A stretch of 64,000 nucleotides of DNA from Crambe crambe. Lineage: Eukaryota; Porifera; Demospongiae; Poecilosclerida; Crambeidae. Made by a program: the position numbers and the translations under genes. Location of the stretch: assembly GCA_963924555.1 (NCBI GenBank), contig OZ004584.1, positions 4,835,001 to 4,899,000 on the forward strand. Reading direction: 5' to 3'. The notes beneath the pieces were generated by a model. It was not told the DNA's origin and made no database searches. It worked only from the letters and a program-made list of their open reading frames with translations. Position 1 is the first letter of the stretch. Every line of letters starts with the position of its first letter. This document shows positions 1 to 64,000 of the stretch, piece by piece.

Positions 1-170
1 GTGATGCATATTTTCCAAAGCAATGGATAACCTTGGGTGGTTTTGAAACTATAGCTACGTATGTATAGCTACTATTAGGACAAAGAGTCTCTCTTCTTAG
101 CTTTTTTCAATGATGTGTTGTAGTCATTCCAATTCTATCTGCAATCCCCACTTATATTATTATCATACAG

Positions 171-3100
171 GTATCAAAGCTGGAATAGACATTGATCAGT
201 TTGCTCCACGACTTTCCTTCTTCTGGGGGATAGGGATGAACCTGCTCATGGAGGTGGCTAAAATGCGAGCAGCACGCAGGCTGTGGGCACATATGATGAA
301 GAACAAGTTAGGGGCAAAGCAGCAGAAATCCATGCTACTTAGAGCTCACAGTCAGACCTCTGGATGGTCACTTACTGAGCAGGTACTATTGTAGTCTTGT
401 GTAGTCTGACCCTTTAATGACCCTTTACCATAATATGGTAAAGGGTCAGCTATATGCCAGACTACAGGTACTGTACGTATGTGTATGTGTTACATATGGG
501 CACTTTTGTTGTTGTTTTTGACCTGAGAGGTATGGAGTTAATAAATATGTATCTACTTTGCAATTTATAATTGTGCATAAAGTGATTTGCTGACTCCCGT
601 TAGGCTGATATACATGGTAGATAGTAGTATTAATTTATATGTCAATACCCCCAATCCCCCCAACTGATCCCAATCCTACCCCCAACTCCCCGCTTATCCC
701 ACTGATACCACCCCTATCCCCCCACCAATCCCAGTCCATCCCCCCAGCTCCTAAATAGTAAAGCACTATAGATTACACACTTCTTTCTTTTTTTTTCTCT
801 CTTTTTTTCTGGTCCCTTATTAATTTTCATGTAGGATCCATACAATAACATAGTGCGTACTTGTGTGGAGGCAATGGCTGCAGTGTTTGGTGGAACTCAA
901 TCCCTGCACACCAATTCCTTCGACGAAGCTCTGGCACTCCCCACTCCATTCAGTGCTCGAATTGCACGGAACACACAGATAATACTCCAGGAGGAATCGG
1001 GCATCACTAAAGTAAGTTATTATTGTGCACCTTTGACTGTATGTGGTCTGTCATGTTAGATAACTATTTATACCAAAAATTGGGAAAATTATGTTTTATG
1101 TTTATTAAATAGCTGTCCATTATGTTTTGTGTTTGTTAATAGCTATCCCTATAGCTAATGCCAAATTTTCATGGTTTTTTCAAAAATTGAAGTGTGAGTG
1201 AATGTCTGAAGTTGTGTAGAGTGTAACCTCCGAATAATGGACACAATCCTTTTGTCCTTTCTAGAGAGGTTGTCCTTTATTTTGTGGTGGTACTTCCTTC
1301 CTAAGAGGTTTGTCCTCTTTTGGAGTGTAGTAGATTCCAATGTAGTTTGGTAGTAAGTATAAATGCTGCAAGATCATTCCAGATCGCTCAAACTTTGCTT
1401 GCAATTTTTGATTGGTCCAGCCCTTCAGCTGAGTTGGTAAAGGGTCAGCAAGTGTGAATACCCAATTACGTTACTTGTTTGCATGATCATAAGAAAAACT
1501 AAGTGATAATGAGAATTAAGTGATGATGAGTGTTTTAAAAACTTCCATTATTATAATTATAACAATGACAGTGAGGACATAAACATGTTGTCCATTAATG
1601 TAAGTGTGTTAAAATAATTCCATCATTGGGAGAATCCTTTATCAGAGATCATTAAGAGTAGCTAAGCCAAGATATGGGTGGCTTGTGTATATTTATGCAA
1701 TAGTCATATTATACACATTTTCTGATAGTTTCTTCATTTAGTTCTCTATTACTAGTGGCCTTAGGGTTGAAATTTCGAAATGGTCCAGCTACTAGACATT
1801 TCGTCCCCTTCTCTTTTGGTTTTGAGAAGGGGAAGAGTATCTAGCAGCTAGACTAGGTCCAACCATGATAGAGCACACAACAAAAGTTTGGGACGATTTA
1901 ATCAGATTTTTTAATATTTCAAGCCGGATTGTTATTTCCACTGCATGTATGTAGGTTGCTGATCCATGGGGAGGTTCTTACATGATGGAGTCTCTCACTA
2001 ACGATGTGTATGATGAAGCACTCAAAATCATTGAAGAGGTCAGTCTTGAATATCAGATCTAGGAAAATGGACAGAACATCAAAAGTTGTTATAACATGTT
2101 AAAGTTTGTAAGCTAGATAGGTAATGTACATAAAGTGATCAATGCTCCATATTAGGTGTCAAAAATATATATGTTGCCAAATGCAGTACTCCATTTAGAA
2201 ATAGAGACCTCCAGAACACTTCATATATAAATGGGGTGCTTCATTTATTAATACAGCCAGTCCATTATATGTGGACTAAAATAGGGTGCCATGTATGTCA
2301 ATAGTAATATTTACTTGACATCTATACTAAAGCACTCCATATATAAATGCGATGAGTTGCTTCCATTAAAAAAAAATTGAGCTCCATTTCGCCAATGTCA
2401 TAATAATGAAATCGTATTTCATAAAGGGTGCCATGCACAAGCTTTAACAGTACAATGCAGATGTGTGTTTTCTATTGATTTTCTGAGAGACATGACACGT
2501 GCATGGTCACAGGTGTGATTAGTATACACTGAGTTATCTAATGTGTGACCTTAAAATTACAAACCAAAATACAGCAGATGTGTGCTTTTTTCACTTCTGT
2601 TTGAACATCCTGCGTATGACCTTTGACCTGTATAAAATTGCAATACAAAACTTGTGCAGTCAGCCCACACAAGTGAAATCTACATGGTCACAGGTGTGAC
2701 TGTTAAAGGAAATAACAGTCTAATGTGTGACCTTGAAAGTATACAAGCCTTAATACAGTGCAATAAGATATGTCATCTATTTTCTAGCAAAATTTAGCAA
2801 AATTTCTGGGGCACTATTTTAGCTACCGGCCTGGGGTTACAACCCATCCCTGTTATCACAATCATTATGTTAATGTGAAATAGCTCTAATTTGCAGTCAT
2901 AAAAATAAAAATTATGCCCCTATCCTGGCCACCCTAAGGAAAACCATCTTCCTATGTGTTTGGTTAGTCAGTGCAAGTGCTATAAAATAGTGTCATGCCA
3001 ACCAGCTGAATTCAATGTTAGCCGCTTGGCTCAGAACTTCATACGAATTGCTCAATGTCAAGCACTCCTTATAGCACCATATTCTATCATGTGATTAAAG

Positions 3101-6100
3101 TGTGACTTCCATGTGCAGTCACACTTTAATCACAAGGCTTATAGCAAGTGAAATATATCTACTATAAATGGCTTCAACATTATATAGACATATGAAGTGC
3201 TCCCATTGTAAATATCACACAAGTATTACTTATGTCACCCTATTTTAATGTCCACTTATAATAGACTGGCTGTATTTATAAATGAACCACTCCATTATAT
3301 GAAGTGTTCCATTTAAATATGAAGTGTTCCCATTTATATTATAGAGAACATGCTTTCTTCCTGGATGTTTTAATTAGTGCATCTGAACCATGTGGTGGTT
3401 CAGGATGGATGGAGTAGGAAGTGTACATGAAAAGGCCAACCAAACCTTTATATGAAGCCACGAGTACTACCCACATTGGTCAACAGTGGCCATTTTGGTC
3501 TATTTGGCTAATTTTTGCTGTTAGGCTTGTACTACATACAGCTTGTTTAGGCACCTTTGCAACAAGCCTAGAGCACACTAAACCTCAGTTTATATTGGAA
3601 CTATTGTACTGGTACTTTGATGGAGTAGTGGAATAATGGATTAGTGTAAACTGTGGCTTGGGTGATCTGGCTTTCTCAGTTGCAAAGGTAATGAAACAAG
3701 CTGTACAGGGTTTTGCAGCAGAGCTTGAAGATCCAAGACCATTCTCCTTATTTGGAAGTATAGTAGCTTAGCTAGAACAATAGGCCTGGACCACAGCAGT
3801 ATAGCTCTGTCACAACAATTTGAGTTGCAAAGATTCTGCAAAACCCTATGGTTTTGGGACCACCCCAATAAACATAGTGGGCATGGCAAAATTAAATTTG
3901 GCCACCACTCAAGAATCCTGGGCAGAACCCTGTATATTGAGAGCATAAAATGGTTGTTAACATGTGGGTGTGGTTAAGAGAATTTAGGCACATGGTTTAT
4001 TAGGCTCATAAACCAAACCATCTTCAGTGATAAGTACACTTATTAACCTGAAAATGAGCATTTAACTAAAATGTATGTGTGCACTGGTATATATGTTATT
4101 ACAGGAGATTGCAGAATCTTTGCAACATGAAGTAGATAGCTCTTAAGTGCTTGAGGTCAGTATAGGAAGGCAGTAAGCTTTTCAGATTCTACATTCTGGT
4201 GCAATCATTCTGCAATCTCCTGTATTGCACTGACCTTGTTATTACCATGTCATTACATTGTTACCCCTGTTATGACATTGCAGTGACCTTGTTATCACTG
4301 TGATAAGCTTGTTATGACATTGTAAATATAACCATTCTGTTCTTGTTTAAGATTGAGGAATTGGGAGGTATGGCTAAGGCTGTGGCCAGTGGTATGCCCA
4401 AACTCAGAGTGGAGGAGTCGGCTGCTCGAAGACAGGCAAGAATTGATTCGGGATCTGGTAAGTCTTTGTGTGGCCATTAGTTTTCTTTTACCACTTCATT
4501 TTTCATGGTTAGCTGTTCTTAACCTTTGTCCTTTGTGGAGAGGTTGTCTTCTTTTATTTGTATAGAGCGTATATACAAAGTTGCTTTAAGATCGTCCTTT
4601 GCTGAAAAATCTCTCCTCTTTTGGAGTGTCTTTACATTCATTAGAGGATCCAAAAAAACCCCAAAATATTCTACTACGAAGTAGCCTGTAATGTCACTGT
4701 GTGCACTATAATGCATCATACAGTTATGTACTTAGCTAGATGAGCATATTACAGTAGACAGAGCACTCCAGTATCCCTGGCTATGGTGAATCAACTACAA
4801 ACACATGGTAGAGGTATAAGTAACAACTTTTTCTCTCTCTCAGAGACCATAGTGGGCGTGAACAAGTATCGACTGGAGAAGGAAGAGCCGGTTGAAGTCC
4901 TCTCCATTGACAACGCTAAGGTCATCAACACGCAGGTGAGTCTGCATGCATCCTGCCATTTGGGATGCACAGTGTATTCGTCATAATCTAAACTTAATGT
5001 CCGTGCAGGGATGGAGGGGGTGGGTAAAATGCTTTGCTTGGTAAAATTCATATACACCTACCCACTAATATGCAGAATTACATAGCATTCTAATTTAAGA
5101 CTTACTTGTAACAGTGGGGGGTTTGGGGGTACAGAAAAAATGACCTGCATTCTTATTTCAGGTATGCATTTTATCAGGATAAACTGTTTTAATTAAGAAT
5201 GAATTCCCATCAATAAAGTACTAGTCCTATGGAAGGTCATAGGTCATCCCTACATAGAGGGTGCTATCATGCTCTCTGGTAATATTAATCTTTATATAGA
5301 AAGAAAAACTGAAAAAGATCCGACAGACACGAGACCAAGGAGTCGTGGAGGCAGCATTAGCAGCTCTTACGGAATGTGCTGATGATGGGGAAGGAAACTT
5401 GCTGGATCTGTCCATTAAAGCTGCACGTGCCCGGTGCACTGTGGGGGAGATATCTGATGCCATGGAGAAAGTTCACGGCCGCCATGTCGCTTCGTCTCGT
5501 ATGGTGAGTGGGGCTTATATCTCGGAGTATGGAGAGAGTGAAGAAATGCAGAAAGCTATGGAAACTGTAAAGGTCAGTCAGAGAATGGAATAGACACCAA
5601 AAAACTTAACTCATGGAAATGGGCAACTGAATTTCAGTGCCGTTAAGTTGGGAAAATTTTCGTAGATAATATTCCATCGTCTTGAAAATGAAAAAAAATG
5701 ATCATTACAAGTAAACCTATAACAAAAATAAAAAGTACATTATCATAACTTGCCAATTTGTGGTAGATTTCTGATGATTATCCTTTCCCTATTTCCCCAA
5801 CAGGAATTTGAGAAAAGGGAGGGGCGTCGCCCTCGTATCCTGGTTGCTAAGGTGGGGGAGGATGGACACGATCGTGGGTACAAGGTTATAGCCACAGGCT
5901 TCACTGACCTGGGCTTCGATGTTGACATTGGACCACTTTTTACGGTCAGTAATAACCATTAGCAAGAATGCAATACCTTGAGGATGTGTATGAAACCCTC
6001 GCTTCCCATCAAACAGTGCTACACTTGTTATCTGAGTGGGTGACTTGGCATGGGTAGCATGTTAGCAATAGCTTTAGAATTCCTGTGGTCAATGAAGAAT

Positions 6101-7557
6101 ATTTTGAAAAGATGTACAGTGGATTGCAGTGATCTTGCAACATGAAATTCAGAACACCAAACCAAAATTTACATAGCCTCCTTTTAACACCAAACCAAAA
6201 TTTACATAGCTTCCTTTTAAGTACCCCAACTCTAAAGCCACCTTTGAAAGGAGGCTATGTAAATTTTGGTTTGGTGTTCTGAATTTCATGTTGCAAGATC
6301 ACTGCAATTCACTGTAGCTGCTAATTGATTTTCTGTTGCTCGGGCTGCTGAGTGCAAAAAAGTGACCCAGGTGGCCGAAAAAAAAATTTTTTTTCACATC
6401 AGAAGATCAATAAAATTGAGCTTACAAAGCTAAAAAATTTCTGATTTTTTAATTATTTTACAGCCAAATTGAGCCAATAGTGGCTAAGTTAATGATATTC
6501 ATGATATAAATTTTTATTTAAAAATAGACCCGGGTGGGCCCGAGCAACAGAAAATCTGGCCTTACCATTATTATTATGAGGCCACTATTCTGTTGATCAT
6601 TAGTTTCTCATCAGATGGTTTTGCTCAGACTAATGCGGGGAGGGCAGCATAGTATTGGCCATTATTTTGATAGTTCACTTTCAATGAAAAACCACAGGAA
6701 TGATACGCCAAATCCTATAGGTAGAGTAACTGGTATGAGTGAGAAACTAATAATCAACTTATGATGTTATAATTGCTATATTGCATGAAATTTTGTGGGA
6801 TGGATTTTAAGGTAGAATTATTATTATGATGATAATTATTACTGTATAGCAGGAAATTTTTGTGGGGTAAAATTTTTGTGGATTTAAGATATAAAACAAA
6901 TTTAAGGTTCACACTTTTATTTTTGCAAAAAAAAAGAAGAAAAAATTGATCCCACAAAAATTCGTGCCATATTATACTGTATACCATATGGTGACTTGAT
7001 AAGAATGTTTTTTGTTGTTTCGTAATGGTGCAGACCCCAGCTCAAGTTGCCCAACAAGCTGTGGATGCTGATGTCCATGCGGTAGGAATCAGTTCACTAG
7101 CTGGAGGACACAAGGTCTTAGTACCAAAGGTCAGCTCGAATAATCAACTTCTCACACTAAGAAAGAAAATTTTAGAAAAGTAAGGTCATGCAGCTTTATG
7201 AACAGAGCAATCATCCATGATACCATACAGTCTAATGGACTCAAACATTTTGTCATATTGTGGCATAAAGATTGTTGCCCCATTTACCTAGTCCTTTTTT
7301 GTGGGGTATATGAGGTTATAAGGTGGTTTATTTTTTTGTTGTTGTTGTTGTTGTTTTTTTGCCCATTGAGTTCCCTATACAGTGAAACCTCCCAGATTTT
7401 TGACCTTTGACCTCAGAGGTTATAATATTATAGGAAAGGTCATTTCGTTGCATTCAGTTTGGCTGTTGGAAAGAGTTTGGCTGCTTTTTGGAGTCCCCTT
7501 GCTCAGAGGTTTCATTGTACACCTGGTCCCGGGTAGTAATATTATTCAGCAAACTAT

Positions 7558-7590
<33 letters not shown>

Positions 7591-8026
7591 TAATTTTTCT
7601 CCCTGTAGTTCTCATGACAGTAATTATGTTTTCAATAGCTCATGTAAAACACTTTGGTACTGATTAGTAAGCTCATTATGACTTCAAAATAACAATCATT
7701 ATTCCTAATTTCCTTATTTTCATAACAAATAATTCAAGTTGTATGGTATTTCATCTTTGGACTAACTCATAATTATGCGCATATGATATGCAATGTATAA
7801 TCATGTATAATAGGTCATCGATGAACTAAAGTCACTAGGACGCTCTGATATAGTTGTCGTTTGTGGTGGCGTGATCCCTCCTCAAGATTACGAGGCTCTG
7901 TACTCAGCAGGTGTCACTGCTGTGTATGGACCGGGTACAAGCATACCAACAGCTGCCAAGGAGCTGGTCCACATCATAGAAAAGAACTTGCCAGGTGGTC
8001 CAGAAATGAGAGCGAAAGGGTTATGA
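171..8026 (+). CDS. MUT: Methylmalonyl-CoA mutase, mitochondrial (3' nine exons, 5' part outside window)
   Basis: The enzyme isomerises L-methylmalonyl-CoA to succinyl-CoA with adenosylcobalamin, in the mitochondrial matrix. Exons I can join in frame are 171-382, 835-1011, 1955-2038, 4352-4457, 4844-4935, 5300-5572, 5804-5944, 7034-7129 and 7814-8026 (TGA). All have AG acceptors and GT donors and the phases match. The first exon carries FAPRLSFFW and [14 protein letters not shown] of the catalytic barrel. Exon 2 has [20 protein letters not shown]. The C-terminal B12-binding domain shows DGHDRG (the DxHxxG lower-ligand motif) in exon 7, GISSLAGG in exon 8 and CGGVIPP in exon 9. The reading frame is open throughout, so this looks functional. 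The introns carry several foldback repeats. The start codon and N-terminal half lie upstream of base 1. Confidence 0.97.
400..467. repeat. Small nested foldback in MUT intron
   Basis: TGACCCTTTACCAT and ATGGTAAAGGGTCA form an almost perfect inner palindrome (418-448). GTAGTCTG (401) and CAGACTAC (about 458) form an outer pair. The GGTAAAGGGTCA core recurs near 1436, 16649, 16667 and 32681, so it is dispersed. Confidence 0.6.
1194..1345. repeat. Dispersed repeat with AGAGGTTGTCCT / CTCTTTTGGAGTGT motifs
   Basis: A segment with GAGAGGTTGTCC followed by GTCCTCTTTTGGAGTGT occurs here. A diverged copy at about 4515-4640, in another MUT intron, also ends in CTCCTCTTTTGGAGTGT. No coding capacity was recognised. 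Possibly an old DNA-transposon derivative. Confidence 0.4.
2205..3345. repeat. About 1.1-kb inverted-repeat element in MUT intron 3
   Basis: The left arm (about 2213-2300) contains AATACAGCCAGTCCATTATA and TAAAATAGGGTGCC. The right arm (about 3225-3315) contains the diverged reverse complement, including CACCCTATTTTAATG and AGACTGGCTGTATTTATAAA. Internally, a block with CATGGTCACAGGTGTGA occurs twice (about 2500 and 2682) in direct orientation. A separate hairpin, TGTGATTAAAGTGTGACT with its complement, lies at 3090-3135. No transposase was seen; a non-autonomous foldback is the best reading. Confidence 0.6.
4101..4223. repeat. Foldback, 17-bp arms
   Basis: ACAGGAGATTGCAGAAT (4101-4117) is matched by its reverse complement ATTCTGCAATCTCCTGT (4207-4223). 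A MITE-sized element in the intron before MUT exon 4. Confidence 0.65.
5232..5280 (-). repeat. Copy of the ATGTAGGG + GTGC hairpin module
   Basis: CATCCCTACATAGAGGGTGC followed by GCTCTCTGG is a diverged reverse-strand copy of the module (ATGTAGGG next to AGAGAGTGC-N4-GCACTCTCT) that begins the composite elements at 26655 and 34434. It lies just upstream of MUT exon 6. Confidence 0.5.
6116..6317. mobile_element. Foldback MITE in MUT intron 7
   Basis: The left arm runs from TACAGTGGATTGCAGTGATC to CATAGCCTCCTTT. The right arm (about 6243-6317) is its near-perfect reverse complement, ending GATCACTGCAATTCACTGTA. A short internal direct duplication (AACACCAAACCAAAATTTAC, twice) lies in the left arm. 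No ORF. Confidence 0.75.
6327..6556. mobile_element. 230-bp element with perfect 19-bp terminal inverted repeats
   Basis: GATTTTCTGTTGCTCGGGC (6327-6345) and its exact reverse complement (6538-6556) bound an AT-rich interior without an ORF. I could not define a target-site duplication. It sits almost against the preceding foldback. Confidence 0.75.
7560..7589. repeat. Poly-G tract, 30 nt
   Basis: An uninterrupted run of 30 G in the intron before the last MUT exon. It could form a G-quadruplex, and assembly length here is likely uncertain. Confidence 0.9.
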
Positions 8027-9182
8027 TTTCAGTAGCAACAATTTGTTATCTGAAGTAGTTTTAACTTAAAAACTTTCAACTTTGGATAATGATGTTGTGG
8101 TACAATGTTATCATAATACTTTAATTGATGTTGTTATTACACTGGAGCTTATAAGAAGTCTGCATGGGTGTACATAATATTTTGCTGTGTGGTTGAACAC
8201 CTGTTACTGACTTACCATGCAAAATTTAATATAGACCCAGCAGCTATAACTTTTGACCAATATTGAATTGTGTAATATAGTAACATGCATGGCCATACAG
8301 TTTGCATCTCGCCTGAAACTGATCGAGAGGACTCTACATGAGGAAGATGAGAGACTTGTCTAGGTCTATTTTTGGGTTCTCACTAGTTACTCAGCCTTTT
8401 TCAATAGTAGCCGATACAGGACCCTCTAAAAAGAGCACCATTAAATTTTCGTAGCGTTGTTTAACATAAGAGTAAACTGTTTGCTTTTTGTTGCTTTTAG
8501 AGCTCAATGTTGGGAGAAAATTAATAAGCCAGGTGCAGAAGATTGGAGGTCCCAAATATTGATCAGCCTCTGAAGAGAGGATGACCTCTCTACAAGAAAT
8601 GCTATAATAGATTGTTATTCAACTGCGCTATTCCTTCAGTTCCACACAATTAACAAAAAATAACTACCTGTTCAATGGACTGGACACTGTAAGAAATTAG
8701 TAGGTCAACCTGTAGCTATATAAAATCATGAATGCACCTCATGAAAATTTAGTAACTTAAAATGTGTGCACCCATGGAATCATTTAACAATGGGAAGGTT
8801 GGGAACTATCTTGCCCACACTGGAAGTATATATTGTAGTAGGAAATTCATAGGATACACAAGGGACGGCATGGTTCCTTGTTTAAAATGTCATGAAATAT
8901 GTCATGCCCTTGCATATTGTACAAAAAAAAACAACAAAAAACAACACGCTGTGTTTCCTACAATACACACTGAAGTCAAGTGAACCATAATGAAACTATC
9001 AGGCTTGCTGTATAATTATTATTATTGATATTGATATGTAGTTCATTCAGTTTCGCTAGCATTTAGCTCTCTATGAGATTTCCCTTGAAATAATAACTTG
9101 ATAAAACTTTTTTCACAAAAAATGAGCTGATAACTTATATAATATAGTACACATGCAATATAATAAAATGAAACATGTTTGC
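8027..9182. other. MUT 3' flank, no gene seen
   Basis: Probable 3' UTR of MUT followed by AT-rich intergenic sequence up to the tail of the convergent seven-TM gene. Short ORFs here have no recognisable family features. Confidence 0.5.
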
Positions 9183-11854
9183 CTACACTGTAGACTCAAT
9201 TGTTATTTGAATATGTTCTGAATTATTTTGACTTCTTCCCCTCCCATTACTATTCAGATTCGACCCATGAGTTCTTCTGTCATTACGTCCTTCCAGTAAC
9301 GTCGAAATGATCTTAGCGAACTTCTCTTCGACAGTTAATACATCCCATGAGCCCACTTTCTTTGGAACCTGGAGAGAGTTGGCAATGTTTTCCACTGCTT
9401 TTGGGACGGAGAAGGGACTAGGGTTGAGCAAAATGTTGTAAGTGAGAAGACCTGCAATGATGAATCCCGTCCCTTGATAGATGGCATACACTCGACTTGG
9501 TGCATCTTCATTGGACTTGGAAATGGGAAGTGTGAAGAAAAGTGCAAAAATGATCCCCAGATAAACCACAATTAGTGGATCAATAGTCAAAAGGCTGAAT
9601 ATCACAATTCGAATATTGAAAGGTTTGTGGCAACTTCGTCTGTTCGTATCACCTTCTATGCTGCATACTGGTGATACTGGTGGTGTTGAATTCTGATCAT
9701 CTGTAATAGTTGTAGATGTGCTGTCATTGATAGTATTTTTTGGCTGATGCACTTTTCTGGGATGGTTGTTGGAGCGTAGAATCATACGATTATAAAACTG
9801 ACGGATTATGAAGAAAACAAAGGCAGTTGATATGACGTATATGATAGCCACAGACCCAGCGTGGTGTGCATCAGAGATGAACGCTAGTATGATATAATGT
9901 ATGTGATTGCTTAAACACAGAACTGGAGCTACCATGACTCTCGAAATCAATTTCTTGACCCGCTTAGCTTTTGCACAGTTGCAGATATGCGTGTTTCTTC
10001 TGAATTCCGTAAGAAGAGACTTCGCTAAGAAGAATACCACCAGACCAAGTGCTAAGATATCGATGACTAATCCTGTGACTGTACTAAGGTAGAAGCTAAT
10101 GTTAGAGTCGTATGATATGAAATCACTTGTGACTGTGAAATAGATACCTGTGACGTCAAGAGCGAATACAAAGATGGTGAATATAATCGAGATCTGGACA
10201 AGGGAAGCCACAGTGCCATGAGTGTGTTCGTCCTCCAGTTTCTCCCACGTTTTGTCCCCCAGAAGTTGTTGGATGGGGTCACACAAGTAGAGCATGAATA
10301 CTGTACCAACGGGAAAGAGGATCAGGATCACATGGAGCCATACCTTGATGAAACTACTCAGAAATAAATCTCTTGAAATCTCTTTAAAGCTGGCTGCAAC
10401 TGCTCTGTAGTTATTTGTGATGCGTTGAGTAGCAGAGAGCGGTCCAGTTGTAGCAGACTCTGAGTAGAGTTGCAGCTGTGGATAAAATAAATTAAATAGC
10501 AAACATTTTGTGAATTAACTGTCAGTGTCAGTCTAATAACTTGAGGATTGAGTTATAAATACAAAAGTGACTATGATAAGTTATACATGATGCAAAATCC
10601 ATGACCTTATGAATCGATTGTCTTGCTATTATGTACCTGGGCCAGTATGGAATGGTGTAGCTATGTGTAATAGGTATAATTATGGTGATTGGATTAGGAA
10701 TCAATCTTGGTATAAATACTATATTATAATAGTGATTTCACTCTGTAAATTATCCAAGCAAGCAAAGCAGAACTAAGAAATCGTAAGTGTATATAAAATT
10801 ATCTAGATGGAGGAGCCATCTGACTGAACAATCATGCATTAAAGGACAGCACATGAAGAGCTCAGCTGGATAGCCAAGAAAACTGTCCTACTAACGGCAG
10901 TGAAGCAACACTGAGCAAGAAAAAGAAGTGAGTACTATTTGAAGTCAACATATAATCAGCTATTATAGCTAGCCTCCTTTCACTGTTTTCATTCCATGTA
11001 TCAATATTGCCATGGCATGGATGTAGACTGATTATCAAAATATAAAGCCACGGTACAAATCATACTTGTTAGCTGCAGGCTTCTTCGAATTCTGTACTAA
11101 GTGTCTTGTGGTTTAACACTAATATAGCTATAATCTTAAAAGTGGCTGAGAAGATGAGAGAGAGGAAGGGTGAAAAAGATGATGCTTAACAGTTTAATTG
11201 TTCTGCTATAGTTCACTTTCAACCACATGCACAATGAAATGCAATGACCAACGTTTGAAAAAATGACTGGCTCCTTTGAATCCTGGTTCTAAAGCTATAT
11301 ACCACTGAATTACATTTAGAGAATGCTACATAGCTATAGCTTTTATTAACTAAGTTGTAAAGTATATATGTACAATGGATAAGAGGCTATATAAAAGCAT
11401 GATTATATTATATACATCATCAGGCCATGCATAATGTACTCACCCTGGTCGTAAGAGTCCTAAAGAACTTCTCAGAAGCAGCACTGCAATCATCATTCAG
11501 CTCAATTAAGAGTTCTTCTCTTCGAAAGGCCATGTTGGAAAACAGCAACGAAGTGAACTGAAATACCTCCAGGGGCTGGATCAGATAAAACTCAGCTTCT
11601 GACCAGTACCATAACTGGAAATCGCCAAGATCATCACCAAAAGTGTAATTCACTCTGACTATGACCGGGCTGGCAGTTTGGAGAGGATGGAAAGCATTTT
11701 GCAGGTTGAAGCGGTTCTCAGTGCTCTGTAATAGACTCTGCTCCATTGCAAAGAAGTTTGTGACACATGAGTCATTATGTTCTACTGTTGGCTGACCCCA
11801 GCTTGAAGCAGTGAGTACTAGGAATAGTAGGATGTGAAAACTTGTGGTTGACAT
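9183..11854 (-). CDS. Orphan signal-peptide, seven-TM membrane protein
   Basis: Two exons join in phase 0: 11444-11854 (ATG at 11854, 137 codons) and 9183-10475 (430 codons plus TAG), for 567 residues, with a 968-nt intron. The first about 20 residues are a clear signal peptide (FHILLFLVLTASSWGQ), followed by an extracellular region of about 160 residues with two cysteines and N-glycosylation sequons. Seven hydrophobic segments follow at about 181-202, 227-250, 265-291, 316-338, 343-363, 427-454 and 466-487. A long polar loop (364-426) lies between helices 5 and 6, and the tail is Asn/Arg-rich. I see no DRY or NPxxY GPCR signature, so GPCR membership is unproven. Function unknown; a sponge-specific receptor-like protein is one possibility. 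Confidence 0.8.
10503..11443. other. Intron of the seven-TM gene
   Basis: A 968-nt intron (10476-11443) with donor GTGAGT after the AGG codon, and acceptor TATCCACAG. It is AT-rich. I see no other gene in it. Confidence 0.6.
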
Positions 11855-11987
11855 TCAAGCTTCTTGTTATAACTTAAGTGATGATAGCTGTAAGTGACTA
11901 TAAGCCACTGTTATTTATTTATATAGTTAGTATCTAGACTAGTTATCTATCTAGCTTCATGATCAACAGAAACCCAAATGACTGACC

Positions 11988-12379
11988 TTGAACTACAGTA
12001 TCAAAGCTATTTATGAGCAGAGCAGGAAGCGAGAGAGGTCAGATTACAGTAACTATGCATGGAACCCATACAAATTCGAGCCACAACTTCCTGTTTTTAT
12101 CAAATCAATGCACCAGTGGCCAGCCTGTGGGTGTCCTGTCCTGTCCTCCCTTCCTCTGCTCCAAGCCTCTAACATCAAGCAATAGTCTAACTAGCTTAGT
12201 ACATAGATACTGTACATGAGTAAGTTCACTCTTGAATATGGAGGGAGGAGGAGAAGAAGAAGAGAAGAAGAAGAAAATAATAATAATAATTAAAAAAAAA
12301 AAAAATTGAGCTAGTTAGCTATAATATAATCATCAATGACAGTGTATTTCATTATGAATGAAAAACTGATTTTGGCTAG
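11988..12379. other. Intergenic spacer, no gene seen
   Basis: Spacer between the seven-TM gene's 5' end and the TMEM138 stop. It contains a purine-rich GAGGAG/AAGAAG tract and an AATAAT microsatellite (about 12240-12305). Confidence 0.5.
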
Positions 12380-12868
12380 CTATGTATTGAAGTGTTTTCT
12401 AAGCCAACTGGAATCTTCATAATATTTAGGATCCCCAAGTCTTAATGCTGCTCTCTTGTACAGGTAGTAGTACAAAATAGCTGCCATCCTCTGGAAGACG
12501 TATACAGCTTGCAAACCATCACTCCAAATAAATGTATATGGTCTTCTCCATTGCAGATAAAGACTCCAAGTGTTATAAGCAAGTGTTAGTGCAAAATAAA
12601 TTCCTGACATTAAAAGTGCAGCTGAAAACTTTCTGATTAAGAGTGAGAGCAACCCAGCTTTGAAAGCGTACGTGTTGAAAAACACCAAGAAAATGAACAC
12701 ATCAGCAGATAGTAGGCTCACTAGCTGGATCAGGTAGAGGACTAGAAGAATGACCGGATTTTTGGTCCCCAATATCACTGTGGCTGAGTTGCACAGGATA
12801 TCAACAGCTAGATGGAGCAGTTGTAGGAATAGGATGACAGTATACGCAGGATTCGACAAAGTCGTCAT
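12380..12868 (-). CDS. TMEM138: Transmembrane protein 138
   Basis: An intronless ORF of 162 residues, the same length as the vertebrate protein. Four hydrophobic segments occur at about 8-28, 38-64, 76-100 and 115-137. Highly conserved family features are FFNTYAFKAGLL, FIWSDGLQ, VFQRMAAILYYY and the C-terminal RLGDPKYYEDSSWLRK. In vertebrates TMEM138 acts at the ciliary transition zone and in vesicle transport to the cilium, and is a Joubert-syndrome gene. It is arranged head-to-head with NDUFS1, 175 bp apart, suggesting a shared promoter. The start ATG at 12868 aligns with the family N-terminus. Confidence 0.95.
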   Translation of the reverse strand: MTTLSNPAYTVILFLQLLHLAVDILCNSATVILGTKNPVILLVLYLIQLVSLLSADVFIFLVFFNTYAFKAGLLSLLIRKFSAALLMSGIYFALTLAYNTWSLYLQWRRPYTFIWSDGLQAVYVFQRMAAILYYYLYKRAALRLGDPKYYEDSSWLRKHFNT

Positions 12869-13043
12869 CTTTTGTTATTGAGTTGTTATGGAGATTTCAA
12901 AATAATGCGCACCTAGTTGTCACGTGACCAGTTGAATCAGTATAATATCACAGCTGTTAGCCTCACCTGCCAGCTAGCTCTCGTCTTGCACTTGCAGGTG
13001 TAAGTATACTTATTAGCCCAGAGAGAAGTTACTCAAGTTTCAG
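12869..13043. promoter_or_regulatory. Divergent TMEM138/NDUFS1 promoter with GTCACGTGAC box
   Basis: The 175 bp between the two start codons contain a perfect 10-bp palindrome GTCACGTGAC (12919-12928). This matches the consensus bound by USF/MITF-TFE-type bHLH-ZIP factors. Both genes must be transcribed outward from this interval, so it is very likely a bidirectional promoter. Confidence 0.7.
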
Positions 13044-16252
<3,209 letters not shown>

Positions 16253-16257
16253 CATAT

Positions 16258-16401
16258 GCAGGGTTTCATACAGAGAGGGGGGACTATGCATGTGGGTGTG
16301 CTTGTGTAAGGAAAAAAGAAGTGATTTTTAAGTTATCGGTTAAGGGACATTTCAATCAGAGGTGGGATCCCCCTTCCCCCCTCTGTTGTATGAAACCCTG
16401 C
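16258..16401. mobile_element. 144-bp foldback MITE
   Basis: GCAGGGTTTCATACAGAG at the left and CTCTGTTGTATGAAACCCTG C at the right are inverted arms of about 24 bp, with G/C runs just inside. A related pair (AGGGATTCATACAGGG near 21959 and ATATGAATCCCTG near 22263) bounds another copy. Confidence 0.65.
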
Positions 16402-17033
16402 TCACATGTATAGCTGTAATATAATGTAAACTAGTTGACATGATCAGGACTAACCAGGTAAGTGCAGTAAATTTAGATGATGGCCGAGCCTTCTCGATGG
16501 CTAGTGGTATATATGGCGCATGCACAAATTTTCCATGGCTGAGTTTGTATGGCGCATGCACTGATTTTAGCCTGCATATAACCAAGGCTTATACTACATA
16601 ATTGTGTACAGCCAGTGGTTAATATTAATGTGTATACTCACTATTGGTAAAGGGTTACTCACTATTGGTAAAGGGTCACCGATTCTATATATTCGAGTAC
16701 ATAATATGCACCTATGAACCATTGATATACTTCACAAATTCATAATATAGCAATGTGTTAAGGGGTAGCTCAATGGAAGAAAATAAGACTCCTATAAATT
16801 TTCACAAAGTAAATAGTTGGTAAAGATCATCATGACTTCATGAATTCATGGATTGTAGGAAAATGTGAAGAACATCCTCTTCAATTGTTTTTGAAGGATG
16901 AGCTAGCTGCAGCATTTAGATAAAATTTGTGCCAGCTCATGTTGAATGAGCATGTGTTTTCACCAAGTTTATATAGGGCAATCTGCCATATTTAATTTCT
17001 GCCAATATTTCTGGCCATACAATAATTATAATA

Positions 17034-17512
17034 GCTAATACATACTGGATACTAATACATACTGGATACTAATACATACTGGATACTAATACATACTGGA
17101 TACTAATACATACTGGATACTAATACATACTGGATACTAATACATACTGGATACTAATACATACTGGATACTAATACATACTGGATACTAATACATACTG
17201 GATACTAATACATACTGGATACTAATACATACTGGATACTAATACATACTGGATACTAATACATACTGGATACTAATACATACTGGATACTAATACATAC
17301 TGGATACTAATACATACTGGATACTAATACATACTGGATACTAATACATACTGGATACTAATACATACTGGATACTAATACATACTGGATACTAATACAT
17401 ACTGGATACTAATACATACTGGATACTAATACATACTGGATACTAATACATACTGGATACTAATACATACTGGATACTAATACATACTGGATACTGGATA
17501 CTTACTGGATAC
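17034..17512 (+). repeat. 17-bp minisatellite, about 27 units
   Basis: Near-perfect head-to-tail copies of TACTGGATACTAATACA. The units are essentially identical, which implies recent expansion. It lies immediately before the receptor cluster. There are no unique spacers, so it is not CRISPR-like. Confidence 0.95.
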
Positions 17513-17579
17513 TATAACTTTTATGCAATCTTAATCATGTTATGTGATAAGGGTAAGCAAAGATGTATAGCTATAGTAG

Positions 17580-18534
17580 CTACTGCACATAAAGCTGGAG
17601 TAGTTGGATAGGTGTATCTTCATTATCACCAATATGGCAGATCCTGACCTCAAGGTCATCAGTGGTGGACCGGGGGAGAGTCTTGCAGAACCACGGAGGG
17701 TGGTTGAACTGGCAGCAGGTGCTGGAGTGACCACATCCATGGGCATCCCAGAGAGGATCATTGGAGTAAAATGTATGTGGTCCAAAAGTATTTGCACGGT
17801 TTCCGGAATCACAGAAGTAGTCATTTCCTACAAAAGCTGTTGAATATGGCCAGGAAATGTTATTACTGCAGGGGCACAACCATACTTGATTATAGTTATC
17901 TGTTTCTCCTACAGCACTTGCAAATGTCCAGATATGCTGTTGAGAACCTACACGGCCATGAGTCAGAGAGACACCATCGACATACGGTCCATCAATTATT
18001 ACAGAGGAAGTCAGTCCATGAAAGGCATCAGTTGTACCATCTTGATAAGCAATGACGCGTCCACACACACGACTGTATGTCAACCCAAAGGTGGAATAGA
18101 ACACTGAATTGCAACCTCTTCTGCTGGTCCTTCCCCTCCCACATGTCCTCACAGGAGAAGAGATGGTGGTCCAGTTGCTGGGACAGACCTGATTGGGGTC
18201 TGACATATCAAGGAAGGCCACTCTAGCCCACCCACTTGGTCCATCACAACCACACTGCCTGTTGAAGTCACAGTATATCTGCACAGCAGGTGGGCCAGTG
18301 CTGGGAAGTATCCAGTAGTAACCAGAAGGACTGTTTGAGACCAATGCTTTGCAGGAACTAGCAGGGTTGTCTTCAGTGAGGCCATGATTGAAAATTTAGT
18401 ACATTTATGGCATTAGTGACTTGTGATTGAGAAGGACAAGTACCATCAGGTCCACTTGTTAAGGCCTTGACTGGAACTATTTGCTGTGCAGTGCACAACT
18501 GCAAAGTAAGGAAGAGAACTGCAGTGAATATCAT
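17580..18534 (-). CDS. Secreted fibrinogen-like Cys-rich protein of the receptor family
   Basis: Exon 1 (18444-18534) encodes a signal peptide, MIFTAVLFLTLQLCTAQ. A 73-nt intron (18371-18443) has GTAC donor, CTGAAG acceptor and a TACTAA branch-like motif. Exon 2 (17580-18370) encodes the C-terminal domain. Joined, the protein is about 293 residues. The domain shows SCKALVSNSPSGYYWI, VQIYCDFNRQCGCDGPSGW, FVGNDYFCDSGN, DPLWD and TTDDLEVRIC, as in the membrane-bound paralogues, but the tail, TM helix and coiled-coil stalk are absent. Without the intron the two parts are in different frames, so splicing (or a frameshift) must be assumed. It may be a soluble ligand or decoy version of the receptors; that is inference. 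Confidence 0.75.
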
Positions 18535-19640
18535 GGTTGTCTTATTTCTCCACAATCGTACACAACTCGTCTTTTTTGGAATTCAAATCTTCAGGTGATT
18601 GTCCTTTTTATAGAGTATTGGGATATACTGCATTCTTTGTCTGGATTTTGGTATTTCAGAAATGCTTTAATTAATGCATCCATAGACTTCTATTTATAAT
18701 CATATAGCTAATGAATTTTATTCCTACAGCTACACCACAAAAATTTTGCTTGTAATAACAATAAGTAAATACACATAAAACAATAATGTGAGTGATAGCT
18801 TCGTACCCAGGCCCACCTTTTTTGCTGGGCGGTGGAAAAGCTAGAGGGCCTGGTATCAATTGCATGCACATATGCTCCATTGAACATGTAATAATACATA
18901 AATCTCATGCATGGTGAATGAGGTAATCATCAAAAACGTATGTAGCATGTGTGCATTCAATCAGCTTAGCTCCAGCTAGCTAGATCTGGCTCCAGACCAG
19001 TGAAATATGGTCAAAAACAAAAGTCAAGACATGATACTTTGATAGCAACGACTCTTCTCGTCTAGCCGGTTGGTAGCGACACAAAGCACATTACTTCTTT
19101 CATAAACAGCTTGCACAGAACGCTTCTGAGAATGAGGCAAGTTGAATCTAATGCAGAAAGTCTTGCAAAAGAAAACGGGCCTGGGTATGAGGCTAACATG
19201 GAACCGTGTCCTAGAATGGGCCTATATTTTTTGTATGCAGCTACCATGCTCACAATAACCAGTAAGTCTGGAATGGGTGTGATACCCATAGGAAAACAGA
19301 GAACAACTGACTTTTTATGTTGTTTAGCACATAAAAGAAGTGTGTGTAGCATGAAAAGTAGCAGCAGTGCGTGGGTGGGGTATGGATAGCTGTATAAGTG
19401 GAGTGGTTTTAATTTTATAAGTTCTTGAAGTCACTTGCACCCATCTTTTGGTATGCATTATTTCAGTCTACAGTCTACACCAAAGGTGTACATTAACTAA
19501 TCATCACAAGAAATTTTTTTACCAAGCCCAAAATCCTAGGTTTATATCATGTATCAAGGAATGAGCATCCTCCATACTTCTGCGTTTTTCAAATGATTGG
19601 ATGATGAGGAAGGTTGATATAGCTAACAAATTCTGACTAT
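18535..19640. other. Repeat-rich spacer, no gene seen
   Basis: Contains a short dispersed element (about 18805-18865, ACCCAGGCCC ... GGGCCTGGTA, an inverted pair) that recurs with G-runs near 29110-29190 and 29490-29550, and as a fragment near 19176. Other ORFs look incidental. Confidence 0.5.
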
Positions 19641-20095
19641 GATTAATACATAGTTTAGTGTGGCTTCGAGGGTCTATGTGATTTATCACCTTTGCCCTTG
19701 GACTACACCCTCGGGCTTAGGTTGGGAAGATTTGCTATACAAATTTTAGCCCTAGTGCTATCATTGTCCGTTGATATAACAGCGTCTCTATTCCCATCGC
19801 TCAAGGAGCATCTTCCACACCTCTGCGTTTTGCCATGCAAATTTTAGCCCTAGTGCTATCATTGTCCGTTGATATAGCAGCGTCTCTATTCCCCATCGCT
19901 CAAGGAGCATCCTCCACACCTCTGCGGTTTTCAAATAATTGGGAAGATTTGTTATACAAATTCTGGCCCTAGTGCTATCATTGTCCGTTGATATAACAGC
20001 GTCTCTATTTCCCATCGCTCAAGGAGCATCCTCAACACCTCTGCGTTTTTCGAATAATTGGGAAGATTTGTTATACAAATTCTGGCCCTAGTGCT
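19640..20095. repeat. 119-bp satellite array, left part
   Basis: Degenerate then regular copies of a unit containing TATAACAGCGTCTCTATTCC, CACACCTCTGCGTTTTTC and GGGAAGATTTGTTATACAAA. The array is interrupted at 20096 by a 1,048-bp insertion and resumes at 21144 in the middle of the same unit. Confidence 0.85.
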
Positions 20096-21143
20096 ATGTA
20101 GGGATGACGCAGACGGCCGCGCGCACCACCCACCTATAGACTAATACAAAAGTGAAATTCTAGTTCCCCCACTTCGACCTAACAAAAGCTACTGTGAATG
20201 ATTATCTAGCCTACTAGAGCCTACTACAATGTGCAGACCAAGTTTCAGGACCAGGGAGCTTACCGTTTCAGAAATACGGCAAGCAGGTAAATCGCTGGAT
20301 TCTTCTTCTTCTCTATTATTATTATTCTTCTTCTTCTTCTTCTTCTTAGACAACCATATCTCTCGAACCACTCAAGCTACAGCTATGATTTCTGGATAAA
20401 TCAACTCCAAATTCTACGAACTACGATCTTTTCTACTCGTTGATCCTCGAAAGAGTCGATAAAAAAGGAGACACTACGGAGCACAGCACTCGACTAATTC
20501 AATTAGGAAGCCATCTTTTCTATAATACGCATGCGCATGTATTTGATATCCAATTATTCGAAATTATAATATTACTCAGCTGTCTCTAGCTAGCTAGCTA
20601 GCTCTAGATAATGATGATAGACTACTGTATCGACTCGGGGATTTAGATTCACCATGGTAGACTCTATTTCAGCATCTTCGACCTCCAAGTATAGCTCAAC
20701 AATAACACAACACCTTGACTCCTGATAAATATGATTGGGCTGCTGTGCTATTCTTCTTTCATCTGTCCCTGCATAGAAGAATGAAGTCTTATGCATAGCT
20801 AAAACCATAAAAGAGAGGAAAAAAAGACCAGGAACAAGTAAGGGAAATTTTTTTTCGTGAAATGAAAAAAGATGTAGGGATGACCACTGCTCAAAAAAGT
20901 AAGGAAACAAGAAGGATGGAAATGGGATCAATCTTTGTTCTGTATATCCAGCCAACAATCCCTACATATACGTTGGGTAGCTTCAGATTATAGTGTAGTA
21001 ATGTACGTATATGTAGGGATTGTTGGCTGGATATACAGAACAAAGATTGACCCCATTTCCATCCTTCTTGTTTCCTTACTTTTTTGAGCAGTGGTCATCC
21101 CTACATCTTTTTTCATTTCACGAAATGCTTTTTCCCTTACTTG
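20096..21143. mobile_element. Composite structured element, copy 1 (inserted in the satellite)
   Basis: Begins ATGTAGGGATGAC within a satellite unit. The body has AAGTTTCAGGACCAGGGAGC and ATATCTCTCGAACCACTC. It ends with a foldback (20835-21143) whose outermost ends are CAAGTAAGGG and CCCTTACTTG. Each foldback arm is itself bounded by ATGTAGGGAT and ATCCCTACAT. ORFs inside are by-products of the foldback. No transposase was found, so it is non-autonomous. Confidence 0.75.
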
Positions 21144-21690
21144 TTATAACAGCGTCTCTATTCCCATTGCTCAAGGAGCATCCTCCACACCGCTGCGTTT
21201 TTTAAATAATTGGGAAGATTTGCCATACAAATTCTGGCCCTAGTGCTATCATTGTCTGTTGATATAACAGCGTCTCTATTCCCCATCGCTCAAGGAGCAT
21301 CCTCAACACCTCTGCGTTTTTCAAATAATTGGGAAGATTTGTTATACAAATTCTGGCCCAGTGCTATCATTGTCCGTTGATATAACAGCGTCTCTATTCC
21401 CCATCGCTCAAGGAGCATCCTCCACACCTCTGCGTTTTTCAAATAATTGGGAAGATTTGTTATACAAATTCTGGCCCTAGTGCTATCATTGTCCGTTGAT
21501 ATAACAGCGTCTCTATTCCCCATCGCTCAAGGAGCATCCTCCACACCTCTGCGTTTTTCAAATAATTGGGAAGATTTGTTATACAAATTCTGGCCCTAGT
21601 GCTATCATTGTCCATTGATATAACAGTGCTGTATTTCCCATTGCTCAAGAAGTACCCTCCACACCTCTGCTTTTTTTCAAATGATTAGAT
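21144..21690. repeat. 119-bp satellite array, right part
   Basis: About four and a half regular units; TATAACAGCG starts at 21381 and 21500, 119 bp apart. Further degenerate units trail to about 22520 (ACACATCTGCAT and similar). Confidence 0.85.
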
Positions 21691-23029
21691 GATGAGAAGG
21701 TTGATATAACCAATTCTTGCCCTAGTGCCATTGATATGAACAAAATCCATCCCTCAAGAAGTATCCTCTGCATTTTTCATATATATGGATTAGATGCTGT
21801 ACATGTCCATTAATGTGACAGTGTCTCTATTTCCCATCCCTTAAGAAGAAGTATTTATATTGTCCATAGTTCTGCATTTCCAAATGATTGGGTGTTGAAA
21901 TAACAATTTCTATAGTAATCATCACATGTCCATAGTGCCTTTATTATCTTCCACGTCCAGGGATTCATACAGGGTGGGGGGAGCCATGGAATATCCCCCC
22001 CTCCCCCCCCCCCCCCCCCCCCAAAAAAAAAAGAAAAAGAAAAAAGAAGAAAGATCTTCCCACCTAAATATATATAAGGCATTATATAGTTAGATTGCTG
22101 GGTGATTATAATTATCTTTGTGCAAGGTCAGATACATAATCACACCCTTCTCCATACAGACCCATTTCAAAGCAGATAGCTAATATGATCACGAAACTAT
22201 GGCAATAATGGTAATGGGCATGGGGAAAATTTTTTGGCGTTATCCCCCAACCTCAAAAATCCTATATGAATCCCTGACACCTCTACAATTAATGGATGAT
22301 AAGATGGCTTATATACGGCTATATATGACAGTGTCAAGAAAGAGTATTCTCCACACATCTGCATGGATGAGGATTATAGCCTCATGCCTTGGCTCCTGCC
22401 CCCACATAATTTAGAACCTGAGTAGGAGGTTAGGATGATGATAAGGTTATTGATGTGACAGTATGGATTAATAAGAAGAATATATCCTCCACACATCTGC
22501 ATCAGTAATCTCTTCGTATACTGGCTAGCAGCTATGGTTAGGCTTAGTTACAGTAGGTCTCACAGTAGTACTTTGACAGTGGATCTAACTCTGTAACCCC
22601 TTGGATGATGATCCAGTTGAGTGGCTGGTTCAAACCTTTCAGATAAAAGTATATTTAATCATACAAGATGATGTCATAGCACGTGCTTGCATAAATTGTA
22701 GATGATGTGCTTGCATAAATTGTAGATGATGTCATAGTATGTCATACTTCGTAGACACAATCTAAGAAGTTTGGTAAGGGTTGTCACCAATGCTGGCACT
22801 TGATTAATTTTTCTATTTGGTATATAATTTTGTTTGTTGTTATAAAATTATTTGTTTGTTGTTGTCATTTTTTGTTATTTACGAGAACAAAAAGCTAAAC
22901 AACAGAACCTCTAACATGCATCATATTTCTAATCAAGAAATGAAGATTACAGTAGGCACTGATAAACTATAATGATATGATTCAAAATCACTGGCTTACA
23001 CTATAAGCACACTAATCTTATCATTAAGT
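21691..23029. other. Degenerate repeat spacer, no gene seen
   Basis: Decayed satellite units, a poly-C tract next to poly-A (about 21995-22032) inside a foldback with ends AGGGATTCATACA / ATGAATCCCTG, and AT-rich sequence. Positions 22900-23340 are an inverted duplicate of about 32700-33230. Confidence 0.5.
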
Positions 23030-23110
23030 TGTACTCTAATGAACATAAATCTCTAAAAGTCGGATAGGTATATCTTAAAGATGTTTGCTCTATAGAGTTA
23101 TTACGACTAG
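23030..23110 (-). pseudogene. Receptor C-terminus fragment with internal deletion
   Basis: AATGAACATAAATCTCTAAA and TCGGATAGGTATATCTT match the 3' end of the receptor at 24688. They run directly into TGTTTGC, TATAGAGTTATTACGACTA from about 270 bp further upstream in that gene. The domain core between is deleted, so only a scar remains. Confidence 0.6.
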
Positions 23111-23769
23111 TGCAGTACACACATACAGCAGAACCCTGCTCCTAGTGTACACAGGTATCCTGGCTTGACCATGTGTGGTGACCGCTTGCAGCAACATGAT
23201 TTGCGTTTTGCATGGTATCCTGCATGTGCTCATCAGTGAAGATGGTCCCTTGATATGACTCCTGATGGATATTATATATAGTGTACTTTGAACCATGCAG
23301 CTGTTGTTTGTTGTTGTACTGCTCTGCTCCAGATCTAATCTGGCGTAGCCAGCCCCGAGCGCCAAAGGCGCGAGGGTCTGGTGACACATAATACTTGGAC
23401 TTGTTCGGGGGCAGGAAGTGCCGGATGACGCTTCCAATTGTTCATGTGTCACGATGACGCATTATGCGCGCAGTGGGCAGAACTACAAGAACATCTCTCC
23501 TAGATAGAAAAGCATCCAACTGCTCCCATTTCAACCCCCAATTCATAGGTACCCCAATCTAACAGTAGTTCTGTTGGCAGCATCTCTCAGCTCAGTGTTG
23601 TTGCAGAGCATGTGGCACTTTTAAATGACGTCATCAAGTGGCGCGTGATGTCACTAAACGTCAGAATACGTCACATAATGATCATTTAGCAGATTTCTTG
23701 CTAAATGAACAAGTCCTGTCTCCAGATCTTGATATATGCATGGTTATGATTTCAAATAGTGAACTCATA

Positions 23770-24115
23770 ACAATGTTAGCATAGCTACCACCACCCATCA
23801 CTGATGCGGGCACCCCTTTGTCATTGGCAACTCTCTCAGCTATCACTTCAATCTGGCACCTTATCTTCCCATACCCCACCTTGTTGGCTTGAGTGAGGTA
23901 TTCCTCAAGCTCCTGCTATTCTTTATTGTTGAGGTAAGGCACTGGCCCAGGATTGGTCCCACAAACAACTCTCCCAGATAGACGATTCTTGAGCGTGGTT
24001 GGGGGGATTCCATGGTTTCTTGCAGCTGTGTTGATCGAGTCAGCTGATCCATTCATTACAATCTTAATGGCAGCACTGTTTTCGCTTTGCATATGGTCGC
24101 TTCCTTGCTGGTTTA
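23770..24115 (-). pseudogene. Decayed pogo/psq-type transposase N-terminus
   Basis: Reading the - strand from about 24084 gives AAIKIVMNGSADSINTAARN, then HGIPPTTLKNRLSGR, the pattern of an HTH_psq DNA-binding domain. PGPVPYL and, after an in-frame TAG, QELEEYLTQANKVGYGKI follow, as in the linker to the CENP-B-like/DDE region of pogo/Tigger-type transposases. Upstream, PARKRPYAK appears in another frame. The in-frame stop and frameshift show it is dead. No DDE catalytic domain is visible downstream. Confidence 0.65.
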
Positions 24116-24687
24116 GATCTTAATGGAGGATTCCTGTTCAAGTTCTTCTTGGAGTAGCTGTGCGTCATCAGTGAAAAACAACGATTGCAAGAGAAGAAAG
24201 AAGAACGCTTCTCATGCTATCCCATATGGAGCAATTCCGCATAACTTTAATTATCTTCCGTGCATGTCCGTAAACTATGCTGGTCCATATTAAAATTGGA
24301 AATGGCTACTGGTCGATAATTGGCAGCCTACACTACTTAGCGCTAATTCTGTAAAAAACTATATAGTTAAGAAGGACAAAACATGCTGGTGATAGCTGTA
24401 GTTTTAATTTACAAGCTCTTGAGTAGTCACTGTCATTGTTCTTCGATCCGCCAACTTAGTTCGTGATCCACCATCATGTATTATTGCAGTCTACATCAAA
24501 GGTGTCCATCTGAAATTCTCAAGCCCTAAACCCGAGTTTATTGTATCAAATGAATGTGTGGGAATATACTTGTCTCAACAATTCTGCTTTGGATGAGGCT
24601 ATAATAATTATCATCGTCCATTAATGTGATAACATCTCAGTAAAGTTGTTCACTATAAACACACAAATCTTGTCATTAAGTAGTATT

Positions 24688-25943
24688 CTAATGAACATAA
24701 ATCTTTAAAAGTCGGATAGGTATATCTTCATCAATACCATCTTTACAGATCCTGACCTCCAGGTCATCAGTGGTGGACTGGGGGAGAGTCTTGCAGAACC
24801 ATGGAGGGTTGTTGAACTGGCAGCAGGTGCTGGAGGTACCACATCCCTGGCCATCCCAGAGAGGGTCACCAGAGTAGAAAGTAGTTGCAGAATACACGCC
24901 GTCATGGTTTCCAGAATCACAGAAGAAATCGTTTCCCACAAAAGATGTTTGCTGTATAGAGTTATTACGACTATGCATGCACAAATTGAAGATTCGTATG
25001 CTGCATTGACAAAAGACCAGATGTGGTGTCGAGATCCAACACTTCCATGAGTGAAAGAGACACCATCAATATAGCTTCCATCAATTAGACTAGAACATGA
25101 GGAGTAACCATTAGGACCGCCATATTGATAAGCTATTATATGTCCACATACATGACTATAGGTCATCCCATAAGTGGAATAGAACGCTGAATTGCAGCCA
25201 CAAGTACTTCTCAGTCCCCTCCCACATGTCCTCACAGGGGAAGAGATGGTGGTCCAGTTGCTGGGACAGACCTGATTGGGATCTGACATGTCGAGGAAGG
25301 CCACACGAGTCCACTCACTTGGTCCATCACAGCCACACTGCCTGTTGAAGTCACAGTACACATGTACAGCAGAGCCATTGGAGGACCTGATCCAGTAGTA
25401 ACCTGATGGGGAGGAAGAATTCAACTGCAAGACAAGGGAACATGAATCAGCCGGAAGATTCGAGTATTGTCCAGTCAGTGATTGAATGATATTATTTAGT
25501 TTTAAATCTAATGACGTCGAAATATTACTCTGAATATCATTGCGATTATTTTCAATTATCTGAAGTTGTGTTAGTCTTCTTTCAAGTTCAGAACTTTCAC
25601 TTGCAGAATTTTGGAGCTCCATTATCTGTTGAGATATATTATCCTGAAGCTCCATTATCTTTTTTTGAAAGTCATTCTGCTTCATTTCAAGTTGGGAGCA
25701 ACTAGAATTTGCTTTTGAGATACTCCACAGGGAAATTCCCATGCTAATAAATGCTGCACTACCTACTAGGATGAATCCAACTAGTGAAATAGTGCCACAA
25801 GCAGGCATTTTATGCTTGGATTTAACTTGACGAGAATTTTCAGCTTGAATTTTAGATCTTAGAACGACTCCATAGCAGGGATTCTTGTTCAATGATGTAG
25901 CTTCTTTCTCCCCTACTATCTCATAGTTACTTTCTGCTTCCAT
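24688..25943 (-). pseudogene. Type II receptor of the NPxY/fibrinogen-like family, frameshifted
   Basis: The ORF opens with ATG at 25943. The cytoplasmic tail has YEIV (7-10) and NPCY (21-24). The signal-anchor helix is at about 51-74 (LVGFILVGSAAFISMGISLW), followed by a coiled-coil stalk and the domain start with YYWIRSSNGSAVHVYCDFNR. After AAYESSICAC the frame changes near 24975; in the other frame the domain continues as TSFVGNDFFCDSGN, DPLWDGQGC, PPWFCKTLPQ and ends at 24688. The two frames together match intact paralogues end to end, so a single small indel breaks the gene. A sequencing error or recent null allele is possible. Confidence 0.8.
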
Positions 25944-25959
25944 AGTTCAGAAAAAAAAG

Positions 25960-26654
25960 TGTTTCAAATCGATAGCTGCTATGTCCACAATTGTTACTTA
26001 CTGTATGACTAAGAAATTCACCATGAGACGTACAAAATATATAGTAGCTATGATATTTTAAAGTAGTATGAGGTAAACTATTGTTATGAACAACAATGCA
26101 TGAACAATCATGATTACAAGTACAAACTGTTTATGTATTATTGTTTATTTTGTTATAGTTCATGTGTTATTGTGTAACATTTCATGTCCAGAGTAATCAA
26201 AAATAACTTTTTTCAAGCAGCTGGCCATATGGCCCCAACCACTTCAAGGTTTGGTTGGCAAAGTTGGGTGGCCATAAAGCAAAAACATTTAAAAGCATTT
26301 TAAACACATCTAGGCAAATCAGGAGTAGAAGAGAAGTATTCTGGTGTTGTTATGAAACTACACTCACTGCGTGCTTTTTTCTCCCATTCACGCATGGTTG
26401 CTAGGGAGGTGTAACTCTTGATGATCATCATAGATTCTGATAATTGATGGATATTGTTAAGTGAGCTTATACATGAGTTCCTAGCCAGGCTCCATGCAGG
26501 AGATTGCGAACACTGCTCCTACTAGACCAGGTGTGGTGACCGCTTGCAGCAGCAACATGATTTGCGTTTTGCATGGTATCATGCATGTGCTCATCAGTGA
26601 AGATGGTCCCTTAATCATTATAGTCCAGGATGATATGACTCCTGATGGATATTA
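25960..26654. other. Upstream flank of the 24688-25943 gene
   Basis: AT-rich. From about 26480 it is a copy of the flank sequence seen at 23150-23300 (GCATGTGCTCATCAGTGAAG). The 19-bp palindrome found upstream of most - strand paralogues was not seen here. Confidence 0.4.
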
Positions 26655-27956
26655 TCAGAGAGTGCGGTAGCACTCTCTATGTAGGGATGACTCGGACGGC
26701 CGCGCGCGCCGCCTATAGACTAATACTAAAGTGAAATTCTAGTTCCCCCACTTAGACCTAACAAAAGCTACTGTGAATGATTATCCAGCCTACTAGAGCC
26801 TACTACAATGTGCAGACCGAGTTTCAGGACCAGGGAGCTTACCGTTTCAGAAATACGGCAAGCAGGTAAATCGCTGGATTCTCTATCAGAGAGTGCGGTA
26901 GCATATGTAGGGATGACGCGGACGGCCGCGCGCGCCGCCTATAGACTAATACTAAAGTGAAATTCTAGTTCCCCCACTTAGACCTAACAAAAGCTACTGT
27001 GAATGATTATCCAGCCTACTAGAGCCTACTACAATGTGCAGACCAAGTTTCAGGACCAGGGAGCTTACCGTTTCAGAAATACGGCAAACAGGTAAATCGC
27101 TGGATTCTTCTTCTCTATTATTATTATTATTATTATTATTCTTAGATAACCATATCTCTCGAACCACTCAAGCTACAACTATGATTTCTGGATAAATCCA
27201 CTCCAAATTCTACGAACTACGATCTTTTCTACTCGTTGATCCTCGAAAGAGTCGATGAAAAAGGAAACACTACGGACCACAGCATGCACTCGACTAATTC
27301 AATTAGGAAGCCATCTTTTCTATAATACGCATGCGCATGTATTTGATATCCAATTATTAAAAATTATAATATTACTCAGCTGTCTCTAGCTAGCTAGCTC
27401 TAGCTTTGGATAATGATGATGATAGACTACTGTATCGATTCGGGGATTTAGATTCACTACGGTAGACTCTATTTCAGCATCTTCGACCTCCAAGTATGGC
27501 TCAACAATAACACAACACCTTGACTCGATAATGATTGGGCTGGTATGCTATTGGAGAACTATTGGAGAACTTTCATCTGTCCCTGCATACACATAGAAGA
27601 ATGAACTCTAATCATAACTAAAACCATAAAAGAGAGGAAAAAAGACCAGGAACAAGTAAGGGAAAAAGCATTTCGTGAAATGAAAAAAAGATGTAGGGAT
27701 GACCACTGCTCAAAAAAGTAAGGAAACAAGAAGGATGGAAATGGGATCAATCTTTGTTCTGTATATCCAGCCAACAATCCCTACATATACGTCGGGTAAC
27801 TTCAGATTTTAGTGTAGTAATGTACGTATATGTAGGGATTGTTGGCTGGATATACAGAACAAAGATTGATCCCATTTCCATCCTTCTTGTTTCCTTACTT
27901 TTTTGAGCAGTGGTCATCCCTACATCTTTTTTTCATTTCACGAAATGCTTTTACCC
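26655..27956. mobile_element. Composite structured element, copy 2, with TTA target duplication
   Basis: The paralogous empty site at 23269-23285 reads GGATATTATATATAGTG. Here GGATATTA precedes the element and TTATATATAGTG follows it, so TTA is duplicated. The element starts TCAGAGAGTGC with a hairpin (AGAGAGTGC-N4-GCACTCTCT type) next to ATGTAGGGATGAC. Its first 229 bp are repeated in tandem (26884 onward). A body with ATTATT and CTCGAACCACTC follows. It ends in a foldback (27653-27956) of the same family as 20835-21143. No coding gene. Confidence 0.8.
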
Positions 27957-28009
27957 TTATATATAGTGTACTTTGAACCATGCAGCTGTTGTTTGTTGTC
28001 GTGATGTTC

Positions 28010-28830
28010 TGCTCCAGATCTTGACATATGCATTGTTGTGATTTCTAGTAGTGAACTCACAATAATGTTAGCATAATACATGTAGCTATTATTTATTTTT
28101 TCCTACCATTTACAAGCTAACGTATGGATCAACTATTTAGTGATTTTGTGGTTTCAGTATAATACTAACATATGTACTTGCATAAATATTGCGCATACTC
28201 TAATGCTATCATGAATCATGTCACAGTTCTTTGTGGAGAGATGGATGTACATTGCCTGTAGAATAATTACTTGTGGTGCTCTTTTCTCTCCCATTCACAC
28301 ATGGTTGCTATAAACTATCTGGTAATTCAAGTTGGAATTCATATTCTATGATTCAATATCTGTGCATGGATTCACTTAATCGCTAGATATAAAATTACTC
28401 AAATAGTGGCCATCAACTAATGTAGAGAACATCTTATACACTATCCTGTTTGCATAAGCAGTACAAATAGCTTTTCTTGGATGATAGTGTATCAAAATAG
28501 ACTGGTGGTGTAGCAAATTCTGATGATATCATTGCCAGTTTTTCTTCAAATGTTTTAGTGGTATCGTAATGAGATACTAGGTTTGGGTTGGACCCCATGT
28601 TCAGGCTCTGAGTCTTCATAGGTACTGGTTTTGGCATTTTTAATTTAAGGTACTTATAGAAAAAGTTAAGTATAAGAATTCCAGTAGAAGATTCAATATT
28701 CCTTGCATGATTATTCCACATGCAGTTTGTATCTATAGAAACACTGCAAGGGAGGTATACACAAATTATGCTTGTGATGTTCTTTCAGTGTATATTATCT
28801 AGAGTGCTTTGAGCTGTGCAGCTGTTGTTT
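28010..28830 (+). repeat. Segmental duplicate of about 33270-34433
   Basis: Long similarity in direct orientation, for example GTGGAGAGATGGAT, TACTTGTGGTGCTC and GTGATGTTCT. The other copy is interrupted at 34434 by a composite element, and similarity resumes at about 35388 (GAGTGCTTTGA). A - strand ORF fragment (28434-28637, MPKPVPMKTQSLN then HYDTTKTFEEKLA) is present in degraded form in both copies, so it could be an old exon. Confidence 0.7.
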
Positions 28831-28987
28831 GTGCTCTGCTACATATGTATATATGGTATCAGAACAGCCGGTCACTGGTCAAAATCTGGACAAAACCTAA
28901 CTATATATAATTGTGGTTACTTTAAACTTGGCTCACTGCCAGTTAGCTAGCCAATAGCCAATAGGGAGACAATTAGTGCATGCTATA

Positions 28988-29108
28988 CACTGCAAAAACG
29001 ATTGGGTAAAAACAACCCATATTTAGTTACCAGAGTTGCAGTTTCCATGGCAATCTGCAACTCTGGTAACTAAATGTGGGTTGTTTTAACCCAATCGTTT
29101 TTGCAGTG
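28988..29108. mobile_element. 121-bp MITE with TA target duplication
   Basis: Starts CACTGCAAAAACGATTGGGT and ends with its reverse complement. TA flanks both sides (28986-28987 and 29109-29110). Arms of about 55 bp fold almost perfectly around a short loop (CCATGG). TA duplication suits Tc1/mariner-like or similar DNA transposons. No ORF. Confidence 0.85.
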
Positions 29109-29144
29109 TAGTAACCTCGAACCCAGCCTCTCTTTTCCTTTTTT

Positions 29145-29180
29145 GGGGGCCGGGGGGGGGGGGGGGGGGGGGGGGGGGGA
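29145..29180. repeat. Poly-G tract in a dispersed short element
   Basis: A long G run lies between AACCCAGCCTCTCTTTTCC and AGAGCCTGGTATCCACTG. The same flanks recur at 29489-29560 with a shorter G run and at about 18810-18860. Confidence 0.7.
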
Positions 29181-30009
29181 AAGAGCCTGGTATCCACTGT
29201 TTGCACATGCACCAGTTTTTCCCAGAAATTTGGGAATCAGGATATCACTCGGATATTTTCCGCTATATGATTGTCATAATTGATGGGCGTGGTTGCACAA
29301 CTAGTATAGTTATGCTGCATGGTAGCTATAGTTTTACTCATGCTCCTTTGCTGCTGCTCTTCGTTTCTCCTTCCGAAGAAGGAACAACACACACTGCTGT
29401 CAAGGCAGTCTACGATGGGAAGGATGTTTTTGTTTGTCTACCAAACTGGATATAGAAAGATCTGTTCTACCATGTAGCTATAGCTAGCCTTGAACCCAGC
29501 CTCTTTTTTCCTTTTTTGGGGGGGATGGGGAAAAAGAGAGCCTGGTATCCACTGTTTGCACAATACGCTAATTTTTGAATTATATAATTAATAAACGCGC
29601 ATGCAATGACAAGTTTTGACATCGAAAAGTGCCAGCAATCTCATGCATGATGTCTACTATTCCGAGAATGCTTAGATCCTCCAGGGCATCAGAAGTAACA
29701 AGGGCTTCAGGGGCACAGAAGAGAAGGCTATCTGATCTAAGACTGGCAGATGTAGCGAGGTAGTACTGGCCAAAATATCGTTAGTCAATCATCAGAGCAT
29801 ATATCTACATCTATGATCAGAGCAACTAGTGGAGAGGTAACCAGTACTGCACTACGCTTCACCAGCATCATCATGAAGGGGAGAGTCTGGCTAAAATATG
29901 ACTTGGTGTTCAAAATCACTGAAGTATCAAGATTTAAATTGGTCTGTTATCTTTGATGTCAGACCACTAATACCAAATGACCTAACAATTCTCTGAATGG
30001 TCTGTCATT

Positions 30010-30180
30010 TGTCAGATCAACTGACAAAAGCACTGGGTCTAGTAGTGAACTCACAACAATTTTGAATAAGTAGACAACAACATTTATCACCCACGCTCTC
30101 GATAGCTCTGTAAGTACTTTTGTTATTGTTTCCATCCATTTGCACTGCGTAACTATTTAGATATCTGATGTAGTTGCTAG
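30010..30180 (+). repeat. Partial duplicate of the + strand receptor promoter region
   Basis: GTGAACTCACAACAAT, AGACAACAACAT, CTCTGTAAGTACTTTTGTTA and CTGATGTAGTTGCTAG recur in the same order upstream of the receptors at 30689 (30480-30660) and 35715 (35485-35680). Here no ATG-containing copy follows, so a gene has probably been lost. Confidence 0.6.
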
Positions 30181-30688
30181 ATTAGATTTTTAAAGGTCAA
30201 ACAAATAATTTTCAATGAGGATTGTAGCTACAATGAATTCCTTCTATGATGTCACAAGTAAGCCCCACCCCAAACAGGATGTAAATGAAATGGTCAACTT
30301 CTACTCAGTGAGACTTCCACCAATGGTTCTCATACTTATTCCCAGTAATGTAAGCATACAAAACAACCTGAGGAATGATTTTTCCATCTTAAGGTAGAGT
30401 TCTTTGAACCATGCAGCTGTTGTTTGTTGTTGTGCTGCTCTGCTCCAGATCTTGATATATGCATGGTCATGATTTCAAGTAGTGAACTCACAATAATATT
30501 TGAATAAGCAGACAACAACATCCATCACCCACATATTCGATACTGCAGCCACTTAGTAACCATAACAGCTCTGTATGTACTTTTGTTTCTATCCATTTGC
30601 ATTGCGCATGTCAGCTAATGTATGAGTAGCTATTTAGATCTCTGATGTAGTTGCTAGATGCAGTTTGCTGCATAGTGTGCCTGGAACA

Positions 30689-32192
30689 ATGACTTCTGAA
30701 TTAGATTGCACTTATGCTGTGGTGGATATGACTAAGAAGAAGAAGCATTCTGCTGCTAAGAATGATGATCAACCTGAAATACTATCTGATGTTCCAGCCA
30801 CATATTCTAAACTCAATAGAGAGAAAGAACCATCTGTTCCAAGGAATAATGCAAGTACTGCATTTGATAATGAAACGTACTCTATGGTAACGCTGGATAA
30901 CATGTGTACTAACACGACTGCTGATGAGTCCCATCAGGAGAATCCTCATGACAATACGGTTGAAGTCAAGAGTATTCGAAGCGAAAAAAAATTGAATCAA
31001 TGTGATAAGAAGTTTGCGTGCATCTTTGTCATGGTTATCATTCCACTACTTATTGTAGTGGGTGCATTAGTTGCTGTATTTGCTGAGATTTCACTATTGA
31101 AATCTAAACTGTACTCAATCCAACAGCTGTCCTCAGAAGCTACTGCAAATACTATTGATAATAAAATTGCCTATGAAGCATTAAACTTTACAATCAGTTC
31201 AACTTATATGCAAGTGAATCAAAACTTTTCAGTGCTAGAGATCCATGTTGATAATTTAATACAGCAGTTGAATAATGACACACAAAATCGACTCAGTGGA
31301 CTAGAAATTGTATTGAATCAAACTTTTTCAGCAGTGTTGAATGAGACTGAAAGTTTAATTCAGAGCTATTTAGAGAAATACGGTTTATATCAAAATTATC
31401 CTGCAACTTCCTGTGCTGCTATTCTTCAGTTTAACCCCTCCTCCTACTCAGGCCACTACTGGATCAGGTCCTCCAATAGTTCTGCTGTACATGTGTATTG
31501 TGACATGACCAGGTCATGTGGTAACATCACTGGAGGATGGATGAGAGTGGCTGAACTGGACATGAGAGACAACAGTAGCCAGTGTCCCAGTGCTCTCAAG
31601 ATGGGAACTGCTTGCAATCCTATACGAACATGTGTGATCAACTCTGACAATGCTGACTGTTCTTCGATCTCCTTTACCACACATGGTTTCAGCTATTCCA
31701 GAGTCTGTGGGATGATCAGAGCTTATGAAGTTGGGACACCTGATGGCTTTGATAATTATAGTAGTATAAGGGGTTCTCCCTCTCTGGACTCCAACTACGT
31801 TGATGGCATCAGTCTGACTCATGGAGCATCTCCAAGACAACACATTTGGACCTTTGCTGCTCAAGGTTTGTTTTTTTTTCTAGTTAGGTGATTTATTCAT
31901 CATTCATTTCATGCATGTTATCCTCTTAGTTTCTAACTGCACTGAATTACAAAGGCAACACTTTTTCTGGGAAAATCCTTACTTTTTCTGTGATGGTGAC
32001 ATAAAAGATTGTAGACCTCTATGGAATGGAGGAACTTGTAAAAACTGTACTTCTTCTAATAATCCTCCATGGTTCTATAGGCAACTGAAAAACTGCACCA
32101 CTGACGATATTGAGATGAGAGTTTGTAGAGATGAACCGGCTAGGAATGAAAATGTTGCAATTCAAGCATTTGACATTTATATCCAACATTAG
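30689..32192 (+). CDS. Type II receptor, + strand subfamily (two exons)
   Basis: Exon 1 is 30689-31865 and exon 2 is 31930-32192; together 479 residues, with a 64-nt intron in phase 1. The cytoplasmic tail has three YxxPhi motifs: YAVV (9-12), YSKL (39-42) and YSMV (64-67). A signal-anchor helix (about 110-133, FVMVIIPLLIVVGALVAVF) follows basic residues, so the N-terminus should be cytosolic. The stalk (about 134-230) carries several N-glycosylation sequons. The C-terminal domain has SCAAILQFNPSS, YYWIRSSNSSAVHVYCDMT, then GGWMRVAELDM as in fibrinogen-like domains, and ends CRPLWNGGTC, NPPWFYRQL, TTDDIEMRVC. ATG 30689 is the first ATG in frame. A receptor role is inferred from architecture only. 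Confidence 0.85.
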
Positions 32193-32931
32193 AATACCCA
32201 GTTATCAAACTGTTTGTAAACTTGAACTGTTCAGTTTTCATGCTTTTTCTTAAAATTGTAATCATTGCTATGAGCTGTCTCTGCCTTCCATTACTCAACT
32301 CATATGTAGTATACTATGGCAATGTGCAACATTTGACAGTGAGTGAGCAAGTATTCCTATAGCTTTTAGAGCTGATAGGCTCTAATGGTTAAAAATTTTT
32401 TTATGTGATCATACATCGGAAGCTCAGGCTGAGTGACTAAGACCATCATCACGTCAGCTAGAAGAGCCCCTCCCCCACTCATTCATGTAAACTCAGACTC
32501 ATCTGTTTCAGCTGCCTGCCACTTACATAACCCAACAGCAACAATTTGAAATACAAATGAATTAGAGCTGAAGAGCTTGATTTGACAGCTGAAGAAAGCA
32601 CTCTGCCATTTTTAGCTATATGGATGGCTGTGTGTAGTGGCTCAACTAAGAATTTCTTCAGTAATGTAACATACTCACTATTGGTAAAGGGTCACCAATT
32701 CTTCTATATGGTCTCCTTTTGCTGCATGGTTCAAAGTACACTATACATAATATCCATCAGGAGTCATTATTATCATGCTTGACTGTAGTGATTAAGGGAC
32801 CATCTTCACTGATGAGCACATGCATGACACCATGCAAAACGCAAATCATGTTGCTGCCACACATGGTCAAGCCAGGATACCTGTGTACACTATAGGAGCA
32901 GGGCTCTGCTGTATGTGTGTACTGCACTAGT
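32193..32931. other. 3' flank of the + strand receptor
   Basis: The first about 390 bp are shared with the 3' flanks at 37247 and 40068 (AACTGTTCAGTT, CATATGTAGTATACTA). Then comes an inverted copy of the 23100-23300 segment. Confidence 0.5.
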
Positions 32932-33110
32932 CGTAATAACTCTATAGAGCAAACATCTTTTATGGGAAACGATTTCTTCTATGACTCTGGAAACCAAGAA
33001 AGCAACTACTTTCTACTCTGATGACCCTCTCTGGGATGGCCAGGGATGTGGTACCTCCAGCACCTGCTGCCAGTTTAACAACCCTCCATACATTAAAGTA
33101 CAACTTAATG
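32932..33110 (+). pseudogene. Receptor domain fragment
   Basis: AACATCTTTTATGGGAAACG and TTCTATGACTCTGGAAACC correspond to FVGNDFFCDSGN of the receptors. GACCCTCTCTGGGATGGCCA follows (a DPLWDGQGC match), then TGCTGCCAGTTTAACAACCC. The fragment stops at CCTCCATAC. It is the + strand counterpart, without the internal deletion, of the scar at 23030-23110, and part of an inverted duplication. Confidence 0.75.
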
Positions 33111-33269
33111 ACAAGATTAGAGTGCTTATAGTGTGAGCCAGTGATTTTGAATCATATCATCATAGTCTATCAGTGCCTATTATAATCTTCATTTCTTGAT
33201 TAGAAATATGACGCATGTTAGAGGTTCTGTTGTTTGGTTGTTGTTTTTTTCTGCCTCGTAAAAAACAAA

Positions 33270-34433
33270 CAAACATAAACGAAAATATGCATGGTCATGA
33301 TTTCTAGTAGTGAACTCACAACAATGTTAGCATAGCTAATGCATGTATATTTTTTCCATCCATTTATACTGTACATGTTAGCTAATGTATGGTTTATAGT
33401 GTTGTGATTTCAGTATTTCAGTATAATACTAACATACATACTTACATAAACATTGTGCATACTCTAATGCTATCATGAATTGCGACGCAGTTCTTTGTGG
33501 AGAGATGGATCTACATTGGGAAAGTCATCCTGTAGAATAATTACTTGTGGTGCTCTTTTTCTCTCCCATTCACACATGGTTGCTAGGAACTATCTCGTAA
33601 TATAAGTTGGAATCACTATATCTTCATATTCTATGATAATATCTGTGAATCCACTTGTAGATATAAAATTATTCAGATAGTGGCCATCAACTTGACAATG
33701 TAGAGAACACCGGGATTCCAGTAATATGTGAAATTGACATAGACAACAAGCCTTCTACTCTTTCGTATTCCATATATAATGCTTAGTTAGCTAAGCATGG
33801 CTGAGCCTCCCAAAGCTAAGAGCCATTAAAGAATTTCTAGGAATAGGCACCAGCTCTAAAGGTAACTGTTATAGGCATAGATGGATACACCTTTAGAGCT
33901 GGGTGCAGGTAATGCATCCATTGACAATACATAAGTGGGCGTGAAAGGATGTGGTTAGGAAAAATGGGCATGGTCAAGCAAAAAATTTTCTGTGCGCAAG
34001 CACACAGATATACCTACACTCCCCCTATTTAGCCTAACCTTCATTTTGGCTTAACCTTCATTTTGCCCCGGGTATAGTCCTGAAAGTATGCATAAGCAGT
34101 ATGAATAGCTTTTCTCTCACTTGTTTTGGATGATAGTGTATCAAAGTAGACTGGTGTTTCACCATCTTGAAGTTTATAGCAAATTCTGATGATATTTTTG
34201 CCAGTCTTTCTTCAATATTTTAGTGGTGTCATAATGAGATACTAGGTTTAGGTTGTTCAGGCCCTGAGTCATCATAGGTACTGATTTTGGCATTTTTATT
34301 TAAGATACAAGAATTCCATGTGTTTCAGTAGAAGATTCAATATTCCTTGCATGATTATGCCACATGCAGTTCGTATCTATAGAAATACTGCAAGGGAGGT
34401 ATACACATAATTATACTTGTGATGTTCTGTGTA
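33270..34433 (+). repeat. Segmental duplicate of about 28010-28800
   Basis: Direct-orientation paralogue of 28010-28800 with extra sequence at about 33700-34070. It is the left flank of the composite element that starts at 34434. Confidence 0.65.
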
Positions 34434-34488
34434 TCAGAGAGTGCAGTAGCACTCTCTATGTAGGCTTGACACGCAAAACGCCCACGCT

Positions 34489-34536
<48 letters not shown>

Positions 34537-35380
34537 GATAATAATCTTCTTCTTGACAGCCATAACTCCCGACTGCTTCATCCTATAACTACGATCTTGG
34601 CACCATATTGAAGCTCTACACCTGATCTAAGGAATGGTCTTGTTCAAATTAAAGTAAAGCTCAAGTTCTAGCTGTCAATTGCCGTTCGAGTGCCTTCGTG
34701 GACGCTTGACAGCCATAACTCCCGATTGCTTCATCCTATATCTACGATCTTGGTACCATCTTGAAGCTCTACACCTCAGGTAAGCAAATTGAAGTACAGC
34801 TCAAGTCCTAACTGTCAATTGCCGTTCGAATGCCTTCGTGGACGACTCAAATTCTCGAACGCTTCGTAGACAGCACAGTTAGTTTATACACTTCGTAGAC
34901 GCTACGTAGACAACATTAGAATGCTAGAACGCTTCGTAGACACAGTTAGCAATATACACTGAGAAAAAAACTGTCTTACTGAGTTGCGGTGGGCGTGGTA
35001 AGCTTATTTGGTAGAGGGTCGTTCTTGGCATCCTTAGCCACACCCCTTGAAAAACGTATGCAAACAAGTGAGAGTAAAAACATTTCTTCTAAATGAAAGA
35101 GTGATGTAGGCTTGAGTACATGACTATAAAAAGTACGGAAACAAGGTGCTGGCTGTGTGCTTACAGAACTGACAAACCCTACAATTGACACAAACCCTAC
35201 ATCGTTGCAAGATGTACCCAAAAGGATAATATGGCAGCAGCGATGTAGGGTTTATGTCAATTATAGGGTTTGTCAGTTCTGTAAGTACACAGCCAGCACC
35301 TTGTTTCCGTACTTTTTATAGTCATGTACTCAAGCCTACATCACTCTTTCATTTAGAAGAAATATTTTTACTCTCACTTG
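34434..35380. mobile_element. Composite structured element, copy 3 (second body type)
   Basis: Begins TCAGAGAGTGCAGTAGCACT and ATGTAGGCTTGAC, the same start module as 26655. The body has an (AAT)n tract, CTTCTTCTTGACAGCCATAA and two tandem CCATAACTCCCGA blocks. It ends in a foldback (about 35069-35380) with end CTCTCACTTG, arms bounded by ATGTAGGCTT and AACCCTACAT, and a different arm sequence from the 20835 family. The empty paralogue at about 28790-28805 gives the borders; no clear target duplication is visible. Confidence 0.7.
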
Positions 35381-35427
35381 TATTATTTTGGAGTGCTTTG
35401 AACTGTGCAGCTGTTGTTTGTTATTGC

Positions 35428-35429
<2 letters not shown>

Positions 35430-35480
<51 letters not shown>
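35430..35480. repeat. (AT)n microsatellite
   Basis: About 25 AT dinucleotides in the 5' flank of the receptor at 35715. The paralogous flank at 28840 has only a short AT stretch. Confidence 0.9.
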
Positions 35481-35484
<4 letters not shown>

Positions 35485-35714
35485 AGTCTAGTAGTGGGCT
35501 CATAATAATGTTTGAATGAGTAGACAACAATATCCATCACCCACACACTCTACATAGTAGCCACTTAGTGACTATATTAGCTCTGTAAGTACTTTTGTCA
35601 TTATTGTTTCCATCCATTTACACTGCGCGTATGTCAGCTAATGTATGAGTAACTATTTAGATCTCTGATGTAGTTGCTAGATGCAGTTTGCTGCTGCATA
35701 GTGTGCTTGGGACA

Positions 35715-37246
35715 ATGACTTCTGAATTAGATTATCATGTTCCCACTTATGCTGTGGTGGACATGAATAAGAAGAAGAAGCATTCTGCTGCTAAGAATGA
35801 TGATCAACCTGAAATACTATCTGATGTTCCAGCCACCTATTCTAAACTCAATAGAGAGAAAGAACCATCTGTTCCAAGGAATAATGCAAGTACTGCATTT
35901 GATAATGAAACATACTCTATGGTAACGCTGGATAACATGTGTACTAACACGACTGCTGATGAGTCCCATCAGGAGAATCCTCATGACAATACGGTTGAAG
36001 TCAAGAGTATTCGAAGCGAAAAAAAATTGAATCGATGTGATAAAAAGTTTGTATGCATCTTTGTTATGGTTATCATTCCACTACTTATTGTAGTGGGTGC
36101 ATTAGTTGCTGTATTTGCTGAGATTTCACTATTGAAATCTAAACTGTACTCAATCCAACAGATGTCCTCAGAAGCTACTGCAAATACTATTGATAATAAA
36201 ATTGCCTATGAAGCATTAAACTTTACAATCAGTTCAACTTATATGCAAGTGAATCAAAACTTTTCAGTGCTAGAGATCCATGTTGATAATTTAATACAGC
36301 AGTTGAATAATGACACACAAAATCGACTCAGTGGACTAGAAATTGTAATGAATCAAACTTTTTCAGCAGTGTTGAATGAGACTGAAAGTTTAATTCAGAG
36401 TTATTTGAAATCTGGTTTATATCATAATTATCCTGCAACTTCCTGTGCTGCTATTCTTCAGTTTAATTCCTCCTCTCCCTCAGACCACTACTGGATCAGG
36501 TCCTCCAATAGTTCTGCTGTACATGTGTATTGTGACATGACCAGGTCATGTGGTAACATCACTGGAGGATGGATGAGAGTGGCTGAACTAGACATGAGAG
36601 ACAACAGTAGCCAGTGTCCCAGTACTCTCAGGATGGGAACTGCTTGCATTCCTATACGAACATGTGTGATCAACTCTGACAATGCCAACTGTTCTTCGGT
36701 CTCCTTTACCACACATGGTTTCAGCTATTCCAGAGTCTGTGGGATGATCAGAGCTTATGAAGTTGGGACACCTGATGGCTTTGAAAGTCATGGTAGTCCA
36801 AGGAGTTCTCCCTCTTTGGAGTCCAACTACGTTGATGGCATCAGTCTGACTCATGGAGCATCTCCAAGACAACACATTTGGACGTTTGCTGCTGATACAG
36901 GTTTGTTTTTACTCTAGTTAGGTGATTTATTCATTCGTTCCATGTTATCCTCTTAGTTCATGGTTCTATCTGCACTGAATTACCACCAATGCAACACTTT
37001 TTCTCGGAAAATCCTTACTTTTTCTGTGATGGTATAAGAGCTGACATAGGAGAGTGTAAGAGCAGCAGACCTTTATGGAATGGAGAAACTTGTATAAACT
37101 GTAATTCTTCTGATAATCCTCCATGGTTCTATAGGCAACTGCAAAACCACACCACTGACGATATTGAAATGAGAGTTTGTAGAGATGAAGACGCTATGAA
37201 TGAAGATGTTTTAATTCAAGCATTTGAAATTTATATCCAACATTAG
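35715..37246 (+). CDS. Type II receptor, + strand subfamily (two exons)
   Basis: Exons 35715-36900 and 36957-37246 join in phase 1 across a 56-nt intron to give 491 residues. It is a close duplicate of the gene at 30689, with a small tail insertion before TYAVV. Tail motifs are YAVV, YSKL and YSMV; then one signal-anchor helix and the same stalk and domain. Exon 2 differs most: it has CDGIRADIGECKSSRPLWNG where the 30689 copy has CDGDIKDCRPLWNG. That is the same loop that varies among the - strand paralogues. Frame and splice sites are intact. Upstream sequence is shared with 30480-30688. Confidence 0.87.
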
Positions 37247-37969
37247 AATACCCAGTTAGCAGAGTGTTTCTAGACTTGAACTGTTCAGTTATTACTTGCT
37301 TTTTCTTATCATTGCTATGAGCTATCACATAACCCCCATTACTCAACTCATATGTAGTATACTAGGGCAACGTGCAACTTTTGACAGTGAGTGAGTAAGT
37401 GAGCAAGTATTCATACAGCTTTTAGAGCTGATAGGTTCTAATGGCTCTAATTTGTATTTCAAATTGTTGCTTTGTGTTATGTAAGTGAGTCTGAGCTGAG
37501 TGAACGAGTGGGGGAGGGGCTCTTCTAGCTGACTTGATAATGGTCTTTGTCGCTTCAATAAGAGCAGTGTAAAAGGGAAGTAGCTTATGTTGGTATGGTC
37601 TTTTGTGAACTTTTAAGGGTGCTCTCTACTAGCAACACCTGTGTGTTAGTGAGCCCATGCAATTAAGCCACACATGCCAAGATCAATAGTTCCGAGTAAG
37701 AATCAAGTCCAATTGAATTTTTTTATGATGATGGTTAACCAAGGCATAGCTACTCTGTGTCATATCTCAGCTATACAGTGATTATCAGACTTTACCCATG
37801 CAGCCATCCCTACACATTTTTAATTAATTCTCTCCTTCAGATATATAAAGCATATCCAACCCTTTAGGTACCTTATTTCCCTGTGGGAAGAAAGGGTCTG
37901 GACTTTATAGTTGTGGGACCAATGAGATTGCATTATTGAAGTTTCCTCCATACAAGGTTTAGCTCAATC
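37247..37969. other. Intergenic, no gene seen
   Basis: The 3' flank shared with the other + strand receptors to about 37560, then AT-rich sequence without recognisable genes. Confidence 0.5.
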
Positions 37970-38671
37970 AATACCTAGCTATATGCCATGAGTCAGGGAA
38001 ATGCCATCAACATAGCTACTGTTTGTCAATAGATCATCCATGTATACTTAACTCTTGAAGCCCATCAGTTGTAGCCTTTTGATAACCTATTATGCGTCCA
38101 CACACACGACTATTGGTCATTCCTGACCATAAGTGGAATAGAACACCAAATTAAAATCTGTGTGGTTGTCTGTTCCCTTGAACACATCCTCACAGGGGAA
38201 TTGAGTTTCTGGGACAGACCTGGTTAGGGTCTGACATGTTGAGGAAGGCCACACAAGTCCACGTACTTGGTCCATCACTACCACACTGCCTGTAGAAGTC
38301 ACAGTACACACGTACAGCAGAGCCATTGGAGGACCTGATCCTGTAGTGACCTGATGGGGAGGAGGGATTCAGCAGCCTCATGCATCTTTTTTATACTTGA
38401 TTTTGGTTGCCCAAGACATAGACATATCTTCAGGATTGAATTTTGAAGGAGCTGTGTAGCAGGGATTCTTGTCCAAAAACAAGCTAGCTTCCCTGGATGT
38501 AGGCACATTTTCAGATCTTAATTTTGAAGGGGCTGTGTAGCAGGGATTCTCATCCAAAATTATAGCTTCCCTTCCCTCAAGTTCAAATTTTGAAGGGGCT
38601 TGGTAGCATGGATTCTTGTCAAAAAACATAGCTTCCCTTCCTTCTATCATTTTATGGATATTCTTGTCTTC
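37970..38671 (-). pseudogene. Receptor pseudogene lacking TM and stalk
   Basis: The - strand tail has three NPCY motifs (DKNPCYQAPSK, DENPCYTAPSK, DKNPCYTAPSK) but runs from KIKYKKDA straight into LLNPSSPSGHYRIRSSNGS. The TM helix and coiled coil are therefore deleted. The expected ATG is AGG (CTTCCC TAG at about 38670 instead of CTTCCAT). Part of the domain after NQVCPRN is missing or out of frame. Remnants CGRIIGYQK and the SLTH region reach about 37985. Four independent lesions make this a dead copy. Confidence 0.85.
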
Positions 38672-38747
38672 CCTAGCAGTGTAAAGTGACCAGTATTTGT
38701 CCAGTCAATTGGTTATTACTGCAGACTTCTATATGAGCCACACATAA

Positions 38748-39047
38748 TCAGAGAAAGCAGTAGCTCTCTCTCCATGTAGGGATGACGTGGACAGTGGCAT
38801 ACGCTGCGTATAGAGTAATACAAAGGTGAAATTCTAGTTCCCCCACTTAGACTTAACAAAAGCTACTGTGAATGATTATCCAGCCTACTAGAGCCTACTA
38901 CAAAGTGCAGACTACAAAGTGCAGACCAAGTTTCAGGACCAGGGAGCTTACCATTTCAGAAATACGGCAAGCAGGTAAATCGCTGGATTCTTCTTCTTCT
39001 CTAGACCACGAACCACTCAAGTTAAAGCAAGTATTAGCACTCCAAAT
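38748..39047. mobile_element. Truncated composite element fused to a receptor pseudogene
   Basis: Starts TCAGAGAAAGCAGTAGCTCT then ATGTAGGGATGACGTGGAC and follows the 20096/26655 body as far as CACTCCAAATT. There it joins receptor stalk sequence (TTACAATCAGTTCAATTTAT). The right part of the element and the 5' half of the gene are both lost, consistent with one deletion between them. Confidence 0.75.
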
Positions 39048-40067
39048 TTTACAATCAGTTCAATTTATATGCAAGTGAATCAAAACGTTTCAGTGCTAGA
39101 GAACCATGTTGATAATTTAATTCAGAATCATTCCCAGTTGAATAATGACACACAAAATCGACTCAGTGGACTAGAAATTGTATTGAATCAAACTTTTTCA
39201 GCAGTGTTGAATGAGACTGAAATTTTAATTCAGAGGTATTTAGAGAAATCTGGTTTATATCAAAATTATCCTGCAACTTCCTGTGCCGCTATTCTTCAGT
39301 TTAATCCCTCTCCCTCAGGCCACTACTGGATCAGGTCCTCCAATGGCTCTGCTGTGCATGTGTATTGTGACATGACCAGGTCATGTGGTAACATCACTGG
39401 AGGATGGATGAGAGTGGCTGAACTGGACATGAGAGACAACAGTAGCCAGTGTCCCAGTGCTCTCAAGATGGGAACTGCTTGCAATTCTATACGAACATGT
39501 GTGATCAACTCTGACAATGCTAACTGTTCTTCGGTCTCCTTTATCACACATGGTTTCAACTATTCCAGAATCTGTGGGATGATCAGAGCTTACCAAGTTG
39601 GGACACCTGATAGCTTTGATAATTATGGTCGAATAAGGGATTCTCCCTCTCTGGACTCCAACTACGTTGATGGCATCAGTCTGACTCATAGATCATCTCC
39701 AAGACAACACATTTGGACGTTTGCTGCTGAGGCAGGTTTGTTTTTACTCTAGTTAGGTGATTTATTCATTCGTTCCATGTTATCCTCTTAGCTGGTTCTA
39801 CCTGCACTAAATTACCACCAATGCAACACTTTTTCTCGGAAAATCTGTGATGGTATAAGAGCTAAAATAGGAGAGTGTAAGAGCAGCAGACCTTTATGGA
39901 ATGGAGAAACTTGTATAAACTGTAATTCTTCTGATAATCCTCCATGGTTCTATAGGCAGCTGCAAAACCACACCACTGATGATATTGAGATGAGAGTTTG
40001 TAGAGATGAAGATGCTATGAATGAAGATGTTTTAATTCAAGCATTTGAAATTTATATCCAATATTAG
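39048..40067 (+). pseudogene. 5'-truncated + strand receptor with 11-bp deletion
   Basis: Aligns with the stalk and domain of the receptor at 35715; the exon 1 equivalent ends at 39735 and exon 2 starts at 39792. The tail and TM helix are gone at the element junction. In exon 2, GAAAATCTGTGATGG replaces the intact GAAAATCC...CTGTGATGG, losing 11 bp. This shifts the frame and gives TGA right after FFSEN. The remaining sequence to TAG 40067 is otherwise well preserved, so inactivation is recent. Confidence 0.88.
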
Positions 40068-40499
40068 AATACCCAGTTAGCAGAGTGTTTGTAGACTTGA
40101 ACTGTTCAGTTATTACTTTCTTTTTCTTAAAATTTTAATCATTGCTATGAGCTGTCACATAATCCCCATTACTCAACTCATATGTAGTATACTAGGGCAA
40201 TGTGCAACATTTGACAGTGAGTGAGTGAGCAAGTATTCCTACAACTTTTAGAGATGATAGGCTCTAATGGCTCTAATTTGTATTTTAAATTGTTGCTTTT
40301 GGGTTATGTAAGTGGCAGGCAGTTGAAACAGATGAATGAATCTGAGCTGAGTGAATGAGTGGGGGAGGGGCTCTTCTAGCTGACTTGATGATGGTCTTTA
40401 TCGCTCAGCCCGAGCTTCCGATGTATGATCACATGAAATTTTTACTTAAAAGCTTGATTTGACAGCTGAAGAAAGCACTCTGCCATTTTTAGCTATATA

Positions 40500-40770
40500 A
40501 GGGGAAAAGCATTTCGTGAAATGAAAAAAGATGTAGGGATGACCACTGCTCAAAAAAATAAGGAAACAAGAAGGATGGAAATGGGATCAATCTTTGTTCT
40601 GTATAAGGGAAAAAGCATTTCGTGAAATGAAAAAAAGATGTAGGGATGACCACTGCTCAAAAAAGTAAGGAAACAAGAAGGATGGAAATGGGATCAATCT
40701 TTGTTCTGTATATCCAGCCAACAATCCCTACATATACGTCAGGTAGCTTCAGATTATAGTGTAGTAATGT
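40500..40770. mobile_element. Partial foldback (two left arms in tandem)
   Basis: Two consecutive left arms of the 20835 family (AAAGCATTTCGTGAAATG, GATGTAGGGATGACCACTGC) followed by the loop (TTCAGATTATAGTGTAGTAA), with no right arm. The right border cuts a receptor 5' exon at 40771. Confidence 0.75.
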
Positions 40771-40838
40771 ATGGGATTCGTGTCCAAAAGCATAGCTCCC
40801 CTTCCTTCTATCACTTTATGGATATTCTTGTCTTCCAT
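40771..40838 (-). pseudogene. Receptor N-terminal stub
   Basis: ATG at 40838 opens MEDKNIHKVIEGRGAMLLDT, matching the family tail start, then the reading ends at the foldback junction. The upstream flank keeps the family promoter features (AGTCAAT near 40867, palindrome at 41029-41047). Confidence 0.8.
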
Positions 40839-41028
40839 AGCACTGTAAAGTGACCAGTATTCGTCCAGTCAATCTGTGTGTATGTAATCGTTATTACTGC
40901 AGACTTCTATATGAGCCATCATATGTACTTTCACACCAGGAAACTACCATGGCAATAGTTGATGAAACAGTCTTTCTTGTAGGACTTCAGTATAAGGTCT
41001 CACTGTACACTTGTGTTTTAAAATAGGC

Positions 41029-41047
41029 CACCTGTCAATTGCAGGCG
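41029..41047 (-). promoter_or_regulatory. 19-bp palindrome, orphaned by gene truncation
   Basis: CACCTGTCAATTGCAGGCG lies about 190 bp upstream of the stub at 40838. Diverged copy of the family palindrome. Confidence 0.5.
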
Positions 41048-41309
41048 TTTGAAGTGATGTTTCTTTCATATTCTCTATGCTGAAACATCATCTCAATCAA
41101 GTATATGCACGTGCATGGAAAGTAGTATCAAAACTTATTACTGTTTTGGATTTCATATTTGTCCCATTCATGTATAGACTTTTTAATAATCCTGTATTAA
41201 CTTAGTTTATTAGGGAAGGTGAATAATTAGTAAAACAAAAATAAAACAAAATGAAAAATGTTCTGTCATATAGTACCATGGTACAATACTTACAATACTT
41301 AGATGGAAA

Positions 41310-42778
41310 CTATTGCACATACAGCTCTACTAGCTGAACAGGTGTGTCTTCATGATTTGCATCATTGCAAATCCTGACCTCCAGGTCCTCAGTTGTGAAC
41401 CGAGGGAAGGTCTTGCAGAACCATGGAGGGTTGTTGAACTGACAGCAAGTGCTGGAGTGACGACACCCTTTGCCATCCCAAAGAGGATCACTGGAGTAGA
41501 ATTGAGAGAAGGAGAACACAGTGCCATGGTTACCAGAATCACAGAAGTAATCGTTTCCAACGAATGATGTGGAATGTGGCCAGTCGTTGTCATTACTGCA
41601 GTCACATAGGTTAATTGATGGAAAGTTAGATGCTTCTCCTAAGGCACTAACAAAGGACCAGATATGCTGTCGAGACCCCACACTGCCATGAGTCAGGGAA
41701 ACACCATCAACATACTGTCCATCGATAAAGTGTGTATCAGCAATTCCTTGAAGCCCATCAGTTGTAGCCACTTGATAACCGATTATGCGCCCACACACAC
41801 GACTATAGGTCATCCCAAAAGTGGAATAGAACACTGAATCACAACCTTTACGGCTTGTCTGTCTCCTTGTACATGTCCTCACAGGGGAAGAAAGGATGGT
41901 CCAGTTGCTGGGACAGGCCTGGTTGGGGTCTGACATGTTGAGGAAGGCCACACGAGTCCACGTACTTGGTCCATCGCAGCCACACTGCCTGTAGAAGTCG
42001 CAGTACACATGTACTGCAGAGCCATTGGAGGACCTGATCCAGTAGTGACCTGATTGGGAGGAGGGATTCAACTGCAAGACATGGGAACACGAATCGTATT
42101 GTTCATTCTGAATAACTTTGTTAATTTTTGAATCCAAATAGCTTGAAGCATTACGAATTTGTTGGCAGCATCTACGAAATCTTGGAGCTGTGTTATTCTT
42201 TTTTCAAGGATTGGTATACCATCACTTGCATTCTTAAACTCCATTATCTGATCAGATAAATTAATTTTAGAAACCTGAAATTCCACAGATATGTTATTGT
42301 TAGATGCTTGAAGTTCCTTAATCTGCTCAGATATATTATTTTTAAAAGCTTGAAACTTCATAATCTGCTCAGTTTTAGAATCATTAAGTTCAATCTTTAT
42401 CACTTCCAGTTCAGAAATGTGTGAAGTGATTTTTGAAATGGTCCACAATGAAATTCCTATGCTAATAAATGCTGAACTACCTACTAAGATTATTCCAACC
42501 AGAAAAATTATACGGATAAAAGTAGACCTTTTTTTCTTTGACTTAGCTTGGTGAGGATTTCCAGATGCAGGCAGATGATCACCTTGAGATTCAAATTTTG
42601 GAGCAGTATCATAGTTGGGATTTTCAATTTCAGGCATACTTCCAGATTTGAGCCCCAAAGGGATTTCTTCATTCAGATAAGATTCAGGCGCACTCTCAAG
42701 TTCAATCTTTGAAGGAGCTCGGTAGAATGGATTCTGAATCATGGGTTTACTTCCTTTTGTCACTTCATATACTTCCAT
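41310..42778 (-). pseudogene. Type II receptor with one frameshift
   Basis: ATG at 42778; tail with NPFY (16-19) and NPNY (53-56); helix at about 88-112 (IIFLVGIILVGSSAFISIGI); stalk with 14-residue units. Near 42152, LQDFVDAANKFV shifts frame where paralogues continue into the last helix turn. The other frame runs MDSKINKVIQNEQYDSCSH and then the complete domain to LYVQ at 41310. One lost base explains everything. No splice signals at the site rescue it. Could be a null allele or a base-calling error. Confidence 0.82.
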
Positions 42779-42865
42779 GGCTCTTGAAATTATATCGTAA
42801 CTGCTCTTTTGTATTTCAGCATCCAGTTGGTGTAGGGGTAATCCTTAGCTAATTGAGAATAGAAA

Positions 42866-42884
42866 TACCTGTCGATAACAGGTA
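42866..42884 (-). promoter_or_regulatory. 19-bp palindrome upstream of the 42778 start
   Basis: TACCTGTCGATAACAGGTA, 88 bp upstream of the ATG. Confidence 0.65.
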
Positions 42885-42899
42885 GCTATATAGCCATGG

Positions 42900-43777
42900 C
42901 CCAGGTTTTGCTGAGTGAATTCTCAACTGCATAGTGTCATCCTCCAGCACATGCAGGGTGGTACTAATCACAACAGGTACTAAAGCCTGTATTGAAGTGT
43001 AATAGACTGACCGACAGTTCAAAGGTCAATTTCTACGTAAGCACATGCATGGGTCTCACAAGTAAGCTAGGGACTAGAAGCCTAAACTGGCAAAGAAAGC
43101 AACAAACAAGGCACCAGCAAGTATGGCGAGTAACAAGCAAGGTGCCAGAGACTGCACAGAGAAAGCCTCACTGAAGTAAAAGCTATATTATAGCTAGAAG
43201 ACCATGCAGAGTTCAAGCTTAATAGCATGTGATTTCAAATAACACGTGTGCTCATGACAATCACTGCACCGTATTAACCAATGCAGGAAGGAGACATACA
43301 GATTACAATCCAGTGCTCTGAATGAGTTAAGATCATATTATGTGGGCACATACGAGGTTATACGAGAAACAGCTAATGGTCTTCTAGAATTAATAATTGA
43401 GTGAGTAAGCTGACTCTGTACGGTGGGTGCTGTCCTGTGTATACTCAGTCTTGGGATTTGGAAGCTGACTGACTACTTTATCCCTCCCTCCCTCTCTCCC
43501 TCCTTCTCTCTGAGGTATAAATTGAACATGTGAACCAGAAGAAGGAACCCTGCTTGTTGGAGTGCTGGATTGGATATTGATGGATATTAATATTAGCTGT
43601 TCCTCGTACCATAAAATTACTACTGCAAATTGTCTAGTTTTGAAAAAAAAAGGTTACCTGTTATCGACAGCATTTTTTTGGTTTATTACCAAATAATATT
43701 TGGTTAAGCCAACTACCTTTGTAGCTAATGTGAACATAAATATATATGGAACGATACAATGCAGTAAGACACAAAGT
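42900..43777. other. Intergenic, no intact gene seen
   Basis: Contains a CCCTCC/CTCTCC tract (about 43485-43510) and an orphan palindrome-like site (43655-43673, TACCTGTTATCGACAGCAT) with no receptor start downstream on the - strand before the next copy. Confidence 0.4.
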
Positions 43778-44066
43778 TAAAATGGAGTTAGTGGCAGGTT
43801 AGTTTCACAAATAATTCTCAAGTTTCTTTTGAAAGTTGGTATGGAGCTTATGGCCACAATTTCATCAGGGATGGTATTCCATGACTTCACCACATTAACC
43901 ACATTAAAGAATAATGAGGCCTGACAACAAGCTGTTCTGGCAAAGGAACGAGCCATTGCCTCGAGTTCCTTCTCATATCATAGGGAAGAAATCTTGGAGT
44001 GAAAGTAGATGCTGGGATGAGAGAGGACCCATCAAGGATCCTCTTGACAACAATAGCGTTAGGTTA
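43778..44066 (-). mobile_element. Non-LTR retrotransposon 3' ORF remnant
   Basis: The - strand translation ending at TAA 43778 contains SLFFNVVNVVKSWNTIPDEI, then VAISSIPTFKRNL. This is the usual extreme C-terminus of the reverse-transcriptase ORF in many LINE families (N-x-WN-x-LP-x-E ... FK-x-x-L). Upstream, RFLPYDMRRNSRQW is in a neighbouring frame. Only this tail is present; it is 5' truncated and frameshifted. Confidence 0.65.
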
Positions 44067-44352
44067 GCATCAGGTTAGTCCAAATATACATACAGTGACA
44101 TACACACATTTCACTAAGAAATGTGACAACTATTTATTTCACATTATAATTTCTCTTTGTGTCTTGATTTTGTTTATGTGAGACAGAGAAATCTGTAGTT
44201 CAGAATCGATACTCAAAATGGTAGCTACTTGCATATCTTCAATATTATAAAGTTTGATTACTAATAATTAATACTGAAATGATGGACAACTTATTATAGT
44301 AAAATAATAGTCTACACTATTGCAGTATCAAAGTTAGAGTCAAAGTGCATGG

Positions 44353-45927
44353 TCACTGCACATACAGCTCTACTAGCTGAATAGGTGTGTCTTCATCATT
44401 TCCACCATGGCAGATCCTGACCTCCAGGTCATCAGTGGTGGATTGGGGGAGGGTCTTGCAGAACCATGGAGGGGTGTTGAACTGACAGCAGGTGCTGGAG
44501 GGACCACATCCCTGGCCATCCCAGAGAGGGTCTCTGGAGTACAATTTATTGGGGGTATAGTGAGTGACATGATTTCCAGAATCGCAGAAGTAGTCATTTC
44601 CAACAAAAGATGTGTTATATGGCCATTTATTGTTATTACTGCAATCGCATACGTATCTTGCTTTAAATCGAGTTGCTTCTCCTATGGCACTAGCAAAGGA
44701 CCAGATATGCTGTCGAGACCCAACACTGCCATGAGTCAGGGAAACGCCATCAACATACTGTCCGTCAATAGATTTTCCTTGTACTAGTAGTCCTTGAAAG
44801 CCATCTGTTGTGGACTGTTGATAACCTATTATACGTCCACACACACGACTATAGGTCATTCCAAAAGTGGAATGGAACACTGAATTGCAACCTGTAATGG
44901 TGGTCTTTTCCCTTGAGCATCTCCTCACTTTGTTGGAGAAGATAGTCCAGTTTTTGGGGCAAACTTGGTTGGGATCTGACATGTTGAGGAAGGCCACACG
45001 AGTCCACGTACTTGGTCCATCACAACCACACTGCCTGTTGAAGTCACAGTACACGTATACAGCAGAACCATTGGAGGACCTGATCCAGTAGTGATCTGAT
45101 GGGGAGGAGGGATTCAACTGCAAGACATGGGAACATGAATCATATTGTTCACTCTGAATAATTTTGTTTATTTTCAAATCAAAATAATTATGGAGTTCGT
45201 TGGCAGCATTCGAAAAATTTTGGAGTTGTATCGTTTTAAGATTTGATGTATCATCACTTGCATTCTTAAGCTCCATAATCTGATGATATAAATTATTCTT
45301 AGAAATCTGTAACTCCATTATCTTCTTAGATATATCATTGTTGGATACTTGAAGTCCCATAATCTCTTCATTTTTAGAAGCCTGAAGCTTCATGATCTGA
45401 TCAGTCAAAGCCTGAATCTCCATACTGTGCTCAGATATATTATTAATAAGCTCCTTAATCTGCTTTGATATATTACTTTTAATAATATTGAATTCAATCT
45501 GCTCACCCTTAGTCTTCTCATATATATTATTTTTAAAAGCCTTAAGCTCAATCATAATCATTCCAAGTTTGGAAATATTTGAATTGACTCGTGAAATGGA
45601 CCACAATGAAATACCCATACTAACGAATGCTGCACTACCTATTATGATGAATGCAACCAGTAAAATTGAGCGACCACCTGCAGCTTTTGTATACTTTGGA
45701 ATCTTTTCAGATGAAGACACACCTTGAGTTTTTAACTTATAGTGGGTGGGAGTTTCAGATGCAGGCTCACTCTCAGATTTGACTTTCAAAGGAATTGCAT
45801 ACCTTGGACAAGGATTTTCAGATTCGGGCTCACTTTCAATTTCTGATTCCGAAGGAGCTCGATAGACAGGATTCCCAATCATGGCTTTTCTTCCCTCTAT
45901 CACTTCATTCTCTTGTTCACCTTCCAT
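44353..45927 (-). CDS. Type II receptor, intact, 524 aa
   Basis: Single-exon ORF. The tail (1-86) has NPVY at 19-22 and further tyrosines (PRYAIP, THYKL). The signal-anchor helix is at about 87-110 (SILLVAFIIIGSAAFVSMGI) after basic residues, so N-in. The stalk (about 111-255) is built of SKNxISEQIMELQ-like units with N-glycosylation sequons. The domain (about 266-524) has YYWI-type start HYWIRSSNGSAVYVYCDFNR, VCPKNWTIFSNKVRRCSREK, FVGNDYFCDSGN, then the variable HVTHYTPNKLYSR, then DPLWDGQGCGPSSTCCQF. Its domain is nearly identical to those at 46939 and 53552, while tail and stalk differ, which suggests domain-level conversion. Confidence 0.88.
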   Translation of the reverse strand: MEGEQENEVIEGRKAMIGNPVYRAPSESEIESEPESENPCPRYAIPLKVKSESEPASETPTHYKLKTQGVSSSEKIPKYTKAAGGRSILLVAFIIIGSAAFVSMGISLWSISRVNSNISKLGMIMIELKAFKNNIYEKTKGEQIEFNIIKSNISKQIKELINNISEHSMEIQALTDQIMKLQASKNEEIMGLQVSNNDISKKIMELQISKNNLYHQIMELKNASDDTSNLKTIQLQNFSNAANELHNYFDLKINKIIQSEQYDSCSHVLQLNPSSPSDHYWIRSSNGSAVYVYCDFNRQCGCDGPSTWTRVAFLNMSDPNQVCPKNWTIFSNKVRRCSREKTTITGCNSVFHSTFGMTYSRVCGRIIGYQQSTTDGFQGLLVQGKSIDGQYVDGVSLTHGSVGSRQHIWSFASAIGEATRFKARYVCDCSNNNKWPYNTSFVGNDYFCDSGNHVTHYTPNKLYSRDPLWDGQGCGPSSTCCQFNTPPWFCKTLPQSTTDDLEVRICHGGNDEDTPIQLVELYVQ

Positions 45928-46050
45928 AACGCTTTATAAAGAGATATATTGTAGCTGCTCCTCGTATTAATGATGTTTCGTTGCAGATTCTAGTCAATCT
46001 GTGTTCTGGTGCAATATAAGTGATTTTTGAAAATAGTGGCACTTCAAAAA

Positions 46051-46069
46051 TACCTGTCAACGACAGGCA
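46051..46069 (-). promoter_or_regulatory. 19-bp palindrome upstream of the 45927 start
   Basis: TACCTGTCAACGACAGGCA, preceded by CACTTCAAAAA, about 125 bp upstream of the ATG. AGTCAATCTGTG lies between it and the ATG. Confidence 0.65.
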
Positions 46070-46938
46070 TTTCTGGAGCATGTGTATCATGCACATACAG
46101 GGTGTTACTAATCACTATTCTGGGGCATATTAGGATGTATAGACCTATTATATAGAAGAGGCGTGCGTGACCTGAGAGTCAGCACGCTCACCCTTTATAA
46201 CCTGATACATGGCCACATTATATGATTATAAGTCATTCCCAAAGAGGATGGGGTCTGACATGTACTGTAAGATGAATCCAACCAGTAATATTGAGCAACT
46301 ACTCTAGCACAGCCTTTGTCTACTTAGAGTTAAAATAGAGGACGATGATGTTCTATTTGTAACCAGTAAAAATTATTGGTTTGGTTCCATTCTTGTGCCC
46401 CTTAGTTATACGTATGACCAAATCTTAACAGTACTTGTGGTGTTCAAGCTTATTAAGAGCAGTTTAAACCATTTAATCACCAGAATGTGACCTTATTGTA
46501 ATTTCAGATGGTAGTATTTAAAATCGATTATGAAAGAATTCGTACCAAAGAATTCAGATAGAAATTGCTATGAGCAAAACATGCACATCAATTGATTATC
46601 TTCATTGTTATTTTTAAATGCGTAAGTACTAAATTTCAGCAGTTTTGCTGGCCCTTGGATGTTATTTTTTGTCCTATTATATTGGTGGTTATTAATTTTT
46701 TGTCCTTAATATTTAGTACAGCCCTTAAAAAGATTTTTTATCTTGGTGGTTCATATGCCATATAGTTATAACACCTTAGTAGTTTAAAGGTTACTTCAAG
46801 CACTTTTCAGGTGCGATAATATTTAAAGTTTGATCACTAATAATAGGTACAATAAATATATTTAAATGATGGACAACTTGTATAGTAATTACGTAGCCTA
46901 CACTATTTCAGTATCAAGATTAGAGTCAAAGTGCATTG

Positions 46939-48474
46939 TTACTGCACATACAACTCTACTAGCTGAACAGGTGTATCTTCATCATTTCCACCATGGCAGA
47001 TCCTGACCTCCAGGTCATCAGTGGTGGACTGAGGGAGGGTCTTGCAGAACCATGGAGGGGTGTTGAACTGACAGCAGGTGCTGGAGCGATCGCATCCCTG
47101 GCCATCCCAGAGAGGGTCTCTGGAGTACAGATTATTGCGGATATAGTAAGTGACATGATTTCCAGAATCGCAGAAGTAGTCATTTCCAACAAAAGATGTG
47201 TTATATGGCCAGTTATTGTTATTACTGCAATCGCATACATATCTCGCACCAAAATTCGTTGCTTCTCCTAAAGTACTAGCAAAGGACCAGATATGCTGTC
47301 GAGATCCAACACTGCCATGAGTCAGGGAAACGCCATCAACATACTGCTTGTCAATATTTCGTTGGTGGCTGACTAATCCTTGAAAGCCATCTGTTGTGGA
47401 CTGTTGATAACCTATTATACGTCCACACACACGACTATAGGTCATTCCAAAAGTGGAATAGAACACTGAATTGCAACCTGTAATGGTGGTCTTTTCCCTT
47501 GAGCATCTCCTCACTTTGTTGGAGAAGATAGTCCAGTTTTTGGGGCAAACTTGGTTGGGATCTGACATGTTGAGGAAGGCCACACGAATCCACGTACTTG
47601 GTCCATCACAACCACACTGCCTGTTGAAGTCACAGTACACGTATACAGCAGAGCCATTGGAGGACCTGATCCAGTAGTGATCTGATGGGGAGGAGGGATT
47701 CAACAGCAAAACATGATAACATGAATCATATTGTTTAGTCTGAATAATTGTGTTTATTTTCGAACTGAAAGACCTTGAAGCTTTACGTAGGTCATAAACA
47801 GCATCTGCAGTATTCTGAAGCTGTGCTATTTTTAATTCGAGTTTTGGTATACCACCACTAACATTTTTAAGCTCCATAATCTGCTCATATATATTATTTT
47901 CAGATGCCTTAAGTTTCATAATTTCTTCTGATAGATTATTTTTTGAAGCCTGAAGTTTCATAATCTTTTCAGATATATCACGTTTTGAAGCCTGAAACTC
48001 CATATAATGCTCAGATATATTATTCATAAGCTCCATAAAATTTTCAGATATGTTATTTTTAAAAGCCTTAATCTGCTCAGTATTAGAAGCCTGAAACTCA
48101 AGTTTGGAAATGCTCAAACTGACTCGTGATATAGTCCACAATGAAATACCCATGCTAACTAATGCTGCACTACCTACTAAGATGAATCCAACTAGTAATA
48201 TTGAGCGACCAAAAGCAGCTTTTTTAAACTTTGACTGAGTTTGTTTTCGATTTTCAGATGACAACATTCCTCGAGTTGAACACATTTCATAACCAAGATT
48301 TTCAGTTGCAGGTTTACTTTCAGTTTTGATCTTCAATGGGACTTCTTTGCTTGGAGGAGATTCAGGCGATTCAGGCACACTTTCAAGTCCAAACTTCGAA
48401 GCAGCTGGGTGGAATGGATTCCTAATCATAGCTTCTCTTTCCTGTATCTCTTCATAGATTCCTTCACCTTCCAT
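46939..48474 (-). CDS. Type II receptor, intact, 511 aa
   Basis: I start it at ATG 48474 (MEGEGIYEEIQE) because all paralogues start ME-x there; an in-frame ATG at 48504 would add MDKRSYNMAV. The tail has YEEI (7-10). The family NPxY is changed to NPFH (19-22), and a second site reads NLGY. Helix at about 91-113. The stalk has repeated SEQ/SEKIMKLQASK 14-mers. The full domain ends at LYVQ, 46939. It is a near copy of 53552-55096 in duplication copy B, which has NPDY where this has NLGY. Intact and probably expressed. Confidence 0.88.
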   Translation of the reverse strand: MEGEGIYEEIQEREAMIRNPFHPAASKFGLESVPESPESPPSKEVPLKIKTESKPATENLGYEMCSTRGMLSSENRKQTQSKFKKAAFGRSILLVGFILVGSAALVSMGISLWTISRVSLSISKLEFQASNTEQIKAFKNNISENFMELMNNISEHYMEFQASKRDISEKIMKLQASKNNLSEEIMKLKASENNIYEQIMELKNVSGGIPKLELKIAQLQNTADAVYDLRKASRSFSSKINTIIQTKQYDSCYHVLLLNPSSPSDHYWIRSSNGSAVYVYCDFNRQCGCDGPSTWIRVAFLNMSDPNQVCPKNWTIFSNKVRRCSREKTTITGCNSVFYSTFGMTYSRVCGRIIGYQQSTTDGFQGLVSHQRNIDKQYVDGVSLTHGSVGSRQHIWSFASTLGEATNFGARYVCDCSNNNNWPYNTSFVGNDYFCDSGNHVTYYIRNNLYSRDPLWDGQGCDRSSTCCQFNTPPWFCKTLPQSTTDDLEVRICHGGNDEDTPVQLVELYVQ

Positions 48475-48558
48475 AACTGCCATATTGTAGCTTCTCTTGT
48501 CCATCGATCTATGTGGTGACAATCTTTATCAAAATAAGTGAATAAGTGTCACTTCAAA

Positions 48559-48577
48559 TACTTGTAAATTACAGGTA
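48559..48577 (-). promoter_or_regulatory. 19-bp palindrome upstream of the 48474 start
   Basis: TACTTGTAAATTACAGGTA, 85 bp upstream of the ATG, preceded by GTCACTTCAAA. The half-sites are weaker, but position and spacing are kept. Confidence 0.6.
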
Positions 48578-48662
48578 TAGTATGGAAATGCAAGCATTGT
48601 GGGGGTGATCACACATGCTTGGTCGTCATCTGCAATGTTAGAATGTATGAAGCATATTATTA

Positions 48663-48967
48663 CAAGTGAAAGGAAAAAAATTTATGCTAAATAAAAAGGC
48701 CATGTAGGGTTAGTCTGTACTTTAACAGTTTCTGTCAACAAAAATCAAAATTATGCTGCCTTCAATAATAATCCCTACATCACTGCCTCCCACCAAGCTG
48801 CTTTAATTGTTCATGTCAGTATAAAAGTGTTCTGCTTGGTTTAGGCAGTGATGTAGGGATTATTATTGAAGGCAGCATAATTTTGATTTTTGTTGACAGA
48901 AACTGTTAAAGTACAGACTAACCCTACATGGCCTTTTTATTTAGCATAATTTTTTTCCTTTCACTTG
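48663..48967. mobile_element. Foldback element, second family
   Basis: Ends are CAAGTGAAAGG and CCTTTCACTTG. Arms are bounded by ATGTAGGGTT and AATCCCTACAT, with an arm sequence (TTTCTGTCAACAAAAATC) unlike the 20835 family. The loop is about 55 bp. Duplicated at 55285-55589. Confidence 0.85.
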
Positions 48968-49464
48968 TTTGTTTACTTTTTGTACGACCTTAAGGTTAAA
49001 TATTGTTTTCAAGTAAAAATAGCTGGTTGGCACGCGCGTACGTGCACGTGATAGTGACAGACGTGCGTGCATGACAAATGATGTCATTTTTAAATGGCTG
49101 ACATAGTTATAATGAAAAGTCGTTCGATATGAGTGATTATTTTGAAGGGAAACTGTGGATATAACGATGGTAAAAGCACATTGTGTGGTTATAACTGCAC
49201 AAGTTGATATGAATTTCATTGTCGTATGTGAAAGAATCATGGAGTTACAGCTGTCAAAGAAGATGATGAACGAATCATAAAAATTTTAGATTTAGGCAGG
49301 GGCTGGTGCCGATCGTTAACACTGTTCTGGAGGAGTTTGAGCGGTCATATCATCATCTTCTGCATTGTTTCCAGATGTAAGAAGTTTAGTTGAGCCTGTA
49401 GCAAGAATAGAAGAGTCTAGTTTGTATTGTTCTAATGAGAGAAGCCACGCCCATTCCGTACTAA

Positions 49465-49496
49465 CCCTACATAGAGAGTGCTACCGCACTCTCTGA
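49465..49496 (-). repeat. TCAGAGAGTGC hairpin module
   Basis: CCCTACAT followed by AGAGAGTGC-TACC-GCACTCTCT and GA. This is the reverse complement of the start module at 26655 and 34434, here directly beside another foldback. Also at about 56094-56123. Confidence 0.8.
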
Positions 49497-49497
49497 T

Positions 49498-49746
49498 AAA
49501 GGAAAAATATTTATTCTAAATAAAAAAGAAAATTAGGGATCGCTGTGTGCAGTTCAAAAAAGTTTAGCAACAAGAGAGTGAACTTCAGTCAAGTAACCCC
49601 TTACCCATCACAGTAGGAATTGTAGTTTGGTAATATCGGTGATGGGTAAGGGTCTACTTGACTGAAGTTCACTCTCTTGTTGCTGAACTTTTTGAACCGC
49701 ACACAGCCGTCCCTACTTTTTTCTTTTTTATTTAGAATAAATATAT
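49498..49746. mobile_element. Foldback element, third family
   Basis: The cap AAAGGAAAAATATTTATTC and its complement AATAAATATATTAG lie at the ends. The arms share TGAACTTCAGTCAAGTA; inner ends are ACCCCTTACCCATCAC / GTGATGGGTAAGGGT. Duplicated at 56124-56446 with an 80-bp larger loop. Confidence 0.8.
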
Positions 49747-49860
49747 TAGCATTATGACATCACACAGAAATCACGAAGCATACTACTTAACCTTACATTT
49801 ATATTGACATAGGAGGTAAAAGTTTATTTCACAATGTTGACTGGTAAAAGTAAACAAAGT

Positions 49861-49890
49861 GGGATCTTTTTTTTTTTTTTTTTTTTTTTT
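49861..49890. repeat. Poly-T tract
   Basis: A run of T just downstream of a receptor pseudogene's stop. It is shorter in duplication copy B (about 56568-56584). Confidence 0.85.
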
Positions 49891-49926
49891 GGTAGCTATG
49901 TTATACTCCAAAGTCAAAAGACATGA

Positions 49927-50465
49927 CTATTGCACATAGAGCTCTACTAGTTGAACAGGTGCGTCTTCATCATTTCCATCACGGCAGATCCTGACCTCCA
50001 GGTCATCAGTGGTGGACTGAGGGAGGGTCTTGCAGAACCACGGAGGGTTGCTGAACTGGCAGCATGTGCTGGAGTGAAGATACCCTTTGCCATCCCAGAG
50101 AGGATTATCAGTGTAGAATATACTGTGGGAAAATCCACTTGCACGATTACCAGAATCACAAAAGTAATCATTACCAACGAAAGGTATGTTATGTGGCCAG
50201 TTATTGTTGTTACTGCAATCACATACACTTTCTGTTTGAAGACCAGATGTTTGTCCCAGGGCACTAGCAAATGACCGGATGTGCTGTCGAGATCCCACAC
50301 TGCCATGAGTCAGGGAGACACCATTAACATACTGTTAGTCAATAGATCGTTCCTTGGTTAGTCCTTGAAATGCATCAGTAATTGCCTCTTGATAACCTAT
50401 TATACGTCCACACACACGACTAAAGGTCATTCCAAAAGTGGAATAGAATGCTGAACTTTTTTACA
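49927..50465 (-). pseudogene. 5'-truncated receptor with nonsense codon
   Basis: Retains the domain from SAFYSTFGMTFSRVCGRIIGY to LYVQ. ERSID is followed by TAA where paralogues have Lys or Arg before QYVDG. The 5' half is replaced at about 50465 by AT-rich sequence. PLWDGKGYLHSS has Tyr for the conserved Cys. Non-functional, but its loop sequence matches parts of receptor 58358. Confidence 0.88.
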
Positions 50466-51230
50466 ACCAACATCACACAGAAATCATGAAGCATACTACT
50501 TACATACTATATGGACATAGGAAATAAAAGTCTGTTTCATAATGTTGTATGAAATGACTGGTAAAATAATATATAGACAAAGTGAATTTTTTTCCCAAGC
50601 ATAGCCGACATACCAAGTAGAGCAGCATGCAGCACGAGCTTATTCATACATTATTCATTAAAATAATAAGTTATAGGGTAGGGTATGAAGGTCTAGTAGT
50701 GCTAGTGGAGGGGGCAGTGGTGGAGGTGCAGTACGAATGATGATGTGTTGTGGTGGCAAGGGGAAGTTAAGTGGTATGGCATGATTCGACCTGCACAAAA
50801 TTTATTTAATATGATTAGGCTCAGATGGATGGCCTACAAGAAGAGGTAAACTAGTTTATCACAGTAAAATTTATTACCCTCAGAGATCGCAGTGCCCTCC
50901 AGAACAGCCTATGGAGTAACCCTCACTGGCACCAGTGCCCTTGGGCCTGCCTGTGTTCTTAGATTGTATGGTAAAAGATCATCGACACAGTGACGGTAGT
51001 ACATTGATGTGCAGTCCAAAACAAAGTAGAGTTAGGCGCTCTAGCTAAGTTAATAGCATGGAGAAGGATGAGAGATCCATGATGGCAGTGAAGCTCTGTG
51101 GTACGCAGAGAAGAAACACGCTTTGATTATTTATCATATTACATTACATATTTCTTTTTTGCTTGGTATGTAATTATGTAATTTTTTGTAGCTATATGAT
51201 ACTTATAAGGTCCAAAATCAAAAGACATGG
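50466..51230. other. Spacer, no gene seen
   Basis: Corresponds to 57640-58357 in copy B (GTAGAGCAGCATGCAGCA, GGTAGGGTATGAAGG). No coding motif was recognised. Confidence 0.5.
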
Positions 51231-52697
51231 TCACTGCACATACAGCTCTACTAGTTGAACAGGTGTGTCTTCATCATTTCCACCATGGCAGATCCTGACC
51301 TCCAGGTCATCAGTGATGGACTGGGGGAGGGTCCTGCAGAACCATGGAGGGTTGTTGAACTGGCAGCATGTGCTGGAGTGAAGACACCCGTTGCCATCCC
51401 AGAGAGGGTTATCAGAGTAGAATTTATTGGAAAATCCACTTGCACGATTACCAGAATCACAGAAGTAATCATTACCAACGAAAGATAAGTTATACACCCA
51501 GTTATTGTTGTTACTGCAATTGCATACGCTTAGTGCTCGAAAACCAGATGTTTGTCCCAGAGCACTAGCAAATGACCAGATGTGCTGTCGAGACCCCACA
51601 CTGCCATGAGTCAGGGAGACACCATCAACATACTGTCTGTCAATGGATCGTTCATTGAATAGTCCTTGAAATGCATCAGTTGTTGACCTTTGATAACCTA
51701 TTATACGTCCACACACACGACTAAAGGTCATTCCAAAAGTGGAATAGAACACTGAATTACAACCTGTACTGCTTGTCTGTCCCCTCGAACACGTCCTTAC
51801 AGGGGAAGAGCGGATAGTCCAATCTTTGGGACAGACCTGATTGGGGTCTGACATGTTGAGGAAGGCCACACGAGTCCACGTACTTGGTCCATCACAACCA
51901 CACTGCCTGTTGAAGTCGCAGTACACACGTACAGCAGAGCCATTGGAGGACCTGATCCAGTAGTGACCTGATGGGGAGGGGGGATTCACCAGCGAGGCAT
52001 GAGAACACGAATCATATTGTTTACTGTTGATTATTTCTTTTAGTTTTGCATCAAAAGACCTTGAAACATTACTTAGTTCTTCTTTGGTGACATCAACTGA
52101 ATCTTGAAGCCTTTTAATATTTTCTTTAAGATTTGATATAAAACCACTGGTATTTTTAAGCTCCATTATCTGATCAGATAAATAGTTTTTTGAAGTCTGG
52201 AGCTCCATTATCTGCATAGATGTAGAAGCTTGAAGTGCCACGATCTGCTCAGATATATTATTTTTAGTAGCCTGGAGCTCAGTTATTTTGGAGATGCTTA
52301 AACTGACCCGTGAAATAGTCCACAATGAAATACCCATGCTGACAATTGCTACACTGCCTACTAAGATGATTCCAACCAGTAATATTGAGCGACCAAAAGC
52401 AGCTTTTTTATACTTAGACTGAGTTGGGAGAGGATTTTTAGACGTAGCCACATAATTTGATTCGAAGTTCGAAGGGGTTTCACAATTATTTTGAAGAGAA
52501 TTTTCAGATACAGGCACACTTTGAAATTCGAATCCAGAAGGGGCTTGGTAGCAGGGATTCTCATCCAAAAACATAGCTTCCCTGGACATATATACACTTT
52601 CGAGTTCGAATTTTGGAGGGGCCTGGTAGCAGGGATTCTTGTCCAAAAGCACAGCTTCCTTTCCCTCTATCATTTGATAAACAGTATTGCCTTCCAT
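51231..52697 (-). CDS. Type II receptor, intact, 488 aa
   Basis: The tail has YQMI (7-10) and two NPCY motifs in DKNPCYQAP (21-24) and DENPCYQAP (47-50). Signal-anchor helix at about 104-126 (RSILLVGIILVGSVAIVSMG). Shorter stalk with KNNISEQIVALQAS-type units. The domain starts SCSHASLVNPPSPSGHYWI; the variable loop is RASGFSNKFYSDNPLWDGNGC; it ends LYVQ. It is the duplication partner of 58358-59815. The two tails are identical in translation but the domain loops differ. Frame intact from ATG 52697. Confidence 0.88.
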   Translation of the reverse strand: MEGNTVYQMIEGKEAVLLDKNPCYQAPPKFELESVYMSREAMFLDENPCYQAPSGFEFQSVPVSENSLQNNCETPSNFESNYVATSKNPLPTQSKYKKAAFGRSILLVGIILVGSVAIVSMGISLWTISRVSLSISKITELQATKNNISEQIVALQASTSMQIMELQTSKNYLSDQIMELKNTSGFISNLKENIKRLQDSVDVTKEELSNVSRSFDAKLKEIINSKQYDSCSHASLVNPPSPSGHYWIRSSNGSAVRVYCDFNRQCGCDGPSTWTRVAFLNMSDPNQVCPKDWTIRSSPVRTCSRGQTSSTGCNSVFYSTFGMTFSRVCGRIIGYQRSTTDAFQGLFNERSIDRQYVDGVSLTHGSVGSRQHIWSFASALGQTSGFRALSVCNCSNNNNWVYNLSFVGNDYFCDSGNRASGFSNKFYSDNPLWDGNGCLHSSTCCQFNNPPWFCRTLPQSITDDLEVRICHGGNDEDTPVQLVELYVQ

Positions 52698-52892
52698 AGC
52701 TCTGTAAAGTAACTAGCTACTCACGTTTAAAAGCAGTTATCCAGTCAATAGTTAGTACTCCAGGTTCCTATGAGTCACACTTAAATGATACATTCATTTT
52801 TCACACCAAGAAATCACCATGGCAATGATGAAACTACTTCTATTTGTGGATCTCACTAAACATCTGCAATTCCCACTTAGTTCAAAACAGGC

Positions 52893-52911
52893 TACCTATC
52901 ATTGGCAGGTA
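52893..52911 (-). promoter_or_regulatory. 19-bp palindrome upstream of the 52697 start
   Basis: TACCTATCATTGGCAGGTA, about 196 bp upstream of the ATG. CCAGTCAATAG lies between them near 52741. Confidence 0.62.
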
Positions 52912-53551
52912 TTTGAAGTTGAATTTATTTCTTTCAAGTTTGCATAATACTAAAGCATTGAAAAGTGGCAAATAAGGAGTATTAGCTACTCATGCATACA
53001 TGCATACATGCATGCGCAGGGCGCTACTCATGACATGTATGACATACATACGTATGCCTTGTGCCTTTTGGAGTGTAGATATATGTCTACAATTTCATGA
53101 CCTGAGAGCCAGCTTGCTCGCTGCACTCGCTTTGTTATCACAATGTTATTACAGTTTCCTGATGTGGATGGACTATTCTATCATTCAAAACATGCACATC
53201 AATTGATTATCTTCATTGTTATTTTTAAATGCGTAAGTACTAAATTTCAGCAGTTTTGCTGGCCCTTGGATGTTATTTTTTGTCCTATTATATTGGTGGT
53301 TATTAATTTTTGGTCCTTAATATTTAGTACAGCCCTTAAAAAAAATTTTTTTATCTTGGTGCTTCATATGCCATATAGTTATAACACCTTAGTAGTTTAA
53401 AGGTTACTTCAAGCACTTTTCAGGTGCGATAATATTTAAAGTTTGATCACTAATAATAGGTACAATAAATATATTTAAATGATGGACAACTTGTATAGTA
53501 ATTATGTAGCCTACACTATTTCAGTATCAAGGTTAGAGTCAAAGTGCATTG

Positions 53552-55096
53552 TTACTGCACATACAGCTCTACTAGCTGAACAGGTGTGTCTTCATCATTT
53601 CCACCATGGCAGATCCTGACCTCCAGGTCATCAGTGGTGGACTGAGGGAGGGTCTTGCAGAACCATGGAGGGGTGTTGAACTGACAGCAGGTGCTGGAGC
53701 GATCGCATCCCTGGCCATCCCAGAGAGGGTCTCTGGAGTACAATTTATTGCGGATATAGTAAGTGGCATGATTTCCAGAATCGCAGAAGTAGTCATTTCC
53801 AACAAAAGATGTGTTATATGGCCAGTTATTGTTATTACTGCAATCACATACATATCTCGCACCAAAATTCGTTGCTTCTCCTAAAGTACTAGTAAAGGAC
53901 CAGATATGCTGTCGAGATCCAACACTGCCATGAGTCAGGGAAACGCCATCAACATACTGCTTGTCAATGTTTCGTTGGAGGCTGACTAATCCTTGAAAGC
54001 CATCTGTTGTGGACTGTTGATAACCTATTATACGTCCACACACACGACTATAGGTCATTCCAAAAGTGGAATGGAACACTGAATTGCAACCTGTAATGGT
54101 GGTCTTTTCCCTTGAGCATCTCCTCACTTTGTTGGAGAAGATAGTCCAGTTTTTGGGGCAAACTTGGTTGGGATCTGACATGTTGAGGAAGGCCACACGA
54201 GTCCACGTACTTGGTCCATCACAACCACACTGCCTGTTGAAGTCACAGTACACGTATACAGCAGAGCCATTGGAGGACCTGATCCAGTAGTGATCTGATG
54301 GGGAGGAGGGATTCAACAGCAAAACATGATAACATGAATCATATTGTTTAGTCTGAATAATTGTGTTTATTTTCGAACTGAAAGACCTTGAAGCTTTACG
54401 TAGGTCATAAACAGCATCTGCAGTATTCTGAAGCTGTGCTATTTTTAATTCGAGTTTTGGTATACCACCACTAACATTTTTAAGCTCCATAATCTGCTCA
54501 TATATATTATTTACAGATGCCTTAAGTTTCATAATTTCTTCTGATAGATTATTTTTAGAAGCCTGAAGTTTCATAATCTTTTCAGATATATCACGTTTTG
54601 AAGCCTGAAACTCCATATAATGCTCAGATATATTATTCATAAGCTCCATAAAATTTTCAGATATGTTATTTTTAAAAGCTGGAAACTCCTTAATCTGCTC
54701 AGTATTAGAAGCCTGAAACTCAAGTTTGGAAATGCTCAAACTGATTCGTGATATAGTCCACAATGAAATACCCATGCTAACTAATGCTGCACTACCTACT
54801 AAAATGAATCCAACTAGTAATATTGAGCGACCAAAAGCAGCTTTTTTAAACTTCGACTGAGTTTGTTTTCGATTTTCAGATGACAACATTCCTTGAGTTG
54901 AACACATTTCATAATCAGGATTTTCAGTTGCAGGTTTACTTTCAGTTTTGATCTTCAATGAGACTTCTTTGCTTGGAGGAGATTCAGGCGATTCAGGCAC
55001 ACTTTCAAGTCCAAACTTCGAAGCAGCTGGGTGGAATGGATTCCTAATCATAGCTTCTCTTTCCTGTATCTCTTCATAGATTCCTTCACCTTCCAT
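53552..55096 (-). CDS. Type II receptor, intact, 514 aa
   Basis: Copy B partner of 46939-48474. Start chosen at ATG 55096 (MEGEGIYEE) by paralogue alignment; upstream in-frame Met codons exist. The tail has YEEI (7-10), NPFH (19-22) and NPDY (about 59-62). Helix at about 91-113. The stalk is three residues longer than its partner (KEFPAFKNNIS against KAFKNNIS). The domain has the variable segment HATYYIRNKLYSR before DPLWDGQGCDRSSTCC. No disruption found. Confidence 0.88.
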   Translation of the reverse strand: MEGEGIYEEIQEREAMIRNPFHPAASKFGLESVPESPESPPSKEVSLKIKTESKPATENPDYEMCSTQGMLSSENRKQTQSKFKKAAFGRSILLVGFILVGSAALVSMGISLWTISRISLSISKLEFQASNTEQIKEFPAFKNNISENFMELMNNISEHYMEFQASKRDISEKIMKLQASKNNLSEEIMKLKASVNNIYEQIMELKNVSGGIPKLELKIAQLQNTADAVYDLRKASRSFSSKINTIIQTKQYDSCYHVLLLNPSSPSDHYWIRSSNGSAVYVYCDFNRQCGCDGPSTWTRVAFLNMSDPNQVCPKNWTIFSNKVRRCSREKTTITGCNSVFHSTFGMTYSRVCGRIIGYQQSTTDGFQGLVSLQRNIDKQYVDGVSLTHGSVGSRQHIWSFTSTLGEATNFGARYVCDCSNNNNWPYNTSFVGNDYFCDSGNHATYYIRNKLYSRDPLWDGQGCDRSSTCCQFNTPPWFCKTLPQSTTDDLEVRICHGGNDEDTPVQLVELYVQ

Positions 55097-55180
55097 AACT
55101 GCTATATTGTAGCTTCTCTTGTCCATCGATCTATGTGGTGACAATCTTTATCAAAATAAGTGAATAAGTGTCACTTCAAA

Positions 55181-55199
55181 TACTTGTAAATTACAGGTA
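55181..55199 (-). promoter_or_regulatory. 19-bp palindrome upstream of the 55096 start
   Basis: TACTTGTAAATTACAGGTA, identical to copy A, 85 bp upstream of the ATG. Confidence 0.6.
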
Positions 55200-55284
55200 T
55201 AGTATGGAAATGCAAGCATTGTGGGGGTGATCACACATGCTTGGTCGTCATCTGCAATGTTAGAATGTATGAAGCATATTATTA

Positions 55285-55589
55285 CAAGTGAAAGGAAAAA
55301 AATTTATGCTAAATAAAAAGGCCATGTAGGGTTAGTCTGTACTTTAACAGTTTCTGTCAACAAAAATCAAAATTATGCTGCCTTCAATAATAATCCCTAC
55401 ATCACTGCCTCCCACCAAGCTGCTTTAATTGTTCATGTCAGTATAAAAGTGTTCTGCTTGGTTTAGGCAGTGATGTAGGGATTATTATTGAAGGCAGCAT
55501 AATTTTGATTTTTGTTGACAGAAACTGTTAAAGTACAGACTAACCCTACATGGCCTTTTTATTTAGCATAATTTTTTTCCTTTCACTTG
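55285..55589. mobile_element. Foldback element, second family (copy B)
   Basis: Duplicate of 48663-48967, same 305-bp length and ends. Confidence 0.85.
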
Positions 55590-56093
55590 TTTGTTTACTT
55601 TTTGTACGACCTTCAGGTTAAATATTGTTTTCAAGTAAAAATAGCTGGTTGGCACGCGTGCACGTGATAGTGACAGACGTGCGTGCATGACAAATGATGT
55701 CATTTTTTAATGGCTGACATAGTTATAATGAAAAGTCATTCGATATGAGTGATTATTTTGAAGGGAAACTGTGGATATAACGATGGTAAAAGCACATTGT
55801 GTGGTTATAACTGCACAAGTTGATATGAATTTCATTGTCATATGTGAAAGAATCATGGAGTTACAGCTGTCAAAGAAGATGATGAACGAATCATAAAAAT
55901 TTTAAATTTAGGCAGGGGCTGGTGCCGATCGTTAACACTGTTCTGGAGGAGTTTGAGTGGTCATATCATCATCTTCTGCATTGTTTCCAGATGTAAGAAG
56001 TTTAGTTGAGCCTGTAGCAAGAATAGAAGAGATACAGAGAGTCTAGTTTGTATTGTTCTAATGAGAGAAACCACGCCCATTCCGTACTAACCC

Positions 56094-56446
56094 TACATAG
56101 AGAGTGCTACCGCACTCTCTGATAAAGGAAAAATATTTATTCTAAATAAAAAAGAAAATTAGGGATCGCTGTGTGCAGTTCAAAAAAGTTTAGCAACAAG
56201 AGAGTGAACTTCAGTCAAGTAACCCCTTACCCATCACCAATAGTACCAAACTATGAGCTAACTGTTCCTACTTCATTCCATGGCAGGCCAAGATGAAATA
56301 TAAAGGGAACGAAGTAGGAATTGTAGTTTGGTAATATCGGTGATGGGTAAGGGTCTACTTGACTGAAGTTCACTCTCTTGTTGCTGAACTTTTTGAACCG
56401 CACACAGCCGTCCCTACTTTTTTCTTTTTTATTTAGAATAAATATA
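56094..56446. mobile_element. Hairpin module plus third-family foldback (copy B)
   Basis: Same structure as 49465-49746. The loop has about 80 extra bases (CCAAACTATGAGCTAACTG ... AAGGGAACGAAGTAGG). Copy A retains only the right edge (GTAGGAATTGTAGTTTGG), so copy A has probably lost it. Confidence 0.8.
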
Positions 56447-56620
56447 TTAGCATTATGACATCACACAGAAATCACGAAGCATACTACTTAACCTTACATT
56501 TATATTGACATAGGAGGTAAAAGTTTATTTCACAATGTTGACTGGTAAAAGTAAACAAAGTGGGATCTTTTTTTTTTTTTTTTTGGTAGCTATATTATAC
56601 TCCAAAGTCAAAAGACATGA

Positions 56621-57510
56621 CTATTGCACATAGAGCTCTACTAGTTGAACAGGTGCGTCTTCATCATTTCCATCACGGCAGATCCTGACCTCCAGGTCAT
56701 CAGTGGTGGACTGAGGGAGGGTCTTGCAGAACCACGGAGGGTTGTTGAACTGGCAGCATGTGCTGGAGTGAAGACACCCTTTGCCATCCCAGAGAGGATT
56801 ATCAGTGTAGAATATACTGTGGGAAAATCCACTTGCACGATTACCAGAATCACAAAAGTAATCATTACCAACGAAAGGTATGTTATGCGGCCAGTTATTG
56901 TTGTTACTGCAATCACATACACTTTCTGTTTGAAAACCAGATGTTTGTCCCGGGGCACTAGCAAATGACTGGATGTGCTGTCGAGATCCCACACTGCCAT
57001 GAGTCAGGGAGACACCATCAATATGCTGTTTGTCAATAGATCGTTCCTTGGTTAGTGCATCGGTAGTTGCCTCTTGATAACCTATTATACGTCCACACAC
57101 ACGACTATAGGTCATTCCAAAAGTGGAATAGAACACTGAATTACAACCTGTACTGCTTGTCTGTCCCCTCGAACACGTCTTTACAGGGGAGGAGCGGATA
57201 GTCCAATCTTTGGGACAGACCTGATTGGGGTCTGACATGTTGAGGAAGGCCACATGAGTCCACCTACTTGGTCCATCACAGCCACACTGCCTGTTGAAGT
57301 CACAGTACACACACACAGCAGAGCCATTGGAGGACCTGATCCAGTAGTGACCTGATGGGGAGGAGGGATTCACCAGGAAGACATAGGAATGCGAACCATA
57401 TTGTTCACTCTCAATTATTTCTTTCAGTTTTGCATCAAAAGACCTTGAAACATTCTTTAGTGACATCAACTGAATCTTGAAGCCTTTTAATATTTTCTTT
57501 AAGATTCGAT
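56621..57510 (-). pseudogene. 5'-truncated receptor
   Basis: Domain intact in frame to LYVQ, but the N-terminal tail and TM are missing. The stalk start NLKENIKRLQDSVDVTKE goes out of frame through an 11-bp deletion (CATTCTTTAGTGACATC against CATTACTTAGTTCTTC...). The first domain Cys is lost (GSHSYVFLVN). FQGL is deleted after TTDA. It then joins a foldback right arm at about 57525. A possible sequence donor for its neighbour at 58358. Confidence 0.85.
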
Positions 57511-57524
57511 ATGTTCGATATGTT

Positions 57525-57640
57525 CTGGATATACAGAACAAAGATCGATTCCATTTCCATCCTTCTTGCTTCCTTATTTTTTTGAGCAGTGGTCATCCCT
57601 ACATCTTTTTTCATTTCATGAAATGTTTTTTCCCTTATTA
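57525..57640. mobile_element. Right arm of a first-family foldback
   Basis: TGGATATACAGAACAAAGAT through GTCATCCCTACATC to TTTTTTCCCTTA. Only the right arm is present, and it truncates the pseudogene at 56621. Confidence 0.75.
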
Positions 57641-58357
57641 AATGACTGGATTTTTTCCAAGCGTAGCCGACATACCAAGTAGAGCAGCATGCAGCACATG
57701 TTATTTTGTGCTTATTTCATTAAGTTGTATAGGGTAGGGTATGAAGGTTTAGTAGTGCTAGTGGAGGGGGAAGTGGTGGAGGTGCAGTACGAATGATAAT
57801 GTGTTGTGGTGGAGGAAGTTGTGGCAAGGGGAAGTTAAGTGGTATGGCATGATTCTACCTGCATGCACAAAATTAATTAGGCTCAGATGGATGGCCTACA
57901 AGAAGAGGTAAACTAGTTTATCACAGTAAAATTTATTACCCTCAGAGATCACAGTGCCCTCCAGAACAGCCTATGGAGTAACCCTCACTGGCACCAGTGT
58001 GCCCTTGGGCCTACATCCAGAATTGCCTACTGGCAGTCTCATCTCTGTCAGCTTGCCGCTACAGAACTCTGCTTGCATGTGTTCTTAGATTGTATGGTAA
58101 AAGATCGTCGACATGGAGACGATAGTACATTGATGTGCAGTCCAAAACAAAGTAGAGTTAGGCGTTCTAGCTAAGTTAATAGCATGGAGAAGGACGAGAG
58201 ATCTGCGAAACTCTGTGGTATGCAGAGAAGAAACATGCTTTGATTATTTATTTATTTAGATTATATTACATTACTTTTTTGCTTGATATATAATTACTTT
58301 GTATGCAATTTTTGGTAGCTATATGATACTTATAAGGTCCAAAGTCAAAAGACATGG
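57641..58357. other. Spacer, no gene seen
   Basis: Counterpart of 50466-51230 with small insertions. Confidence 0.5.
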
Positions 58358-59815
58358 TCACTGCACATACAACTCTACTAGTTGAACAGGTGTGTCTTCA
58401 TCATTTCCATCATGGCAGATCCTGACCTCCAGGTCATCAGTGATGGACTGAGGAAGGGTCTTGCAGAACCATGGAGGGTTGTTGAACTGGCAGCATGTGC
58501 TGGAGTGAAGACACCCTTTGCCATCCCAGAGAGGATTATCAGTGTAGAATATACTGTGGGAAAATTCACTTGCACGATTACCAGAATCACAGAAGTAATC
58601 ATTACCAACGAAAGATAAGTTATACACCCAGTTATTGTTGTTACTGCAATCGCATACGCTTACTGCTTGAAGACCAGATGTTTGTCCCAGAGCACTAGCA
58701 AATGACCAGATGTGCTGTCGAGACCCCACACTGCCATGAGTCAGGGAGACACCATCAACATACTGTCTATCAATGGATCGTTCATTGAATAGTCCTTGAA
58801 ATGCATCAGTTGTTGACCATTGATAACCTATTATGCGTCCACACACACGACTAAAGGTCATTCCAAAAGTGGAATAGAACACTGAATTACAACCTGTACT
58901 GCTTGTCTGTCCCCTCGAACACGTCCTTACAGGGGAAGAGCGGATAGTCCAATCTTTGGGACAGACCTGATTGGGGTCTGACATGTTGAGGAAAGCCACA
59001 CGAGTCCACGTACTTGGTCCATCACAACCACACTGCCTGTTGAAGTCGCAGTACACACGTACAGCAGAGCCATTGGAGGACCTGATCCAGTAGTGACCTG
59101 ATGGGGAGGGGGGATTCACCAGCGAGGCATGAGAACACGAATCATATTGTTTACTGTTGATTATTTCTTTTAGTTTTGCATCAAAAGACCTTGAAACATT
59201 ACTTAGTTCTTCTTTGGTGACATCAACTGAATCTTGAAGCCTTTTAATATTTTCTTTAAGATTTGATATATAACCACTGGTATTTTTAAGCTCCATTATC
59301 TGATCGGATAAATAGTTTTTTTGCATTATCTGCATAGATGTAGAAGCTTGAAGTGCCACGATCTGCTCAGATATATTATTTTTAGTAGCCTGGAACTCAG
59401 TTATTTTGGAGATGCTTAAACTGACCCGTGAAATAGTCCACAATGAAATACCCATGCTGACAATTGCTACACTGCCTACTAAGATGATTCCAACCAGTAA
59501 TATTGAGCGACCAAAAGCAGCTTTTTTATACTTAGACTGAGTTGGGAGAGGATTTTTAGACGTAGCCACATAATTTGATTCGAAGTTCGAAGGGGTTTCA
59601 CAATTATTTTGAAGAGAATTTTCAGATACAGGCACACTTTGAAATTCGAATCCAGAAGGGGCTTGGTAGCAGGGATTCTCATCCAAAAACATAGCTTCCC
59701 TGGACATATATACACTTTCGAGTTCGAATTTTGGAGGGGCCTGGTAGCAGGGATTCTTGTCCAAAAGCACAGCTTCCTTTCCCTCTATCATTTGATAAAC
59801 AGTATTGCCTTCCAT
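58358..59815 (-). CDS. Type II receptor, intact, 485 aa
   Basis: Copy B partner of 51231-52697: same tail with two NPCY motifs, same helix, stalk three residues shorter (SMQIMQKNYLSDQ). In the domain, RASEFSHSIFYTDNPLWDGK replaces RASGFSNKFYSDNPLWDGN. At DNA level this tract (about 58512-58566) matches the pseudogenes at 56621 and 49927 almost exactly, while the flanks match 51231. A mosaic gene, frame intact. Confidence 0.88.
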   Translation of the reverse strand: MEGNTVYQMIEGKEAVLLDKNPCYQAPPKFELESVYMSREAMFLDENPCYQAPSGFEFQSVPVSENSLQNNCETPSNFESNYVATSKNPLPTQSKYKKAAFGRSILLVGIILVGSVAIVSMGISLWTISRVSLSISKITEFQATKNNISEQIVALQASTSMQIMQKNYLSDQIMELKNTSGYISNLKENIKRLQDSVDVTKEELSNVSRSFDAKLKEIINSKQYDSCSHASLVNPPSPSGHYWIRSSNGSAVRVYCDFNRQCGCDGPSTWTRVAFLNMSDPNQVCPKDWTIRSSPVRTCSRGQTSSTGCNSVFYSTFGMTFSRVCGRIIGYQWSTTDAFQGLFNERSIDRQYVDGVSLTHGSVGSRQHIWSFASALGQTSGLQAVSVCDCSNNNNWVYNLSFVGNDYFCDSGNRASEFSHSIFYTDNPLWDGKGCLHSSTCCQFNNPPWFCKTLPQSITDDLEVRICHDGNDEDTPVQLVELYVQ

Positions 59816-60010
59816 AGCTCTGTAAAGTAACTAGCTACTCACGTTTAAAAGCAGTTATCCAGTCAATAGTTAGTACTCCAGGTTCCTATGAGTCACACTT
59901 AAATGATACATTCATTTTTCACACCAAGAAATCACCATGGCAATGATGAAACTACTTCTATTGGTGGATCTCACTAAACATCTGCAATTCCCACTTAGTT
60001 CAAAACAGGC

Positions 60011-60029
60011 TACCTATCATTGGCAGGTA
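60011..60029 (-). promoter_or_regulatory. 19-bp palindrome upstream of the 59815 start
   Basis: TACCTATCATTGGCAGGTA, identical to copy A, about 196 bp upstream of the ATG. Confidence 0.62.
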
Positions 60030-60304
60030 TTTGAAGTTGAATTTATTTCTTTCAAGTTTGCATAATACTAAAGCATTGAAAAGTGGCAAATAAGGAGTAT
60101 TAGCTACTCATGCATACATGCATACATGCATGCGCAGGGCGCTACTCATGACATGTATGACATACATACGTATGCCTTGTGCCTTTTGGAGTGTAGATAT
60201 ATGTCTACAATTTCATGACCTGAGAGCCAGCTTGCTCGCTGCACTCGCTTTATTATCACAATGTTATTACAGTTTCCTGATGTGGATGGACTATTCTATC
60301 ATTC

Positions 60305-61240
60305 GTGGTCACTAAGTTTAGTGATGTGATTGGTCCTTGTGAGTATTAGCTAATTTTAGATTGATTTAGTGTATTATTGTATGGCTGGATATTCTTGACA
60401 CTTAATTTTTTGTGAAACTATTGTGGTGCTTATGACTCACAGTCTTACCAGCTTCCACAGACTCTGTAGGGTAGGCGCAACACTTCGATCGGGCGAATTC
60501 CAATCAGACAAATTAATATTGTCATCATGTGCACACAAAGATTCACAATATTAGATAACATGAAAAATTGGAATGATACAATAATTAATGAATTGCAGGC
60601 ATGAATCAGTTCAAATTCAGTTCAAGTTCTCCCACAGTGAGTCACACCCCATGAAAATTGAGTTTAACCCCACTAGGAACATCTCGGGGAAAACCAAAAA
60701 CATTTTCTTATTCAATTCTCCAGGTGAGGAATTTATTCCTTAATATAAGCTTATCCCAGACTCCAAAATTAGTGCCGATACCCTTCTATAGAGCTGAAAA
60801 TGCCATGATTCTTGAGTTGAATCAATCATATCAGACCATGCCAACTTATAAAATCCTGTTAATAAAGTGATTACAATTTTTGACTGATGAAATTTTAAGC
60901 CTCTAATTTTCATCAATAATACTGTATGCAGTATAAAATTCACACTGTTACTCACAAGTTCGAAAAAAAAAGCAACCTGCCATTAACAGGTATGTATTAC
61001 AATTACTCTTTCAAGTTGTAAAGATTGTTAAAGCAGTGTATCAGACAAAAAGAGATTTCACCAAATATAGCTATCATCATGGACAGTGAAGTTGCTGTGA
61101 GATAGAGGAGCCTATACTTTCGAATGCTCAATTGGCTGCTTGAATTGTATTGTAATAATTATTTAAAATTTTAATACATTAAATGTTATGGTATTCAGCC
61201 TACACTATTTCAGTATCAAGGTTTGAGTCAAAGTGCATGG
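60305..61240. other. Spacer with an orphan palindrome
   Basis: Unique AT-rich sequence after the duplication. AACCTGCCATTAACAGGTA at 60974-60992 is a family palindrome without a receptor start downstream on the - strand before 60304. A gene has probably been lost or displaced here. Confidence 0.5.
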
Positions 61241-63052
61241 TCACTGCACATACAGCTCTACTAGCTGAACAGGTGTGTCTTCATGATTTGCATCATTGCA
61301 GATCCTGATCTCTAGGTCATCAGTGGTGGGCTGGGGGAGGGTCTTGCAGAACCATGGAGGGTTATTGAACTGGCAGCAGGTACTAGTGCGATCGCATCCC
61401 TGGCCATCCCAGAGAGGGTCGCTGAAGAAAAAACCACTCCTAGGATCTCCATTTCCATGAAAACCGGAGTCACAAAAATAATCATTTCCAACAAAAGATG
61501 TGTTATATGGCCAGTTATTGTTATTACTGCAATCACATACGTATCTTGCTTTAAATCGAGTTGCTTCTCCTATGGCACTAACAAATGACCAGATATGCTG
61601 TCGAGACCCCACACTGCCATGAGTCAGGGACACACCATCAACATACTGTCCATCAATAGAGAGTCCATGTGTGACTAACTCTTGAAAGCCATCAGTTGTA
61701 GCCATTTGATAACCAATTATGCGTCCACATACACGACTATATGTTAGTCCAAAAGTGGAATAGAACACTGAATCACAACCTTTGCCAATTTTTTTCCTTG
61801 AACATCTCACTGGAGTAGAGAAGATTGTCCAGTTTCTTGGACAGACCTGGTTAGGGTCTGACATATCGAGGAAAGCCACACGAGTCCATGTACTTGGTCC
61901 ATCACAACCACACTGCCTGTTGAAGTCACAGTACACACGTACAGCAGAGCCATTGGAGGACCTGATCCAGTAGTGACTTGATGGAGAGGAGGGATTCAAC
62001 TGCAAGACATGGGAACACGAATCGTATTGTTCATTCTTGATTAATTTGTTTAGTTTTGAATCCAAAGACCTTGAAATGTTGCTTAGTTGTTTATTGATGA
62101 CATGTACAGAATTTCGGATATTTGTTATTTTTTCATCACTTGCATTCTTAAGCTTCATAATTATTTTATCATGTAAATTATTGTTCGATATCTGGAACTC
62201 CTTAATTTGTATGGAGATATTATTGTTATAAGCTTGAAGTCCCATAATCTGCTCAGATTTATTATTATTAGAAGCCTGTAATCCAATAATTTCTTTTGAT
62301 ATATTATTTTTAGAAGCCTTAAATTTCATAATCTGCTCAGACATCTTATGCTTTGAAACCTGAAACTCCATATAATGCTCAGATATATTATTAATAAGCT
62401 CCATAATCTGCTCGGACATATTATTTTTAAAGGCCTGAAACTCCATTGCCTGCTTAGCTTTTGAAGCATAAAACTCGGTCGTTATCATTTCGAGTTTCAA
62501 AATGCTCAAACTGACTCGTGAAACAGCCCACAATGAAATGCTCATGCTTACAAATGCTGCACTACCAACTAAGATGAATCCAACCAGCAAGATTGAGCAG
62601 CCACAGACAGATTTTTTATATTTAGACTTAGTTTGGCAAGCATTATCAGATGAAAGCATACCTTCCTGCGGTTTCAACTTTGAAGGAATTTTATTGCGAT
62701 CAGCAGATGCAAGAAAACTGTCAAACTTTGAAGGAGCTTCATAGCTGGGATTGTCAGCGGCAGACGCACTTTCAGGATTGAGTTTTAAAGGGATTTCATA
62801 GCTCTCAGGTTCGAACCTAGAAGGATTTTTGCTGCGATATTCAGATGCAAGAAGATGGTCACCTAGAGGTTCAAACTTTGAAGGAACTTCGTAGCTGGGA
62901 TTGTCAGATCCAGGCACACTTTCAGGTTTGAGTTTCAAAGGGATTTCATTTATAGATTGAGCAAGTTCATTCTTTGAAGGAGTTCGGTAGAATGGATTCT
63001 TAAGCATAGCTTCTCTTCCTTCTATCACTGCATAGATTTTTTCATCTTCCAT
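61241..63052 (-). CDS. Type II receptor, intact, 603 aa (longest member)
   Basis: The tail of about 150 residues has YAVI (7-10), NPFY (19-22), NPSY (51-54), NPSY (101-104) and SYEIPLKL, with repeated PSKFEP-type blocks. Helix at about 152-176 (SILLVGFILVGSAAFVSMSI). The stalk is the longest, with at least five 14-residue units such as FKASKNNISKEIIG and LQASNNNKSEQIMG, most carrying an N-x-S sequon. The domain has the usual cysteines; the variable loop FHGNGDPRSGFFFS precedes DPLWDGQGC. ATG 63052 is supported by homology. Length differences between members come mainly from the number of tail blocks and stalk units. Confidence 0.9.
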   Translation of the reverse strand: MEDEKIYAVIEGREAMLKNPFYRTPSKNELAQSINEIPLKLKPESVPGSDNPSYEVPSKFEPLGDHLLASEYRSKNPSRFEPESYEIPLKLNPESASAADNPSYEAPSKFDSFLASADRNKIPSKLKPQEGMLSSDNACQTKSKYKKSVCGCSILLVGFILVGSAAFVSMSISLWAVSRVSLSILKLEMITTEFYASKAKQAMEFQAFKNNMSEQIMELINNISEHYMEFQVSKHKMSEQIMKFKASKNNISKEIIGLQASNNNKSEQIMGLQAYNNNISIQIKEFQISNNNLHDKIIMKLKNASDEKITNIRNSVHVINKQLSNISRSLDSKLNKLIKNEQYDSCSHVLQLNPSSPSSHYWIRSSNGSAVRVYCDFNRQCGCDGPSTWTRVAFLDMSDPNQVCPRNWTIFSTPVRCSRKKIGKGCDSVFYSTFGLTYSRVCGRIIGYQMATTDGFQELVTHGLSIDGQYVDGVSLTHGSVGSRQHIWSFVSAIGEATRFKARYVCDCSNNNNWPYNTSFVGNDYFCDSGFHGNGDPRSGFFFSDPLWDGQGCDRTSTCCQFNNPPWFCKTLPQPTTDDLEIRICNDANHEDTPVQLVELYVQ

Positions 63053-63144
63053 TGCTGCTGTAAGATTATGCTCTTTTCTTTGCTGTGTTCAGTCAATCTG
63101 TGCTGTGGTAATCTTTATCAAAATAAGTAGTGTCACTTCAAAAA

Positions 63145-63163
63145 TACCTGTCAATGACAGGTA
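63145..63163 (-). promoter_or_regulatory. 19-bp perfect palindrome upstream of the 63052 start
   Basis: TACCTGTCAATGACAGGTA is a perfect inverted repeat around a central A, 93 bp upstream of the ATG and preceded by GTCACTTCAAAAA. The best copy in the window. Confidence 0.7.
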
Positions 63164-63359
63164 TACGTATAATGTTGTTCAGTGTGAATTCACAGCTGTA
63201 ATAACAATATGACTAATGGTATGTGGCAGGAAGGCTCATGATGATTCTCTAATGCATGCATATGTTTACAATATTATAGCTATCTTCCAGTCGTGATTTA
63301 TGGCATATTGAAGCAGTGTCATCGCTGTAAAGTATATTCAATAATTTGTAAAAATCTTA

Positions 63360-63620
63360 AAGAGATCCAATTATACATCCACACATGCTATAAGTCTGTC
63401 TGACTGTGGGATAATTAAAACACACTGACGGTATTTTGTCCCTTACCACAAAGTCCGATGGTGGTCAAAAATACTGGGGAAGGCCACTCGAATCCACACA
63501 CTTTGGTTCATCACAATCACACTGCCTATTGAAGTCACAGTACGCATGCACAGCAGAGGAGGTAGCTGCAGTCAACTGTTGAATGCTAATAAGATTTATT
63601 TAATTTTGAAACTAGTGAGC
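63360..63620 (-). pseudogene. Receptor domain relic
   Basis: GCCACTCGAATCCACACACT, then GGTTCATCACAATCACACTG and CCTATTGAAGTCACAGTACG are the antisense of RVAFL..., CDCDEP and YCDFNRQ of the domain. ATTATACATCCACACATGCT matches the VCGRIIG region. Separated and frame-broken. Beyond it, to 64000, I see no gene. Confidence 0.65.
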
Positions 63621-64000
63621 TTGAAACATTAGCTTGAAATTCATTAGCTATATAGTAATGATTCATAGATTCCTTCATAGTGGCAATGTGATTATCCAGG
63701 GTGAGCGAGGCAAGCTCAACACTAATGATAATGACCTTACACCCTCATATGCAAACATAATTATCTCTTATGTACGTTCAATCTAGCTGACAATCTTGAG
63801 TGGACTGAGCATGGTCACCCCTCAATGCTTATTCAGTTTCCTACACTACATGGCTACATGATGGTTGACCAAACTTGCTTACCACATGCACTATGACCTA
63901 CAACATATTTCCAATTGTGATATGTAATAGACAGACAAATTTAAAAGTGAGGGAAGAAGAGAAACAGTTTCAAAGTTCAAAGTTCATCACACCTCTTATT

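Follow-up and report, generated by a model that had tools for sequence, protein, structure and literature searches.

The 64-kb stretch of the genome of the demosponge Crambe crambe considered here (the window) contains a tandem cluster of related genes at about 17.58-63.7 kb, and the question it raises is what kind of proteins these genes encode and what they might do for the sponge. The initial annotation had proposed a lineage-specific cluster of type II surface receptors with fibrinogen-like ectodomains and tyrosine motifs in their tails, plausibly serving self/non-self or microbe recognition; as set out below, its observations are partly confirmed and its interpretation partly supported. 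The reading that we favor, to which we give about an even chance, is that the products are oligomeric recognition receptors that would combine phosphotyrosine signaling with probable internalization, resembling the lectin-like receptors of the NK complex in action and not in kinship.

The copies in the window resemble one another more than chance allows, with pairwise similarity extending over hundreds of residues. Eight intact type II members are present as originally described, each with the shared tail, a single hydrophobic segment, a long stalk and, at its C-terminus, a domain rich in Cys. Six are open single-exon genes, all on the minus strand: 44353..45933 (ORF 526 aa; tail NPVY), whose product matches P0001 exactly (524 aa counted from its Met); 46939..48525 (528 aa; tail YEEI, NPFH, and NLGY); 51231..52712 (493 aa; tail YQMI and two copies of NPCYQAP); 53552..55147 (531 aa; tail YEEI, NPFH, and NPDY); 58358..59830 (490 aa), which has 96% identity with the 51231 copy and whose product from its Met is identical to P0004; and 61241..63088 (615 aa, 603 from the likely Met; tail YAVI, NPFY, and two NPSY motifs). 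A second contig of the assembly carries a 96% identical version of this last gene, with 602 rather than 603 residues, which is probably the other haplotype. The species also has an alternate assembly, GCA_963924525.1. Part of the array arose by tandem duplication (46575..60304) of a 6.6-kb unit containing two genes and one truncated copy, and the duplicates at 46575-53186 and 53186-60304 are 98.0, 96.2, and 96.5% identical in their three longest blocks.

The other two intact members lie on the plus strand and are intact if a short intron is spliced. They start with ATG codons at 30689 and 35715 and reach the conserved end after removal of a GT..AG intron of 64 bp (31866-31929) and 56 bp (36901-36956) respectively, but because alternative GT..AG choices also keep the frame, the exact introns are only predicted. 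The resulting genes span 30689..32192 (tail YAVV, YSKL, and FDNETYSMV) and 35715..37246, with the exon-2 ends computed from products of 479 and 491 residues.

When the frame-shifted copy at 17580..18395 (minus strand) is added to eight others, nine of the window's 17 copies are broken, in agreement with the earlier count of about nine. That copy had been put forward as a secreted member, but the reading frame of its signal peptide (18403-18534) does not match that of the domain, and we reject an intact secreted member within the window; an open secreted paralogue, L015, is situated just outside it. The remaining eight include two frame-shifted type II members on the minus strand, at 24688..25946 (tail NYEIV...NPCY) and 41310..42844 (tail NPFY and NPNY), and three 5'-truncated copies, at 39024..40061 (plus strand, belonging to the plus-strand subgroup), 49930..50457, and 56624..57592 (both minus strand). 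The others are a domain fragment at 32923..33151 (plus strand), tail and domain fragments at 38019..38689 (minus strand), and fragments at 63366..63732 (minus strand).

A tail preceding one hydrophobic segment is predicted from sequence alone in 66 of 78 C. crambe entries, and 49 of these tails were retained after removal of those more than 85% alike; for the shuffle counts in other assemblies, 14 of 15 entries gave tails and nine were kept. NPxY had been named as the tail motif, and it is present in five of the eight intact members; the other three, 46939..48525 and the two plus-strand genes (both with FDNETY), do not have it. The broader proposal of tyrosine motifs of the PTB/clathrin type is supported, in that NxxY occurs in 39 of the 49 C. 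crambe tails (mean 7.2, maximum 16 in 1000 shuffles) and in nine of nine from other assemblies (shuffled 1.7). NPxY itself is found in 20 of the 49 (shuffled 0.6) and in none of the nine, and we reject it in its strict form as the defining motif; it is one variant of N-x-[C/Q]-Y and is too narrow as a label.

The constant feature is instead a tyrosine pair, comprising an acidic Yxx[V/I/L/P] motif near the N-terminus followed, mostly 15-20 residues later, by N-x-[C/Q]-Y. An acidic-Yxx[LIVMFP] near the N-terminus is seen in 31 of the 49 C. crambe tails (shuffled 1.1, maximum 6), and a tyrosine 10-20 residues ahead of the NxxY tyrosine likewise in 31 (shuffled 0.9, maximum 6), a spacing test designed after the tails were seen. 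A relaxed hemITAM form, also devised at that stage and looser than DEDGYxxL (two or more acidic residues in the five before the tyrosine and a bulky hydrophobic at +3, within the first 18 residues), matches 22 of the 49 (shuffled 0.9) and four of nine in other assemblies (shuffled 0.1). ITIMs, searched as [VLIST]xYxx[LIV], are near the shuffled level in C. crambe (10 of 49 against 6.4) and in excess elsewhere (six of nine against 1.0). All of these counts are inflated by shared descent. Among receptors of other assemblies, NxCY is present in all 15 tails and the first tyrosine in 13, in each of which the two tyrosines are 19 or 20 residues apart, in a set whose tail starts were trimmed with help of the motif. 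These 15 are a non-redundant subset of 25 of 30 proteins, the five dropped being P0061, P0072, P0090, and P0092, whose models begin in the stalk or at the membrane, and P0205, which matches C. crambe gene L042 except at the first residue. When aligned with 16 C. crambe tails picked for carrying the motif, only the two tyrosines and the N and C of the second motif are near-invariant. Several observations count against our favored reading: ten of the 49 C. crambe tails are without NxxY; the first motif ends in proline and not in a bulky hydrophobic residue in nine of 31, a large subgroup; ITIMs are near the shuffled level in C. crambe, as given above; the spacing of the tyrosines is greater than in classical ITAMs; and both the dN/dS results and the coiled-coil scores described below, which show no diversifying selection and modest support respectively, weigh on the same side.

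The family is very large and duplicates fast. An exact DNA pattern for the DPLWDG motif has 236 sites genome-wide compared with eight for a control, which is not a full census, since the exact motif matches just seven of the window copies; 142 family places were scored in the C. crambe genome, 89 of them on C6. In a midpoint-rooted tree built from 62 cores of C. crambe plus 42 of the 50 from other assemblies, the six intact minus-strand genes belong to a clade in which all 33 cores are from C. crambe (support 0.74), which together with the 6.6-kb duplication at 96-98% identity supports the lineage-specific surface-receptor cluster proposed initially; a pattern of single-copy orthologues was not seen. 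The sequences show purifying selection on the family: dN/dS stays under 1 in every one of 24 independent pairs, very recent ones included, and is 0.37 for the core. No 20-residue window reaches a dN/dS of 1, and we reject diversifying selection on the recognition surface, although as a pairwise average this is a weak test. Modules have also been exchanged: the core of L037 is 94% alike to that of L027, and its juxtamembrane and transmembrane region is 71% alike to that of L078, whose core is merely 46% alike to that of L037. Some genes pair near-identical ectodomains with unrelated tails. A literature search found no description of the family in the titles and opening lines that it listed; it covered journals open without subscription, so the family may already have been published.

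In the receptor model that we favor, each chain would be displayed at the cell surface in the order N-terminal cytoplasmic tail, signal-anchor, stalk with N-glycosylation sites, and C-terminal recognition domain, and the stalk would probably oligomerize the chains. The coiled coil ascribed to the stalk has modest support, with a mean heptad score of 0.78 against 0.67 for shuffled sequences, and in 12 of 63 stalks a score reached by at most five of 100 shuffles of the same stalk. A ligand, perhaps from a microbe, food, a symbiont, or self, would cluster the receptors, and tyrosine kinases would phosphorylate both conserved tail tyrosines. SH2 and PTB proteins would then dock on the phosphorylated tail to begin signaling, and docking would promote uptake of the bound particle; the genome has 135 SH2 and eight PTB (PID) matches as potential readers. 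Duplication and recombination, through which copies would be gained and lost and tails swapped between ectodomains, would keep altering the sponge's repertoire of recognition surfaces and connect these to different outputs.

The nature of the ectodomain bears on a different interpretation. The phrase fibrinogen-like does not hold as worded: the 81 genomic matches to Fibrinogen_C (PF00147) all lie outside the window, the family is not listed at E <= 1 for the four window proteins scanned, and membership is rejected. These four reach no Pfam cut-off for any family. The resemblance to fibrinogen or COLFI is confined to about 45 residues at the start of the domain, and COLFI (PF01410) gives a weak match over the N-terminal 44-64 residues of the domain, at 14.8-22.5 bits in the four window proteins (cut-off 26.2 bits); of seven relatives, two are above the cut-off (P0010, 33.2; P0106, 42.5), two just below, and three have no match. 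One could then suppose that a COLFI-like part joins the chains into trimers and attaches cells to collagen or to neighboring cells, with the copy number reflecting allorecognition or tissue structure, and the two relatives above the cut-off, the first 11 Foldseek matches of the whole domain, all procollagen C-propeptides, and the occurrence of NxxY in tails of adhesion receptors are consistent with this. However, procollagen is not among the 50 matches listed for the core alone, a family profile found none among PDB sequences, and the domain lacks the DPNxGCxxDA stretch that true sponge collagens have. We therefore consider a role in adhesion or matrix assembly quite improbable, and plain COLFI membership is rejected, given the sub-cut-off scores in the window proteins, the profile result, and the lack of preference shown by the core. 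A single-sequence PDB search yielded only a chance-level match (E 0.67), and intelectin was not seen among the structure matches listed, which is compatible with a lower-ranked match. The ectodomain is a short start of collagen-propeptide/fibrinogen type followed by a jelly-roll core to which no solved structure is clearly related, COLFI and MAM/CBM being the candidates for kinship.

Sponges feed by phagocytosis, and YxxPhi and NPxY/NxxY, the two tail elements, are textbook sorting motifs. The proteins could thus be endocytic scavenger or feeding receptors similar to FIBCD1 or class A scavenger receptors, with motifs serving clathrin sorting alone and bacteria or debris captured for digestion without signaling. 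YxxPhi is present in 33 of the 49 tails, but its excess is the weaker one (shuffled 20.5, maximum 31), and YxxP, which is not an AP-2 signal, is in 24 (shuffled 8.5); moreover, sorting needs neither the near-fixed tyrosine spacing of the other assemblies nor swaps of unrelated tails. As portrayed in part of PMC10825690, FIBCD1 is an oligomeric endocytic type II receptor with a tail, a transmembrane segment, a coiled-coil region, and a C-terminal recognition domain, a layout that the sponge proteins share (with the modest stalk support noted above), but FIBCD1 has a true FReD, whereas the sponge resemblance is limited to the first part of the domain (Foldseek rank 46, probability 0.72, 115 alignment columns). 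We regard a purely endocytic role as rather unlikely. That most of the family is non-functional debris of a birth-and-death process, with a few genes still working, might be argued from the nine broken copies and the recency of the duplicates, but the uniformly low dN/dS and the preservation of the tyrosine pair across assemblies make this very improbable indeed.

Returning to recognition receptors with signaling tails, the closest likeness is with the Dectin-1 cluster and KLR/Ly49 receptors of the vertebrate NK complex, which sections of PMC11624271 and PMC11484026 describe as clustered type II proteins, each with tyrosine motifs in its N-terminal cytoplasmic tail, then a stalk, and a single recognition domain at the C-terminus. 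The predicted sponge layout is the same, and this family too has variable copies, with near-identical ectodomains on different tails. However, a C-type lectin domain is absent from the families listed at E <= 1 for the four window proteins, the genes have one or two exons, and the motifs are best described as acidic-Yxx[V/I/L/P] and NxxY rather than a strict ITIM or the DEDGYxxL type of hemITAM covered in part of PMC11484026. The cluster resembles vertebrate immune-cell receptor clusters in arrangement, with a different outer domain. Fibrillar procollagen C-propeptides are alike in the weak N-terminal match and as the best structural matches of the whole domain, but the sponge proteins lack a collagen triple helix and the core alone does not favor COLFI. 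Large candidate recognition sets in sponges (SRCR, NLR-type, GPCR, and FReD genes), some responsive to microbial cues, are a further parallel, although according to portions of PMC6208332 and PMC8242945 they were found largely by known Pfam domains. With four window proteins below every Pfam cut-off, surveys of known domains could miss a family that has well over 200 copies by exact motif and that may bear on how sponges distinguish food, symbiont, pathogen, and self at the cell surface. The short tyrosine pair of the conserved tail offers a direct handle for tests of phosphorylation and of SH2 and PTB partners.

A more elaborate proposal, which we think unlikely and advance tentatively, is a sponge paired-receptor system, with hundreds of type II receptors whose recognition domain belongs to none of the lectin, FReD, or immunoglobulin families, and whose ancestral two-tyrosine tails with near-fixed spacing are exchanged among near-identical ectodomains and read by co-expanded tandem-SH2 proteins. 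Such exchange would connect one recognition surface to alternative outputs, and if real would constitute NK-receptor-like logic of independent origin in a sponge, a non-vertebrate parallel to the paired-receptor principle of NK cells. The candidate readers would include the products of an array of SH2-SH2-Kelch genes that this genome carries, with 29 SH2 matches in C5:1,417,826-1,522,148.

The genes in this window belong to a family of clustered type II receptors of innate type whose outer domain lies outside the usual families. Six single-exon ORFs on the minus strand each encode a tail, a hydrophobic segment, a stalk, and a Cys-rich domain. Two genes on the plus strand reach the conserved end only with a 64- or 56-bp intron removed, the acceptor being TTATCCTCTTAG in both; these introns are predicted, and alternative introns also preserve the frame. 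The tandem cluster proposed in the initial annotation stands with corrections, and the accompanying interpretation is supported in part. The secreted member placed in the window does not hold up: in the copy at 17580 the domain is out of register with the signal-peptide frame, and an open secreted relative (L015) lies just outside the window. Eight more window copies are broken; given the assembly QV of 58.1 (PMC12166358), sequencing error is an improbable source of the frame shifts. Two genes and one truncated copy form a 6.6-kb unit that is present twice in tandem (46575-53186 and 53186-60304; 98.0, 96.2, and 96.5% identity in the three longest blocks). We also note MITE-like interspersed repeats that are ~86-99% identical, with self-inversion across ~300 bp in some of them, at 19722-21728, 26653-27961, 35064-35381, 40602-40771, 48662-48968, and 55284-55590.

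Searching the genome of the demosponge Crambe crambe (143,139,886 bases, 119 contigs) with one window protein gave 142 scored places among 682 candidates, of which 89 by our own count are on C6, the contig that carries the window at 4,835,001-4,899,000, and the others on C1, C3, C5, C8, C10-C12, C15, C17, and C19-C21; the DPLWDG DNA pattern has 236 exact matches, against eight for a reversed control. The cluster seems to extend past the window both ways, with COLFI-matching ORFs of 449-496 aa to the left (C6:4,805,681-4,832,527) and members from the same protein search to the right (C6:4,901,252-4,940,587). This genome also has a separate FReD expansion: true Fibrinogen_C matches number 81, with many arranged in tandem on C5 (989-1054 kb) and others on C1, C8, C9, C14, C16, C18, C19, and C21.

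From 78 C. crambe entries we obtained 66 tails, 49 of them non-redundant, and NxxY is present in 39 of the 49 compared with a shuffled mean of 7.2 and maximum of 16 (1000 shuffles). NPxY occurs in 20 tails (0.6 shuffled), N[PS]xY in 31 (1.5), YxxP in 24 (8.5), and YxxPhi in 33 (20.5, maximum 31), with the ITIM-type pattern in 10 (6.4) and YxN in six (7.2). A Tyr lies 10-20 residues ahead of the NxxY Tyr in 31/49 tails (0.9 shuffled), and in 31/49 (1.1) the first 18 residues include a Yxx[LIVMFP] with at least two acidic residues just ahead of it, or in 22/49 with Pro excluded (0.9). NxxY is lacking in 10/49 tails (L011, L020, L024, L039, L041-L043, L047, L058, and L063). Several genes repeat the motif unit, with NPCY twice in 51231 and 58358, NPxY three times in 61241 and twice in L037, and NSQY twice in L018. 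The tail of L078 (G000:C6:7488300-7490380) has serial tyrosine motifs, namely TYSEV, TYSEI, and four tandem units with DNQVYSMG and TYSKL.

Type II relatives in other assemblies have tails such as DDTVYAEINETGARKFSMDENVCYEGIK. All 15 non-redundant tails contain NxCY, and the first conserved tyrosine (Y1) is present in 13, the models of the other two beginning at MDEN; Y1 and the second tyrosine (Y2) are 19 apart in 11 tails and 20 in two. When these 15 are aligned with 16 C. crambe tails picked for having the motif, N and Y2 are found in 31/31, Y1 in 29/31, and C in 27/31, and every other well-occupied position past the start Met is at or below 65%. A midpoint-rooted tree of 104 cores contains a clade (support 0.98) of CDMTRSCGG-type receptors from C. 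crambe and other assemblies. In the rest of the tree, 33 cores from C. crambe alone form one clade (0.74), to which the six intact minus-strand genes of the window belong, and 19 cores from other assemblies form another (0.94). The two-tyrosine tail probably predates the expansions, because it is found on both sides of this tree; alternatively, tail swapping could have spread it.

Swapping is evident in L037, whose 42-residue juxtamembrane/TM segment is 71% identical to L078 (next best 44%), whereas in the core it shares 94% identity with L027 and 46% with L078. The TM parts of L067 and L075 resemble the NPCY/NSQY group (66-74%) and their cores L078 (76-79%). Near-identical ectodomains are therefore found on unrelated tails, which is most simply explained by recombination or gene conversion. 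Four proteins from other assemblies (P0041, P0051, P0055, and P0059) each have two jelly-roll cores without the COLFI-type start, so that the core is a module in its own right. P0003, from another assembly's contig, closely matches only the window gene 61241-63088 (96%, 602 versus 603 residues; next best 70-74%), and P0002, P0009, and P0011 are 98.5, 97.6, and 94.2% identical to C. crambe genes among those compared; P0006 has no match above 92% in that set. We infer that these proteins come from the alternate haplotype. Judged from sequence, the copies are under purifying selection, with dN/dS below 1 in 24/24 independent pairs and summed values of 0.37 for the core, 0.38 for the N-terminal part of the domain, 0.58 for the stalk, 0.54 for the tail, and 0.90 for the TM.

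Layout, tyrosine pair, swapping, and purifying selection are all apparent in these sequence comparisons. In the mechanism we propose, the stalks, whose heptad signal is modest, would oligomerise the receptors, tail tyrosines would be phosphorylated, partner proteins would dock on the tail, and uptake would follow. NPxY and NxxY recall PTB and clathrin adaptors, and the genome has eight PTB (PID) matches. A type II tail with acidic residues ahead of a membrane-distal Yxx motif is reminiscent of hemITAM receptors (PMC11624271, PMC11484026), and a Syk-family kinase is reported in Amphimedon queenslandica (PMC9601881). There are 135 SH2 matches in the C. crambe genome, 29 of them in a 104-kb tandem array (G000:C5:1417826-1522148) where SH2-SH2 ORFs adjoin Kelch-repeat ORFs, one unit being Pfam-confirmed (L094) and another (L093) recognized by eye. 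If spliced between ORFs, these would have an SH2-SH2-Kelch architecture; a connection of the array to the receptor family is purely hypothetical.

Beside the cluster is a conserved gene, a TMEM138 homologue (12380-12874, minus strand; Pfam PF14935, 138.6 bits), and a 443-aa open frame with several hydrophobic stretches (9183-10514, minus strand) has no Pfam match at E <= 0.01. Contig C6 (9,083,326 bases) fits chromosome 4 (9.08 Mb). The genome note reports 143,197,480 bp in 124 scaffolds (longest, N50, and N90 of 9,683,886, 7,656,483, and 6,535,638 bp) and a 19.53-kb mitochondrial genome (PMC12166358); the mitochondrial contig searched here is 19,532 bases, and its COX1 uses TGA as Trp.
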